A stretch of 64,000 bases of DNA from Eutreptiella sp. 'Long Island Sound 2002' (taxonomy: Eukaryota > Euglenozoa > Euglenophyceae > Eutreptiales > Eutreptiaceae). A model generated the notes under the pieces. The model saw only the letters and a program-made list of their open reading frames with translations. It searched no databases and was not told the origin of the DNA. Position 1 is the first letter of the stretch; every line of letters begins with the position of its first letter. A program made the translations under genes and the position numbers. Positions 1 to 64,000 of the stretch are shown here, piece after piece. The stretch spans positions 103,421,367-103,485,366 of the forward strand of contig OZ038381.1 of assembly GCA_964036045.1 (NCBI GenBank), in the 5' to 3' direction.

Positions 1-1
1 G

Positions 2-2124
2 GATAGCGAGGAGGAAGACCCCCATGGGAGGCGGGAACCCAAAAGGCGGCGGAAGGCGCAAGGGTCGCAGGAGGACGACGACACCCAACAGGGAGGTGGT
101 TCGGGTCAACAATGGGTTGGAACAATACGGCGTTTCGATTGACTCCGTGGGGACCCATGTCAAGCTCTGCCTCAGGAACAACGTCCACGCAAAGAAGCAA
201 TTGGCGGCCGCACTGAGATTGCTGCTGGAGGTCCCCAACAACCTGCTGAGGTGGCACTTCTTTCTGCGCAGCGAGTACATCCCCGCGCCGACGAAAGTGG
301 TGTCCACGCCCCGCACCGAAGCCTACAAGTACAAGGATTATTCAGGTTTGCACTTTCTGCGTCAACTGCATAAAATAACACGAACTGATCAGACCGACCG
401 GACCGAACCGTTCATTTCACTTCGTGTAAAGACCGGACCGGACCGGTCTGGACCGGTCTTTGAACAAACTGCATAAAATGCGCTAAACTGCGCGGTCCGA
501 CCGGTTCGACCAGTTTACACCCTTTTGTGTTGTTTTTCTGCAGAGGACCTCTTGCGCAACATCGCGAAGTGCCGAGGATGTGGGGTGAAGCAAGAACCCC
601 GGGAACCCGACTACGACCCCTACTCCCCGCCGCGCCACTCCAGCCCCTCCCGCTCACTCTGATCCAACCCCCGTCGCAAACCCGTGACCGGCGCAACCGG
701 CGCCCCCCGTCCCCATCAGTCCCCAGCGAAGCGGTTGCTCGACCTCCTCACGCCCCCGCTGGAGGATCTGTCGACTGCGGACGTGCGGAACCGGTACAAG
801 TTGCTGCGCTGTGAGCTTTGTCGGACGGAGCATGAGATTACACAGGTCAACAATTGTTCCCCCCACCCCTTCGACTTGTCTTGTTCCGTTCGTTGTCTTA
901 ACCCTTTATGCCCATAGGTCCGTCAAGGGGAGCTGCCGGATGCCAGCTGGGAGGAAACGTTGGAGAGCACCCGTACCACTGACGAGCTTTTGGCGGAGAT
1001 CCAGTCGATCCCGTGGTTCGCCCGGCAATGGGAAAGAATGGAGGAAGCAAAGCATCAATGGGCCTTGGAAGAGGTCTGTTTTTGCAGTTCCTCGCAGTTT
1101 GCGCTGTTTGTTCGAAGACCGGTCCAGACCGGTCTTTGTGTCAACTGAAACGAACTGCGCGGTCCGATCGGTTCGATCGGTTTATGCTGTTTGTACAAGA
1201 CCGGTCCAGACCGGTCTCTGTGCCAAGTGAAATGAACTGTCCGGTCCGATCGTTTCGTGCAGTTTGTGTAGTTTGACCCATTTCGTTGTTTGTCTCACAG
1301 GCCGAAAGAGAGAGGCAAGAGGCGGAGCGGGCGCGCCAAGAGGAAGAGGCGCGCGAGGCGGCCGAGGAGGCGGACCGGCTGATGTGCGACCGGGCAGAGG
1401 AGTTGGAGCGCATGAAGCGGGAGCAGCAACGGCTGCAAGATGAGTTGGACGCCTTGAAGAAGGCGAAGGTTTGTTGCCATGTTGCGGAGTTGTGGTTTTC
1501 ATTTCATGGGCCAACATTACGTTGTCAATGTACAACATCACACCGCAGGTGCGAGCCGCCAGCTCAGGCAATGGAGGAAAGACGGAGGTAAAAGAAGAGG
1601 AGAAGGAAGAAGCCCTCACAGAAGAAGAAGAAGGCCAGCCAGGCCTGCAAGAAGAGGAAATTGAGGAAAACGAGGAAATCGACCCGGAAACCGACCCCGA
1701 GGCCAAGCCACAGGTGTGAACTGCATCAACTGCATAAACTGCTCGAAATGCTCGGACCGGCCCGTTTAGATCGTTTTAAGCGGTTTGTTCAAGGACCGGT
1801 CCGGACCGGTCTGTACCGGTCTTCTCGTAAACTGAAACGAACCGCGCGGTCCGGCAAGTTCGTGCAGTTCGTGCAGTTCGTTGCATTTTTCCCCAGGCCG
1901 AGGACGCAAGCACTCAGGGGTTGCAGCTGCAAGTTGCCTCTGTGCGCGGGTACACGAAGAATGGGTCCGCTAAGGTCAACCCCATGTTCCTGTAGAAGCA
2001 AAGGCAAATGGAGGCCAAGCTACAAGCTAAGTTGGATGCTAAGAAAAAGCCCGATGATGATTCCTGGCCGGGTCAGGGTGGTGGTGATGCTGGCCTCGGC
2101 TCTGATGTCCCAGGCACAGCCTAA
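2..2124 (+). CDS. Spliced accessory gene of P1, unknown function, 5' end outside the window
   Basis: Likely exons are up to 345, 544-855, 918-1073, 1301-1468, 1549-1713 and 1897-2124, all joined in frame at GT..AG introns. The start lies upstream of the window or is disturbed near position 100, where a charged frame (starting DSEEEDPHGRR) must join the main frame. The product contains a possible Cys pair (CRGCG and CELC), a long Glu/Arg-rich coiled-coil exon (1301-1468), an acidic exon (1549-1713) and a Lys/Gln-rich tail ending at TAA 2122-2124. Two in-frame stops interrupt it: TGA at 660-662, where CGA would fit, and TAG at 1993-1995, inside a Gln-rich context (FL-stop-KQRQME). The family is not recognised. 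A transposition or chromatin helper is only an inference from its position beside the transposase. Confidence 0.55.
346..543 (+). repeat. ACCGGTC-rich intron 1 of the P1 accessory gene
   Basis: A GT..CTGCAG intron that keeps phase (exon ends with G, next begins AG). It contains GACCGGACCGGTCTGGACC-type words and CTGCATAAA words shared with the other P1 introns. The same words also lie outside genes in P1, so the motif is not purely an intron feature. Confidence 0.7.
1074..1300 (+). repeat. ACCGGTC-rich intron 3 of the P1 accessory gene
   Basis: A GT..TCACAG intron with two tandem copies of the P1 motif block (AAGACCGGTCCAGACCGGTC), each followed by a CGGTCCGATCG segment. Removing it joins two exons in one frame. 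Confidence 0.7.
1714..1896 (+). repeat. ACCGGTC-rich intron 5 of the P1 accessory gene
   Basis: A GT..CCCCAG intron. Its core (about 1793-1866) is nearly identical to 2474-2550 in the intron before the transposase, including GGACCGGTCCGGACCGG and CGCGCGGTCCGGCAAG. The two introns therefore share a recent common copy or have been homogenised. Confidence 0.7.
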
Positions 2125-2604
2125 AGCGCCCCGGACCACTTTTCCATGGTGTTGCCGTGGTGAGCCATGCCGGTGGTGGTGTTCGCTTCTCCAATACTTT
2201 CTTCAAACATTGGGACCGTCTCACGTTGTTTGTTCGACGAATTGCAACAACGCCCAGTGCATGCGACCTTCTCATTGACAGTTTGTGAGGAAGAGGCCAC
2301 CCCCTGCCCCTCCATTCCCCCCCCCCCCGTCCCAAAGAAATAGAAATAGAAATAAAAATAGAAAGTAGCCAAGGGGGGGACAAAAAGGTAAAGAATAGGA
2401 AAAATCAACAAGCAGCGTAAACTGCGTAAACTGCTCGGACCGGACAGTTTAGATGAGTTGATGCAGTTTGTCCAAGGACCGGTCCGGACCGGTCTGTACC
2501 GGTCTTCTCGTAAACTGAAACGAACCGCGCGGTCCGGCAAGTTCGTGCAGTTTGTGCAGTTTGCGCAGCAAATTTCCTTTTCCCTCTTCTGCAGTCAAAT
2601 CACT
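2125..2604 (+). promoter_or_regulatory. Spacer and probable 5'-UTR intron ahead of the piggyBac transposase
   Basis: No coding sequence is seen. It contains a C-run (2320-2332), an A-rich GAAATA tract (2336-2365) and, from about 2405 to 2594, a P1-type ACCGGTC block. That block ends in TTCTGCAG ten bases before the transposase ATG, so it is probably a 5'-UTR intron. The block nearly duplicates the intron at 1714-1896. Confidence 0.5.
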
Positions 2605-3957
2605 ATGCAATCGGATTGGGAACCACGTCCCTTGGATCCTGATGAGGCTTTGTATGACTTCACCAAAGGTGTTGCACGAGGCACAAGCCTATTGGAGGGT
2701 ACATGCGCCGCGGACACACCGGTCACGGTGTATGAGTACATGATGCGGCCCATCATGGAGTGCATGGACATTTGCCTCCGCGCCAAGGGGCATGCCGACT
2801 TGGTCCCCTTGCTTCCCCGCTACATCCTTTTCCGACTAGGTCTCGGAATGCTACAACCCCGCCGCATTGATGACCTATGGGATAGGGATAGCATGTACTA
2901 CAACCCCAACATGGAGTACCTCTTCCCGGACCGTGGGGCGTTCTACAAGTTGCAGCGCTTCGCGGATCCGGATGTGGATGCCCTGATTGAACTGTGCACC
3001 GAACAATGGCAGAATGGTCGGGTATTAGGTGACATTGTGTGTGGCGATGAATCTATCGTCCCACACAAGGGCCTATTCCTATTTAGACAATTTATCCCTC
3101 GGAAACCCCATACCACGGGGGTAAAATTGTATCTGCTGAGTGATGCTCAGGACCAGTACATTTGGCATGTTTATTTGTACCGTGGTGCGATGCCTCGTGA
3201 CAACCCCCCACCTCCAACCACCTATGCTGGCCATTACACCCCCACGGAGATTGTGCAGCTCTGGCATGATGTGGCACCCAGCAACCGGGTGTTGGTGGCG
3301 GACACCTACTTTGGTTCCCATGGTACAGCTAGGTCTCTAGCGGCACAGTCTCGACCCTTCTTGATGCTAATCCCCGAATCAGCGGATCTCGTTGAGCAGG
3401 GGGGCAAGGGGCTCCACCCTGGGAAGGTGAACACCGTGGTTCACAAGGAGGATGGGTATGCCTTGAGCATTTTCAAAAGCCCAAAGGTGGGCAAGAAGGC
3501 GGCACGTGCCGTGCCCTTGGTCACCAACTGCCACCATGGCCCCCATGTATGGCGGAAACGTAGGTAGCGCCTACCCGGCATTGTGGCCAACTACCGCACA
3601 TTTGCACCCGGGGTCGATGTGTGCAACCAGCTGTGCTTGCAGCATCGGGAGGAGCGGCAGTTCTCAAACTGGTGGAAGGCCTTGAACGGCATGTTGCTCC
3701 GCATGGCATCCACCAACGCTTTTACCTCGTGCAAAGCGTTGAAACTTTGTGCCCCGGGGGAAACCATGCACAATTGGCAGTGGCGTCTCATGCGGTACAT
3801 CTTTCCAGCCCGAACAATTGAGGTGCAGGCAAAGCACCTCCCTATCCGTGCCAAGCGAGGTACATGCGTGTGCTGTCGGGGCGGCACATCGATGTACAAA
3901 TGCCAAGCTTGTGGCGTTTCGCTGCACGTTGATTGCTTTGCGAAGTACCATCAGTAG
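2605..3957 (+). CDS. piggyBac-like transposase with one in-frame TAG
   Basis: About 450 codons. The DDE-type core of piggyBac (DDE_Tnp_1_7) is recognisable: GDESIVPHKG with the first Asp near residue 148, FIPRKPHTTGVKLY, VLVADTYFGS with the second Asp near 233, and YRTFAPGVDV with the third Asp near 338. A Cys/His C-terminus follows (CVCCRGG..CQACGVSLHVDCF..H), as is usual for the family's cross-brace zinc domain. These enzymes excise and reinsert the element, normally at TTAA. The ATG at 2605 follows a splice acceptor. TAG at 3565-3567 (codon 321) interrupts the frame between the second and third Asp, and the same frame resumes at once with RLPGIVANYR. The gene is therefore either a one-step pseudogene, or TAG is read through or recoded. 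It ends at TAG 3955-3957, followed in frame by TGA two codons on. Confidence 0.85.
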
Positions 3958-4447
3958 GGCTGAAGGGCGGTCCTATGGCATGGGGGGAAGTGCCCCATTG
4001 CGAAGCTCCCGCCGTATAATAGAGCTAACGACCCGGAATGCGGCCACCCCTCGACGGCTCTGGCTAGGGATGGAAGGCATTGGTATGTGGCACAAACAAA
4101 CACACACGCGCAAACACACAAACACACGTACACCACACACACACACACACACAAACGCACATACACTATGAAGTGAAATGAACTGCGCAAACTCATCGGA
4201 CCGCTCGGTTTAAGGGGTTTTATGCAGTTGGTACGGAGACCAGACCAGACCGGGCGGACCGGACAAGACCGGTCTTCCGTGTTCCCGCACGAACTGCATA
4301 AACTGCTCGGTCTGCACAAATTGCATAAACTGCGTAAACCGGCGTAAAGTAGAAGTTTTGCTAGAATAAACTGCGCGAAACGGGAAGACCAGTCAGACCG
4401 GAAGACCGGACTTTATGAAATGCGTACCTGTAGCCAAAGGAATATTA
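3958..4447. repeat. P1 right spacer: CA-rich microsatellite and ACCGGTC array
   Basis: There is no gene. A (CA)n-type microsatellite with interruptions runs from about 4091 to 4166. From 4170 to 4420 the P1 motif returns (GACCAGACCGGG, ACCGGACAAGACCGGTC and CTGCATAAACTGC words), outside any intron. This is the clearest sign that the motif belongs to the element's subterminal DNA. Confidence 0.6.
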
Positions 4448-5640
4448 CTACACCCCTCTCCCCTTAAATTTAGCTACTAAGCAACAACAACAAGCAACAA
4501 CAACAAGCAAGCACGTCACCGTTCCGTTTTGGCCATTGCACCTTCCCAACGCCTCGGGCTTGACTCTACTTTAGCCATCCTACAGCCTAGGTGGTGCCCT
4601 TGCCAAATCCAAGTTTTGAGCCAGAAACTCACCGGTGGCGGCCCGGGGCGGGGGCGCCAATTGGGAGGTGCCCTCCCAAATCTGTGCAGCTTTGGGCCAA
4701 AAACAGCCATTTTTCGCCCAAAATTTTAACAGCCCTAGTAAGAGTTCAAAACAGCCAAACGAAGGCAAACGGCTGCGACACTCCACGTGCGGCTTGACTT
4801 TCTTGTGACCAAGGGACCTTTGGTGCCCTCTAACACCACGATATGTCCGAGAAACGGCCCAAAAAGGCGCCAAAAAGCCCCAAAATCTGCGCTATGTGCA
4901 CCAGCACCCCGAAACCAAGAACGGGCCGTATCTTGGGCTACGTGGCTCAAAAACGAATTCCGAGGGCACCTAGTCCACCCGCAACCCCCCACTTTTTATG
5001 GTTTCCAAGCCTCAGAATCGCCCAACCAGACACGTAGACCCCCCTACCAGTGGTCACTTGGTGCAGCCGGAGGGCCGGCCAGCCCACGCACAGTGGGGGG
5101 CGGTGGGTCCACCGGGGTCCGCAGGGCGAAAAAAATCATTTTTTCCAAAGTTGTTCCTAGACCACTTGGGATGCTCAAACAAGTGTTTTTAGGCCGTTTT
5201 GAGCCCGTGGTGGCGCGTTTTGGGCCATGGAAAATCCCAAAATGCCTTGAAAATGGGCCGTTTTGGGACCAACAATGGGTCAAAAATGGGTCAAAATTGC
5301 GTTTTTCCAAAAATGATCCTGGACCATTTATGATGCTCAAACAAGTGGTTTTAGCCCATTTTGAGCCCGTGGCTACGGGTTTTGGCTCATGGAAAATCCC
5401 AAAATACCTTGAAAATGGGCCATTTTGGGACCCAAAATGGGTCAAAAATGGGTCAAAAAGGCGTTTTTCCAAAAGTGATCCCGGACCATTTGGGATGCTC
5501 AAACAAGTGTTTTTAGCCCGTTTTGAGCCCGTTTTGACCGAGTTTAGCCCCTTCCACCACATGTATGCACCACTTTCTGCCCTTCGCACGTACCTTAGAG
5601 CAGTGTGGTGCAGCCACCTAGAGTTGGGAGAGGGGTGTAG
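4448..5640. mobile_element. TIR element unit 1 (1.2 kb, non-autonomous, MITE-like)
   Basis: It begins CTACACCCCTCTCCC and ends with the inverted form GGGAGAGGGGTGTAG (5626-5640). The interior has no plausible gene; the long open frames are translations of low-complexity AAAATGGG/CCAAAA repeats. From about 5147 to 5540 there are three diverged direct sub-repeats of about 163 bp, each with GGATGCTCAAACAAGTG-like cores (one reads TATGATGCTC). It is followed by ATTGGAGG and a (TA)n run. Confidence 0.8.
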
Positions 5641-5646
5641 ATTGGA

Positions 5647-5648
<2 letters not shown>

Positions 5649-5692
<44 letters not shown>
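5649..5692. repeat. (TA)n microsatellite between TIR units 1 and 2
   Basis: A nearly pure AT dinucleotide run. Units 1 and 2 abut it on either side, which suggests that (TA)n is the insertion target. Confidence 0.95.
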
Positions 5693-5694
<2 letters not shown>

Positions 5695-6853
5695 CTACAC
5701 CCCTCTCCCCCGAAATTTAGCTAACAACAAGCAACAAGCAACAACACGTCTCCGTGCCGTTTTGGCCATTGCACCTTCCCAACGCCTCGGGCCTGACTCT
5801 ACTTTAGCCATCCTACAGCCTAGGTGGTGCCCTTGCCAAATCCAAGTTTTGAGCCAGAAACTCACCGGTGGCGGCCCGGGGCGGGGGCGCCAAGTCGGGA
5901 GGTGCCCTCCCAAATCTGCGCAGTTTTGGGCAAAAAACAGCCATTTTTCGCCCAAAACAGCCCTAGTAAGGGTGCAAAACAGCCAAACGAAGGCAAACGG
6001 CTGCTACACTCCACGTGCGGCTTGACTTTCTGCTGACCAAGGGACCTTTGGTGCCCTCTAACTCCACGATATGGCCGAGAAACGGCCCAAAAAGGCGCCA
6101 AAAAGCCCCAAAATCTGCGCAACGTGCACCAACACCCCGAAACCAAGCACGGGCCGTATCTTGGGCTACGTGGCTCCAATCCGATTTCAGAGGGCACCTA
6201 GTCCACCCGCAACCCCCCACTTTTTGTGGTTTCCAAGCCTCAGAATCGCCCAACGAGCCACCTAGACCCCCATACCAGTGGTCACTTTGTGGAGCCAGAG
6301 GGCAGCCCGGCATGCGCACGGTGGGGGCCAACGGTGGGTCCACCAGGGTCCCCGGGGCGAAAAAAATCATTTTTTCCAAAGTTGTTCCTAGACCACTTGG
6401 GATGCTCAAACAAGCGTTTTTAGCACGTTTTGAGCCCGTGGTGGCGCATTTTGGGCCACGGAAAATCCCAAAATGCCTTGAAATTGGGCCGTTTTGGGAC
6501 CAAAAATGGGTCAAAAATGGGTCAAAAACGCGGTTTTCCAAAAGTGATCCTAGACCATTCGGGATGCTCAAACAAGTGGTTTTAGCTCGTTTTGAGCCCG
6601 TGGTGGCGCGTTTTGCCCCATGCATAATCCCAAAATGCCTTGAAATTGGGCTGATTTGGGACCAAAAATGGGTCAAAAATGGGTCAAAAACGTGTTTTTC
6701 CAAAAGTTATCCTAAACCATTTGGGAGGCTCAAACAAGTGTTTTGAGCCCACTTTGAGCCGGTTTTGATGCAGTTTAGCCACTTCCACCACGTATGCATC
6801 AGGTACCTCAGAGCCGTATGGTGGAGCCACCTAGACTTGGGAGAGGGGTGTAG
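5695..6853. mobile_element. TIR element unit 2
   Basis: Same organisation and orientation as the unit at 4448-5640, with terminal CTACACCCCTCTCCC and inverted partner ending at 6853. The left half is closely similar to the neighbouring units. The right half carries the same family of about 163-bp sub-repeats. A shorter TA-rich tract (about 6862-6880) separates it from the next unit. No gene. Confidence 0.8.
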
Positions 6854-6881
6854 ATTGGAGGATATATATTTATATATATTA

Positions 6882-8096
6882 CTACACCCCTCTCCCCTTC
6901 AATTTAGCTAACAAGCAACAACAACAACAACAACAACAACAAAAACAACAACAACAACAACAACAACAAGCACTTCTCCGTGCCGTTTTGGCCATTGCCC
7001 CGTCCCAACGCCTCGGATCTTTTGCCCATGTAGCCATCTTGGAGCCTAGGTGGTGGCCTTGCCAAATCCAAGTTTTGAGCCAGAAACTCACCGGTGGCGG
7101 CCCGGGGCGGTGGCGCCAAGTCGGGAGGTGCCCTCCCAAATTTGCGCAGTTTTGGGCCAAAAACAGCCATTTTTCGCCCAAAACAGCCCTAGTAAGGGTT
7201 CAAAACAGCCAAACGAAGGCAAACGGCTGCTACACTCCACGTGCGGCTTGACTTTCTGCTGACCAAGGGACCTTTGGTGCCTTCTAGCTCCACGATATGT
7301 CCGAGAAACGGCCCAAAAAGGCGCCAAAAAGCCCCAAAATCACCGCCATGTGTACCAGCAACCCGAAACCAAGAACGGGCCGTATCTTGGGCTACGTGGC
7401 TCAAAAACGAATTCCGAGGGCACCTAGCCCACCCGCAACCCCCCACTTTTTATGGTTTCGAAGCCTCAGAATCGCCCAACGATCCACGTAGACCCCCGTA
7501 CCAGTGGTCACTTGGTGCAGCCGGAGGGCCGGCCAGCCCACGCACAGTGGGGGCCAAAGGTGGGTCCACGAGGGTCCCCTGGGGCGAAAAAAATTATTTT
7601 TTCCAAAGTTGTTCCTAGACCACTTGGGATGCTCAAACAAGTGTTTTTAGGCCGTTTTGAGCCCGTGGTGGCCCGTTTTGGGCCATGGAAAATCCCAAAA
7701 CGCCTTGAAAATGGGCCGTTTTGGGACCAACAATGCGACAAAAATGGGTGAAAAACGCGTTTTTCCAAAAGTGATCCTGCACCATTTATGATGCTCAAAC
7801 AAGTGGTTTTAACCCATTTTGAGCCGTGGCGACAGGTTTGGGCTCATGGAAAATCCCAAAATGCTTTGAAAATGGGCCATTTTGGAACAAAAATGGGTCA
7901 AAAATGGGTCAAAAACGCGTTTTTCCAAAAGTGATCCCAGACCATTTGGGATGCTCAAACAAGTGTTTTTAGCCCGTTTTGAGCCCGTTTTGACCGAGTT
8001 TAGCCCCTTTTACCACATGTATGCACCACTTTGTGCCCTTCGCCCGTACCTTAGAGCCGTGTGGTGGAGCCACCTAGAGTTGGGAGAGGGGTGTAG
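6882..8096. mobile_element. TIR element unit 3
   Basis: Third copy in the same orientation, with terminal CTACACCCCTCTCCC and inverted end at 8096. Near its left end it has an expanded (CAA)n run (about 6913-6968), where the sister copies have only a few CAACAAG units. It is followed by a (TA)n run at about 8105-8141. No gene. Confidence 0.8.
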
Positions 8097-8102
8097 ATTA
8101 GA

Positions 8103-8141
<39 letters not shown>

Positions 8142-8144
<3 letters not shown>

Positions 8145-8379
8145 TTTGTTTTTGCCCCGTCTTTGTGCGAACATCATAAACGGGAAGCCACAAGACACAT
8201 GCTTGTGACGATCATGCATAGCTAGTTTTAGCAAACTGTTTGACTTGGGTACAGCTAACGTGTGGCCACTCACGGAGTCGTGGAGCGACCACACCTGATA
8301 GCCTTGTGCCCTTGGTCGTTGGATATTTTGTCAATCGGTGTTGTGCAGGATGAAAGGCCGTATACCGAGACCAATGTAC
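8142..8379 (+). repeat. Repeat R8, left half (interrupted by T1)
   Basis: This segment (GCGAACATCATAAA.. to ..GAGACCAATGTAC) matches the first half of an unbroken repeat at about 48812-49043. Its second half is at 21288-21500, on the other side of T1. R8 may be a long terminal repeat or leader of the retroelement whose gag-like frame starts at 21619; this is inference. Confidence 0.8.
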
Positions 8380-8752
8380 CCCTGCGTGCGCGCAATGGTG
8401 CATTTTTTCCATAGTGCGCGCAAATTTTGAAAAATATGACCTTTGTAGCGCGCCTATTGCGCGCGCTCTACCGCGCTATATTGTCCCGTTTTTCAAATTT
8501 TTCAAAACCGGAAAATGTTTCAAAACCATGCTTTTTCCAGTGTCCTGTGTTTCTCAAAAACCCCTTGCTTTTCAAAAATGTTCCTTGTTGCTCACCCAAC
8601 CCGAGACACATGCAAAAACACTTTCTGAAAGGTCTGCAAAGTGTGCAACAGTACAGGTCCTCATGGGCGCCAACAGTGTAGCGCGCGCAACATATTTACA
8701 GCGCGCGCTATGGACCTTACGGCGCGCGCTATACCAGGTATAGCGCGCGCTG
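8380..8752. repeat. T1 left TIR and subterminal region
   Basis: Non-coding. It contains the TIR, GCGCGCAAATTTTGAAAA, and toward the gene a cluster of TAGCGCGCGCAAC, CAGCGCGCGCTATGG and TATAGCGCGCGCTGTC words (about 8676-8755). The same block is found at 23393-23760 and 24276-24650 in T2. Confidence 0.75.
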
Positions 8753-11700
8753 TCATTTAGTGATCTCCTTAATGGTTTGGACCACCACTTCGGCCTCCCA
8801 CTCCTTCTCCCATTCGGGTCTGTGGTCTTCTGCCCCAGCGGCAGCTGGGGCTTCGTCCCCTTCTATTTGTGGGCTTGGGTCGCCTTCTGGGGTTGCTCCT
8901 TCTGGTGCCTCTTCTTCTTTCGGGGCTGCTCCTTCTCCTTCTTGTGGCGCTGCCGCTGGTGCCTCTTCTTCTTGTGGTGGGGCTGGTGCGTCGTCTTCTT
9001 GTGTAGCTGCTGCTCCGGCTGGTGCCTGTTCTTCTTGTGCAGCTACTGCTGGTGCTTCTGCTTGTGCTGCAGCTTCGGCAGGTCCCTCGTCTTCTTGTGG
9101 GGGGGCTGTTGGCTGGGCTATTGGGTCTCTTTGGGGATGCTTCTTCTTTGGGGTTGGTGGCTTAGACGGGGACATCCTCATGCTCTTTGGGTCGGGGCAG
9201 AGGTCCTCAATCTCATCGGTCTCGTACGTCTCCCACCACGACTGCCACTTGTCCAACTCCTCATGCGCTCTGCTTTTGGCGGAGAACACCTGGCAGCTGG
9301 GCATGAACTCCGACCAGTCGTCCTCTTCCTCCTCCTCCTCCCCTTGTTGGCTGGGGCTCCACTGATCGTTGGGGATGATGACGGCCACGTGGTCCTGAGG
9401 GGCCCTCCTGGCCCCTGCTGGCTTGATTTCGGCTCCCTCCACAATCATCGGCGCGATCGCAGTGGTGCAGTAGATGATCCACCGAGGCTTGTAGCCGTCT
9501 TTGTAGGACCAATCTCGGCGCTGCATGAGCTCATCTCTTGCCTCCTTGTCCGCGTCGGCTCTGCTCTGCTGCTTGGCCTTGGGAGCCGTACTGGGTGGGG
9601 TGGAACCGCACGGACCTCTTTGTTCTTGTGGCTGGTTTGGGACTGGGACAGGCTGCTTCGGTGCTGGCTTTGATGCGAGCTGCGGCTGGGGTGCCTGCTG
9701 CGGTGCCGTCTTGCTTGCCTGGAAAGAGTAGCGCAGAGGCATAGCACAGGCATAGCACGCGCAATACGGGGCATAGCACGCGCGACGAAATGCATAGCAC
9801 GTGCAATGACACCGATAGCGCGCGCTGCATTACCTTTTCTGCTTTCTCCTCCTCTGCTTTCTTCCGTTTCTTCTCCTCCTCTTCCTTCTCCTTCTTCTTC
9901 CTCCTCTCTTCCTCTTCCTTCTCCTTCTTCTTCCTCTTTTCCTCCTCTTCCTTCTCCTTCTTCTTCCTCTTTTCCTCCTCTTCCTTCTTCTTCTTCTTTG
10001 CTTCGTCCTCTTTCTTCTTGGCCTGTTCCGCGTGACGTTGGACTCTCTGTGCCGCCTGTGCCATCAGCTGCTGGTCGGCGGTCTTCTGGGCAAGGACCTT
10101 GCCAGGCGGGTGGGGGGGCTTAGCGGTGTGGGAGGCGGAGATGGCTGGTGGTAGGTGGCTGGTGGCTGCTGGCTCCTCGGTACGCTTCTTCTTCGGCCTT
10201 GGGACTGTCACGGATTCCGTCTCCGGCACAGCAAAGGCGTCGGCCCAGTCTACCTCCAGCTCCTCCATCTGCCGCTTAGCTCGGGCCAGCACCGGGGAGG
10301 GGCCTTGCTCCTTCCGTCCATCAAGCCAGTCGGCCGCATGCTTGGACTGCCTGGCAATGTCCGCGGGCACGCTGATCATCAACGGCCCTCTGCGGGATCC
10401 CAGGCACAGGAGCTGCTCGAAGGTGCCAACCTACGTGACAATGGGACAGAAGGTGGGGCCGTTGCGCGCGCAAACAATCAAATGTCGCGTGCTACAGCAA
10501 ATGAAGCGCGCGCAACAATGTCGAAAGCGCGCGCAATGGCAAACATAGCGCGTACCTGTGCCTGTGCCTGTTGTTGTTGTTGTTGTTGCTGTTGCTGGGC
10601 CATCTGCACCCGCTGCTGCTGCTGGAGCAGCTGCAGTGTTGCCTGCTGCACGGCTGCCTGCTGTTGGAGCTGCTGCTGCTGCACTTGCTACTGCTGCGGC
10701 TGCTCGTGGTCCTTGACCGCCGTGGTTTTGACTTTGGCGCCGGTTGCAAGTGCCCTTGCGGCACTGGCTCCTTTCTTGGCTGACCCCCGCAGCAAACTGG
10801 CACCCGCACTTCTCACCGAGGCACACTCGTTCTTGAAGGCCATTGCCCCCGCGTCGGTCGCGTTGATGAAGCTCGGTGGGTCCTTGTTGAAGTAGAAGTG
10901 GTGGACGGTCTTTGCGGTGGCACCCGGAGGCGTGTGGGTCCGAATGTGACCCCACCTGTAACTTGCCCAGCACGAGAACAGCAGCTCGTACTCCTCCACC
11001 TTGCAGTGTCCACATGCAGCTTGTCCTTCTTGGGTTGGCACGGAGGGGTTCAACAGGTTCGCCAGACTGCACCAGTGGCCAGTAATGCTCTCGTCATGCC
11101 AGCACGGTTGCACGGCTCTGTCTGGGATTTTGGCAATCGCCGTGGCCCTTTGGCGCCAGAACTTGTAGAAGGCCACCTCGAAGAGGTAGGCCGGTGTCAC
11201 GTCCTTCAGCCATGCCCAGTCGGGCCCTTGGGCGCAGATGGTGGGATGCAGTGTTCTAGGGCGTGGTGCGGAAGCCGCCCAATTTTGGGTGTTGTTAATA
11301 TGGTTGGAACCCGGAATTTCACATGTTACATGGGTGCACTATGATGCAACAATGTGCCTTCCATGTTTCGTTTGCTCGATATTGCCCGTTTTGCACTTTT
11401 TGCGATTTGATCTTTGTGTGCTCTAACTAGTTAGAACGGGGTTAGAACGGGGTTAGAGCACTAGTTATCGCGTGGGTTATCGCGCGATAACCTGGTTATC
11501 GCGGGGGTTATTGCGGGGGTTATCGCGCGATAACTAGTTATCGCGCGAGTTATCGCGTAGGTTATCGCGCTTCATTTTATGTTTCCCCTTTTCGCTTTAG
11601 CTCTCAAAGCTTTCATATTCTTTGTAATGGCCCTTGCTGCTGCCCACGCTTGATGCGAGCACCATCAAAAGCTCCTTGGGGTCCTTCGCCTTGGCGGTCC

Positions 11701-14700
11701 TGAGGGGCTTACGATGGGTGATGCCAATGTGAGGCGCCCTGTGCCGACCCGCTTTGAACATGGTGTGGACTTTGGACTCCTTGTCCATAAGTCCCCCTTC
11801 ATGGCGGACAAGCGAGACCCCCTGGTTCTCAGCAACTACATCTTCGAGTTGCTAGAGGTAAATCCAGGGGTTGCTGGATTTTTGATCCAGCTTCATACCG
11901 AGGATGTGGACGCGGTGGTGGAGTCCGTCACCGCTCATGCCGAGAAGGGTGCGGGGACGAAGACGACCCTCTATGTGGGTCAGGAGGAGGAGGAGGAGGA
12001 AGTGGAGGAGGAGGAGGAGGATGCGGGGGGGGTGGGGGCTGGGGGGAGGAAGGAGAAGCCCCACAACCCCCTCATGATTAGTGTCCAGAAGGTAAGGGTG
12101 AGACGTGGTAAGGGGAAGGGGAAGTCGGATGGTTGGTTTCCCCAACCCCCCACCCCGAAAACAAGCTCCCCATGCACTCCCTTTGCCCCACAAGGGAGTG
12201 GTAGCGTGAGTGGTATGGGGTCACCACTCCCAACATTATTTCGGGGCAGGGGGTGATTCTTTTTCCATTTGGGGCAACCCCCCCCCTTATTGGGGAGGCG
12301 GAGGAGGTGGTTGCCGCCGAGCCCTTGGGGGCCTTTAATAGGGACCCCGATGACCTTGTGCTCACGGTGGGGGGAAAGCTGGTGGTCAACCACCTCCTGG
12401 AACACGATTTTTTGAGTGACATTCAGCTGCAAAGTCTTTTGGATGATTTGGATAGGGTGCCTCTCTCACAGAAGGCACCCATTTTCAATGAAAACCCCCC
12501 CATTGTCGGCAGGCCCCAAGATTCTGAGACCCGCCGCACATTGTATGGCAACTATGCGGGTGCCAACCACCACAAGCACAACCCCCACAAGTTCCATGAT
12601 CTGCCAGTCCGCAAAAGGGTGGCAGATCGTGTGCTTGAGACCGCGAAGAAGACTGTGGTGGGGGGGGTCGGATGGAGCTGCACCATCCTTGACATGGCCG
12701 AAATTTCGAGCTATGACCACACCCCCCAGCGCCCCCCCCTACACCATTCCTGAAGGCACATTGTCAATTGCCTTATTATGCTAACCCATAATCATGAGGA
12801 GGAGGATGGGTCACATTTTCTTTTTGTGCCCTCCAGCAGCTCGGGGTTCCCTGACCCTTGGGTGGAGAGGGCTGTGCCATTCAAGAGGGGCACTGCCTTT
12901 TTTTTTGATGCCCTTGATGTCCACAGGGGGTCGGGGATTCCCAAGGCCTCCCCCATGGGGGTAAGGGACCCCCGCCTCATGGCATTTTTTGCCATTGAGC
13001 TTACCCAAGGGGGGAATCTTCGATTCCCCAACCTGCACGTGACGCAGTCCATTAAAAGGCCCCAGCTGGGGGCACCTGGTGGCCGGGTGGCCAGGAAAGT
13101 CCAGTGTGATGGGGCGGTTAGGTGTACGGGGAAGGTGGTAGCCAATTGCTACGGATGCAATCGGCTGATTTTGTGCACCGCCCACAAAGATGGCCTTTGT
13201 GTGCCATGCCAGGAGGGGGAGGAGGTGGAGGGGGGGGAGGAGGAGGTGGTGGTGGTGGACCCCAATGGGGTCAGCATTGAGCAATCTGCTGAGTGCTTGC
13301 TCCCGGTGGGAACAACCACAGGGCATTTTTTGTTGTCGGGGTGGGAGATTGGGAGGGAGGTGATTGCCCCCCTCACTAATGAGGAGGCGGGGGCGGTCCC
13401 AGCCACCCCGAACAGTGCCCGTTGGCCAAGGTGTGCCATGGGGAGGCACTGCCCTGGCCCACCTTGCAAGGGCATGTTGGGATTAAGGTGCCGGCGGGCA
13501 CCATTTTGGTGGTGAGGAGGGGGTTGTATGGGGGAGTGGCAAGGGTGTCCCCTAAGGTGCAGGGGGTGGCCCAGGTGGTGGAGTGGCGGCAGGTGGGGGA
13601 GTATGCGGTCATCACGGACTTCGTGTGGCTGCGGAGGCTGGGCCTGGTGCTGGACGACGCCAAGAAGGAGGGCCAAGGCATGTGTCCATGTCACCAGGTG
13701 TGAAAACTTCCCACAACACCCTGCTCTAACCCCTGCTCTAACTAGTTATCGCGCTAGGTTATCGCGTTCTAACTAGGTGCTCTAACTAGTTATCGCGCTA
13801 GGTTATCGCGTTGTAACTAGTCATCGCGGGGTCATCGCGGGGGGTTATCGCGGGGGTTATCGCGCGATAACCTAGTTATCGCGGGGGTTATCGCGCGGGT
13901 TATCGCGTGTTTTTTTTTGTTTCTTTTGTTTTTTTCAGGCTACCATCTTGCAGCTGCCCCGTATCTTCGTCAAGGACGACGCCCAGGCAGCCGAGGCAGC
14001 AGGCGGAGCAGCAGAAGCAGCAGGGGCACGGCCCGCCAAGCCGGTGGTGGCCCGGTTGGAGCTGGAGGGGGAGAAGAGGCTGCCGGAGGGGGCGTCGTGG
14101 CGGTGGGGGGAGCCTGGGGATGAGGCCTGCAGGATGGGGGGGACGGGATGGTACCGGCAGGTCACCATCACCGAGAAGGAGGGGGGGGTGGAGAGGAAGA
14201 CCAACCTCACCCTCCCCTCCTATGTGTGGGTTGGGGGGGAAACGGCCAAGTGGCCGAATGCCGCAGAGGGGGAAACGGTTGCGGCTTTTTTGTGTTTGTT
14301 TGGGATGAGCGACCCCCCCCAAAGGAAATCTTATCTCCTTTTGAGGGTGTGTTTTTTGTGGGAGGGGGAGTATACGGGGAGGGAAGTGTGGCAGAAGCTG
14401 CACAGGGGGGGGGGGCATCCACCTGGTTGGTGGGTATGACCCCCCCCCTTCTGTGGTGGACGCCACTGCCGATTGGGTTCGGCAGTATGCACCCAAGGGG
14501 GGAAGGCCGGGAAAAGGCCAGACGAAGCGGGGACCAGACGTGGTGGTGGTTGAGCCGGATGCCCCCCCCCCCCTTAGGGGTAAGGGCTAAACCCCCGCCC
14601 CCAAGCCCTCCCCCAAGCCATGGAAGGTGGCAAAGGTGGCGGCGGCCCAGCCCCCCCATGAGGCCCTGGACGTGGAGGCCTTGGGGGCCAGTGTGGCCAC

Positions 14701-17700
14701 CCACGTGACGGACGCTTGCCAGGTTTTGGTGGAGCAGGCGGCCGCCACGGGGGTCGAGGCCGCACTGGCCAAGGGTCAGTCGGCCGACCACAAGTCGGCC
14801 TTGGCGAAGGCCGAAAAGGCCCAGGGCAACATCCAGCGTGCCCTGGACCAGGCCCTCAACCTGGCCGCCAAGAGGGGGGAGGAGGTGGAGGCGATGAGGG
14901 AGGCCCTGAGGGAGGCCCAGGAGGGGAGGCGGAAGGCGGAGGTGGAGGCGGCCCAGCTTAGGGTGGAGGTGGAGGGGCAGCGGAGGAGGGGGGATGACCT
15001 CCAGCAGCGCTTGGGGGTGGCTGAGGCGCAGGTGCGCAGCCTCACCTCCACCCTCTGTGCCTCACTCGGGTTGCAGAGTTAGGGTAGCGGGAGTAGGAGT
15101 GGGAGCCAATGACTAGTGGATTTGCTCAAGGGGTTGCCCAAGGGCATTTTCCGTGGGGAGGAGCGATATGGGGCCCAAGTGGACATGTGCCACTTCGGCC
15201 TCGTGGGAAGTGGAAACCCCAACCCCTCTAATTTCAGGGCGACCCACGTGGCCGCTGCTACCCTCAGGCCTGCCCTCACCCCCTTGGTTGCAGACCTCAA
15301 TGGGTATTGCACCTCCAATGCTCCACCATGGTTCACATGGTGTAGCATCCAAATTGTTCGCCCCCAAGGGACGGACACCATGGGCCTCCACTCCCATTTG
15401 CGGGATGGGGCGCCCATGGCGCTTATTGTGTGTGTGGGGTCTTTCACGGGGGGTGAGTTTTGGGTGGAGAGTGGTGGCCTGCTGAATCCCTCCATGAGGA
15501 AAAAAAAGCGGCACACCCGTGTGTGCAAGGGTAGGGCGGTGGAGGGTTGGGCATGCACCGCCACCCCCCAAGCCCCGGTGTTGTTCAACACCGGGGCACT
15601 ACACGCTCCATTGCCATGGGAGGGCGAGCGATGGAGCGTGATTTTTTATAGTGCGGGGGGGGTTCTGCACTGCACGCCTGTGTGGCGGCAGCAGCTGGTG
15701 TCCATGGGTTTTAGGGTGCCCAATGCTTCCTCTAACCCCTCCAGCTAGTGTAATTTGTGATTCGATTATTGTTCACTATTTGTATTTTTTATGCTTTGGT
15801 GGGATGCCCACCATGGTTTGTCATTGTTCACTCTGAGGAGGGGCACCTAGCCCGGAACATGTCCATTTGACTGATTTGAATTTGTGATTGTGGCGCCATA
15901 TACCCCGTGCCTGCACATTGTTGACATCTCCAAGGTTTCCTGGGTGCAAAATCAACGTTTGTGAAGGTTTTAGGGTGCCCAACGCTTGCTCTAACCCCTC
16001 CAGTTAGTGCGCACTAACCCCTGCTCTAACTAGTTATCGCGGGGGTTATCGCGCGATAACTGGGTGCTCTAACTAGTTATCGCGGGGGGTTATTGTGCTC
16101 TAACTAGTTATCGCGGGGGGTTATCGCGGGGGTTATCGCGCGATAACCTAGTTATCGCGGGGGTTATCGCGTGGGTTATCGCGTGTGTTCTTTGGGCCCT
16201 TGCTTCAAACCCCTCCCTCATTTCGTGTTCAGGTCCTCTTATTCTTCATGGATAGTGCTGTCAATGAGGCCCTGCGGGCTCTCAACACAGCTAACCTCCG
16301 GCGGTACACCGATCTGCAGTGCCCCAAGGCCCGGCGGCGGCGTTTGAAGGCGGTTCAGCGGCTGGTGCGAGTTCTATTGGGTGACCCAAACGTTGTGTGT
16401 GGCACCAACACCAAAGGCGAAGTTTGTTTAAGTGGTGGGGCGTGCACTGCCCTGTCTGGCCCACTTGGCGGCCATCTTGCATTAACAGCTCAGGAGCATG
16501 AGGCCGTGAGCATGCTACGCATGGCATGCAGCATGCATCTCTCCCAACGGGCCCTTTTGCGAATGCCCCGCCGTTGCACACAACGGGACCTAAGGACCGT
16601 TCGGCAACGGATCATGCCCTACTTTCCCCAAACAACCATTGTAAAGTCTACCACAGGCCGCAATAGGGCAGCTGCCCATGTGCCTTTGCAATCAATTGTG
16701 CAAAATGCAATATCTATGGCCCAAGTTATCGGGAAACCCCCCCCCTAGTGGCGTTGCCATTGTTGTTATTTCAGTTCATGCGACTTCCTGGTGGAAGGCA
16801 TCCTCTACCTGTGCAGATGTATGGGTTAATGTATGGGGGGGGGGGCAAAATATGCTTCGAAGGTGAAGCTATGGGCCTCATGGTTTTGCATGGATGGCGG
16901 GGATGAACAGGTTTTTTTTTTAGCCTGGACATCTCTGCCAACCTCAACCAAGAGGTGAGGGATGTGGAAGAGAACGTTGTCCTCTTTCAAAACCAATTTT
17001 TGACTTGCACTGTCATTTTGACTGGGGATGGGAAGGGGATGCAAGCAAAGGGGTGGGCTGGGTCTAAGTGTTGGTTGTGCAAAGACCCCAATGGGATTGT
17101 TGAGCAAAGGGGGGTGGAGTCCACCTCAAGATGGGGGGCATTCTTGAGAAGTGTGACCCCTGATAGGCGGCCGGGGGACTACCAACATGCAGCATGCCGC
17201 ATCCTAAACGGCATTGCAAAGCGCATTGAGACCACCCTTCAGGCCCTCCCCCCTGGTACCCCTGGTAAGGCCCAAGCTCTTGCAGCTTTGCAGGCCTTCA
17301 AACAAGCCCTCAAGGATGAGGCCTCAGGCATCCCTCTCAGGGAACGCCTCCCTTCGGCCTCGAGGGCCACAGAAAAAGATTTCGATCTAACAAGCACCAA
17401 AGTTTTCCTAACCTCCCCCCCCTTCCAAAGGCAATTTGTGGATTGCCTCAAAGAGCATGTCCCCACAGTGAGGACCCCTGGGGGACCTATGTTATGGGTT
17501 GTTGTGCATGTCATGGTGAAATGCATTGAGGGTTTGTATGAGCTTTGGAGGGTGAGGGAGTTGTACACTCTAACCAAAGTGGAACGCCACCGTGCGTTGA
17601 CCACAAAATTTTCAAAAGCGTGGGGAGACTCAGGTTGGTCCCCCACCAGGTGGATCCATTGGTGCTTGGCACTGTCCACCTTTTGTGCCGAGAAATGGAG

Positions 17701-19003
17701 GAACATTTTTCAGTTTTCCTCCATCCCAACGGAGTATCGGCATGGGCCTTACAAAAGGAGGCTCAAAAATTGTTTTAAGGGTTGGTCCTTGGTGAGGCCA
17801 AGTGTATCCCTCCGCCACATGCACCATTGCATGTCCATGAACGCCCTGGAGCAAGGGCTTTTGGGACTGGAGGCAGCCAAGGCCTCATACATTGATGACT
17901 TTGCATGAAAAACGACCACACATGCTTTGTGCCAAGTGTTTTGTGTTGTTTGTCCTAGGGAGGGAGGGAGGAGCGGTGCGCGATAACTACACGCGATAAC
18001 TACGCGATAACCGAGTCATCGCGCGATAACTAGCGCGATAACTAGTTAGAGCAAGGTGCTCTAACTGCGTTCTAACTCTGTTCTAACTGTGCTCTAACTC
18101 TTTGACCCCCCCCAAAAAAAACCACCCCTACAATGAGGGTTATGTGGGGAAAGAAAGGGGATGGGGGGTTTTTGAGGGTGCTGAATCCATTTTTTTAGGT
18201 GGTTTGCCCCAAAATTGAGGGTAGGTGGGTGTTCCAGAAATTGCGTTCTAACTAGGGGTTCCGCACCACGCCCTAGAATGCTGCATCCCAGGTGCTGTTT
18301 TGGTTGGGCCAGATTCGGTTCTTGAAGTCGCTGCTGAAGGCGCAGCCCGTACGTGGCCCGGGTGGGGGAGACTGCAAGTGTGCTTGCACTTGGGGTTGCT
18401 GCTGTCTTGCTTGGACCTGCTGCTGCTGCTGTTGCTGCTGTTGTGGGCTGCCGACTTGCTGGGCCGCAGCCTGCACTTGCTGCTGCTGCATTTGCTGCTG
18501 CTGCTGCACTGGCAGTGGGCCGAAGAGCACTTGCTGCACTGGGCCCACTGGAAGACTGCCGCGCACTGGGGAGCCCAAGGTGGGCGACCCACCGGGGAAC
18601 AGCATGGGAGACAGCTGCTGTGAGGCAGCTCGTAACGGGGACTGCGGCGCGGGCCACAAAGGCTGAGTTGGGGAGAACTCGGTTAGCGTCTGGGAAAGCG
18701 TCTGTGGAAAACAAGACAAAGCGCGCGGAAAACAAGACAAAGCACGCGCAACGAGTACTTGCGTAGTGCGCACAACCAGACAGCTAGCACGCGCAACAAG
18801 AGCGTAGCACGCGCAACGGAAACAGTAGTGCGCACGGCAAGTACCTGTGGCTGCATGCTCCACGCCGTCGTGGACGGCTACTGCAGTCCCGGTTGTACAT
18901 CTGCATGTGGCGGTGGTTGCGGTGTCGCACCAGCTGCTGTGGCCCCGGCAGCAGTTGTTGGCGGTGCTGCAGGAGGCGGATACCCCCAGCCCACGGGCTG
19001 CAT
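8753..19003 (-). CDS. T1 accessory gene: Gln/Pro/Glu-rich multi-exon protein, split by T3
   Basis: On the minus strand it starts at ATG 19003. Exons are about 19003-18843, 18701-18291, then (across T3) 11241-10556, 10430-9834 and 9718-8753, ending at TGA. The order along the protein is a Pro/Ala-rich start, long poly-Gln tracts, and a conserved-looking Trp/Cys/His domain (WAWLKDVTPAYLFEVAFYK.. to ..VHHFYFNKD). A second poly-Gln tract, a Lys/Glu coiled coil, a WIIYCTTAIAPMIVEG segment and an Ala/Pro/Glu-rich tail follow. T2 carries the same gene. Two TAG codons (plus-strand 10688-10690 and 18878-18880) stand where T2 has CAG. No family is recognised. The composition suggests a nuclear, DNA- or chromatin-associated accessory factor (inference). 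T3 disrupts it, so it is not functional as it stands. Confidence 0.6.
9719..9833 (-). repeat. GCGCGC-palindrome intron of the T1 accessory gene
   Basis: A minus-strand intron GTAATGCAG..CTTTCCAG packed with GCGCGCGCTAT, GCACGTGCTATG and GCGCGTGCTATG words. It is nearly identical in T2 (about 25623-25731). Three other introns (10434-10555, 18702-18842 and, in the transposase, about 20738-20848) carry the same words in unrelated contexts. Confidence 0.7.
11242..11713. repeat. T3 left TIR and GTTATCGCGCGATAAC array
   Basis: Non-coding. After the TIR, from about 11425 to 11575, there are repeated GGTTATCGCG, CGCGATAACC and TAGTTATCGCG words and GGTTAGAGC/GTTAGAACG words. A short minus-strand frame (11597-11788, Lys-rich) overlaps the gene start; I see no second support for it. 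Confidence 0.7.
11714..15748 (+). CDS. T3 gene A: oxygenase-like, coiled-coil, TET/JBP-like multidomain protein (degraded)
   Basis: Exons are about 11714-12091, 12250-13697 and 13939-15748. The start could be the ATG at 11714 or 11801. The parts in order are an N-terminal acidic region and a double-stranded beta-helix-like segment with FKRGTAFFFDALDVHRGSG and a downstream Arg (typical of distal His and Arg in 2-oxoglutarate/Fe(II) oxygenases). Then come a Cys-rich stretch (CYGCNRLILC..C..C), a beta-rich domain ending CPCHQ before an intron, another beta-rich domain (13948-14439), a long coiled coil (about 14627-15079) and the C-terminal TET/JBP-like domain (15116-15748). Breaks are TGA 12751-12753, a frameshift near 13420, a frameshift near 14410-14440, TAG 15080-15082 and TGA 15110-15112. 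The same frame continues sensibly across the TGA/TAG sites. The homologous gene is in T4 and T5. Confidence 0.6.
13698..13938 (+). repeat. T3 intron carrying the GTTATCGCGCGATAAC array
   Basis: A GTGTGAAA..TTTTTTTCAG intron that keeps the flanking exons in frame. About 13733-13905 consists of CTCTAACTAGTTATCGCG, TTATCGCGCGATAACC and GGGGTTATCGCG units, the same units as at both ends of T3. Confidence 0.75.
15116..15748 (+). CDS. TET/JBP-like 2-oxoglutarate/Fe(II) dioxygenase domain of T3 gene A
   Basis: This is the best preserved enzyme domain of T3. Seen: GLHSHLRDG, then VGSFTGGEFWVE, WACTATPQAPVLFNTGALH, and APLPWEGERWSVIFYS. Known: in TET/JBP-type oxygenases an HxD supplies two iron ligands, GG-x-(L/F)-W follows, a distal His gives the third ligand and a nearby Arg binds 2-oxoglutarate. 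Here the distal His (ALHAPLP) and the Arg (GER) are present. The first motif reads HSHLRD instead of a clean HxD, so activity is doubtful. Family members oxidise methylated or unmodified thymine/cytosine in DNA. Related genes are known to ride on fungal transposons. It reads in frame with the coiled coil upstream if TAG 15080 and TGA 15110 are ignored. Confidence 0.65.
   Translation: MDLLKGLPKGIFRGEERYGAQVDMCHFGLVGSGNPNPSNFRATHVAAATLRPALTPLVADLNGYCTSNAPPWFTWCSIQIVRPQGTDTMGLHSHLRDGAPMALIVCVGSFTGGEFWVESGGLLNPSMRKKKRHTRVCKGRAVEGWACTATPQAPVLFNTGALHAPLPWEGERWSVIFYSAGGVLHCTPVWRQQLVSMGFRVPNASSNPSS
15749..16248. repeat. T3 spacer between oxygenase gene and transposase
   Basis: No gene. About 16008-16180 is another dense array of TCTAACTAGTTATCGCG, GGTTATCGCGCGATAAC and related units, directly upstream of the transposase, so it may also serve as its promoter region (inference). 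Confidence 0.65.
16249..17908 (+). pseudogene. T3 transposase, D..D..E type, degraded
   Basis: It begins at ATG 16249 with an Arg-rich region (KARRRRLKAV). The first frame stops at 16746-16748 after a C-run that probably caused a frameshift, and there is a disturbed stretch at 16751-16925. The main frame then continues to TGA 17906. Seen: LTGDGKGMQ followed by GSKCWLCKD (Asp next to a C-x2-C), and near the C-terminus WIHWCLALSTFCAEKWR and HGPYKRRLKN, where the T4 enzyme has an E-x2-H-x2-LK helix. These places correspond to a second catalytic Asp and the Glu region, but the T3 residue at the Glu site is H/G, so the enzyme is probably dead. The superfamily is the same as in T1, T4 and T6. Confidence 0.55.
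17909..18290. repeat. T3 right subterminal array and TIR
   Basis: Non-coding. About 17975-18085 holds CGCGATAACTA, TCGCGCGATAACTAG and GTTAGAGCAAGGTGCTCTAAC units. Then C/A-rich sequence leads to the inverted TIR at 18260-18290. Confidence 0.7.
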
Positions 19004-19199
19004 GGGCAAGAGGGTTACATTAAAGTACCCTTGTTCCAGCAGTAATACAAAAAGGAAAATGCAGTAACAAAAAATTCGAAAACACCAAAAAAAAGGACAG
19101 AAAAGGAACAAATCTCTGTGTCTGTCAATGCATTTCAAATTGGAGGCACATTTGAAGTGCGTAGTCATAGCACGCTACTTCCAATTATATATCGCGATT

Positions 19200-21205
19200 T
19201 CAAGGGTTTCGTTGCTTGAAAGCAGCATAGCGCGCACGATGGTGCACATTGCGCGCACTAGATGGCACATAGCGCGCGCTAGAAAACAAATAGCGCGCGC
19301 TACCACAGTTCCTCATCCGCAAAATATGCCCGAACGTCGTCAGCCAATTTTTGTGCATTGCAAAGGTTGCTTCTGGAGGTCCCGTTCCACCTTGGTATTC
19401 AAAGTACACGAACAAACGCTCATTAACCTGCCTGAGCATCTTAATGCGGCGCGACACGAGGCTTCCTGCCCCCCCACCTCTATCACGAAAGGAGGGCCAA
19501 CTGTCCTTCAGCACCCTGTTGCTCCCTTCCAAAAGATCCCCCGAAAACATTCCTAGGCCATAGGGCCGTATGGCTTGAATAGTGACTGTAGCATCGTGCA
19601 ACATCCAGTTAATATAAGGTGATCTTATTTCTGGACAAACCCACCTCTGGAAAGCCTGGGCAACCTCCGGAGCCTGCAATGCTCCCTCTTCAAACATTGT
19701 GCCATACATGTCCCCCAGTAGTATGTACATGGCAACCACTGCTGTGTGCATCCTCATGTCACCCCCAAGGAGGGGGGCCAGGTCCTCCCAAACCTTTAGA
19801 AGGCACCAAGTCTCTTCCCCATCTGGCTCTGCCGTCCCTTGTAGTGCTATGTGACAACCAGACCTGTGAAGAATAGCCTGAACGGAGACCCTAGTACTGG
19901 GACGCACAGACTTGGCCAATCTGCGTACCAAGGCAGTGACCTGCCTCCCTACAAAAATCAGAAGTTGCAGAACACATGGTATAAGGTGACGCCGCCTCAG
20001 AGGCAGCTTCAACAACCTGGTCTGCACAACACTAAATATATCCATGGGCCTGCACTTGTCCCCAGGTGCCATAAGCCCTAGCAACTGCTCATCTCGCTCG
20101 GTGGTTCTATCCACATCCTGCTGCAACCATGTTGCAGTGGACTTGCACCACGTCATGTAAGTGAACAGACTACCTGCCATCCAATGTGTAGTGACACCCA
20201 ACAACCGACGCAGCCAAGGGCTATCCCCACCGCAGAAAATCCTGCAGCGTCTGGATGCACCCCGGATGGGAACCACACCACTGTCAAGGGCACCCTGCAG
20301 AAAAGCAAGATTGTTAGCCCAGACCTGGGACAACACAGAGGTGGACTTCTCAGACAAAGGGCGACGTTAACAGTCCAGTGGTAGGACAACGTCCTTGCCA
20401 AGTGACCATGGTTGGCAAAGGAAATGGACATCTGGCACCACGATTTCCCCCGACAAGGCAACCCATCCCCCCTCACAATGATCCACAGCTCTCCTTGGCA
20501 CTCCCTGGGGTATTGGAGGTTAGAAACAATGGAATCAAAGGAAAATATATAGTCAAAAAAGTGCTGCAGGGGCCACTGCGAAAAGACTGTGACGCCATCT
20601 GTGTGCACGGCAACCTGTAAATGCTGCCTACTTGCAAGCTGGTTCCATTCTGTGGCGAAACTAGCATAGGACAGGAGAGAAAAAAGGTGTGTGGGGACCT
20701 TACTTCTCGTCCAAGTAATCAAATCTTTGTACCTGAGGAAAATAGCGCGCGCAACATGAGAACGTAGCGCGCGCACAAGTCACCGAAGCGCGTGCTATGA
20801 GCGGAAGTGCGCGCGATGTCACATGCAAAGCGCGCGCAATAATACCTTCTTCTTGGAATCTTCAGGAGCAGGACCAAGTCCACCACCGACAGGGGTGTGA
20901 CGGCGTTGGCAGCCTCGGTCCTGCGACGCTTCTTCTCTGCTTCAGACACGGGGACCCTTTTTTCCAACCTGGCCCACAAAGACCGTTGGACGGCAGACCC
21001 TGAGCAAAAAAACTCAACTAGGTCCGCCAAAAGGTCCTCGTTCTTCCACAAGGACCACCCATAGTGGGGGCCCAAAATGTTTGCCATCTTTCCTGACATT
21101 GACAGCGTCACATGCGGTGCCGGAAGCACCTGAAACTTTAGAAAAATAGGCGTTTTTGCCCTGCTTATTAGGACATGGGGTTACAAACCCAAGACCCCGA
21201 GCCAT
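19200..21205 (-). pseudogene. T1 transposase, D..D..E type, frameshifted
   Basis: On the minus strand it begins MARGLGFVTPCPN at 21205. An intron at about 20848-20738 is filled with GCGCGC palindromes. The body contains VAVHTDGVTVFSQ, WIIVRGDG, GGDSPWLRRLLGV followed by YMTWCK, and LGMFSGDLLEGSNRVLKDSW (Glu-helix region). The layout matches a widespread uncharacterised transposase-like family with Asp, Asp beside a Cys motif, and a C-terminal Glu. T1 is broken near 21080 (frame change relative to T2) and near 20368, where T2 has GTGGTGAG and T1 has GTCTGAG. The region encoding the Glu helix is intact in T1 but deleted in T2. The 3' end may lie at 19200 or be spliced at 19304. Confidence 0.6.
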
Positions 21206-21287
21206 AGCGCGCGCTATGACGCGCGCTATAGTTTTGTAGTGCGCACTGAGCCATTGCGCGGCAATACCCTGTAGCGCGCACGCAGGG

Positions 21288-21500
21288 ACACTATGCATGC
21301 ACGGTGCATGTGCACGTTCACTCGGAGTGTGTGTGAGTGTGTATGGGCGTGCCGGGGATGTAGGCAGAAACAGAGTGGCACCCCATGAAGGAGAGGTGCC
21401 TAAAGGAACCCCGTGGACCTGTGCCTTGTACTGCTTTTGTCTTCGACAGCCTATGACCGGTTACCGAGGAAGCCTGTTTCTTGTGCCCACTTGCGTGTGA
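21288..21500 (+). repeat. Repeat R8, right half
   Basis: Continuation of the repeat broken by T1. It matches 49042-49255 (ACACTATGCATGCACGG.. to ..GCTTGCGTGTGAC). Joined to 8142-8379 it restores a unit of about 450 bp. It lies just upstream of the gag-like frame. Confidence 0.8.
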
Positions 21501-21618
21501 CGTCGTCCACACAGTACGCGAACTTAAAGCGTACTGGAAGAGTCAAGACCAACGTCTTCGGTTACGAGTCGTTGTTTAGTGTATTCCGTGTTTAGCAGCT
21601 GCGAGGAGATTTTTGGAA

Positions 21619-21948
21619 ATGCCTAAAAACGACACTAACAAAGATAAGCGGAAGAAGTCCAAGAGTGCTAGACGCAAGCAAGCGATAGAGATGCTCATGA
21701 AGACCTTGCCCGCACTAGCGGACTCCGACTCCGACGATGAGGATGATACAACACCGAAAAATCCAATTCCGAAAATCCGTGCGCCGAAAGAGAGTGGTCA
21801 CAAGAAGTCGTCCAGCGCCAAGCCTTCGGGAAGTGGCCACACTGACGTGAATGATCTGCTTGGTAACCATGGACGCACACGGGACAACAATCGAGTCGGA
21901 CGAAATGATGCCGACGAATCGTCCATGGAGGAGTGGCGGCGAATGTAA
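21619..21948 (+). CDS. Lys/Ser/Asp-rich gag-like N-terminal ORF
   Basis: About 109 codons from ATG 21619 (MPKNDTNKDKRKK..) to TAA. It has a basic start, a Ser/Asp stretch (SDSDDED) and a Lys/Ser-rich middle. There is no recognised domain. Composition and position after R8 suggest the start of a retroelement structural (gag/ORF1) protein; this is inference. Confidence 0.35.
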   Translation: MPKNDTNKDKRKKSKSARRKQAIEMLMKTLPALADSDSDDEDDTTPKNPIPKIRAPKESGHKKSSSAKPSGSGHTDVNDLLGNHGRTRDNNRVGRNDADESSMEEWRRM

Positions 21949-22504
21949 CTTCCCGTGAGTGTACCGGTCGAGCATATTGTTCACACAGACATCCGTGCAC
22001 CATTTCCCAAGACTGAAACATTTAGGGATTCCGTTTTTTGCCAAGGCGCAATTATTGCAATAATATGTGGGAGGGCTTGCTAAACACACGTGCACGCGTA
22101 CAATAAATGAGACGGTGAGGTTGCTTTGATGATGTGTTCGGACATGTCCACACGGGGTTGAAACCCGTTCACATGGATGGCGCGGTGCATATGTTCACAC
22201 AAGGTTTAGGTATGTTGAGACAGGATCGGACCATGCTCAAACAGGATCGGTACACGCGCAAACAGAATCAACTCAAACAGGATCAGTATAACTGCCCGTG
22301 AGTGTACTGGTTGAACATATCGTTCACTCAGACACTCGGACCATGTTCAGACAGGATTGGAGTATGTTGAGACAGGTGGACGATCCTGTGCGAACATACA
22401 TGTCTAAACAGGCATGTGATCCTGTATTAACATATGCATTTTTGCAAAAAAATTTGCTGAAAATTTAGAGTGGGCACTTACAAAACAATCCCTGTTTCCT
22501 AGAC
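21949..22504. repeat. Spacer with dispersed ACAGGATCGG-type short repeats
   Basis: No gene is seen. From about 22200 to 22400 there are repeated words CAAACAGGATCGG, GAGACAGGATCGG and AACAGGATCAG, and two copies of a segment around AACTxCCCGTGAGTGTAC (about 21949 and 22291). The motif does not match any of the palindromes of T1-T6. Confidence 0.5.
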
Positions 22505-23390
22505 ATGCATGTCGGACACGCAGCCAGGGACCATAAGCTATCGCGGCAAGAGTGGCAAGGGCCGCTCAGTGACCGGTGGAATGCCAATCGGGAGGCATGG
22601 AATGCGGTCAGGAACTTGGCGCCATACAAGACCCTAGAGGAAATTGCGGCCTACTTCAACGCCGACATCTCCAAGTGGGGCCCCCACATCGAATACCGAG
22701 TTGCTGATCGATATTGCCGAGTGCATGGGCAACGACACGCGTCTATGGGACGGATCATCCACGAAAGAACCACCACGACCCAAGCAGCACAAATGGCCCG
22801 ACGGCGAGAAGCCTATGGTGCGGAAGAAAGGACCAGCCTCCGAGGAAAGCGGTACCCTTCCTGAGAAATCGCAAACTGCGTCCTGTCCTATGACCTTTGG
22901 TGCCTCTCCGAAAAAAGCAAAACTGAAGGACAAGAAGAAGAAGCGCAAGTTTCTGGAATCACCTACGCTGGGACAAAACGCGGCCGATATGAGAAGATCC
23001 TCAGGAGGTGAAAGCGCAGGCCCTGTGGTCCGCTCTGCTGATGCAGGATCTGGCGTACCTGAGTCGGAATGCGTCGAGCGTGCTCTTTTCCCAGCCTCCC
23101 GAGACACAAAGTGAATTCTGGAGAAGCACGAGAAGGACATACATGCGATCCATGATAGCCTCTGGACTGTCCATTCCTGCCATAGAAAACCTACAAATGG
23201 ACTCATGCAAAAACCAAGCGATGACGCGACTCCTACTCGAATCCGTGTCTGTCCCTCAAGAGCTTATTGACCAGCGCCTGGCCATAGCTACTGCCCACTC
23301 GCAAGAACAGCTCAGATGTAACTACGAAGCCAACCCCAGATACTGTACATTCGCCAACTCCTGGTCAACTCCATGTCGAGAGCATTCAAC
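22505..23390 (+). pseudogene. Gag/ORF1-like protein remnant, frameshifted, broken by T2
   Basis: Coding-like sequence switches frame twice. The first part (22505 to about 22690, with QEWQGPLSDRWNANREAW) passes into a second frame (to about 23005) with a nuclear-localisation-like block KKAKLKDKKKKRK. It then passes into a third (to 23390, with LWSALLMQDLAYLSRNA). T2 inserts at 23391-23392. No enzymatic motif is visible. A retroelement structural protein fits best. Confidence 0.4.
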
Positions 23391-23392
23391 TT

Positions 23393-24275
23393 CCCTGTGT
23401 GCGCACAATGGTGCATTTTTTCCATAGTGCGCGCAAATTTTGAAAAATATGACCTTTGTAGCGCGCCTATTGCGCGCGCTCCACCGCGCTATATTGTCCC
23501 GTTTTTCAAAACCTGAAAATGTTTCAAAACCATGCTTTTTCCAGTGTCCTTTGTTTCTCAAAACCCCCTTGCATTTCAAAAACATTCCCTTTTGCTCACC
23601 CATCCCAAGACACATGCAAAAACACTTTCTGAAAGGTCTGCAAAGTGTGCAACACTACAGGTCCTCATGGGCAATAACAATGTAGTGCGCGCAAAATATT
23701 TACAGCGCGCGCTATGGATCTTACGGCGCGCGCTATACCAGGTATAGCGCGCACTATCATCTAGTGCTCTCCTTAATTCGTGTGACCACCACTTCGGACT
23801 CCCACTGCTTCTCCCATGCTGGTCTTTGGTCTTCTGCCCCGGCTGCAGCTGGGGCTGTGTCCCCTTCTTCTTGTGCACTTGGGTCCCCTTCTGGGGTTGC
23901 TCCTTCCGGTGCCTCTTCTTCTTTCGGGGCTGCTCCTTCTCCTTCTGTTGTCTCTCCTTCTTGTGGCGCGGCCGCTGGTGCCTCTTCTTCTTGTGGTGGG
24001 GCTGGTGCGTCTTCTTCTTGTGCAGCTGCTGCTGGGGCTGGTGCCTCTTCTTCTTGTGCAGCTGCAGCTGGTGCTTCTGCTTGTGCTGCAGCTTCGGCGG
24101 GTCCCTCGTCTTCTTGTGGGGGGGCTGGTGGCTGGGCTGGTGGGTCTCCTTGGGGCCGCCACTTCTTTGGGGTTGGTGGCTTTGACGGGGACATCCTCAT
24201 GGTCTTTGGGTCGGGGTTGAGGTCCACAATTTCATCGGGCTCGTACGTCTCCCACCACGACTGCCACTTGTCCAA
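23393..24275 (-). pseudogene. Truncated left arm of a T2-type element with the last exon of the accessory gene
   Basis: It carries the TIR, the subterminal GCGCGC cluster and the C-terminal Ala/Pro/Glu-rich exon (about 23757-24275) of the accessory gene, ending abruptly at TGTCCAA where a second left TIR begins. Compared with the copy immediately to its right it has an extra ETTEGEG-type insertion. Confidence 0.7.
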
Positions 24276-24648
24276 CCCTGCGTGCGCGCAATGGTGCGTT
24301 TTTTCCATAGTGCGCGCAAATTTTGAAAAATATGACCTTTGTAGCGCGCCTATTGCGCGCGCTCTACCGCGCTACATTGTCCCGTTTTTCAAATTTTTCA
24401 AAACCGGAAAATGTTTCAAAACCATGCTTTTTCCAGTGTCCTGTGTTTCTCAAAAACCCCTTGCTTTTCAAAAACATTCCCTGTTGCTCACCCAACCCAA
24501 GACACATGCAAAAACACTTTCCGAAAGGTCTCAAAAGTGTGCAACAGTACAGTTCCTCATGGGCGCCAACAGTGTAGCGCGCGCAACATATTTACAGCGC
24601 GCGCTATGGACCTTACGGCGCGCGCTATACGAGGTATAGCGCGCGCTG

Positions 24649-27600
24649 TCATTCAGTGATCTTCTTAATGGTTTGGATCACCACTTCGGCCTCCCACTCC
24701 TTCTCCCACTCGGGTCTGTGGTCTTCTGCCCCAGCGGCAGCTGGGGCTTCGTCCCCTTCTTTTTGTGGGCTTGGGTCGCCTTCTGGGGTTGCTCCTTCTG
24801 GTGCCTCTTCTTCTTTCGGGGCTGCTCCTTCTCCTTCTTGTGGCGCGGCCGCTGGTGCCTCTTCATCTTGTGGTGGGGCTGGTGCGTCGTCTTCTTGTGC
24901 AGCTGCTGCTGGGGCTGGTGCCTCTTCTTCTTGTGTAGCTATTGCTGGTGCTTCCGCTTGTGCTGCAGCTTCGGCAGGTCCCTCGTCTTCTTGTGGGGGG
25001 GCTGGTGGCTGGGCTGGTGGGTCTCCTTGGGGCTGCTTCTTCTTTGGGGTTGGTGGCTTGGACGGGGACATCCTCATGGTCTTTGGGTCGGGGCAGAGGT
25101 CCTCAATCTCATCGGCCTCGTACGTCTCCCACCACGACTGCCACTTGTCCAACTCCTCATGTGCTTTGCTTTTGGCGGAGAACACCTGGCAGCTGGGCAT
25201 GAACTCCGACCAGTCGTCCTCTTCCTCCTCCTCCTCCCCTTGTTGGCTGGGGCTCCACTGATCGTTGGGGATGATGACGGCCACGTGGTCCTGAGGAGCC
25301 CTCTTGGCCCCTGCTGGCTTGATTTCGGCTCCCTCCACAATCATCGGCGCGATCGCAGTGGTGCAGTAGATGATCCACCGAGGCTTGTGGACGTCTTTGT
25401 AGGACCAATCTGGGCGCTGCATGAGCTCATCTCTTGCCTCCTTGTCCGCGTCCGCTCTGCTCTGCTGCTTGGCCTTGGGAGCCGTACTGGGTGGGGTGGA
25501 ACCGCACGGACCTCCTTGTTCTTGTGGCTGGTTTGGGACTGGGACAGGCTGCTTCGGTGCTGGCTTTGATGGAGCTGCGGCTGGGGTGCCTGCTGCGGTG
25601 CCGTCTTGCTTGCCTGGAAAGAGTAGCGCAGAGGCATAGCACAGGCATAGCACGCGCAATACGGGGCATAGCACGCGCGACGAAATGCATAGCACGTGCA
25701 ATGACACCGATAGCGCGCGCTGCATTACCTTTTCTGCTTTCTCCTCCTCTGCTTTCTTCCGTTTCTTCTCCTCCTCTTCCTTCTCCTTATTCTTCCTCCT
25801 CTCTTCCTCTTCCTTCTTCTTCTTCTTTGCTTCGTCCTCTTTCTTCTTGGCCTGTTCCGCGTGACGTTGGACTCTCTGTGCCGCCTGTGCCATCAGCTGC
25901 TGGTCGGCGGTCTTCTGGGCAAGGACCTTGCCAGGCGGGTGGGGGGGCTTAGCGGTGTGGGAGGCGGAGATGGCTGGTGGTAGGTGGCTGGTGGCTGCTG
26001 GCTCCTCGGTACGCTTCTTCTTGGGCCTTGGGACTGTCACGGATTCCGTCTCCGGCACGGCAAAGGCGTCGGCCCAGTCTACCTCCAGCTCCTCCATCTG
26101 CCGCTTAGCCCGGGCCAGCACCGGGGAGGGGCCTTGCTCCTTCCGTCCATCAAGCCAGTCGGCCGCATGCTTGGACTGCCCGGCAATGTCCGCGGGCATG
26201 CTGATCATCAACGGCCCTCTGCGGGATCCCAGGCACAGGAGCTGCTCGAAGGTGCCAACCTACGTGACAATGGGACAGAAGGTGGGGCCGTAGCGCGCGC
26301 AAACAATCAAATCGCGCGTGCTACAGCAAACGAAGCGCGCGCAACAATGTCGAAAGCGCGCGCAGTGGCAAACATAGCGCGTACTTGTGCCTGTGCCTGT
26401 TGTTGTTGTTGTTGTTGCTGTTGCTGGGCCATCTGCACCCGCTGCTGCTGCTGGAGCAGCTGCAGTGTTGCCTGCCGCACGGCTGCCTGCTGTTGGAGCT
26501 GCTGCTGCTGCACTTGCTGCTGCTGCGGCTGCTCCTCGTCCTTGACCGCCGTGGTTTTGACTTTGGCGCCGGTTGCAAGTGCCCTTGCGGCACTGGCTCC
26601 TTTCTTGGCTGACCCCCGCAGCAAACTGGCACCCGCACTTCTCACCGAGGCACACTCGTTCTTGAAGGCCATTGCCCCCGCGTCGGTCGCGTTGATGAAG
26701 CTCGGCGGGTCCTTGTTGAAGTAGAAGTGGTGGACGGTCTTTGCGGTGGCACCCGGAGGCGTGTGGGTCCGAACGTGACCCCACCCGTAACTTGCCCAGC
26801 ACGAGAACAGTAGCTCGTACTCCTCCACCCTGCAGTGTCCACAGGCAGCTTGTCCTTCTTGGGTTGGCACGGAGGGGTTCAACAGGTTCGCCAGACTGCA
26901 CCAGTGGCCAGTAATGCTCTCGTCATGCCAGCACGGTTTCACGGCTCCGTCTGGGATCTTGGCAATCGCCGTGGCCCTTTGGCGCCACAACTTGTAGAAG
27001 GCCACCTCGAAGAGGTAGGCCGGTGTCACGTCCTTCAGCCATGCCCAGTCGGGCCCTTGGGCGCAGATGGTGCTGTTTTGGTTGGGCCAGATTCGGTTCT
27101 TGAAGTCGCTGCTGAAGGCGAAGCCCGTACGTGGCCCGGATGGGGGAGACTGATAGTGCTTGCACTTGGGGCTGCTGCTGTCTTGGTTGGACCTGCTGCT
27201 GCTGCTGCCGCTGCTGTTGTGGGCTGCCGACTTGCTGGGCCGCAGCCTGCACTTGATGCTGCTGCATTTGCTGCTGCTGCTGCACTGGCAATGGGCCGAA
27301 GAGCACTCGCTGCACTTGGCCCACTAGAAGACTGCCGCGCACTGGGGAGCCCAAGGTGGGCGACCCACCGGGGAACAGCATGGGAGACGGCTGCTGTGAG
27401 GCAGCTCGTAACGGGGACTGCGGCGCGGGCCACAGAGGCTGAGTTGGGGAGAACTGGGTCAGCGTCTGGGACAGCGTCTGCGGAAAACAAGACAAAGCGC
27501 GCGGAAAACAAGACAAAGCACGCGGAAAACAAGACAAAGCACGCGCAACGAGGACTTGCGTAGTGCGCACAACGAGACAGCTAGCACGCACAACAAGAGC

Positions 27601-27800
27601 GTAGCACGCGCAAGGAAAACAGTAGTGCGCACGGCAAGTACCTGTGGCTGCATGCTCCACGGCGTCGTGGACGGCTGCTGCAGTCCCGGTTGTACAGCTG
27701 CATGTGGCGGTGGTTGCGGTGTCGCACCAGCTGCTGTGGCCCCGGCAGCAGTTGTTGGCGGTGCTGCAGGAGGCGGATACCCCCAGCCCACGGGCTGCAT
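24649..27800 (-). CDS. T2 accessory gene (uninterrupted by T3)
   Basis: Minus strand, ATG at 27800 to TGA at 24649, with the same exon layout as in T1. It has the Pro/Ala start, the poly-Gln tracts, the Trp/Cys/His domain (VTPAYLFEVAFYKLWRQR, CGHCRVEEYELLFSCW), the Lys/Glu coiled coil and the acidic tail. Unlike T1 it has CAG at both sites where T1 has TAG (27675-27677 and 26517-26519). A one-base loss near 25571 (CTCCATC against T1 CTCGCATC) shifts the last exon relative to the spliced frame. The introns contain GCGCGC palindromes. Function unknown. Confidence 0.6.
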
Positions 27801-28091
27801 GGGCAAGAGGGTTACATTAAAGTACCCCTGTTCCAGCAGCAATACAAAAAGGAAAATGCAGTAACAAAAAAATCGAAAACACCAAAAAAACGGACAGAAA
27901 AGGAACAAATCTCTGTGTCTGTCAATGCATTTCAAATTGGAGGCACATTTGAAGTGCGTAGTCATAGCACGCTACTTCCAATTATATATCGCGATTTCAA
28001 GGGTTCCGGCGCTTGAAAACAGCATAGCGGGCGCGATGGTGGTCATGGCGCGCACTAGATAGCACGTAGCGCGCGCTAGAAAACAAATAGC

Positions 28092-29722
28092 GCGCGCTAC
28101 CACAGTTCCTCATCCGTAGAATATGCCGGATCGTCGTCAGCCAATTTTTGTGCATTGCACAGGTTGCTTCTGGAGGTCCCGTTCCACCTTGGTACTTCAA
28201 AGTACAGGAACGGACGCTCATTAACCTGCCTGTGCATCTTAATGCGGCGCGACACGAGGCTTCCTGCCCCCCCACCTCTATCACAAAAGTAGGACCAAAT
28301 GTCCTTCAGCACCCTGTTGCCCCCTTCCAAAAGATCCGAAGGCACCAAGTCTCTTCCCCATCTGGCTCTGCCGTCCCCTGTAGGGCTATGTGACAACCAG
28401 ACCTGTGAAGAATAGCCTGAACAGAGACCCTAGTACTGGGACGCACAGACTTGGCCAATCTGCGTACGAAGGCAGTGACCTGCCTCCCTACAAAAATCAG
28501 AAGGTGCAGAACACATGGTATAAGGTGACGCCGCCTCAGAGGCAGCTTCAACAACCTGGTCTGCACAACACCAAATATATCCATGGGCCTGCACTTGGCC
28601 CCAGGTGCAATAAGCCCTAGCAACTGCTCATCTCGCTCGGTGGTTCTATCCACATCCTGTTGCAACCATGTTGCAGTGGACTTGCACCACGTCATGTAAG
28701 TGAACAGACTACCTGCCATCCAATGTGTAGTGACACCCGACAACCGACGCAGCCAAGGGCTATCCCCACCGTAGAAAATCCTGCAGCGTCTGGATGCACC
28801 CCGAACGGGAACCACACCACTGTCAAGGGCACTATGCAGAAAAGCAAGATTGTTAGCCCAGACCTGGGACAACACAGAGGTGGACTTCTCACCACAAAGG
28901 GCGACGTTAACAGTCCAGTGGTAGGACAACGTCCTTGCCAAGTCACCATGGTTGGCAAAGGAAATGGACATGTGGCACCACGATTCCCGCCCACAAGGGA
29001 ACCCATCCCCCCTCACAATGATCCACAGCTCTCCTTGGCACTCCCTGGGGTATTGGAGGTTAGAAACAATGGAATCAAAGGAAAATATATGGTCAAAAAA
29101 GTGCTGCAGGGGCCACTGCGAAAAGACTGTGACGCCATCTGTGTGCACGGCAACCTGTAAGTACTGCCTACTTGCAAGCTGGTTCCATTCTATGGCGAAA
29201 CTAGCATAGGACAGGAGAGAAAAAAGGTGTGTGGGGACCTTACTTCTCGTCCAAGTAATCAAATCTTTGTACCTGAGGAAAATAGCGCGCGCAACATGAG
29301 AACGTAGCGCGCGCACAAGTCACCGAAGCGCGTGCTATGAGCGGAAGTGCGCGCAATGTCACATGCAAAGCGCGCGCAATAATACCCTCTTCTTGGAATC
29401 TTCAGGAGCAGGACCAAGTCCACCACCGACAGGGGTGTGACGGCGTTGGCAGCCTCGGTCCTGCGACGCTTCTTCTCTGCTTCAGACACGGGGACCCTTT
29501 TTTCCAACACTGGCCTGAGCAAAAAAACTCAACTAGGTCCGCCAAAAGGTCCTCGTTCTTCCACAAGGACCACCCATAGTGGGGGCCAAAAATGTTTGCA
29601 ATATCTTTCGTGACATTGACAACGTCACTTGCGGTGCCGGAAGCATCTGAAACTTTAGAGAAAGAGGCGTTTTTGCCCTGATTATTAGGACATGGGGTTA
29701 CAAACCCAAGACCCCGAGCCAT
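28092..29722 (-). pseudogene. T2 transposase, internally deleted
   Basis: Begins MARGLGFVTPCPN at 29722. Relative to T1 it lost about 17 bases near 29515 (frameshift in exon 1). It also lost about 260 bases near 28337, which removes the segment just before the Glu helix (T1 19539-19799). The central region is open for 336 codons (28306-29316) and includes the stretch where T1 is frameshifted. It supplies the intact version of RGDGFPC, GGDSPWLRRLSGV and YMTWCK. Confidence 0.6.
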
Positions 29723-29804
29723 AGCGCGCGCTATGACCCGCGCGATGTCTTTGTAGTGCGCACTGAGCCATCGCGCGGCAATACCCTGTAGCGCGCACGC
29801 AGGG

Positions 29805-30149
29805 TTGCTTGTACTTGTGCACTGTGTTGTTGCTACGCCTTGTGCATGAAACGTGAGGAACTATCTACATTTTACAGTCTATGGTTGCGTTGCTTTGTTG
29901 ATATGTTGCAATATGTGGGTTTTTTGGGTCAAAGCCAACTTTTTGGAAGCCAAGTCAAAGTTGGCGCGCCAACTTGGCACTTGGCGCGCGCCAACTGCAA
30001 ATTTGGCGCGCCAACTCTTGAGTTGGCGCGCGCCGAGTCCGGTTTCGGCGCGCGCCAACTGCCCCATTCTTCCTGTTCGTTTGCACCCCGTGTTCCATTT
30101 ACACCCTTCATCCATTCCCTTTGCCATCTAGGCATCTTATCACTTTATT
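29805..30149. repeat. T2 right flank and T6 left end with GGCGCGCC palindromes
   Basis: 29805-29940 is unannotated flank. About 29945-30060 is an array of TTGGCGCGCCAAC, TTGGCGCGCGCCAACT and related palindromes marking the left part of T6. No gene. Confidence 0.6.
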
Positions 30150-31380
30150 ATGCCTGCAAAGCAACCCAAGAAGGGCAAGGGGAAGAAGGTGACAGTTGTC
30201 ACTGACCCCACGTCTACCCCCGCCAACCCCGAGGTGCACGCGGTGCTCGACGCCCACATCGCCAACGTCGGCTCCGAGCACTTCCCCGCGGGCTATTTTC
30301 CCACCCCCTACACCCTCGGCGGAAGAGGGGAAAGGCCGTGAGGTGGGTGCAATGGTTCTTGGATCCCATTCGGATCCAGGCACGGACCGCCACTGCTGCG
30401 GCGTTGGAAGACGAGAGGAAGGATAAGAAGAAGGTGCCCCCGAAAATCGAGCAGACGGCGGCTGCGGAGTGGGTGAAGACTGAGGGATGGGACACCATGT
30501 GTGACCATCTGGAGGGGGAGGGCCTCCTGCAGCATGTCGTTGACATGGGGGGGGTCCAGGTGTCCTGGACGGACGCCTTCCGGCAATGGGGAAAATCCGT
30601 GTTGGCAACAAGCGATGTCGTTTGGAAATCCGGACCGTTGCAGTTGCCCGACATGAAAATTCTGCGAACAAAATTGAAAAAAATGGGGGAGGCCCATAAG
30701 GCCTGTGAAATGAACGTCACCCTGTGGGCCCATCTGTGGATCGACCACCTGTTGGGATGGGCCCGCAGGTGGGGGCACATTGCCATTTTTGCCGCCTTCA
30801 AAGGAGAGGGGCGGCACAAAGCCCTGAAATGTGAAATCTCAAAGCGCAGCTTTCGAGGTGGAAGACCAGGCGGCCGGGTGTCCAGACTGCGGGGGGCCAG
30901 AGTGCGGGTGAAGGGGGGCAAGGGGGATCGCACGCGGAAGGGGTGGGGGGGAAGTTTGGGATTCGTCGTGGACGAAGCAAAGGGGGTACATAGAGAATAA
31001 GGGGGTCTTCGTCCAGGCCGAACAGGGGTCCCAAGGCATCTGACCTCTATATATGATTGATATGCCTCCACGGCCCCCAATTTTGAGCTACGCCTCCACA
31101 ATGTATACTACATCGGGAAGCACATCTCTTGCACATTGTTTTACACATTCTTTTGCACATTCCTCAAAAAAAGATGGAACAACGCTTTCTTCGTGCCAAG
31201 TGTGCAAGGGCAGGTAAGGGACGGAATTTCCAGTGACAGCAATAGTGTGCAAATCGATGGTTGGATCGGTGGGGGGACATTTGGCGCCCGCCAAGTCCGG
31301 ACTTGGCGCGCCAACTCGGGAGTTGGCGCGCGCCAACTTGCGACTTGGCGCGCCAACTTGTGAATTTGCGCCAGCCCAGG
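29945..31380 (+). mobile_element. T6: internally deleted relative of T3/T4
   Basis: Bounded on both sides by arrays of TTGGCGCGCCAA-type palindromes (29945-30060 and about 31280-31375). A single short gene remnant between them joins an N-terminal Lys-rich start to the C-terminal part of a T4-like transposase. I could not fix exact terminal repeats or target duplication; AAAGTTGGC words occur near both outer edges. Confidence 0.55.
30150..31000 (+). pseudogene. T6 fusion remnant: basic N-terminus joined to transposase C-terminus
   Basis: ATG 30150 starts a Lys-rich segment (MPAKQPKKGKGKKV) of about 60 codons. A frame change at about 30330 leads into 30338-31000, containing EGLLQHVVDMGG, LWAHLWIDHLLGWARRWGH, FAAFKGEGRHKALKCEI and RSFRGG. 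The last part matches the C-terminal Glu region of the T4 transposase (W-H-W-I-D, then E-G-x-H-x-x-LK). The catalytic N-terminal half is missing, so it is a deletion derivative. The remnant at about 56950-57520 is its closest relative in the window. Confidence 0.6.
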
Positions 31381-31698
31381 CCCGGGAAGCCAACTTTGGG
31401 ACTTTTTTCCCGTGTAGGAGTGTTTTCAGCACGAGAGGGGCATGAAACCCGGGGTTTTTGAGGGTAAAACGTTTCCATTTACACCAAAAAGGAGGAAAAA
31501 ATCCCTAGGTAGCCAGTGTAACAGCATAATAGACACCCGCCATGATTTGGCTGCATTCCGAAGCAAGTTGGCGAATGTCTCTTGGCTTCGTAGTTACAGA
31601 GCAAAGGGGAACCAACTCAAGGTACCCCAGCAGACACCTGCTGCAGCAGTCACAGACGCGGCTGGCGGTGCTGGTTTTAGAGGGACACAGACGACCTC
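31001..31698. other. T6 right array and start of the Penelope-like element
   Basis: 31001-31270 has no clear gene. 31280-31375 is the T6 palindrome array. From about 31440 the sequence changes character and leads into coding-like sequence of the retroelement (31699 onward). The junction is not defined. Confidence 0.4.
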
Positions 31699-32088
31699 AT
31701 GGACGACGAACAGGATTCACTGGACCCAGAGACCCATGTCCCCGTGTCGAGACTTACCATAGCGGCCCTGCAAAAATTCCTCGTGGACAATGGTATGGCC
31801 GAGGAGGCAGTGAACAGCCTACCGAAGGGGAAGAAGCAATTGCTCTATTCCATATCATGGTCCATTCCGCAGGGACTCCCTATTGTTGTCAGTGTCTTAC
31901 AATGGCCAGAGAAGACTAAACACCTGGAGACGAAGATGGCCAAAGTGGTGGGGCTAGTCATCGGAGCCCTCGCGTGGTCGAGCAATTGCGGTATGCAGAT
32001 GGACCCAACGACGCCCGTTGGTGCCCTACTGAATCCCCAAACCGCAACTCCAGCGACTGGGACTCGAAGATGTCTACCTGCGTATTGA
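31699..32088 (+). pseudogene. N-terminal remnant of the retroelement, resembling the segment at 41487
   Basis: About 129 codons. The segment MAKVVGLVIGALAW with following Pro-rich text resembles MFGLVVGALLGN in the reverse-transcriptase frame at about 41520. So it may come from a second, partly overlapping copy rather than from the start of the same protein. Confidence 0.3.
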
Positions 32089-32262
32089 AACCGCGGAGAA
32101 GGGAGCTAGCAGGAATATGCAGTCAGCGAAGAAACAAGCACTGACGGATTCGCCGAATGTGACTGAAGTCTTTGCAGGGGGTGCAGCAACCCCCCCACCA
32201 TTTTTCACCGCCACAGGGGCCCACTTTACCAGCGGCTCTGTGGATGCGCCCTCATTATAACC

Positions 32263-33222
32263 ATGGTGGTCCTTGGCGATTCTGAGACGGGGTCGGCGTC
32301 TTCGGAAATGGCGGCCCCCTCCCCGAACAATGACGACTTGATTAAGTCCTTCGACGAATGGCTGAACACGGTTGACCCCCGGATGAAGGAATGTATACAA
32401 GGGCAGCTTAAACAGCTCGAGGAACAAACTAGAGCTATCGAGAACTTCACCGCACTAGCCGATGATCTGTCTACCAAGTTTCACGACTTGTGTGAACGGC
32501 ATGATCACCAGCGAAACGATGAGAACTCCTGCCAGCCCCCCCAATGCCCCCGGGATCAACAGTCCCAGTGTCTCCCCGAACCAAACCCCTGCGAATACGA
32601 GGAGTCCGCTTTTCATGTGAACCGTTCACTTAGAAGAGTCTGGGAGATGTATACCGAGTCGGTTGGGTATGAACCAACAGCTTTAGAGCATTTTTCTCCT
32701 GATCTACATGTGAAGTTCCAAGAATATAGCGCCTCTACAAGCGCCCGTTCTGACAGGGCGTTGCTGCGCTTTAATGGTGGATGGGAACACATGCTGAAAA
32801 CGGTCCTGGGAGTGAATTTTTCTGTATCTGTATCTGTATCTGCTTTTGCCTCCCCCTCGTCACGGTTTTCTGCTTTTTCTCGTGAGTGCCTGGAGGTCGG
32901 CGCTTCCCCCCTGAGCCATGTAGAACTTCTGGCAGAAGGGATTCGAGGTACCCCCACTCGAGTCACCCCGGGCTTCTTTATCCGGACAGATCTGTTCCCC
33001 ACTCCACAAGCGAGTTTCTTTGAGGTGGTCCATGATGCGATAATGAGTGACGCCCCTTTTAGGTTAGTTGTTGCGTCATGTTGCGGTGCATCAGCAGCGT
33101 GGGGCTCATGGCTGGATCAGTGGTGCCAGAAGGGCAGAGCACACCTGCTTGCCAGGCTACCAACCCTCAAAATGAGACAATATGGTGGTATGCGTGAACA
33201 ATGGGTCTGGGATGAGTTTTAA
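32263..33222 (+). CDS. Hypothetical ORF upstream of the endonuclease
   Basis: 319 codons, TAA stop. It starts with an acidic helical region, includes a Gln/Pro/Cys-rich middle (CQPPQCPRDQQSQC), and has a short VSVSVSA stretch encoded by TCTGTA repeats (about 32821-32842). The C-terminal half is Cys/Trp-rich. No domain is recognised. Position suggests an N-terminal region of the Penelope-like polyprotein or a separate ORF1. Confidence 0.4.
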   Translation: MVVLGDSETGSASSEMAAPSPNNDDLIKSFDEWLNTVDPRMKECIQGQLKQLEEQTRAIENFTALADDLSTKFHDLCERHDHQRNDENSCQPPQCPRDQQSQCLPEPNPCEYEESAFHVNRSLRRVWEMYTESVGYEPTALEHFSPDLHVKFQEYSASTSARSDRALLRFNGGWEHMLKTVLGVNFSVSVSVSAFASPSSRFSAFSRECLEVGASPLSHVELLAEGIRGTPTRVTPGFFIRTDLFPTPQASFFEVVHDAIMSDAPFRLVVASCCGASAAWGSWLDQWCQKGRAHLLARLPTLKMRQYGGMREQWVWDEF

Positions 33223-33310
33223 TGGGAATTTTATGTTATAGAGTCAGGTTCAGCGGCTGTAGGGGCGAGTATAAGCCCCTGCATGTGACATTGAACAGTC
33301 GGTACCCCTG

Positions 33311-33883
33311 ATGGTGCGTAAGGCCAAGGGCGAATTTTTTCCTTTTCCCCTCCCAATCTCACGGCGCAAGAACGCAGCACGCGGTAGAGGGTCTCTGCAC
33401 GATGGCTTTACCCAAACTGAAGTGGATGAGTTTTGGCTTAAATGGGACCAGTTGGCGAAGCAACGACAGGACCTTTTTGATAAAGGGAACGTAGACTGGT
33501 TCCAGATAGCTCGCCTGCTGACAGCCTCAAATCTCTTGATGCGGAACGCACCGGACAGAAGACTGCGGCGCATAGCTCGTCTCTCACGCCTGCCGCCCGA
33601 TCTGGACCTCATGTGCCCAGACTGTATAATCTACTACATCTGTGGTCCGCACCCGCCATACATCGGACAGTGTGGTGCCATAAATGGACCACGCCCCCCA
33701 TTAGAACGTTTTTGCGAGCATTGTAGAAAAGGCCGTTCACTCAAAACTAAGTATGTGGGTAGACAGTGTCGTTCGCATGTGCGCGCGGTGCGGCTGGGCA
33801 GGATCCCGTCTCTCCCACGCCTGATTGCGCGCTACGGAATGGGCTGTATGACTATGTACCATGTCGAAAGGGTAGACCCCTGA
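33311..33883 (+). CDS. GIY-YIG endonuclease region of the Penelope-like element
   Basis: 190 codons, TGA stop. Seen: CPDC immediately followed by IIYYICG, then PPYIGQCG (the YIG half), PLERFCEHCR (the conserved Arg with downstream His), and a basic run ending LPRLIARYGMGCM..VE. This is the GIY-YIG nuclease pattern (Y-Y, about 10 residues, Y-I-G, Arg, His, Glu). The enzyme nicks target DNA to prime reverse transcription. A Cys-pair next to the nuclease is also reported for N-terminal-endonuclease Penelope elements. Confidence 0.65.
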   Translation: MVRKAKGEFFPFPLPISRRKNAARGRGSLHDGFTQTEVDEFWLKWDQLAKQRQDLFDKGNVDWFQIARLLTASNLLMRNAPDRRLRRIARLSRLPPDLDLMCPDCIIYYICGPHPPYIGQCGAINGPRPPLERFCEHCRKGRSLKTKYVGRQCRSHVRAVRLGRIPSLPRLIARYGMGCMTMYHVERVDP

Positions 33884-33974
33884 GCAGCAGGTCAGAGAGA
33901 ACGGTTCCGGGACCGCGTTCATGCCCCCACAGCGAACCAATTAAAAGACTCCCTTCGGAGGAGTAGACAGGCTA

Positions 33975-34605
33975 GTGTGGGAAATGATTTCGAATGAGAA
34001 CACAGATACGAGTGACATGAACACCCTCAAAGCGAAAGCTCTGCATATTTTAAAAAAAGGAGTGAGACATATGGGCGTCCCGACTGTGCTGAGGTTTTTG
34101 GTGGACGCGTGCGGGCACCTGCAAGCGCCTATCTTCGACAAGCTTTTTGCTGCAGTCAAGGCATTAGTGCAGAGCGAATGGGGTTTTGCCCTGGCTCGAC
34201 GCCTGACCTTCCACGTGTTGTCGTATGAACCTGAAATTCAGAGTACCCTGAGGAGATTTGTGTCGAAACGTATTCTAGGGTTCAAAATCCCATCTGCTTT
34301 TCGTGATTGGCTATGTAAATGTATCGTCATTGTCCCGAAGGCTACTCCCTCAGTGGGAGATGTTTTGAAACGTGGCCCTGTTTTGTCTGTTCCAGCTTTT
34401 GTTACGGCAGCATTGAATGAAAAACAATACACCAGCCCGTTCGCCGCGTGGAGACCTTTCTCCCAGAAATACGGCATGTGGGTGGTACAGAACACGTCCC
34501 CCCCGGTGTTGCGTGATGTGTCACTGAAAGTACGCCGTCAGGTGTGCGATTTGCCCTGTGCATGTCACAAATGGTTTACCATGTGCCCGACGCTACAAAA
34601 TTGTA
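33975..34605 (+). CDS. Linker region of the Penelope-like element, cut by T4
   Basis: Open from 33975 until T4 begins at 34606, with hydrophobic and basic helices (LAKALHILKKG-like start, LRRFVSKRILGFKIPSAFRDWL, CIVIVPKATPS). It ends CACHKWFTMCPTLQ. The frame after T4 differs by one position once T4 and one TA are removed, so the gene was already shifted or has decayed since. Confidence 0.5.
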
Positions 34606-35007
34606 CCCTTCGTGAACCGGCCGTTTGAATCCGAGATTCACGGACCCGTGAATTTCACCCAATTTTGCTGTGTTTTGCTCGTAAATTGGTGCTATCGTGT
34701 GCTTTTGTCGTGCTACCTTCGCCCAAAGTAAGATGCAACAAATAGGTGCAATTTAGAGGTTTAAAGTCCCCGCATGGTTTAACACATTTGGTGAGATTCG
34801 CGTGAATGTGAAATTCACGCACCTAAATTCACGCAGAAATTCACGCTAGATTCACAGATTCACGAGAATGTGAAATTCGCACGAATTTCGTACGAATTCG
34901 TACAAAATTGGTACGAATTTTGTACGAATTTCGCACGAATTTACCCTCCTTTCCACTCTTTCGCTTTGTTACAGCCCTCAAAGCCCTCGCGTTCTTCTTT
35001 TTTAACA
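34606..35007. repeat. T4 left TIR and TTCGTACGAA array
   Basis: Non-coding. About 34790-34945 is a run of ATTCACGC, GAAATTCGCACGAATTTCG and TACGAATTCGTAC units. The corresponding stretch of T5 is 51857-52170. Confidence 0.75.
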
Positions 35008-38000
35008 ATGTCCCAGCAGACTATGTCTCAACTCGCAAGCCTGGCCTCACGCCCCGACCCCGCAGCCGACACCCTCGCCCACTACCAAGCCCTCCCCGTT
35101 GCCCACCATCAATTGGAGGAGGCAACGTACGAGTCGGGGCAACTGGGGGTGGATGACATCGTGGGCTGGGCAGCCTCCCTCGACCCCTCCCCCGATGTCA
35201 TCCACATCGACATGCGCAGCCCCGCCCGCAACAGCTACCTCGGGGGGAGGGGATGGGCCACAACCCTGCGGAGGGAACTGCGCCGCCAACTCCCCTCCCT
35301 CAAATTTCTCCATCTAACCCCTCTCCCCTCCAGTGTTGACCAGCTCCTCAACTCGATGAGGACTAACCCTGTGGGGAAGCCTAAGGACGCCCACGTCCAG
35401 GTGTACCCCACCACTAACCTCGTCCACACACCCCCCACTGCGATATGGTGTGCCTGCAGGATCTCGTTGCAGGTGCACCAGCAGACCACTCTTTTTTCCC
35501 CTTTTCTTGGCACCTTGCCGACCCCCGGTGGTGGGATGATTTGGGCATCGCCCCTTTCCATCCCACCATCCCCCCCCAGGTGCACGTCCCCGACGTCACC
35601 CACCCCACCTTCTATAGCACAACTTCTTTGCAATGGTACCGTTGTGCCTCATGCGCCCCCCCCTTCATTTCAAGTGAGCCCCCCGTCCGCACCGAACCCC
35701 TTCCCGACCCCCCTCATGGGGTGATGGGCAGCCCTGACCCCGCCCCCGACAGGGTTGGCCCCTCTCAGCCGCCCCTCAACTTTGTTGATGGGAACGGCTA
35801 CATTGTGCTTCGGGGGCTTGTGGAGGCACGGGATTGTGAGGTGGGGTGGAACAAGGTGATGAAGGCGTGGGGCAGCGGCGACGAAAAAGTCGTCGCAAAG
35901 AATTTTGAGCTCCTTTTCAACGCCGCGCGGAGTGAGGAGCAGGCCAAGGATCCTGCGCTCCCCCGCCGTCGGCAAAGCAAGAGCCCCTTGGGGTCGGGGG
36001 TGGGGGGGCCCCTCTTCAAGAAGTTCCACCCCCACCTCACCGAAAGTGTCCCTGGGGTTGGGGACCTCCACCCAATGACGCCGGGCAGCGTCATTGTGGC
36101 CAGTGTGGGGAGTGGGCCGTAGCTCCCCCACACCGTCGTGGCCACCCACCCCGAGGTCCCCCTCCCCCACGACAGGGAGGTGGGGGACTGCCACCTGAGT
36201 AGCTTCCTCTGCTTGTCAGAGGACTACCAGGTGGCGGTGCAGGCGGGGACGGCCCTGGGGGAGGCGGGGGAGGCGCGCTGGGACACCGTTGAGCTGCATC
36301 GGGCTGACATGCTGCTGATGGCGGCCACCAGCCGCCATCATGGGTTGCCTGCCCTCCCCAACTCCAAGGATGGGCTGCAGTGGGCTCTTTTTAACTTGTG
36401 GACCCCGGACCCCCGACACAAACACCACCAGCCCAACACCACACACTTGGACGCCACCCCCCCCAAGGAGGCCCTGGACGTTGCTTGGGATTTGTCCAGC
36501 TGGGACTACCCCAGCGTGGACCAGGTGTTGTGGGTGGGGAAGGGGGCGGTTGGGAGGGTGGGGTTGTCGGAGGGGGAGGCTGCCCAGGCCCTCTTCGCCG
36601 ACCCCCCCCCAGACGGTCCCGGCAGGCCCCCCCCACCTGCCCCTTCCACCCCACCTTCATCTCCCGGTCGGCCCCGGCCTCCGACCTCGCCGTCATCGAG
36701 GTCGGCGAGCAGGGCACGCTGTTCTTCATGGGCAGCGTGCACCAGCTGGAGGTGTGCAAGGGGGACAATGTCGATGCGGAGTCGGAGATCCACTTCGCCA
36801 TGTCCGGCATTGCCCCCCCGGGTCGGCCGACCACGCCGTGGCACCTGGTGAACACGGTCCTAGCGTGGCGGTCGCCCAAGTGCGCGAGGACCGGGGCATG
36901 GAGCATCACCTGCCCATGCGAGTGCAAGGTGTGCTTGCTTGTGTGTTTGCTTTGTGTATTGGCAAATTGGACGAAATTCACGTGAAATTCGTACGAAATT
37001 CGTACGAATTTCCTACGAATTTCACCTGAATAAATTTGTGTGAATTTTCTCGAAATATGAAATTCGTACGAATTTCGTACGAATTTCGTACGAATTTCTG
37101 TGAATTTCGTCCAATTTGCTCCTTTTGCTCTTGCATTGCCTCGTGTCCACTCCCCCTTTCTCAATTTGTGCATGGCACACCTCCCCACATCTGCATGCAG
37201 GCCCCGTTCACCGCTTGGTCGCCGGATATTCGGCACCACACCAAGCGCAAGTACAAGCCCCGGCCCCGATTGCCCGAGGAGCACGCCGAGCCCGTCAAGG
37301 CCCCGGTGGCGACCAGCCCGCAGGCACCGGCGGTGGACGGGCACCAAACATGGCCGGCAGTGTGCGCAGTGAGGGGTTGCGGCGCTCTCGACGTTCGGGA
37401 GGCAGCAAGGCCAGCACCGCCAGGGGGCATGTGGCGCGCGAGGTGGTGGTGCCCCAGCCGTCCTGCGACGAAGTGGGCGACGCCCACAACGACCCCCCCC
37501 TGGACCGGGTCACCGTGGCCGCCAGCCACCCGAATCCGGCCCGGACCCAGCAGGTGCCGCCCGGGCCCGATGGGCAGCAGCGGCATCTCAGTGACGTGTG
37601 GGACATGGTGTTGGAGTCGCGGGGGGTGCAGGGCACCCTCCGCATCTCCTTCCCCTGCCCCATTGTGGTCCGGGGGGGGGGCAACCTGCTTGCAGGGCAG
37701 GAGCTGGTGGGCATGTTTGCCTACCGGCTTGTGAGTGGGCACTGGCGGGTGTAGACGGGGGTGGCGCGGACTGGGGAGGCGGGGACGGTGACGACGGCTG
37801 GGGTTTTTGGGCTGAATGTGCTCACGGGTTGGGAGCAGCGGAGGCCGGAGTGGGTGCACGTGGCATGGCTTGCCATGCGCGTCCATGTGGGGAGGCAGCG
37901 GAAGATGGGGGTGGCTGACGTCATTGACGTCGAGGAGGACGAACCCCCCCCCACGCGCAACTTGAAAGGGCGCCCCGAAAGGGGACACGCCCCCCCCCCC

Positions 38001-38868
38001 CCCCAAAAGCCCCGCGTACGGCCGGCCCGGCGGAGTGGGCAGTGCGGGCGGAGCAGGCGGAGCCGGTTCGGTGGGGGGGCGGTGGTAGAGGGGGGTGGTG
38101 CAGGAGTCGGTGAACCAACAGCGGGCGGGGGCGTGGGAGGCACGCGCCATCAGCGCGGAGGCCGCCAACCGCGACCTCGAGGCCCGTCTGTCCCGGGCCA
38201 ACGCGGACAGGCGGGACTGCGAGTCGCGGTTGGCGGACGTCACTGAGGAGCGTGACCGGCTGGCCACCAAGGTGAAGACTCTTGAGCGCGACGTGGTGAA
38301 GTTGCGCAGGGCAAAGCCAGCGGCACAGCCAGCAGAGGCAGTGGAGAGGGCTGAGGGTGCCGAGGCCCCCGCCCCCCCGGGTGACAAGGGGGGGGCCAGT
38401 GCTGCCGGTGTCCGGTACCTCCTAGCCGGCGCACAGGCCTAGCATGCCCAGGCCGAGGCATGCGCCGGCCAGATGTCGGCAGTGTCCACCGGCCTGCGGA
38501 TGGCCATGATGGCCAGTGGCAAGCAGGTCGATGTGGACAGCGCGGCGCCCGACGCCCCCAAGGTGACTGCCGCAATGGAGGAAGTGCGCCGGCAGTACCC
38601 CCCCCACCGCCTCACGTCGGCGGCCATGGACCCCTCCTTTGTGGAGGCGGTGGCGGAGCAGAGCTCCCAGGGCTCCGCTAGCCGGAGCTCTGCTCCAGGG
38701 GGGGGGGGGGGGTGCGTAGGTCACCCTTTACCCTCCGGACCACCTGTCCTTTCTAACCACGACGAATGTTATCCTGCCCCCCCCCCCCAAGCATGGGCAG
38801 TTTCACCCATAAGTGGGGTACTCCCCCCCCACTGTGCGAAATTTTCTGCAGCACTGTTTGTACATTAA
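35008..38868 (+). pseudogene. T4 gene A: oxygenase-like and coiled-coil protein, broken
   Basis: Exon 1 is 35008-36928 and exon 2 is 37201-38868. The N-terminus (MSQQTMSQLASLASRP) is followed by a beta-rich region, then DGNGYIVLRGLVEARDCEVG, a DSBH-like core (GDLHPMTPGSVIVASVG, LPHTVVATH, ADMLLMAATSRHHGLPAL), and a further beta-rich part ending CPCECK at the splice donor. Exon 2 has a beta-rich domain and a coiled coil (about 38095-38340). The first iron motif is HTV here but HTD in T5. Breaks: one-base loss near 35437, TAG 36120-36122 (T5 has CAG), frameshift at the C-run near 36606, frameshift near 37350, TAG 37752-37754 and TAG 38440-38442. It is homologous to T3 gene A; a TET/JBP domain was not found in T4. 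Confidence 0.6.
36929..37200 (+). repeat. T4 intron with TTCGTACGAA array
   Basis: A GTGTGCTTG..GCATGCAG intron whose centre (about 36970-37110) consists of GAAATTCGTACGAATTTC units identical in type to those at the T4 ends. T5 keeps the first part of it (54147-54226). Confidence 0.75.
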
Positions 38869-39271
38869 TTGGGGTACGGTATGCCCCCTGACGTGTTACA
38901 CTGCTGGCTGAGTGACAGCCGGAATGATAGCCACTGGACTGGGTGTGTGATAACCCATGAGCACCATCCTGAGCTTGCTTTGTGAGGGTCAACGAGGGCA
39001 GAAGGATGAGGCTTCGGCAGAAATTCTGTGACAGTCATGTGAAATTCGCACGAAATTCGTACGAAATTCGTACGAATTTCGTACGAATTTCACATTTTCA
39101 GAATATTCACATATTTCTATTCACGTGAAATTCGTACGAAATTCGTGCGAATTTACGTGAATTCCTTCAAATTGCATGCGAATCACATTAGAAAGAGTTG
39201 TCTGCGGGAGGGGGATGGTAGAAACCTTGCGATGACTGACTGCCCATTCAACAGGTACTGTATCTCACACC
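38869..39271. repeat. T4 spacer with TTCGTACGAA array before the transposase
   Basis: No gene. About 39030-39175 carries GAAATTCGTACGAATTTC, ATTCACGTGAAATTCG units. The preceding 38700-38830 has long G and C runs. It may include the transposase promoter. Confidence 0.6.
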
Positions 39272-41035
39272 ATGCCACGGCCCAAGGAGCCATTCCACCT
39301 GCCAGCGGATCGTACACGACGGCGGCGCCTACAAGAGCTCCAGGAGGTTGTTACCAAGGAGCTTGCACCACCCTACACCGTCAAGTACCTGCCCGACACG
39401 GGGCAAATAGTGCTTACCCCCGAAACAAGAATTGTAGCCACCGTCCAGCCCGAGCCCACCCAGGAGGAGAGGTTGATTATGGCCGTCTGGAGGATCCGGT
39501 CATTGCACCTCTCTAGGACGGAGTCCCGGTACCTAGTGGGGAGCATGACGTACGGTGTGGTATGGGACCAGGTGTACGGCATGCTTCGGCAGCTAGCGTT
39601 GCCGGAGTCCCGGGCGTTCGCTGCCTATACGGGTGACGACACGGCCATCAATGGTGCGGCCTGCTACCTACCTGACCGCATCGGCCACCTATTCAAGTGT
39701 CGACCACCCCCACCCTCGGCCATCATGCAGCCCGGGGACCGACGGCTGCATTGGTTGCCTATTGCGGTGGACGGTACATCGAGGCATGAGGCCTCGTACG
39801 TCCATTGCACGCTTGGTGGCACCACCAGCCCCAACCAACTATCTAGTTGGTGGCTACTAGGGGGCAATGAAAAGTGGGAGACCCTCTACGCGGCCTCCCA
39901 GGAAATTGATTTTGATGATGAGTTGCGCAAGGCCGCAACCGTAAGTTTTAAGGATACGGCAGGAAACGATAGGCAGTCCCTTTTCTTTCTGTGTGCAGAT
40001 GGTAAAGCACAGGTGCTCATGGCGGGCTCCCAAAACTGGAAGGCAGAATCTCGTGGTGCCACTGTGTGTTGGGTCTGCATGCGTAACCGTGCTCTGTGCC
40101 TTGCTACCTTTGGCACAGCAAGTGCGATAGACGGCAACTGGGAACCGGCCGTTGCCATAAATGCTATATATAGGACCATCACGAGTGATAGGCGAGTGCC
40201 TGATTATGGCCTCCATGGGGTCCTTTGTGTCCCGTTGTGTGCAATCAACGGGACACGGGACCTAGTTGTACAATTGACAGGGAAGGCACCGGCCACTGTG
40301 GCACGCACCATGCTGCAACCGGTTCTAGATGAGGCACGGCTTGCTGCACGAACTTGCACCCGTGCCTCATTAAATAATGACAAGGCAAACAGCAAGGGGA
40401 AGGTGAGGATGGAGTGTGCTGCTGCCATCCATTTCATGCGGAATAGGGGTTGGGAGAAGATAATAGATGCTTGCCTAGAGCAGCCTAGTGTGAGGCAGCA
40501 TCAAGTAGGGGGAAAAAGTTGGGAGTCGGTGTGCAAAATGTGGTGGGATAATTTTGCAAGCATGTGTGTATACGCGTGGCATTCCGCATGGTTCTCCGGG
40601 GCCGACTTGGGGCGGCTCCGGAACCATAGCATAGCCATGGGCGCTGCCCACAATGAGCTCCAGTGGGGCAAACTTCTGTGGACGCATATTTGGATCGACC
40701 ACATGTATTATTTTGCAAAGAAGTGGAGAATCTTGTCAAAGTTCTCCTGCTTTGCCATGGAGGGAAGTCACCGGAGGCTGAAGCGCATGTTGCGCAACAG
40801 CGGGGGCCTAAGCCTCCTCCGGGGGAGACTAGGGGTGCAAGTGGTTGTGGACAACCACACCATTGACGATAGCCTTTGGTTGCATGGGTGGGATGCGACC
40901 AAAAAGGCTCAACATGGGCAAGGGCCCATAAGTGTACAAACGTATGCAAGCCGCACAAGAAGACGGCTTCTAACCGACATGCAGCACCTTCAGACTCTAC
41001 AGCGGCGGTTCCGGTGCCGCAAGAGACGGACATGA
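39272..41035 (+). CDS. T4 transposase, D..D..E type, uninterrupted
   Basis: 587 codons, ATG to TGA, without breaks. This is the best copy of this transposase group in the window. Seen: VDGTSRH (Asp about 167); CADGKAQVLM (Asp about 243) followed by GATVCWVCM (C-x2-C, 266-269); and near the C-terminus LLWTHIWIDHMYYFAKKW and CFAMEGSHRRLKRML (Glu about 497). The order D, D beside a Cys pair, then E in a basic helix is what one expects of an RNase-H-fold transposase with a zinc-binding insert. The superfamily is not certain; CACTA/Mirage-like and KDZ-like groups are candidates. T5 carries a nearly identical but broken copy. There is no intron within it. Confidence 0.75.
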   Translation: MPRPKEPFHLPADRTRRRRLQELQEVVTKELAPPYTVKYLPDTGQIVLTPETRIVATVQPEPTQEERLIMAVWRIRSLHLSRTESRYLVGSMTYGVVWDQVYGMLRQLALPESRAFAAYTGDDTAINGAACYLPDRIGHLFKCRPPPPSAIMQPGDRRLHWLPIAVDGTSRHEASYVHCTLGGTTSPNQLSSWWLLGGNEKWETLYAASQEIDFDDELRKAATVSFKDTAGNDRQSLFFLCADGKAQVLMAGSQNWKAESRGATVCWVCMRNRALCLATFGTASAIDGNWEPAVAINAIYRTITSDRRVPDYGLHGVLCVPLCAINGTRDLVVQLTGKAPATVARTMLQPVLDEARLAARTCTRASLNNDKANSKGKVRMECAAAIHFMRNRGWEKIIDACLEQPSVRQHQVGGKSWESVCKMWWDNFASMCVYAWHSAWFSGADLGRLRNHSIAMGAAHNELQWGKLLWTHIWIDHMYYFAKKWRILSKFSCFAMEGSHRRLKRMLRNSGGLSLLRGRLGVQVVVDNHTIDDSLWLHGWDATKKAQHGQGPISVQTYASRTRRRLLTDMQHLQTLQRRFRCRKRRT

Positions 41036-41480
41036 GATCACCTTACGAACCCAGACCATTGTTGCCTGTGACCGGGGTGCATGCTGGGGGGGCTTACTAG
41101 GGGTGTGAGGATCAGGGGGTGCACACCGGTAACATTTGTGTAAATTCACGTGAATTCACGTGAAATTCGTACGAAATTCGTACGAAATTCGTGCGATTTT
41201 CGTACGAATTCACGTGAATTCACGGCTGTGAATCGGCTACAAGCTTGCCGGGTTCCGGCACTTCTCGTTTTGGGCACGGTTCGGACATGATGGATGCTTT
41301 TGGGGCAGGACTTTCATTGGATGATGCGTAGCAAAGCTTGGGGAGGAATTTTGGCCCCTCAAAGCCCTCGGAATGAACCAAGAATATGGCATTTTCCCCC
41401 AAAAACCTCAAAATTTGGGTAAATTCACGTGAAATTCACGCAATTATTCAAACGGCCTCTTAACGGCCGTTCACGAAGGG
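41036..41480. repeat. T4 right subterminal array and TIR
   Basis: Non-coding. About 41140-41225 has ATTCACGTGAATTCACGTG and AAATTCGTACGAAATTCG units. Then a unique-looking stretch shared with T5 (55920-56110) leads to the inverted TIR. Confidence 0.75.
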
Positions 41481-42820
41481 TACAATGTGACCCAGCATGT
41501 CATCCTCAGGGAGCGACGCGACTGGGTCCAGATGTTTGGACTAGTAGTCGGAGCCCTGCTTGGCAACACCCCTAGGAATCGAGTATCGCCTTCCCCTGAG
41601 ATGATTTATGAGAGTGTAGCGAAGTTAGAAGAGCGACTACAAACTGCGACGGTGCTTGTTTTCTCCACCCACGATGGAGGATTCACCAGGGGTTCTCTGG
41701 CCCAGGGTACACCGATTGGTGTGCTCACCCAGGATCTCACTAACCAAATGTGGCACGATGTGGTACGCCAGGCTTATGCATGTCCATGGTTGAGTTATGA
41801 GACTGTAGACCACGCGTCAGATTTGATGTATCGGTACTGCATGCGGGGTAGGGGGTGGGATAAAGCGCTGTTCAAACCCAATGGTTTGTGTCGCACTTTA
41901 GCGGAGATACATTGGACGGATTCCATTATCTTCGGAAACCGGTTTGCAGCGTGGGGCTGGTCCGACACTCCTGCTGTGGCACGCGCCCTGGTTGTAGAGG
42001 AAATAGTGCGGCGAGCACGTGCCAAAGGCGTCCTGGCAGATGCGGAGCGCCTAACTAAACTACCTAAGCCCCTGCGCGAAGAGGCCTCTTTGCACGAGTG
42101 GATTGATGAGTTCCTGCAGCAGTCTGAGACAGATGACTGGTGTTCCAACAGTCAGGGCTGCGCACCGACCATTGAACCCAAATACCCCCCTTTCCCGAAA
42201 GCTCCAGGTGGGTTTGAACTTATGAAATGGAAATCAAACGAGTTTGTCGCTTACGGGCTTAAATGGCGAGACATTGTCTCCTTTGCGGGTCATCCGCTGC
42301 AGGCCTGGAGCCGTGTGGTCAGCAGATGCCTCCAGATGTTGGTTAACCACCTCATTGATCGAGGGACAGGGCTGGGGTTTGCGAAAATGCAAGGGGTCAG
42401 GGATGAGATTCATGCGGCTGTGCGTATGGGACGGAAACCCCAATCCCTTTCTCTCAAAGAAGAAGATATGACGGACATGTTTTGGGAAATTCCGTCCACT
42501 GAAGTGAAGAGCGCCCTGTCCTGGGCAACAAATCCCTGTCTTTCTCAGTGTCCAAGGAAAGTAAACCACTTGATAGACTAGGAAAAGCCTCAACCAAAGG
42601 TTTTGAGATTGTTAGCCACGATGCTCCGGATCGCTTTGTGAGTTTCGATTTTTTGATAACGTCCTTTTCACAGCAGGAGCGGTCGTCCTACAGCAGAACG
42701 GGAAGGGAGTACCCATCGGGGGTTTTATCTCGGCTCAAGCGGCCGAGTTGCGGGCCATGTGGAAGGAGGCCCGCTTAACCTCCGAGGAGTCTCGCAGTGC
42801 ACGAAACCTCTGAGTGGAAT
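41481..42820 (+). pseudogene. Reverse transcriptase of the Penelope-like element, frameshifted
   Basis: The first frame is open from 41484 to 42581. Near its end is EDMTDMFWEIPSTEVKSAL, which fits RT motif A (Asp, then F-x-x-I-P). A shift near 42525 leads to VSKESKPLDRLGKASTKGFEIV, and another near 42645 to FDNVLFTAGAVVLQQNGKG and VPIGGFISAQAAELRAMWKE, which fits motif B (G-x-P-I-G-G-x-x-S). The F-x-x-I-P and G-x-P-x-G combination is typical of Penelope-type reverse transcriptases. The YxDD motif was not found, so the 3' part is missing or too degraded. Confidence 0.6.
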
Positions 42821-43380
42821 GTAGTGCTCGGGAAACCCCCTAGGGATTGGGCTGAGCTGCAGCCCCCGAAACCCCTGCTGCCTGTCTCAGCCACACTGAT
42901 CGGAGCCACTGACTTCACCATGGCCCCCCAGGCGGCTGCCACAATGACGCAGCATGGTGCGCTCATGACACACGCATCCCCCCACCTTGTTCTCGAGCAG
43001 GTATTGCATGAGAGGGGTTTCAGGGGATGGTGGCAGCCAGTGGACCGTCTTCTGGGCACCGTGTCTGTCCTGGGCACGGACGTTTCCTGGTGGCGACCAA
43101 TCCCTGGGACGGCTCTACTAAAGGACGCCTGCATACTATTGTTAAACATACACCGCCCAGGAATCGGGGAAAAGTCGGTGAGTTGCTCAAGTGTTTTGAT
43201 CCATTACAAGGGGTGGTGGGAGAGGTTCTCTGCCCCCCTGTCCTCAGTAGTGGCGACTCAGGGACTACCCCCCTGCCGTTTGTACTCTGTACATTGTTTT
43301 TGCTAATTTGCCAGACCATGTGCTGTCACGTGTGCAATTTGCTGTAGCATCCCTCCTGCGACCCATATTCCTTTGTCTAC
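42821..43380. other. Degraded 3' region of the retroelement
   Basis: Overlapping short frames with Trp/Pro-rich text (for example VSVLGTDVSWWRPIPG) may be the end of the reverse transcriptase, but no motif supports a specific call. It borders the P2 element. Confidence 0.3.
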
Positions 43381-43599
43381 CATCTGTACGTTTCTCGCCG
43401 GAGGCGCGCTTTTGTGGCCCACGGTGTTGCACGTAAGGTTTTGAAAACGCGTAGAGCGCGCACAACGCGTACAACACGTACAGACCAAGTAACACGCACA
43501 GAACGCGTAGCACGCCGAACACGTGGCTCCAGAGGCACGTGCAAAATTGAAATACCGGAACGCGCAGAACGCGCAGAACGCGCAGCACGTCGGTTTGCA

Positions 43600-44352
43600 C
43601 ACGGGCGCACATCGAGGAGGGGCCGCGGCCTCACAGTTGGGTATCCAGCCTACGCGGTTGTCCCCCAGGGTTCGCACTGGTTCCATGGGTAGGGATAGCA
43701 GGGGCTCCGCCTCCATGATCGTCTCGTTCAAGCCCCCCATTCCACCACACTACTCCTCATCCTCCTTGTCCTCCTCATCCTCCTCATCCTCCTCGTCCTC
43801 CTCATCCTCCTCATCCTCCTCATCCTCCTCATCCTCCTCGTCCTCCTCGTCCTCCTCGTCCTCCTCATGGTCCTCCTCCCACACCTCCTCGTCCTCCTCG
43901 TCTACCTCCATGTCCCGTGCGCCTTGCACACCTCCATAGCCATGTCCCGGTGCAAAGCACAACACGTCGAACGCCTTTCCACAACCGGTACATTCATAAC
44001 CGGTTCTTCCCCTCTTGCAAAAGTGGCACACACGCCGCCGTTGTGTCGCCACCGGCACGTGTACCTCTTGTCGGAGGGGGTGGGCAAAGTACCGCCGCCA
44101 CAACAGTTGCCATTGCCACTCCCACATACTAGTGGTCTCCTTGCAAAGTCCCAATTGCCAGCAAGTTGCGAACGCATTCGCAACCGCGTACCAGAGCACG
44201 AACACACGCACTGCGTGGGCCCATGTCCTCTGGCGGCCAACCTGCCTCATTTGCAGGGCCATGTGGTTCACACCATTGACACCGCGCGACAGTGTGCGGT
44301 ACGCCGCCACCACGGGTGCACTTCGCGCCCGCTTCGCCGGTGAGGTGGTCCC
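43600..44352 (-). CDS. piggyBac-like transposase, C-terminal exon, third catalytic Asp replaced
   Basis: Minus strand, after an acceptor TTTGCCCGCAG. Seen: VVAAYRTLSRGVNGVNHMAL aligned with YRTFAPGVDVCNQLCL of P1, then AVANAFATCWQL, and a Cys/His cross-brace CHFCKRGRTGYECTGCGKAF..CF..GH. The Asp of the family's G-V-D motif is Asn here. A long Asp/Glu tail (encoded by 43746-43866) follows and meets TAG 43750-43752. The same frame continues for about 45 codons (MGGLNETIMEAEPLLSLPM..) to a donor at about 43588 that opens a P2-type intron, so this TAG also looks read through or recently acquired. The upstream catalytic exons are not present in this copy. Confidence 0.65.
43746..43866. repeat. TCCTCA/TCCTCG hexamer-like repeat coding for an Asp/Glu tail
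   Basis: A minisatellite of TCCTCx units. On the minus strand it reads GAxGAGGAx and encodes an acidic C-terminal extension of the piggyBac-like protein. Confidence 0.85.
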
Positions 44353-44923
44353 CTGCGGGCAAACCACACATTCGTCAACATCAGTGGCAGTTCCAGAGGC
44401 AACAGCAGAGGCAGCATGGGCGGAACGTGCAGAACGCGCAGCACACGCAGAACGCGTAACACGACCTCCAGAGGCAGACACAGAAGGAGACACGTAGAGC
44501 GCGTATCACACGAAACACACGCAGGACACGGGCTGCGGGGACGTGGGCAAAGGGCCATGGGGATGGGGCAATGGGGGCGGTAGCAGGAACAATTCAATTG
44601 TTGCTTTCTTGAAACACTGTCCGTGCACGCAAAGCAGCGGCCGCAGCCGCCAACATTCATCCGAACGTTGAAAAAGCATTCACAACGCAATAAACACCGG
44701 CGTCGGTGCCCCAATGGAAGCGCCGCCTACCGATGTTACCACTGTGGGGTTGGCTGTGAGTGTGCTTGCTGGGCCAACGGCAATGGCCTTGAAAACAAAA
44801 GGGGTTGTGAGGTTTGTCTGCCGCGGACCTCATCGGGACGGGGCCACTCATCCCCATCCGAAAACTGTGTGTTTGAAAATATGCTGCCTGGGCTGCTCCA
44901 ACTTAGGTCGGACCGATTTACTA
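44353..44923. repeat. P2 intron/spacer region with ACGCG and CCAGAGGCA words
   Basis: 44390-44530 carries CCAGAGGCAACAGCAGAGG and GCGCAGCACACGCAGAACGCG words (an intron on the minus strand). 44640-44900 is a conserved stretch shared, inverted, with 62400-62660 that may be the 3' UTR or last exon of the accessory gene; two frames are similarly conserved, so I leave it uncalled. Confidence 0.45.
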
Positions 44924-47690
44924 AATCTGCACAATCTCGTCCTTCTCCATCTCCTCTCCCGCCGCTGCGGCTTCCTCCGGGGGCTGCTCTCCCATCTCCG
45001 CATCGCTTTTCGCCGCCCCAGCGCTCCCTTCCTCGGCTGCCTCCGGCTCCTGCGGTGGATCCACTGGCGCGGTTGACTCCTCCTCCGGCTCCGTTTTGAT
45101 TGGGTGCTGCAGAACACGGAAAACGCGTGAAACATGCAACCCACCTCCAGAGGCAAACCGAGAGGCACCAAAACGAACACGTGTGGAACGCGCAGAACGC
45201 CGAGAACACGTGGCCCACATCCAGAGGCACACCCGGAGGCTACGTGCAAATCCACTGGAACGCATAGTACTAATGTGCAACGCGCACCTGTGCACCTTCC
45301 GTTTGCGGGGGTCCCGTCTCCGGCCCCACCTCCGGCCTGCCTTGCTGCTCCCCGGAAAGTGGCGGTGGTGGTGGCTGAGGTCCCCGCGGCAGTGGCGGTG
45401 GTGGGAGTAGTGGCGCTGGTGGGATCCCCGGCGGTGGCGGTGGCGGCAGCATTGCTTGCGTCGGAGGATACGTGGGTGGCGGCGGATACGCGGGGGGCTC
45501 GTACCCGTACGGGTCGGACCCATACGGGAGGCTCCCGGAGCTCGAAGGCATTTCCGGATCCGTCTTCATCGGCTGGTACTCGTACCGCGGCTCATACTCG
45601 TATCGCGGCTCATACGGATACCCATGCTGATGCGGCCACTCCTCCTAGCTTGTCTACAGAACATGTAGAGCGCGCAAACCAGGTAAAACATGGGAAGGCA
45701 AATCCAGAGGCAGTCACAGAATCGAACGTGCAGACCGCGTAGAACGCGTAGGACGTGCAAAGCAGACAGGAGGCAACTCCAGAGGCAAGTGAAAAGACCC
45801 GTGCCACGACGCCCAGCACATGAATGCACACCCGCTGCCTCTTTGCATCCTTTGTTCTCACGAGTGTCCATGCCCCTGTGTCGGGTAGGTCGACACCTCT
45901 GTCCTCCGTTAGGGTGTAGGCCATGAGGCCAGCAATGCGGACCGTGCGCGACAGTTTCTCCTGTACAGACCGCGCAAAGCGCGTGCAACACCGGAAGGCA
46001 CCCCCAGAGGCAAAGAAGAGGCGCAACATCGGGAACACGTAGCACGCGCAGAACGCCGAAAACGCGCTACACGCTGGACCGGAGGCGTTAGAGAGGGAAC
46101 ACGCAACACATGCAATACACCTGCAAAGCGTTAGTGGGCATGTCGACAATGTCCTCCGCACCAAACGCACTCAGTTGGTCCATGCTGCGCCGTGGTCCGT
46201 ATGCGGACGACAGGGGCTCCCCCTTCAATTTCGCCAACGGCCGGCCTGCAGCTGCGGGGTCACCAAAGTCCGTACGCCAGTCCGGGGCTCCCACACAGTT
46301 CGTGCACACCGACACCCCCTTGATCAAACCGATTGCGACTTGGCGGGGTGAGGTGCTGCGGTATCGCTCCTCAAACAGTTCTCTGGCAGCGGCCGTGCTT
46401 TGTGCATTTTTCGTGCCACAGCGGAGGACCATCTGCACACTGTACGCCCGCACGTCCGTCACCAGAAGCAGCGCCATGCCCGGTTCGGGGCGCCCTTGTG
46501 TTTCCTCGGCCAAACACACTTTGTAGTGTTGGCATACTCGTCCGAGTGATATTCGTACTTCGACTCCAGGGTGCGCTGCATGGCCTGCACATCGTTGTCG
46601 TAGGCGGCCCCGGCTCGGTACTTCTCCCCTCGGGTTGCACCTGTGGGCATCGTCATGTGCGGTTCGCCTTCCACTGCGTAACGCACATGCGTGGGCTTCT
46701 CCTCCACTTTCTGCTTGCCCTTGCTCTTCTTCTTGGGTGGACTCTTCGCCTTTTCTTTCTTCTTGTTGGACAGCTCCTCCGGCTCTGGCTTTGCCTCTGG
46801 CTTCGCCTTGACAGGGGTTCCCTTTGCTTGTGCGGCCATGCGGGCAACCTCCAGGTGGGTGCTGCGGGGGGCGCGTTGGGCGATGGAGGGCTCGTCTTCG
46901 TCCTTCAAATCGGCAGCATCACTGCCCTCCTCCTCCTTCTCCACCTCCTCCTCTGCCTCCTCTGCCTCCTCTTCCGACTCCTCTTCCGACTCCTCCGCAT
47001 CCGAACTCTCCGTGGTTCCCTCATCTTGGATCCACGTCCACAGCCGGTCGCGCGGAATCTGTAGAACATGCAGAACATGCAAGACACATGGAGGCAACCC
47101 CAGAGGCAACACCAGAGGAAGCGCGCATAGCGCCGAGAACGCGCAAAACGCATAGCACACATTGAGAGGCAGCTCCAGAGGCAACGAAAAAGGGAACAGA
47201 TAAAGCGCGCAGAACGCACAGAACACCTTTTTGTATTTCAAGAAGCCATCCTTCTTGTTGCGGACGTCTTGCACCACATGTGGCGCATGTGGCTTGCCCT
47301 TCGGGGCCTTCACCTGTAAAAGGGTGCAAGAGGCGGTAGGGGACAACGGGCAGCGCAAAATAGTGCTCACATGAACCGCAAACCCGTGAACGTGGTACAC
47401 CTGATAGTTGTGAGGTTCGTCAACCAAAATTCTTTGTCTTGCTTGTCCTTGGCCCCTTTCTTCTTCCGATTGACCCATCCGGCATGCCACCCCGCTGCGA
47501 CACAAGGGGGTGAGGAGGACAGCGGTGCAAGGCGAGAAGCGAGACGAAAACGGAGACACACACACATACTCGTGGCTTGTTTAATTTGAAAGACAACGAC
47601 CGCGTCGTGCTTCAGTTTCTCCGGATGCCCCCACTCTCCCAGCTTCCCACCCATCTGCAACCATTGAGAATGTGTGGCCGGGTACAGGGG
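44924..47690 (-). CDS. P2 accessory gene, multi-exon, acidic/Lys-rich/Pro-rich protein
   Basis: Minus strand. Recognisable exons are 47690-47570 (GGKLGEWGHPEKLKHDAVVV), 47494-47401 (GWHAGWVNRKKKGAKDKQ), 47313-47227 (VKAPKGKPHAPHVVQDVRN), about 47059-46116, 45962-45833 (EKLSRTVRIAGLMAYTLTED), about 45655-45285 (Tyr/Pro-rich) and about 45108-44924 (ending EKDEIVQI, then TAG TAA). The largest exon holds an acidic block, a Lys-rich nuclear-localisation block (KKKEKAKSPPKKKSKGK) and a folded-looking part (ALLLVTDVRAYSVQMVLRCG). A one-base loss near 46555 shifts copy 1 relative to copy 2 (61237-60263 region). Family unknown; a chromatin-associated helper is only inference. Confidence 0.55.
47060..47226 (-). 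repeat. Representative P2 intron with ACGCG and CCAGAGGCAA words
   Basis: A minus-strand intron GTGTTCTGTGCG..GTTCTACAG made of TGCGTTCTGCGCG, TTGCCTCTGGAGCTGCCTCT and TTGCCTCTGGTGTTGCC words. At least six other introns or spacers of P2 (for example 45115-45270, 45660-45800, 45965-46110, 47760-48060) have the same make-up. Confidence 0.7.
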
Positions 47691-48715
47691 TGCAGGCATG
47701 GCTCCTGCACCATAAAAGCAGAGCGGCCTAGGAATGTTGAGGCAAAAACATGCTGCAGAGCACGTAGCACGCGTACAACGGCTCCAGAGGCAACGTCAGA
47801 AGCGAAAAATGACAACACACAAAACACCCAACGCACGTGGGCAGCGTAGCACCAAGGCAAAGGCATAGGCAAAAGGCAATTGTCGTTCGAACACGCTCGT
47901 TTGAGTTCCATTGGGAACCAGTGCAGGTGTGTGGCAGAGTACACGGGTGCAAGCATGGCAAAAAAAAAATCGGGTGTGGTATGATAGGTGTGAAGCAATT
48001 AGCCCCTGCAGAACGCGTAGAACGCGTAGGAAGACTTCCAGAGGCAGACTCAAAGGCACCAGACCGAAACACGCAGGACGCGCAACACACGCAGCACGCG
48101 TAGCACCAAGACAGAGGCAGAGGCAGGAGGCAATTGTGCTTCTCTCCTCAAAACTGGTTGAATTGAGCTAAACGGATAGTTCCATTGCGTCGGGCACCCT
48201 CGAAAACCCCCCGGAAGCACAAAACAATGATAAAAGCAAAAACGCGAGAAAGTTTCGTGCTATGCGTTCTACGCGTGGTAGCCAAAGGAATATACAGTAT
48301 CCCGCTCAAGTGGGAGCCACATGGGGACGTAGTGACCTGGGGGGGAGTGCTCGATTCGCTGTCCCGCGCCCCTTGCACTGTTTGGCTCCGACACACTGAG
48401 TGTGATGCGCAAAGGGGCACTCCTGTGGCTCGCCGACATTTGGTCAGTTGAGTGTATCCGGTGGGTAGATAAGTCCTCGCCGAATGCACGGACAGTCTGG
48501 CGCTCCTTGGTGCCGGCGATTTTCTGCAAGTCCCTGTGGTATGCGTGGTCCAGGACCGACGTCCTGCTGAACCTGCGTTCCTTGGTGTGGGGCTTAATGG
48601 CTAGGGGGTATCCTTTGGCCTGGTGGAAGCCAGCTTTTCGCCGGTGCTGGGAGAAGTTCAGGCTGTGCAGAATTTTTCCACTGTCGCAGCTACATGCATG
48701 AATAAAACAAGGCAC
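47691..48715. pseudogene. P2 copy 1 left segment and short plus-strand coding remnant
   Basis: 47700-48290 is the segment that appears in opposite orientation at 57780-58408 (minus-strand exon HVFASTFLGRSAFMVQEP plus P2 introns). 48290-48712 on the plus strand encodes LKWEPHGDVVTW and, after a frame change, DKSSPNARTVWRSLVPAIF and NLRSLVWG. These match plus-strand text at 58854-59135 (LKWEPHDNVA, SPNAREVLRSTFPSLL, NVRSLVWG). The conservation shows that the plus strand is the real coding strand. Function unknown. Confidence 0.45.
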
Positions 48716-48811
48716 AACTGGGGCTGTTGGCTCTCGTGTGTGATACGGGTGCCTCTGCAGGTAATTTTTTTTCCAGAGGCACCAGCCAACAAGCGTATGG
48801 GGGTGGGCATT
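48716..48811. other. Short spacer
   Basis: Nothing recognisable; it contains one P2-like CCAGAGGCACCAG word. Confidence 0.3.
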
Positions 48812-49255
48812 GTTTTTGCCTTGTCTTTATGCGAACATCATAAATTGTAAGGTACAAGACACATGCTTGTGACGATCATGCATAGCTAGTTTTAGCAAAC
48901 TGTTTGACTTGGGTACAGCTAACGTATGGCCACTCACGGAGTCGTGTCGCGACCACACATGATAGCCTTGTGCCCCTGGTCGTTTGATATTTTGTCCAGT
49001 GGTGTTGTGCAAGATGAAAGGCCGTGTACCGAGACCAATGTACACTATGCATGCACGGTGCATGTGCACGTTCACTCGGAGTGTGTGTGAGTGTGCATGG
49101 GCGTGCCGGGGATGTAGGCACAAACAGGGCCGCACCCCATGAAGGAGAGGTGCCTAAAGGAACCCCGTGGACCTGTGCCTTGTACTGCTTTTGTCTTCGA
49201 CATCCTATGACCGGTTACTGAGGAGTCCTGTTTCTTATGCCCGCTTGCGTGTGAC
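48812..49255 (+). repeat. Repeat R8, uninterrupted copy with the empty T1 site
   Basis: About 445 bp, matching 8142-8379 joined to 21288-21500. The sequence GAGACCAATGTACACTATGC around 49031-49050 is the target as it was before T1 inserted. It may be a solo LTR or leader of the retroelement family seen at 21.6-23.4 kb. Confidence 0.85.
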
Positions 49256-50365
49256 CAACACTTATCACACATGACCATTGGAACGAAAGGCATCAAATCC
49301 TGCAAAATAGGGGAAGTGTTCGTGTTAGTGTACAGAAATGGCGAAGTTTTCGCGTCTCATTGGACCGAAACGTGGCAAATCATGGGTATGATATCACGTA
49401 GTTTCCAAAGAGATGCGAAATTTCGCATCATAGTTGAAATTGGCTAATTTGGGGTGCTGATTCAGGTAGCTGGGAAAGCTTCATGGGTTTTCGAAGAAAA
49501 GTTGTCTTTTAGAACCCAGTCTTTGGCAATGTCTTACCTTGTCTTCTGATTAGGATACGTTTCGCAGCACGCAATGTTACTCAAGTAACAGCAGACCTTG
49601 ACCCCCTACCTCCCCATCTCCTTGTTACTCAAAAGTGGGCGGCAACCATGCAACAATACCTAGCACCGGGTAAAACATTGTTACTCGACGGAGGGTTGGA
49701 CCCCCCACGCCCCCAATATTTTACCCGAGTAACAAAAGATGCCGTGAAACATTCCCTTAGTACCCGAAAAATTAAACCCGGTATGAGGCAAAATACGAGC
49801 ACTTTTGGGTGTCCGGGACGGTGCGCACTTAAGCCCCCCCAAGCCATACGGCATGCATTCGATGCATTGATAATAGTACATACCGTACAAGCCCAAAAAA
49901 GCTTGATCCCGCCAAAGGCCAAGTGTGCATGGTCCCGCAAAAACCCACAACCCGTGCATGAAGATAACTACTCTCGAAAAAAAATTCACCCGTGTTGTAT
50001 CTAACTTTCCGACGTGGGTGCCAAGCGCTTGGCATGTGGGACGGGGATGACAACCCATTAACAAGCACGAGCAAACCACCAACTCAACAGTGGGGAATTC
50101 CATTGGCTGCAAGAAAACACAGAAATGTGAAGCGGGAAGCACTTCCCTCAAGTTGTTTACCGCAACCCGCCATCGGTGGACACGCCACTATTGTGCTTGA
50201 TACGTCTTTCTACACACAGTGAATCACATTTCAGGTCTCCATAAACCCTTTTTACTTCCTTCAACAATTTGTAAAATTTGAACCCAACAAAATTAGTTTC
50301 TACACATGCTAAGAGGGCAAGGCGAGCAAACACGCACAAAGCAAGTTATTGAATTTTTACCCATG
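49256..50365. other. No recognised gene; GTTACTC/GAGTAAC words
   Basis: AT-richer than its surroundings, with short overlapping frames on both strands and no domain. Between 49575 and 49735 there are several ACTCAAGTAAC, TTGTTACTC and CGAGTAACAA words, a possible further short palindrome family. I would not call a coding sequence here. Confidence 0.35.
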
Positions 50366-51507
50366 TTACCTGGTTTTTACCTGAGAAACACTTTGGGCCT
50401 TTACGTCGTAGTTACATAGGCCCTCCACCGTTGTTTGGTACCGGCCAACCCCTTCTCCAGCGGCTTGGAGGTCAACAGACTCCATGTCGTCGCAAGGGGG
50501 TGTCTGTATTACTGCGCACAGGCGCTCAAACGGGTTCTCCGGGAGCACTTCAAAAATTTGCCGGTAGCCGGCGGCCTCAAACCCTTCGGCCGACATGATG
50601 GGTGGTTGTGGCAGCTCATGGCGTGCCACCGGACACGACCAATGGACACCCACATTTGGGCTACCCATGCGGATCACTTGGTGTTCATCAGTTCATAGCA
50701 CGCAACGATACTTAGTAGAGAACACTGTTGGGGTCGTCACATGCGGGATGTGTTGCCTCCTGGTATGGTACGGGCTGCACGTGGCCACTAGGAATAAACC
50801 CAGGCAGGGGATTTGGTGCACACGTACTTCACTGGACGATCGGTTGTCTTGGTTCCAACCCTCGGCAGTTCTTAGTATGCACCGCATCAAACCCAAGGCT
50901 AGCGCTGGTCAGCAGGGTCCTCCTCTCCGCGCCGCCGGGGCACCAGCCTATTGATGTACTTCTTTGGCACAGCACCTCCTGTGCACAAGGCCACCGTTCT
51001 GTTCATGGCATGCAGCGTTGACTTTCCTCGCCGGACCACAAGCGCCAAGCTGTTGCGGAAAAGTTGCCCAAGTGACCGGGCAAAGGCGCTAAACACCGCC
51101 TTGGCCAACATCGGCTTACAACCCGTCATGTCCACATGCCACACCAACGTGGCAATGTGTGCCAGGTCACCAGCTGTGTGACGCACCGCTGCAGCCATAC
51201 CGCCCGGCACCATTGGGAGATCCTCCGCGTTGGCATCTTTCTGCAGAAACATGTACTTGACCCAACTCAACATGTAGGTCGGTTAGTTGTGGTTTCTTGT
51301 TTCAAGGGGGGCTTTTGTACAGATAGTTTCGTGGCACACCATAATGGTCCCGTTCGGGGAATCTTCCAGCGCAGTCCTCGACTGTTCCTCCAACGTCTCC
51401 TGCACCATCGGAAATGGTTTAACTGCTAAGATCTGTTCACATGGACGCGTATGTGGTGAAATCTTAACTCGTACACGTTGGTTTTCTCTTTGTTGAAAAT
51501 TTATCAT
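50366..51507 (-). pseudogene. Hypothetical minus-strand coding remnants
   Basis: Consecutive minus-strand stretches, in shifted frames: 51507-51283, 51273-50899 (LPMVPGGMAAAVRHTAGDL, KPMLAKAVFSAFARSLGQLF), 50896-50693 and 50677-50366 (EGFEAAGYRQIFEVLPENPF). They look like one decayed gene. A transposase is possible from context, but I see no catalytic motif. Confidence 0.35.
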
Positions 51508-51669
51508 TTTTCATGGAAAATTCATGTGTTGGGTATCACCTTACCCAACCCAACCCCTTTTTGCACTTCCCCTGTACCACTGGGTGCCACCGGAGACATT
51601 GCCGACCGTAGGTCGCCTTCTCCCTCCGCAGAGTGTCCCGAAAACCATACTGAATTTTGCAAAACCTTG

Positions 51670-51856
51670 CTTTCAGACTGTCCTGTGACACGTACGTGTT
51701 GGCAGTGCAACGTGTACGCGTTGGGTGCGCGGCGCGTACGTGTTGGTGTTTCGACACGTACGCGTTAGTAACTTAACACGTACGCGTCAGCTCACCAACG
51801 CGTACGTGTTAGATTACCGACGCGTACGTGTTGATCTGCTGGTGCGTACGCATGTA
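51670..51856. repeat. Array of AACGCGTACGTGTT-type palindromes, target of T5
   Basis: Contains about eight units of the form ACGTGTACGCGTTGG, CACGTACGCGTTAG, CAACGCGTACGTGTTAG. The array continues for a few units beyond T5 (56182-56215, TTCGTACGCACC and CTACGTGTTACG), so T5 inserted into it. No gene of a matching element is seen nearby; it may be the end of an undescribed seventh family. Confidence 0.7.
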
Positions 51857-52238
51857 CCCTTCGTGAACCGGCCGTTTGAATCCGAGATTCACGGTACCGT
51901 GAATTTCACCCAATTTTGCTGCGTTTTGCTCGTAACTTGGTGCTATCGTGTGCTTTTCTCGGGCTACCTTCGTCCAAAGTAAGATCCAACAAATATGTGC
52001 AATTTAGAGGTTTGAAGTCCCCGCATGGTTCAACACATTTGGTGAAATTCGCGTGAATTTGAAATTCACGCACCCAGATTCAAGCAAAAATTCACGGTAG
52101 ATTCACATGTTCACGACAATATGAAATTCGCACGATTTTGGTACGAATGTCGTACGAATTTCGCACGAATTTACCCTCATTTCCACTGTTTGCCTTTCTC
52201 ACAACTCTCAAAGCCTTTCTTCGCATTCTCTTTTGACA

Positions 52239-54146
52239 ATGACCCAGCAAACTATGTCGCGGCTCGCCAGCCTGGCCTCTGGCCCCGACCCCGCAGCCGA
52301 CACCCTCGCCCATTACCAAGCCCTCCCCGTCGCCCACCATCAATTGGAGGAGGCGACGTACCAGCCGGGGGAACTGGGGGTGGATCATGTTGTGGGTTGG
52401 GCAGCATCCCTCGACCCCTCCCCCGATGTCATCCACATCGACATGCGCAGCCCCACCCGCAACTCCTACCTTGGGGGGAGGGAATGGGCCACAACCTTGT
52501 GGAGGGAACTGCGCCGCCAACTCCCCTCCCTTAAATTTCTGCATCTAACCCCTCTCCCCTCCAGTGTTGACCAGCTCCTCAATTCCATGCGCACTAACCC
52601 TGTGGGGAAGCCTAAGGACGCCCACGTCCAGGTGTACCCCACCACCAACCTCGTCCATACCCCCGCCCACTGCGATATGGTGTGCCTACAAGATCTTGCT
52701 GCAAGTGCACCGGCAGACCATTCTTTTTGCCCCTTTTCTTGGCACCTTGCCGACCCCCGGTGGCGGGATGATTTGGGCATTGCCCCTTTCCATCCCACCA
52801 TCCCCCCCCAGGTGCACATCCCCGACGTCACCCACCCCACCTTCTACAGCACAACTTCTTTGCAATGGTACCGTGGTGCCTCATGCGCCCCCCCCTTCAC
52901 TTCAAGTGAACCCCCCCTCCGCACCGAACCCCTTCCCGACCCCCCTCATGGGGTGATGGGCAGCCTTGACCCCGCCCCCGACAGGGTTGGCCCCTCCCAG
53001 CTGCCCCTCAACTTTGTTGATGGGAACGGCTACATTGTGCTTCGGGGGCTTGTGGAAGCACGGGATTGTGAGGTGGGGTGGAACAAGGTGATGAAGGCGT
53101 GGGGGAGCTGCGACAAAAAAGTCATCGCAAAAAATTTTGAGCTCTTTTTGAACGCTGCGCGTAGTGAGGATGAGGCGAAGCATCCAGAGCCCCGGCGTTG
53201 GCAAAGCAAGAGCAACTTGGGTTCGGGGGTGGGGGGGCCTCTCTTCAAGAAGTTCCAGCCCCACCTCACTGAAAGTGTCCCTGGGGTTGGGGACCTCCAC
53301 CCAATGACGCCAGGCAGCGTCATTGTGGCGAGTGTGGGGAGTGGGCCGCAGCTCTCCCACACCGACGTCGCCACCCACCCCGAGGTGCTCCCCCCCAACA
53401 GCAGGGACATCTCGGGGTGCCACCGGAGTAGCTCCCTCTGCTTGTGAGAGGACTACCAGGTGGCGGTGCAGGCGGGGACGGCCCTGGGGGAGGCGGGGGA
53501 GGCGCGCTGGGACACCGTTGAGCTGCATTGGGGGGACATGCTGCTGATGGTGGCCACCAGCCGCCACCATGGGTTGCCCGCCCTCCCCGACTCCAAGGAT
53601 GGGCTGCACTGGGCTCTTTTTCACTTGTGGACCCCCGACCCCCGACACAAACACCAACAGCCCAACACCACACACCTGGACGCCACCCCCCCCAAGGAGG
53701 CCCTGGACTTTGCTGGGGATTTGTCCAGCTGGAACTTCCCCAGCGTGTTGTGGGTGGGGAAGGGGGCGGTTGGGAGGGTGGGGTTGTTGGAGGGGGATGC
53801 TGCCCACGCCCTCTTCGCCGACCCCCCCGAGTCGGTCCCGGCAGGCCCCCCCACCTGCCCCTTCCACCCCACCTTCCTCTCCCGGTCGGCCCCGGCCTCC
53901 GACCTCGCCGTCATCGAGGTCGGCGAGCAGTGCACGCTGTTCTTCGTGGGCAGCGTGCACCAGCTGGAGGTATGCGAGGGGGACAATGTCGATGCGGAGT
54001 CGGAGATCCACTTCGCCATGACCGGCATTGCCCCCCCCGAGCGGCCGACCACGCCGTGGCATCTGGTGAACACGGTCCCAACGTGGCGGTTGCCCAAGTG
54101 CGCGAAGACGGGGGCATGGAGCATCACATGCCCACGTGAGTGCAAG
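52239..54146 (+). pseudogene. T5 gene A, exon 1: oxygenase-like protein
   Basis: Open from ATG 52239 to TGA 53445-53447 (T4 has TCA at the matching codon), and in the same frame onward to the donor at 54146. It contains DGNGYIVLRGLVEARDCEVG, PGSVIVASVGSGPQLSHTDV with an intact H-x-D, then GDMLLMVATSRHHGLPAL (distal His) and LFHLWTPDPRH (Arg). This is the best preserved version of the non-TET oxygenase core in the window (phytanoyl-hydroxylase-like DSBH arrangement). The rest of gene A (exon 2 with coiled coil) is deleted. Confidence 0.6.
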
Positions 54147-54235
54147 GTGTGCTTGCTTGTGTGTTTGCTTTGTTTATTGGCAAATGGGACGAAATTCACG
54201 TGAAATTCGTACGAAATTCGTACCTAGTGGGTTCG

Positions 54236-55742
54236 GTACCTAGTGGGGAGCATGACGTACGGTGTGGTATGGGACTAGGTTTACAACATGCTTCGGCAGC
54301 TAGCGTTGCCGGAGTCCCGGGCGTTCACTGCCTATACGGGTGACGACACGGCCATCAATGGTGCGGCCTGCTACCTACCTGACCGCATCGGCCACCTATT
54401 CAAGTGTCGACCACCCCCACCCTCGGACATCATGCAGCCCGGGGACCGACGGCTGCATTGGTTGCCTATTGCGGTGGACGGTACATCGAGGCATGAGGCC
54501 TCGTAAGTCCATTGCACGCTTGGTGGCACCACCAGCCCCAACCAACTATCTAGTTGGTGGCTACTAGGGGGCAGTGAAAAGTGGGAGACCCTCTACGCGG
54601 CCTCCCAAGAAATTGATTTTGATGATGAGTTGCGCAAGGCCGCAACCGTAAGTTTTGAGGATACGGGAGGGAACGATAGGCAGTCCCTTTTTTTTCTGTG
54701 TGCAGATGGTAAAGCACAGGTGCTCATGGCGGGCTGCCAAAACTGGAAGGCAGAATCCCCTGGTGCCACTGTGTGTTGGGTCTGCATGCGTAACCGTGCT
54801 CTGTGCCTTGCTACCTTTGGCACAGCAAGTGCGATAGACGGCAACTGGGAACCGGCCGTTGCCATAAATGCTATATATAGGACCATCACGAGTGATAGGC
54901 GAGTGCCTGATTATGGCCTCCATGGGGTCCTTCGTGTCCTGTTGTATGCAATCAACGGGACACGGGACCTAGTTGTACAATTGACAGGGAAGGCACCGGC
55001 CAATGTGGCACGCACCATGCTGCAACCGGTTCTAGATGAGGCACGGCTTGCTGCACGAACTTGCACCCGTGCCTCATTAAATAATGACCAGGCAAACAGC
55101 AAGGGGAAGGTGAGGATGGAGTGTGCTGCTGCCATCCATTTCATGCGGAATAGGGGTTGGGAGAAGATAATAGATGCTTGCCTAGAGCAGCCTAGTGTGA
55201 GGCAGCATCAAGTAGGGGGAAAAAGTTGGGAGTCGGTGTGCAAAATGTGGTGGGATAATTTTGCAAGCATGTGTGTATACGCGTGGCATTCCGCATGGTT
55301 CTCCGGGGCCGACTTGGGGCGGCTCCGGAACCATAGCATAGCCATGGGCGCTGCCCACAATGAGCTCCAGTGGGGCAAACTTCTGTGGACGCATCTTTGG
55401 AGCGACCACATGTATTATTTTGCAAAGAAGTGGAGAATCTTGTCAAAGTTCTCCTGCTTTGCCATGGAGGGAAGTCACCGGAGGCTGAAGCGCATGTTGC
55501 GCAACAGCGGGGGCCTAAGCCTCCTCCGGGGGAGACTAGGGGTGCAAGTGGTTGTGGACAACCACACCATTGACGATAGCCTTTGGTTGCATGGGTGGGA
55601 TGCGACCAAAAAGGCTCAACATGGGCAAGGGCCCATAAGTGTACAAACGTATGCAAGCCGCACAAGAAGACGGCTTCTAACCGACATGCAGCACCTTCAG
55701 ACTCTACAGCGGCGGTTCCGGTGCCGCAAGAGACGGACATGA
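54236..55742 (+). pseudogene. T5 transposase, N-terminally deleted, two in-frame stops
   Basis: Corresponds to T4 39531-41035 with very high similarity. The first 85 or so codons are gone. TAG 54276-54278 replaces CAG of T4 (39569-39571) and TAA 54504-54506 replaces TAC (39797-39799). The final 370 codons are open. One change near the Glu helix gives LWSDHMYY in place of IWIDHMYY. Probably inactive, but it could be mobilised by T4. Confidence 0.75.
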
Positions 55743-56189
55743 GATCACCTTACAAACCCAGACCATTGTTGCGTGTCACCGGGGTGCATGCTGGGGGGCC
55801 TACTAGGGGTGTGAGGACAAATCAGGGGGTGCAAACCGGTATCATTTGTATAAATTCACGTCAATTCACGTGAAATTCGTACGAAATTCGTGCGAATTTC
55901 GTACAAATTCACGTGAATTCACGGCTCCGAATCAGCTACAGGCTTGCCGGGTTTCGGCACCTCTGGTTTTGGGCACGGTTTGGACACAATGGATGCTTTT
56001 GGGGCGGGACTTTCATTGGATGATGCTTGACAAAGCTGGGGGAGGAATTTTGGCCCCTCAAAGCCCTCGGAATGAACCAAGAATATGGCATTTCCCCCCG
56101 AAAACCTCAAAATTTGGGTAAATTCACGTGAAATTCACGCAATTATTCAAACGGCCACTTAACGGCCGTTCACGAAGGGTACACAGTTC

Positions 56190-56310
56190 GTACGCACCGC
56201 CTACGTGTTACGTGGTATGGCAGCTGGTTGGTCTAGAGGTATGTGCATGTTCCCTACGTTTCGAAACCTTGGGTTCAAACCCTTGCATACACACTGTGTC
56301 TGCATCGCAG
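56190..56310 (+). tRNA. tRNA(Pro)-like sequence, probably degenerate or a SINE head
   Basis: GGTTGGTCTAGAGGTATG (about 56226-56243) matches the A-box region typical of eukaryotic tRNA-Pro. GGGTTCAAACCC (about 56271-56282) matches a B box at suitable spacing. I could not draw convincing acceptor and anticodon stems, so a functional tRNA is unlikely. A second B-box-like GGGTTCGAACC lies at 56576-56586. Confidence 0.3.
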
Positions 56311-56900
56311 GAAGGAACCGCAAGACCAGGGGCCCACAACGGAAGAGGAGGCCTTACCCCATGGGGCACAACCCACAAATACAGGCGCTGAAGATAGGCA
56401 ATCAAATGTGATCACCAGCTGCCCTTTGTTTTTTTAGCAATAAGGCCTACCGAGGGCTGGTTTGTTGTGGCTGTCGCAGCGTGGCAGCGTTGGAGCCACC
56501 ATCCCTGTGCCGCCGGTTGTTCGGCAACGAGTTGGCTGGTGCTGGGCTGGAGCTATTGTTGGAGTTGGCCGGGCCAGGGTTCGAACCAAGGAGCCCTGCC
56601 GCCGGAGTCTACGCCCATAAACACTCATCCACAGACGAACGTTGCTCAGTTTGGTTGCCGTAACCTGAACCACCCCTCCCTTGCAAAGAGCATCACTGCA
56701 CCAAAACAGCATGTTGAATGCAAATTGCATTGAAGACGAAGTATACTTGCCCAAAGCAATTCTATGGAATCCCAAATCAAATATCATACACAACAGCTGA
56801 AACACCCTACACACTGCTAAGGAGCATTGGCCTTCCAATACGTTTTGTGTTCCTTCACGTGTGGTTGTTGTGTCCATGCACGCACCCATACATCCCACCC
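56311..56900. other. No recognised gene
   Basis: Short frames only. It may be the body of a tRNA-derived SINE or two, given the B-box-like word at 56576, but no poly-A or direct repeats were made out. Confidence 0.25.
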
Positions 56901-57520
56901 CCTCTTTAACAAACCCCAATCCAGATTATCATTTTTTACAACTTCCCTCCACCCCTTCACGAAAACTCGCCTCACCAGTCTACCTCTCCGTCCCCGTACC
57001 CCCCCTTTTACTTTCCTTGCCCCCCCCTTGAAGCTCCTAAACCGAATCTCCGTTTTCAGAGTCTTGTACCTTTCTTTTGCCTTGAAGGCAGCAAAGGCAC
57101 CAAGGGCATGCCATGCTTAGCAAACCCAAGCATGTCGTCAACCCAAAGGTGCACCCACAGGGTTTGCACCAATTGGCACCTTTTGTGATGCAGTAGCACA
57201 TTTTTTAGGGTGTCAATTTCTTGGGCTCCTAAGAGACCCTCCTTTTTGGCAATGGTTGCACTTTTGTGCAAATAGTCCCACCACCAATCAAAATTTTGCG
57301 CCCATGTGTGTCCCCCTTCCACGACATGTTGCAAGAGACCTTCATTGTTCGGGTCTACAATGAGGGGACCCCAGGCCTTTGTTGAAACAAATAGAATTGC
57401 TGCGCTCTGTTCACAACGGAGTGATGTTTTTTCACCCCCTTGCCCTGCGATGTCTTGGGAGAATAGGCAGGGGGGGAGGGGGGGATACTTTTCACGTCCG
57501 TGCTCGGCCCGTGTTAACAC
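56900..57520 (-). pseudogene. Transposase C-terminal remnant, relative of T6
   Basis: On the minus strand, from 57520: GLLQHVVEGGHTWAQNFDWW and LWVHLWVDDMLGFAKH, matching GLLQHVVDMGG and LWAHLWIDHLLGWARR of T6. After a one-base shift at about 57115 come GAFAAFKAKERYKTLKTEI and RSFKGG, matching FAAFKGEGRHKALKCEI of T6, with the Glu kept. No N-terminal half is present and no T6-type palindromes are nearby. Confidence 0.6.
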
Positions 57521-57585
57521 AACACATGAGGGGGTGGGGGGGTACTTTTCACCGCTTGTGTTGGGGCCGTTTTAACACCTCCAAT

Positions 57586-57724
57586 AGGTGGTGTGTTGTG
57601 TTATGTGTTGTTGGGTTGTTTTTCGGTGTGTTGTGTTGTGTTGTGTTTTGTTGTGTTGTGTTGTGTTGTGTTGTGTTGTGTTGTGTTGTGTTGTGTTGTG
57701 TTGTGTTGTGTTGTGTTGTGTTGT
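57586..57724. repeat. (TTGTG)n pentanucleotide microsatellite
   Basis: An almost pure GTGTT/TTGTG array. The frames that read CCVVLCCVVL are translations of it, not genes. Confidence 0.95.
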
Positions 57725-58349
57725 CATGTTGTGCGGACAATCTGTAGGTTTGTAGATTCCTGTGTTATGTTGCATGAGCACTCTCGGGGTGCTACATATT
57801 CCTTTGGCTACCACGCGTGGAATGCATATCACGAAATTTTCTCGCGTTTTTTCCTTTTATCATTGTTTTGTGCTTCCGGGGGGTTTTCGAGGGTGCCCGA
57901 CGCAATGGAACTATCCGTTTAGCTCAGTTCAACCACTTTTGAGGAGAGAAGCTCAATTGCCTCCTGCCTTTGCCTTTGTCTTGGTGCTACGCATGCTGCG
58001 TGTGTTGCGCGTCCTGCGCGTTTCGGTCCGGTGCCTCTGAGTCTGCCTCTGGAAGTCTTCCTACGCGTTCTACGCGTTTTGCAGGGGCTAATTGCTTCAC
58101 ACCTATCATTCAGCACCTGATTTTTGTTTTTTGGTGTTTTTTTGCCATGCTTGCACCCGTGTACTCTGCCACGCACTTGCACTGGTTCCCAATGGAACTG
58201 AAACGTGCGTATTCAAATAACCATTGCCTCCCGCCTATGCCTTTGCCTTGGTGCTACACTGCCCACGTGTGTTGGGTGTTTTGTGTGTTGTCATTTTTCG
58301 CTTCTGACGTTGCCTCTGGAGCCGTTGCACGCGTGCTACGTGCTCTGCA

Positions 58350-59135
58350 GCATGTTTTTGCCACACCATTGTTAGGCCGCTCTGCTTTTGTGGTGCACGA
58401 GCCATGCCTCGTCAGGTTTGAAGGGATGTGGGCACATTGGGACAGTGCGTTTGCCCCGGACAAAGCAAAAGAACACGTCAACACGTGTCCGGCGGCAGGG
58501 TTCTGGGCGCCAGGTGAACAGCCAACTGCGTGGGTATCCGTTGCAGGGCTCGAAGTGCCTATACTATATACCACAGCATGGGACGGAGCAGCGCTGGGCA
58601 GGCCCGAGTCCATTTTGCGTTTCTCTCCCAAGCGAGACAAGAGGCTACTCAGGGATTTTTTCAGCCAGTTTACGCTGGCAGATTTTGTGATCCATGAAGT
58701 CTTCTCTCCACCCCGTCACACAACGTGCCCCATCCCATGTGTCCTTGTAGCCCGCTTCAAAGACAACGTGCCCATGGCGTTTGTACATGTGCAGCACGTA
58801 TGTTTGAAAATCTGAAAACTGTTCTTTCTACATTCTTGCACTCACTGTACAATGTAAAGTTGAAGTGGGAACCGCATGACAACGTGGCCTAGCTATGTGA
58901 GTGCGAGTTTGACAGCTCAGGGCCTTATTTCCTGCTGCGAAAAGGCGTAGTACGCAGCCTGCAGTCAGCACTGAGGCCTGATTTTGAGTGGCAGCCTTGG
59001 CTGCCTGTGACCTCACCAAATGCCAGAGAGGTGCTGCGGTCGACCTTCCCCTCCCTCCTACACAAGAGTCTTCTGTACTGTTGTAGCAGCCAAGGCCTGA
59101 TTGCAAATGTTAGATCCCTGGTCTGGGGTGCGGGA
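58350..59135 (+). pseudogene. Plus-strand gene remnant of P2 copy 2, unknown function
   Basis: After an acceptor TCTGCAG at 58350, an exon of about 150 codons (HVFATPLLGRSAFVVHEP.. to FKDNVPMAFVHVQH) ends at a donor near 58798. A second exon from 58860 reads LKWEPHDNVA, TAG (58890-58892), LCECEFDSSGPYFLLRKG, SPNAREVLRSTFPSLL, NVRSLVWG. The second exon matches 48290-48712. No known domain. It could be the central part of the P2 transposase or a second accessory gene. Confidence 0.4.
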
Positions 59136-59147
59136 TGGCACTGCTAC

Positions 59148-61720
59148 CATGCAACTCACCTTCAGAGGCAAGCCGAGAGGCAGCAAAACGAACACGTGTG
59201 GAATGCGCAGAACGCGGAGAACACGGGGCCTACATCCAGAGGCACAACCGGAGGCTACGTGCTAATCCCCTGGAACGCATAGTACTAATGTGCAACGCGC
59301 ACCTGTGCACCCTCCGTGTGCGGGGGTCCCATCTCCGGCCCCATCTCCGGCCTGCCTTGCTGCTCCCCGGACTCTGGCGGTGGTGGTGGTGGTGGCTGAG
59401 GTCCCCGCGGTAGTGGCGCTGGTGGGAGTAGTGGCGGTGGCGGTGGCGGCAGCGTGGGTTGCGGTGGAGGATAGGTGGGTGGCGGCGGGTACGCGGGGGG
59501 CTGGTACTTGTACGGGTCAGACCCATACGGGAGGCTCCCGGAGCTCGAAGGCATTTCGGGATCCGACTTCATCGGCTGGTACTCGTACCGCAGCTCATAC
59601 TCGTACCGCGGCTCATACCGATACCTATACTGCTGCGGCCACTCCTCCCAGCTTGTCTGCAGAACATGTAGAGCGCGCAAAACAGCTAAAACATGGGAAG
59701 GCAAATGCAGAGGCAGTCACACAATCGAACGTGCAGACCGCGTAGAACGGGTAGGACGCGCAAAGCAAACAGGAGGCAACTCTAGAGGCAAGTGGAAAGA
59801 CTCGTGCCACACCGCCCAGCACAGGAATGCACACCCGCTGCCTCTTTGCATTCTTCGTCGTCACGAGTGTCCATGCCCCTGTGTCGGGCAGGTCGACACC
59901 TCTGTCCTCCGTTAGGGTGTAGGCCATGAGGCGAGCCATGCGGACCGTGCGCGACAGTTTCTCCTGTACAGACCACGCAAAGCGCGTGCAACACCGCAAG
60001 GCACCCCCAGAGGCAACGAAGAGGCGCAACATCGGGAACACGTAGCACGCGCAGAACGCGAAAAACGCGCTACACGCTGGACCGGAGGCGTTAGAGAGGG
60101 AACACGCAACACATGCAGTACACCTGCAAAGCGTCAGTGGGCATGTCGACAATGTCCTCCGCACCGAACGCACTGGGTTGGTCCATGCTGCGCCGTGGTT
60201 GGTATCCTGACGAAAGGGGCTCCCCCTTCAATTTTGCCAACGGCCGGCCTGCAGCTGCGGGGTCACCAAAGTCCGTAGGCCAGTCCAGTGGCTCCGACAT
60301 AGTTCGTCCACACGGACACCCCCTTGATTAACCCAGTTGCGACTTGGCGGGGTGAGCTGCTGCGGTATCGCTCCTCAATCAGTTCTCTGGCAACGGCCGT
60401 GCTTTGTGCATTTTTCGTGCCATGTCGGAGGACCATCTGCACACTGTACGCCCGCACGTCAATCACCAGAAGCAGCGCCAGGCCCAATTTGCGGCGGGCT
60501 TGTATTTCCTCGGCCAAACACACTTTGTAGTGTTGGCATACTCGTCCGAGTGACACTTCGTACTCCGATTCCAGGGTGCGCTGCATGGCCTGCACATCGT
60601 TGTCGTAGGCGGCCCCGGCTTGGTACTTCTCCCCTCGGCTTGCACCTGTGGGCATCTTCCTGCGCGGTTCGCCTTCCACTGTGTAATGCACATGCTTGGG
60701 CTTCTCCTCCACTTTCCCCTTGCCCTTGCTCTTCTTCTTGGGTGGACTCTTTGCCTTTTCTTTCTTCTTCTTGGACAGCTCCTGCGGCTCTAGCTTTGCC
60801 TCTGGCTTCGCCTTGACAGGGGTCCCCTTTGGTTGTGCTTGTGCGGCCATGCGGGCAACCTCCAGGTGGGTGCTGCGGGGGGCGCGTTGGGCGAGGGAGG
60901 GCTCGTCCTCGTCCTTCACACTGGCATCATCACTGCCCTCTTCGTCCTCCTCGTCCTCCTCCTCCTCAGCTGCCTCCTCTTCCGACTCCTCTTCCGACTC
61001 GTCCTCATCCGAACTCTCCGTGGTTGCGTCATCTTGGATCCACGTCCACAGCCGGTCGCGCGGAAACTGTAGAACATGCAGAACATGTAAGACACATTGA
61101 GGCAACCCCAGAGGCAACAACGGAGGCAACTGTCTGAAACGCGCAAAACGCCCGGAAAGCGCAAAACGCGTAGCACACAACCAGAGGCAGCTCCAGAGGC
61201 AACGAAAAAGGGAACGAATAAAACGCGGGGAACGCACAGGACACCTTTCTGTATTTCAAGAAGCCAACTTTCTTGTTCCGGACGTCTTGCACCACATGTG
61301 GCGCATGTGGCTTGCCCTTCGGGGCCTTCACCTGTAAAAGGGTGCAAGGGTAATTTGTAGAGGACAAAAGGCAGCGCGAAATAGTGCTCACAAGAAATAA
61401 CTAACCGCAAACCCGTGAACGTGGTACACCTGATACGTTGTGAGGTTTGTCAACCAAAATTCTTTGTCCTGCCGGTCCTTGGCCCCTTTCTTCTTCCGAT
61501 TGACCCATCCGGCATGCCACCCCGCTGCGACACAACGGCCTGAGGAGGACAACGGTGCAAGGCGAGAAGCGAGATGAAAACGAAGACACACACACATACT
61601 CGTGGCTTTTTTAATTTGAAAGACAACGAAGGCGTCGTGCTTCAGTTTCTCTGGATGCTTCCACTCTCCTAGCTTCCCACCCTTCTGCAACCATTGAGAA
61701 TGTGTGGCGGGGTACAGGGA
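59148..61720 (-). CDS. P2 copy 2 accessory gene, middle exons
   Basis: Direct copy of 45131-47687, with the same exons on the minus strand (61690 GGKLGEWKHPEKLKHDAFVV; 61340 VKAPKGKPHAPHVVQDVRN; 61061-60119 large exon; 59960 EKLSRTVRMARLMAYTLTED; 59660-59300 Tyr/Pro-rich exon). The large exon is open further than in copy 1 (60263-61237) and carries VCLAEEIQARRKLGLALLLV in frame. Its last exon is not downstream but on the opposite strand at 62195-62387, so this copy cannot make the complete protein. Confidence 0.55.
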
Positions 61721-62190
61721 ACTACTTCAGCAAAGCACAACAGGCACCAACTCCTCAGCCAAAAATCAATTGAACATGGTAGGGTCTGAAATAGGGTGCA
61801 TGTGTGTGCAGAAATTTGTCATGACATGCTCTGGTGTACACAAGCAGCAAATTTTTGGTGCTCCACTCCTCTTATTTCTACCCATCCCTTTCGCGGTGCT
61901 GTCACAAAAGCCTGCTTATATCATTTGTACTTAGGTGCATGCCATGGTGTTTGTGTGTTTCTGTAAACGGGCTTCGGGAGCTTAAAAAGTTACCCCGCAG
62001 GGTATGGTCACTGCCTGTCACCCTATCCCTCCCACTGGCCCCCACACTTTTTCTCCCGCAGAAGGTGGGGCTGTTGGGTCCTGCCTGCCTGTCGCCGGTC
62101 ACGCCACACGCCACGTGCATGTCCTATGACACGACACGACCCAACACATCATGTATCCTCTGCAACTCTGGTTTTGAATTCTTTCCCCGT
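61721..62190. other. Unique spacer inside P2 copy 2
   Basis: No gene recognised. It separates the direct and inverted segments of the second copy. It has low similarity to anything else in the window. Confidence 0.35.
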
Positions 62191-62194
62191 GTTC

Positions 62195-62387
62195 TGCAGC
62201 ACCCAATCAAAACAGAGCCGGAGGAGGAGTCAACTCCACCAGTGGATCCACCGCAGGAGCCGGAGGCAGCCGAGAAAGAGAGCGCTGGGGCGGCGAAGAG
62301 CGATGCGGAGATGGGAGAGCAGCCCCCAGAGGAAGCCGCAGCGGCGGGAGAGAAGATGGAGAAGGACGAGATAGTGCAGATTTAGTA
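62195..62387 (+). pseudogene. Detached last exon of the P2 accessory gene, inverted
   Basis: Follows an acceptor GTTCTGCAG and reads HPIKTEPEEESTPPVDPPQE to EKDEIVQI, then TAG TAA. It matches the last exon of copy 1 (45108-44924) but lies in opposite orientation to the rest of its gene. Confidence 0.65.
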
Positions 62388-63035
62388 AATCGGTCCGACC
62401 TAAGTTGCAGCAGCCCAGACAGCATATTTTCAAACACACAGTTTTCGGATGGGGATGGGCTTGGGGATGCGCATGGGGATGAGTGGCCTGACCCCGATGA
62501 GGTACGCGGCAGACAAACCTCACAACCCCTCTTCTTTTCAAGGCCATTGCCGTTGGCCCAGCAAGCACACTTACAGCCAATCCCACAGTGGTGGCATCGG
62601 CAGCCGGCGCTTCCATTGGGGCACCGCTGAACACGGTTTTTTTTGGACGCCTTTATTTATTGTGTTGTGAATACTTTTTCGACCTTCGGATGAATGGTGG
62701 CGGCTGCGACCGCTGCCTTGCGTAGACCATGCAGGGTGCACGGACGCCGTTTCAAAAAAGCAACAATCGAATTGTTCGTGCTGCCGCCCCCATTGACTCA
62801 TCCCCACGGCCCTTTGCCCAGCCCATGTTCCCGCAACGTGTCCTGTGTGTGTTTCGTGTCGTACGCGCTCTACGTGTCCACTTCTGCTTTTGCCTCTAGA
62901 GGTCGTGTTGCGCGTTCTGCGTGTGCTGCGCGTTCTGCGCGTTCCGCCCATGCTGCCTCTGCAGTTGCCTCTGGAAGTGCCACTGGTGTGTTGCGTGTTC
63001 TACCGAGTCCCATTTCTCAACAATCTTATTTTGTG

Positions 63036-63300
63036 ATGCCACCAAAATTTCAGCCACCGCTGTACGACCATAGGCTCCCACGGGAGGACCCTGCGGCCCA
63101 TATCCAGTACGGTATCCGGCCAGGGGAGTCCTGGCTCATCGGCTGTACTGAGGATGAGGTCCGGGACCATATCATGGCCCCCATAGAGAATCTACAATGC
63201 CAAGCCCTACGGGACGACGGAAGGCAAGACCTGATACCTCTAGTACCTAGGTACAATGCATTTCTAATTCTATTGGGGATGGTGCGACCCATGAGGGTGC
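63036..63300 (+). CDS. piggyBac-like transposase, N-terminal exon (P2 family)
   Basis: ATG 63036 (MPPKFQPPLYDHRLPRED). The part EDEVRDHIMAPIENLQCQ, DLIPLVPRYNAFLILLGMVRP aligns with YEYMMRPIMECMDICLRA, DLVPLLPRYILFRLGLGM of the P1 transposase (its residues 43-81). After about 63285 the similarity ends at GTGCCATTCC, which opens a CCCGCGTCCCCCC-rich stretch and may be an intron donor. The catalytic core is not in the window. Confidence 0.6.
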
Positions 63301-63457
63301 CATTCCCGCGTCCCCCCCGTGCCCCCCCCCGCGTCCCCCCTGCGTCCCGTTGTACCGGTTTTGAGGCATTTTGCCAAAACGTCTAGATATGTAGAAGAGA
63401 GTAGTAGAATGTGCACTTGTTCTAACAGGTTTTGGTGGTTCTTGCTGTCATTTCTAC
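63301..63457. repeat. CCCGCGTCCCCCC-rich stretch
   Basis: About 63303-63350 has CCCGCGTCCCCCCC units. The same unit reappears at the very end of the window (63988-64000). It looks like an intron or spacer signature comparable to those of the other elements. Confidence 0.5.
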
Positions 63458-64000
63458 ATGCAGCTCAAAATGCTCTGGAAATTGTTGCTATTTCTTTTTC
63501 TGCTGCTCCCCTTGTGGGGAGAAGCTTCAAATGTTACCAACACTTCTTTCGGTTGGAAGTCTCCTTCGGAGCCTTCCGTTGTGTTTCGTGGCTATTTTGG
63601 TGGACCCGGGGGAGGAGGTGGCCCCGGTGCTCCAAGTGTGGATGTGTTCATCTCGGTCCGTGTGGAACTCCCTAGTAATTTGGTGGATACTTCAAGTGTG
63701 CAAGCTCTTGTCGCTGCGGTATCTCATGAGGTTGAAGAACAAACGGGGTTGCATTTCATTGATGTGGGTTCTACATTGGTACCACAAGCGCCACACACAA
63801 TCATTGTCACCGGTGCGCTTTTTGGAGGAGCATTGCAGTGCCCATTCTATCATGAGAAGCAAATTGGTTCTCAATTTGGATTGCACGTAGTGAACATGCT
63901 ATTGGGCCGGCGGCAATACACTAGAGACTCGTTTATGGACTCGGTGAATGAGCTGCGTACTGAGTACTGTGTACTGCGTACTCTCCCGCGTCCCCCCCGC
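63458..64000 (+). CDS. Secreted or membrane protein, 5' part, unknown family
   Basis: An open frame of 181 codons from ATG 63458 to the window edge without a stop. It starts with a clear signal peptide (MLWKLLLFLFLLLPLWGEA within the first 25 residues). A likely N-glycosylation site (NVTNTS), a Gly/Pro-rich hinge (GGPGGGGGPGAPS) and a soluble domain follow (VDVFISVRVELPSNLVD, VAAVSHEVEEQTGLHFIDV). An earlier Met at 63458 and one at 63470 are both possible starts, and TTTCTACATGCAG could also be a splice acceptor just before it. Codon usage and composition differ from the transposon genes. The family is not recognised; a cell-surface protein is the plain reading. The final GTACTGAGTACTG words may be intronic. 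Confidence 0.5.
   Translation, partial: MQLKMLWKLLLFLFLLLPLWGEASNVTNTSFGWKSPSEPSVVFRGYFGGPGGGGGPGAPSVDVFISVRVELPSNLVDTSSVQALVAAVSHEVEEQTGLHFIDVGSTLVPQAPHTIIVTGALFGGALQCPFYHEKQIGSQFGLHVVNMLLGRRQYTRDSFMDSVNELRTEYCVLRTLPRPPR

Follow-up and report, generated by a model that had tools for sequence, protein, structure and literature searches.

Why do neighbouring DNA transposons of the euglenophyte Eutreptiella sp. 'Long Island Sound 2002' each repeat a short word of their own in noncoding DNA? In Arabidopsis VANDALs, family-specific anti-silencing through short words is established. The locus analysed here, a window of 64 kb (64,000 nucleotides), holds the following elements:

1-4430, forward strand: P1, piggyBac-like, left end beyond the window; DDE_Tnp_1_7 match, E=4.5e-16
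8380-21287, reverse strand: T1, TIR CCCTGCGTGCGCGC, 2-bp TSD AC, interrupted by T3 at 11242-18290
11242-18290, forward strand: T3, inside T1, TIR TGGGATGCAG, read from the sequence
24276-29804, reverse strand: T2, second T1-family copy, 93.6-95.2% identical in three pieces
29807-31450, forward strand: T6, short element, ends approximate, with a transposase remnant related to that of T4 (E=1.7e-22)
34602-41484, forward strand: T4, TIR TGTACCCTTCGTGAAC, 2-bp TSD AT
43401-48310, reverse strand: P2a, piggyBac-related; tblastx to P1, E=2e-18
51691-51850, forward strand: ACGCGTACGT-type array, 22-bp period, with T5 at its right edge
51853-56183, forward strand: T5, second T4-family copy, 2-bp TSD CA
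57781-63010, no strand assigned: P2b, rearranged second P2 copy; tblastx to P1, E=3e-8

P1 belongs to piggyBac by its DDE_Tnp_1_7 match, and P2a and P2b by their relation to P1. The TSD of T3 was read as GG, or GGT if the start is placed one base later, and its empty site lies in T2 at 27050-27090; an empty site for T1 lies at 49030-49060, and no TSD was seen for T2. The possession of an own word suggests a private address label for each DNA transposon family, which is probably read by one of the family's own proteins and perhaps serves escape from silencing. By analogy with VANC and TnpA, we give a probability of roughly 0.55 to the reading that the arrays are self-recognition sites with an element-encoded protein as reader, anti-silencing included. 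Anti-silencing as the outcome, taken alone, is a tentative proposal on which we would not bet. We infer all three components, namely protein binding, the identity of the binder and the anti-silencing outcome.

The words named in the original prediction were all found, far above chance. Against an order-1 model of the same DNA (exact copies, noncoding parts), observed and expected counts were 35 vs 0.02 in T3, 13 vs 0.00 in T4, 2 vs 0.00 in T5, 14 vs 0.08 in T6, 11 vs 0.06 in P1, 22 vs 0.72 in T1, 22 vs 0.90 in T2 and 12 vs 0.00 in P2a, an excess, where any copies were expected, of about 24-fold (T2) to more than 1000-fold (T3). With words not preselected, the top 8-mer exceeded the largest of 60 order-2 simulations in nine of nine elements; three of five control regions (retroelement-like, 48.3-51.7 kb and 56.2-57.6 kb) did not rise above the simulations, and the other two did so by a single count (21.3-23.4 kb, 5 vs 4; satellite, 16 vs 15). 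The word-by-family matrix of the window is almost diagonal. That each element has its own word holds strongly for T3 (35 in the own family, 0 elsewhere in the window), T4 and T5 (42/0), T6 (14/2) and P2 (45/6), but only moderately for T1 and T2, whose looser word gives 82/36, and weakly for bare ACCGGT (16/16), the longer P1 word GACCGGTC giving 11/0; ACGCGT is scattered over the window, with 30 matches. Ten control stretches, a small sample of 100 kb, contained no T3, T4 (TTCGTACGAA) or P2 word and two words each of P1, T1 and T6.

The words differ in build as well as in letters. The 9-mer GTTATCGCG is what T3 repeats; 25 of its copies are forward and 10 reverse, and head-to-head they form only five overlapping palindromes. 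Palindromic pairs number seven in T1 and seven in T2. T6 has half-sites TTGGCGCG in clusters at 29961-30058 and 31303-31356, inverted with an offset of 4 or 6 in six of seven pairs. The P1 word occupies three GT..AG introns, the pre-transposase spacer and the 3' part, and its ACCGGT copies are often 10 bp apart, while P2a carries CCAGAGGCA and AACGCG/CAGAACGC in mostly intronic 9-18 bp repeats. AAATTCGTACGAATTT has three copies, all in T4 and none in T5, the commoner words being TTCGTACGAA and TTCACGTGAA; AACGCGTACGTGTT has one exact copy, and its array is degenerate. A further family word, AGCGCGCGC, is named beside TTCGTACGAA, TTGGCGCG, GACCGGTC and CCAGAGGCA. Spacing is regular, at 10 bp in P1, 11 in T4, 21 in T1/T2, 20/22 in T6 and about 21-22 in the 51.7-kb array; these five of seven spacings are near one or two DNA turns, while those of P2 (9/18) and T3 (12) do not fit a helical turn, autocorrelation in P1 has peaks at 9 and 5 ahead of 10, and the idea of helical phasing is post hoc.

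A CpG-centred palindrome had been proposed as the common feature, and this we dropped. It describes P1, T1/T2 and T3, but the T4 word is TpA-centred, the T6 word and ACGCGT are GpC-centred, and CCAGAGGCA(A), the principal word of P2, lacks both palindromic symmetry and CpG. What the families share is CpG density, with observed/expected ratios of 1.16-2.94 in clusters vs 0.43-0.87 in coding models. Ratios of 0.43-0.88 for CpG and 1.06-1.52 for TpG/CpA in coding models and the other tabulated regions suggest CpG decay. They were set aside as proof of 5mC, because the comparison of copies disagrees with them and shows little transition excess specific to CpG: outside clusters, transitions and transversions numbered 118/77 at CpG and 201/155 at the remaining C/G, and inside clusters 24/16 and 45/28. 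Since CpG transitions between copies are thus not clearly elevated, host 5mC is not established. Among one-mismatch variants of the T1 word 13 of 27 are CpG transitions (about 2 of 8.5 expected), and no such trend appears in T3 (1/4), T4 (2/8), T6 (1/5) or P1 (1/14).

The words sit towards both ends of the elements, inside introns with GT..AG borders and in the spacers. Within their own elements in the 64-kb window, 228 of 234 family words fall outside coding models that were drawn by hand after the clusters had been seen; the predicted absence from coding exons is therefore nearly but not strictly correct, six words lying inside. For T4/T5, where homologous proteins back the models, none of 42 words is in coding DNA. 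The view of introns as word stores gained support in T1, T2, T3, T4, P1 and P2, and we propose that words are kept in introns and spacers because change there harms no protein. T3 and T4 share a layout of four clusters:

11464-11569, forward strand: T3 5' cluster, nine GTTATCGCG-type words directly upstream of the accessory gene
13745-13907, forward strand: T3 intron cluster, ten words; the intron has GT..AG borders and spans about 13691-13937
15113-15748, forward strand: second accessory frame of T3 (P0003), in which H..H and a distal H/R are conserved
16033-16183, forward strand: T3 spacer cluster of 11 words, preceding the transposase gene
16907-17908, forward strand: main frame of the T3 transposase, a relative of that of T4 (blastp E=6e-7)
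17979-18042, forward strand: T3 3' cluster, five words, inverted relative to the 5' cluster
34812-34940, forward strand: T4 5' cluster, TTCGTACGAA-type and AATTCACG words
35010-36927, forward strand: first exon of the T4 accessory gene, with a broken frame; H375, D377 and H445 are conserved in homologues
36975-37117, forward strand: T4 intron word cluster
39020-39183, forward strand: T4 spacer cluster, ahead of the start codon (ATG) of the transposase
39271-41034, forward strand: T4 transposase (P0001), signature D, D, C(2)C, H(4)H, E; no Pfam family
41143-41224, forward strand: T4 3' word cluster

The same four clusters recur in further T3 copies, with 6, 11, 12 and 11 words at locus L005 and 6, 10, 8 and 11 at L006. 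Part of the check suggested at the outset supports the prediction for T3: genome-wide, the palindrome has 5,029 sites and the reversed control pattern none, and at ten other loci, not a random sample because they were picked via palindrome sites, noncoding T3 DNA accounts for 226 of 226 words. In the T4 family, six of ten homologues with a recognisable splice junction read on into peptides encoded by the intron words, among them P0079 at 50% identity; the remaining four stop within a few residues, at KFT or KFA, an ending that AAATTCACGTGA-like DNA would produce, though this is weak evidence. Two additional homologues, P0054 and P0066, were recognised by word peptides alone. T5 has an internal deletion with its breakpoint inside the intron cluster. 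Matrix, T3 loci, control DNA and T4-family intron together uphold the private noncoding words of the original prediction; their use in self-recognition depends on a protein binding that we infer.

The transposases of T3, T4 and T6 are related and their words unrelated, and the T3 and T4 accessory frames are unrelated by tblastn (E>=1) and hhalign (E 0.4 and 0.55). An alignment of 23 T4-family transposases (gaps excluded) conserves D in 22/22 and 21/22 rows, C in 20/22 and 20/22, H in 16/17 and 17/17 and E in 13/15. These residues make up a DDE triad whose second D and E enclose C(2)C and H(3-4)H, and PMC12730594 gives this signature, as D, D, C(2)C, H(4)H, E, for the CMCT clade (CACTA/EnSpm-Mirage-Chapaev-Transib). 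No Pfam transposase matched any of these 23 members at E<=1, no relevant PDB match was found, and a search of genome contigs and viral contigs gave no confirmed relative of P0001. With the signature present but no profile match, the T4 family resembles CMCT and is therefore not filed there. The T3 transposase has C(2)C, and H(4)H was not seen in it by eye; no link between the T1 and T4 transposases could be made (hhalign E 0.04). A short 2-bp TSD would be compatible with CACTA/EnSpm. CACTA/EnSpm TIRs, however, start with CACTA/G, whereas those here start with CCCTG (T1, T2), TGGGA (T3) and TGTAC (T4, T5). The elements are like En/Spm in their CMCT-type signature, family-specific end words and diverged second protein, but their arrays also fill introns and spacers.

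This likeness bears on the idea that the words are binding sites of a transposase or co-transposase for excision, in the manner of CACTA subterminal repeats, the intron and spacer arrays being extra or a by-product with no silencing role. The sequence is compatible with either function, anti-silencing or transposase binding, and we regard pure excision sites as rather unlikely, if worth serious weight. The CMCT signature speaks for them (PMC12730594), as do CACTA subterminal repeats, which in PMC2613891 are family-specific, partly palindromic and thought to be bound by diverged TNPA-like proteins. The main end clusters also lie 200-340 bp inside both ends of T3 (222-319 bp from the left end, 256-311 from the right) and of T4 (209-285 and 275-342, with a few additional words at 34647 and 41422-41440). 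However, the intron and spacer clusters are at least as large as the end clusters (in T3, 10 and 11 words against 9 at the 5' and 5 at the 3' side), they recur in other T3 copies, and the piggyBac-related P1 and P2, of a different superfamily, have words in introns and spacers too.

The VANDAL analogy fits the published anatomy (PMC5735166): family-specific tandem words in introns, intergenic and terminal noncoding regions, which is also what the elements here have. Further likenesses, drawn from PMC5735166 and PMC10398659, are that related elements have different words and that a separate accessory gene accompanies the transposase; the latter source states that TnpA is linked to demethylation. 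The elements here differ from VANDALs in that the TSD is 2 bp, in that the accessory proteins have no detected similarity to any known family, and in that most words contain CpG, which the VANC21 word YAGTATTAY does not; no Pfam MULE match was found in the T4-family, T3 and T1 frames scanned, the T4-family residues being CMCT-like instead. An element-encoded protein would read the array and so mark its own family only; it may keep that family open and expressed despite silencing, and may ready the element ends for transposition.

A more specific version makes the T-type accessory proteins oxygenase-like, brought by private CpG-dense arrays to their own family, where they would oxidise or protect methylated CpGs. 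Such self-addressed demethylation, pairing a private word with a fast-evolving enzyme, would have arisen across several families of one genome, with a counterpart in piggyBac relatives; we consider this proposal rather improbable. Fungal TET/JBP-carrying DNA transposons likewise have accessory genes, and the T4/T5 accessory protein contains PHTD...RHHG as candidate Fe/2OG residues (alignment A2: H 17/18, D 18/18, H 18/18). The main text of PMC12730594, on the fungal elements, contains neither 'subterminal' nor 'CpG'. P0003, with 105 homologues, all listed from ENA, may be oxygenase-like, as judged by eye. No Pfam or PDB match was found for the A2 protein. The accessory frames that were scanned, a set without several T1/T2 and P2 exons, gave no Tet_JBP match and no known DNA-binding domain; the missing domain counts against self-recognition as well, and so do the broken accessory frames of both T4 and T5. 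The genome's one Tet_JBP match, on contig C2034, is possibly a contaminant, and structure models of the A2 and A3 candidates (mean pLDDT 31.7 and 31.6, the latter value also that of P0003) were unusable.

That the arrays are promoters or enhancers for host transcription factors, a different one captured by each family, would suit the 5' and spacer clusters directly upstream of accessory and transposase genes in T3 and T4. We think it improbable, as the 3' clusters have no downstream gene inside the element, T3, T4 (TTCGTACGAA) and P2 words are absent from the small 100-kb control sample, and the words of related elements are completely different. Neutral tandem repeats, made by slippage in noncoding parts and inherited by descent, need no function at all: slippage can yield such arrays, and the T3 copies are young (about 2.7% divergence in coding parts) and could share theirs by descent. 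Constraint on the words was not accepted as established, for two comparisons disagree. In pooled T1/T2, T4/T5 and P2a/P2b copies, motif bases differ at 33 of 737 positions vs 251 of 3480 in other noncoding DNA (Fisher p=0.006), while in the window T3 compared with eight of the ten fetched loci (not counting L012 and L013, whose T3 homology is slight) motif bases are not better conserved (59/1874 vs 228/6639, p=0.61), as neutrality would have it. Nevertheless, we give neutrality little credence, because local slippage does not explain the same word at four separated places in both orientations, intron words persist in T4-family homologues down to 50% identity, motif bases are less diverged in the pooled test and such a word is lacking in three of the five control regions. 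An action in RNA, such as intron or UTR hairpins affecting splicing or RNA silencing, is hardly credible: inverted half-sites might pair in transcripts, but there are also clusters close to the element ends and on the 5' side of genes, and direct repeats prevail in T3, where 25 of 35 words point the same way.

Among the literature matches listed, as titles and beginnings of abstracts, none that we noticed described arrays of this kind in a transposon from outside the plants. Here an architecture similar to that of VANDALs, with words that differ between related elements, is found in six families of at least two transposase groups within one genome of 2.28 Gb. If the words are indeed bound, transposons in general would use private address words, a strategy at which they have arrived repeatedly, and the several word-protein pairs would allow the study of how recognition and target evolve together. 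The genome also offers a clear setting in which to ask whether the candidate oxygenases carried by transposons work on selected DNA.

Self-comparison resolves the window (C4:103421367-103485366, in an assembly of 2.28 Gb and 2,205 contigs), which is eukaryotic since its introns are GT..AG, into a nest of DNA transposons: P1 and P2a/P2b, which are piggyBac-related, together with T1/T2, T3, T4/T5 and T6, the slash joining two copies of one family. T1 is interrupted by T3. Its target duplication is AC, with an empty site near 49043 within the window; that of T3 is GG (GGT in an alternative reading), with an empty site in T2. AT flanks T4 and CA flanks T5; a target duplication looked for around T2 was not seen, and the end positions of T6 are approximate.

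Further features of the window
4442-8140: repeat of about 1.2 kb in three head-to-tail copies, ends ACTACACCCCTCTCCC / GGGAGAGGGGTGTAG, with internal 162-bp repeats; its commonest word has no CpG
31451-34601 and 41485-43400: retroelement-like sequence divided by T4; a GIY-YIG-like stretch noticed in it by eye gave no Pfam match above cut-off
54200-54240: point at which T5 lacks the DNA from the intron cluster to the 5' part of the transposase (T4 37005-39527); the breakpoint lies inside a word array

Unsupervised counts of 8-mers and 9-mers gave each element a word of its own. The top 8-mer exceeded the largest of 60 order-2 simulations in nine of nine elements and also, each by one count, in two of five control regions. 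The fixed words match 234 times inside their own elements, six of these (two in P1; one each in T1, T2, P2a and P2b) falling in coding models that we drew after having seen the clusters; exons are backed by homologous proteins only in T4/T5, where 0 of 42 words lie in coding DNA. The word-by-family matrix is nearly diagonal. The family-specific, noncoding words of the original prediction are real and the pattern is strong, but their description as 'CpG-centred palindromes' needs correction. A possible further private word, GTTACTC/GAGTAAC, lies at 49500-49790 with four GAGTAACA copies and was not above simulations.

Word matches in own family and elsewhere in the window, with word spacing
T3 word: own 35, elsewhere 0; spacing 12
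T4+T5 words: own 42, elsewhere 0; spacing 11 (T4)
T6 word: own 14, elsewhere 2; spacing 20/22
P2 words: own 45, elsewhere 6; spacing 9/18
T1+T2 loose word: own 82, elsewhere 36; spacing 21
ACCGGT (P1): own 16, elsewhere 16; spacing 10
51.7-kb array: spacing about 21-22

Five of the seven spacings match one or two turns of the helix to within a base, a pattern spotted post hoc, and the autocorrelation of P1 peaks at 9 and 5, not 10. The T3 unit is GTTATCGCG, present 25 times in one orientation and 10 in the other, with five pairs overlapping into palindromes; T1 and T2 hold seven palindromic pairs each, and the half-sites of T6 are inverted, with an offset of 4 or 6 in six of seven pairs. T3 and T4 share a layout, consisting of a cluster 200-340 bp in from each end plus two internal ones, in the intron of the accessory gene and upstream of the transposase gene; T4 has a few extra words closer to its ends.

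Genome-wide, the 16-mer T3 palindrome occurs at 5,029 sites and the reversed pattern at 0. Among 50 sites at the head of contig C1, a non-random sample, 48 have a neighbour within 7.5 kb and 12 pairs show the window's own spacing of exactly 43 bp. At ten T3 loci selected by the palindrome, and hence a test of placement and not of density, every one of the 226 words maps to a noncoding part of T3, and in L005 and L006, both full-length copies, each of the four clusters is preserved. Ten 10-kb control stretches, taken at round coordinates and with no detected copy of the window's elements, contain no T3, T4 or P2 words and two each of P1, T1 and T6 words. The predicted self-recognition by private words appears well supported by this anatomy, the main weight resting on the word-by-family counts, the palindrome count and the ten-locus placement. 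Of 34 proteins homologous to the T4-family accessory protein, ten show a splice junction that can be recognised; six of these, including P0079 (50% identity), continue into word peptides (EIRTKFVRNSYEF-like), and the other four terminate in KFT or KFA, as expected from AAATTCACGTGA-like DNA, which is weak evidence for intron words. Intron words were recognised from peptides alone in P0054 and P0066, and the remaining 22 do not recognisably extend to the intron.

The evidence for selection on word bases is mixed, because in the pooled copy pairs (T1/T2, T4/T5, P2a/P2b) 33/737 motif columns differ versus 251/3480 other noncoding columns (p=0.006; coding 421/9484), but between the window T3 and eight of the ten loci (L012 and L013, with little homology, excluded) the figures are 59/1874 versus 228/6639 (p=0.61; coding 656/24700). 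As regards possible CpG methylation, CpG observed/expected is 1.16-2.94 in clusters, 0.43-0.87 in coding models and 0.68 in control DNA; TpG and CpA are over-represented, and CpG transitions between copies show no clear excess over transversions. The one Tet_JBP domain detected in the assembly (L025, C2034:19243-19665, E=6.6e-18) could belong to a host gene or a contaminant.

A search with the T4 transposase gave 43 homologues, of which 41 come from ENA; the other two, of different origin, are 33% and 41% identical to it. The conserved residues of this transposase (D, D, C(2)C, H(4)H, E) agree with the signature described in PMC12730594 for the CMCT clade, which contains CACTA; neither a Pfam transposase nor a relevant PDB match was found for the family. 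The transposases of T3 (E=6e-7) and T6 (E=1.7e-22) are related to it, and a link sought for that of T1 was not established.

In the T4/T5 accessory protein, a candidate word reader, H375 (17/18 rows), D377 (18/18) and H445 (18/18) are conserved at what we take to be the spacing of Fe(II)/2OG oxygenases; by eye, the D position reads V in the T4 copy of the window. The second accessory frame of T3, with 105 homologues, has similar, not identical, residues, HxH replacing HxD. That these proteins might be oxygenases is a guess from conserved residues, because neither matched Pfam or PDB and both predicted structures (pLDDT 31.7 and 31.6) were unusable. The accessory frames of T4 (36120-36122) and T5 (53445-53447) are interrupted by different stop codons, and in the P0048 cluster (193 member sequences) the frame is open across both positions. 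In P0081, another homologue, the open frame continues into a reverse transcriptase domain (PF00078), probably a nested insertion. The T3 and T4 accessory frames have no detectable mutual similarity, although their transposases are similar; the candidate word-reading protein would have diverged in parallel with its word.

VANC21 binds YAGTATTAY repeats that lie in noncoding DNA of its own family, whether in introns, between genes or at the ends (PMC5735166), VANC-bound repeats diverge fast and TnpA-linked demethylation of Spm is noted (PMC10398659), unpublished work on VANC-DNA coevolution is mentioned (PMC12859917), and CACTA subterminal words and their binding proteins diverge between families (PMC2613891). 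The word anatomy of the window's elements matches the VANC21 system as described in PMC5735166, and the transposase type seen here resembles that of TnpA/Spm (CACTA). Alternatively, the words may be purely transposition sites. VANC- or TnpA-like self-recognition, through putative binding, is the best account of the arrays: each family's own protein is predicted to recognise that family's word array, and an anti-silencing step would be plausible.
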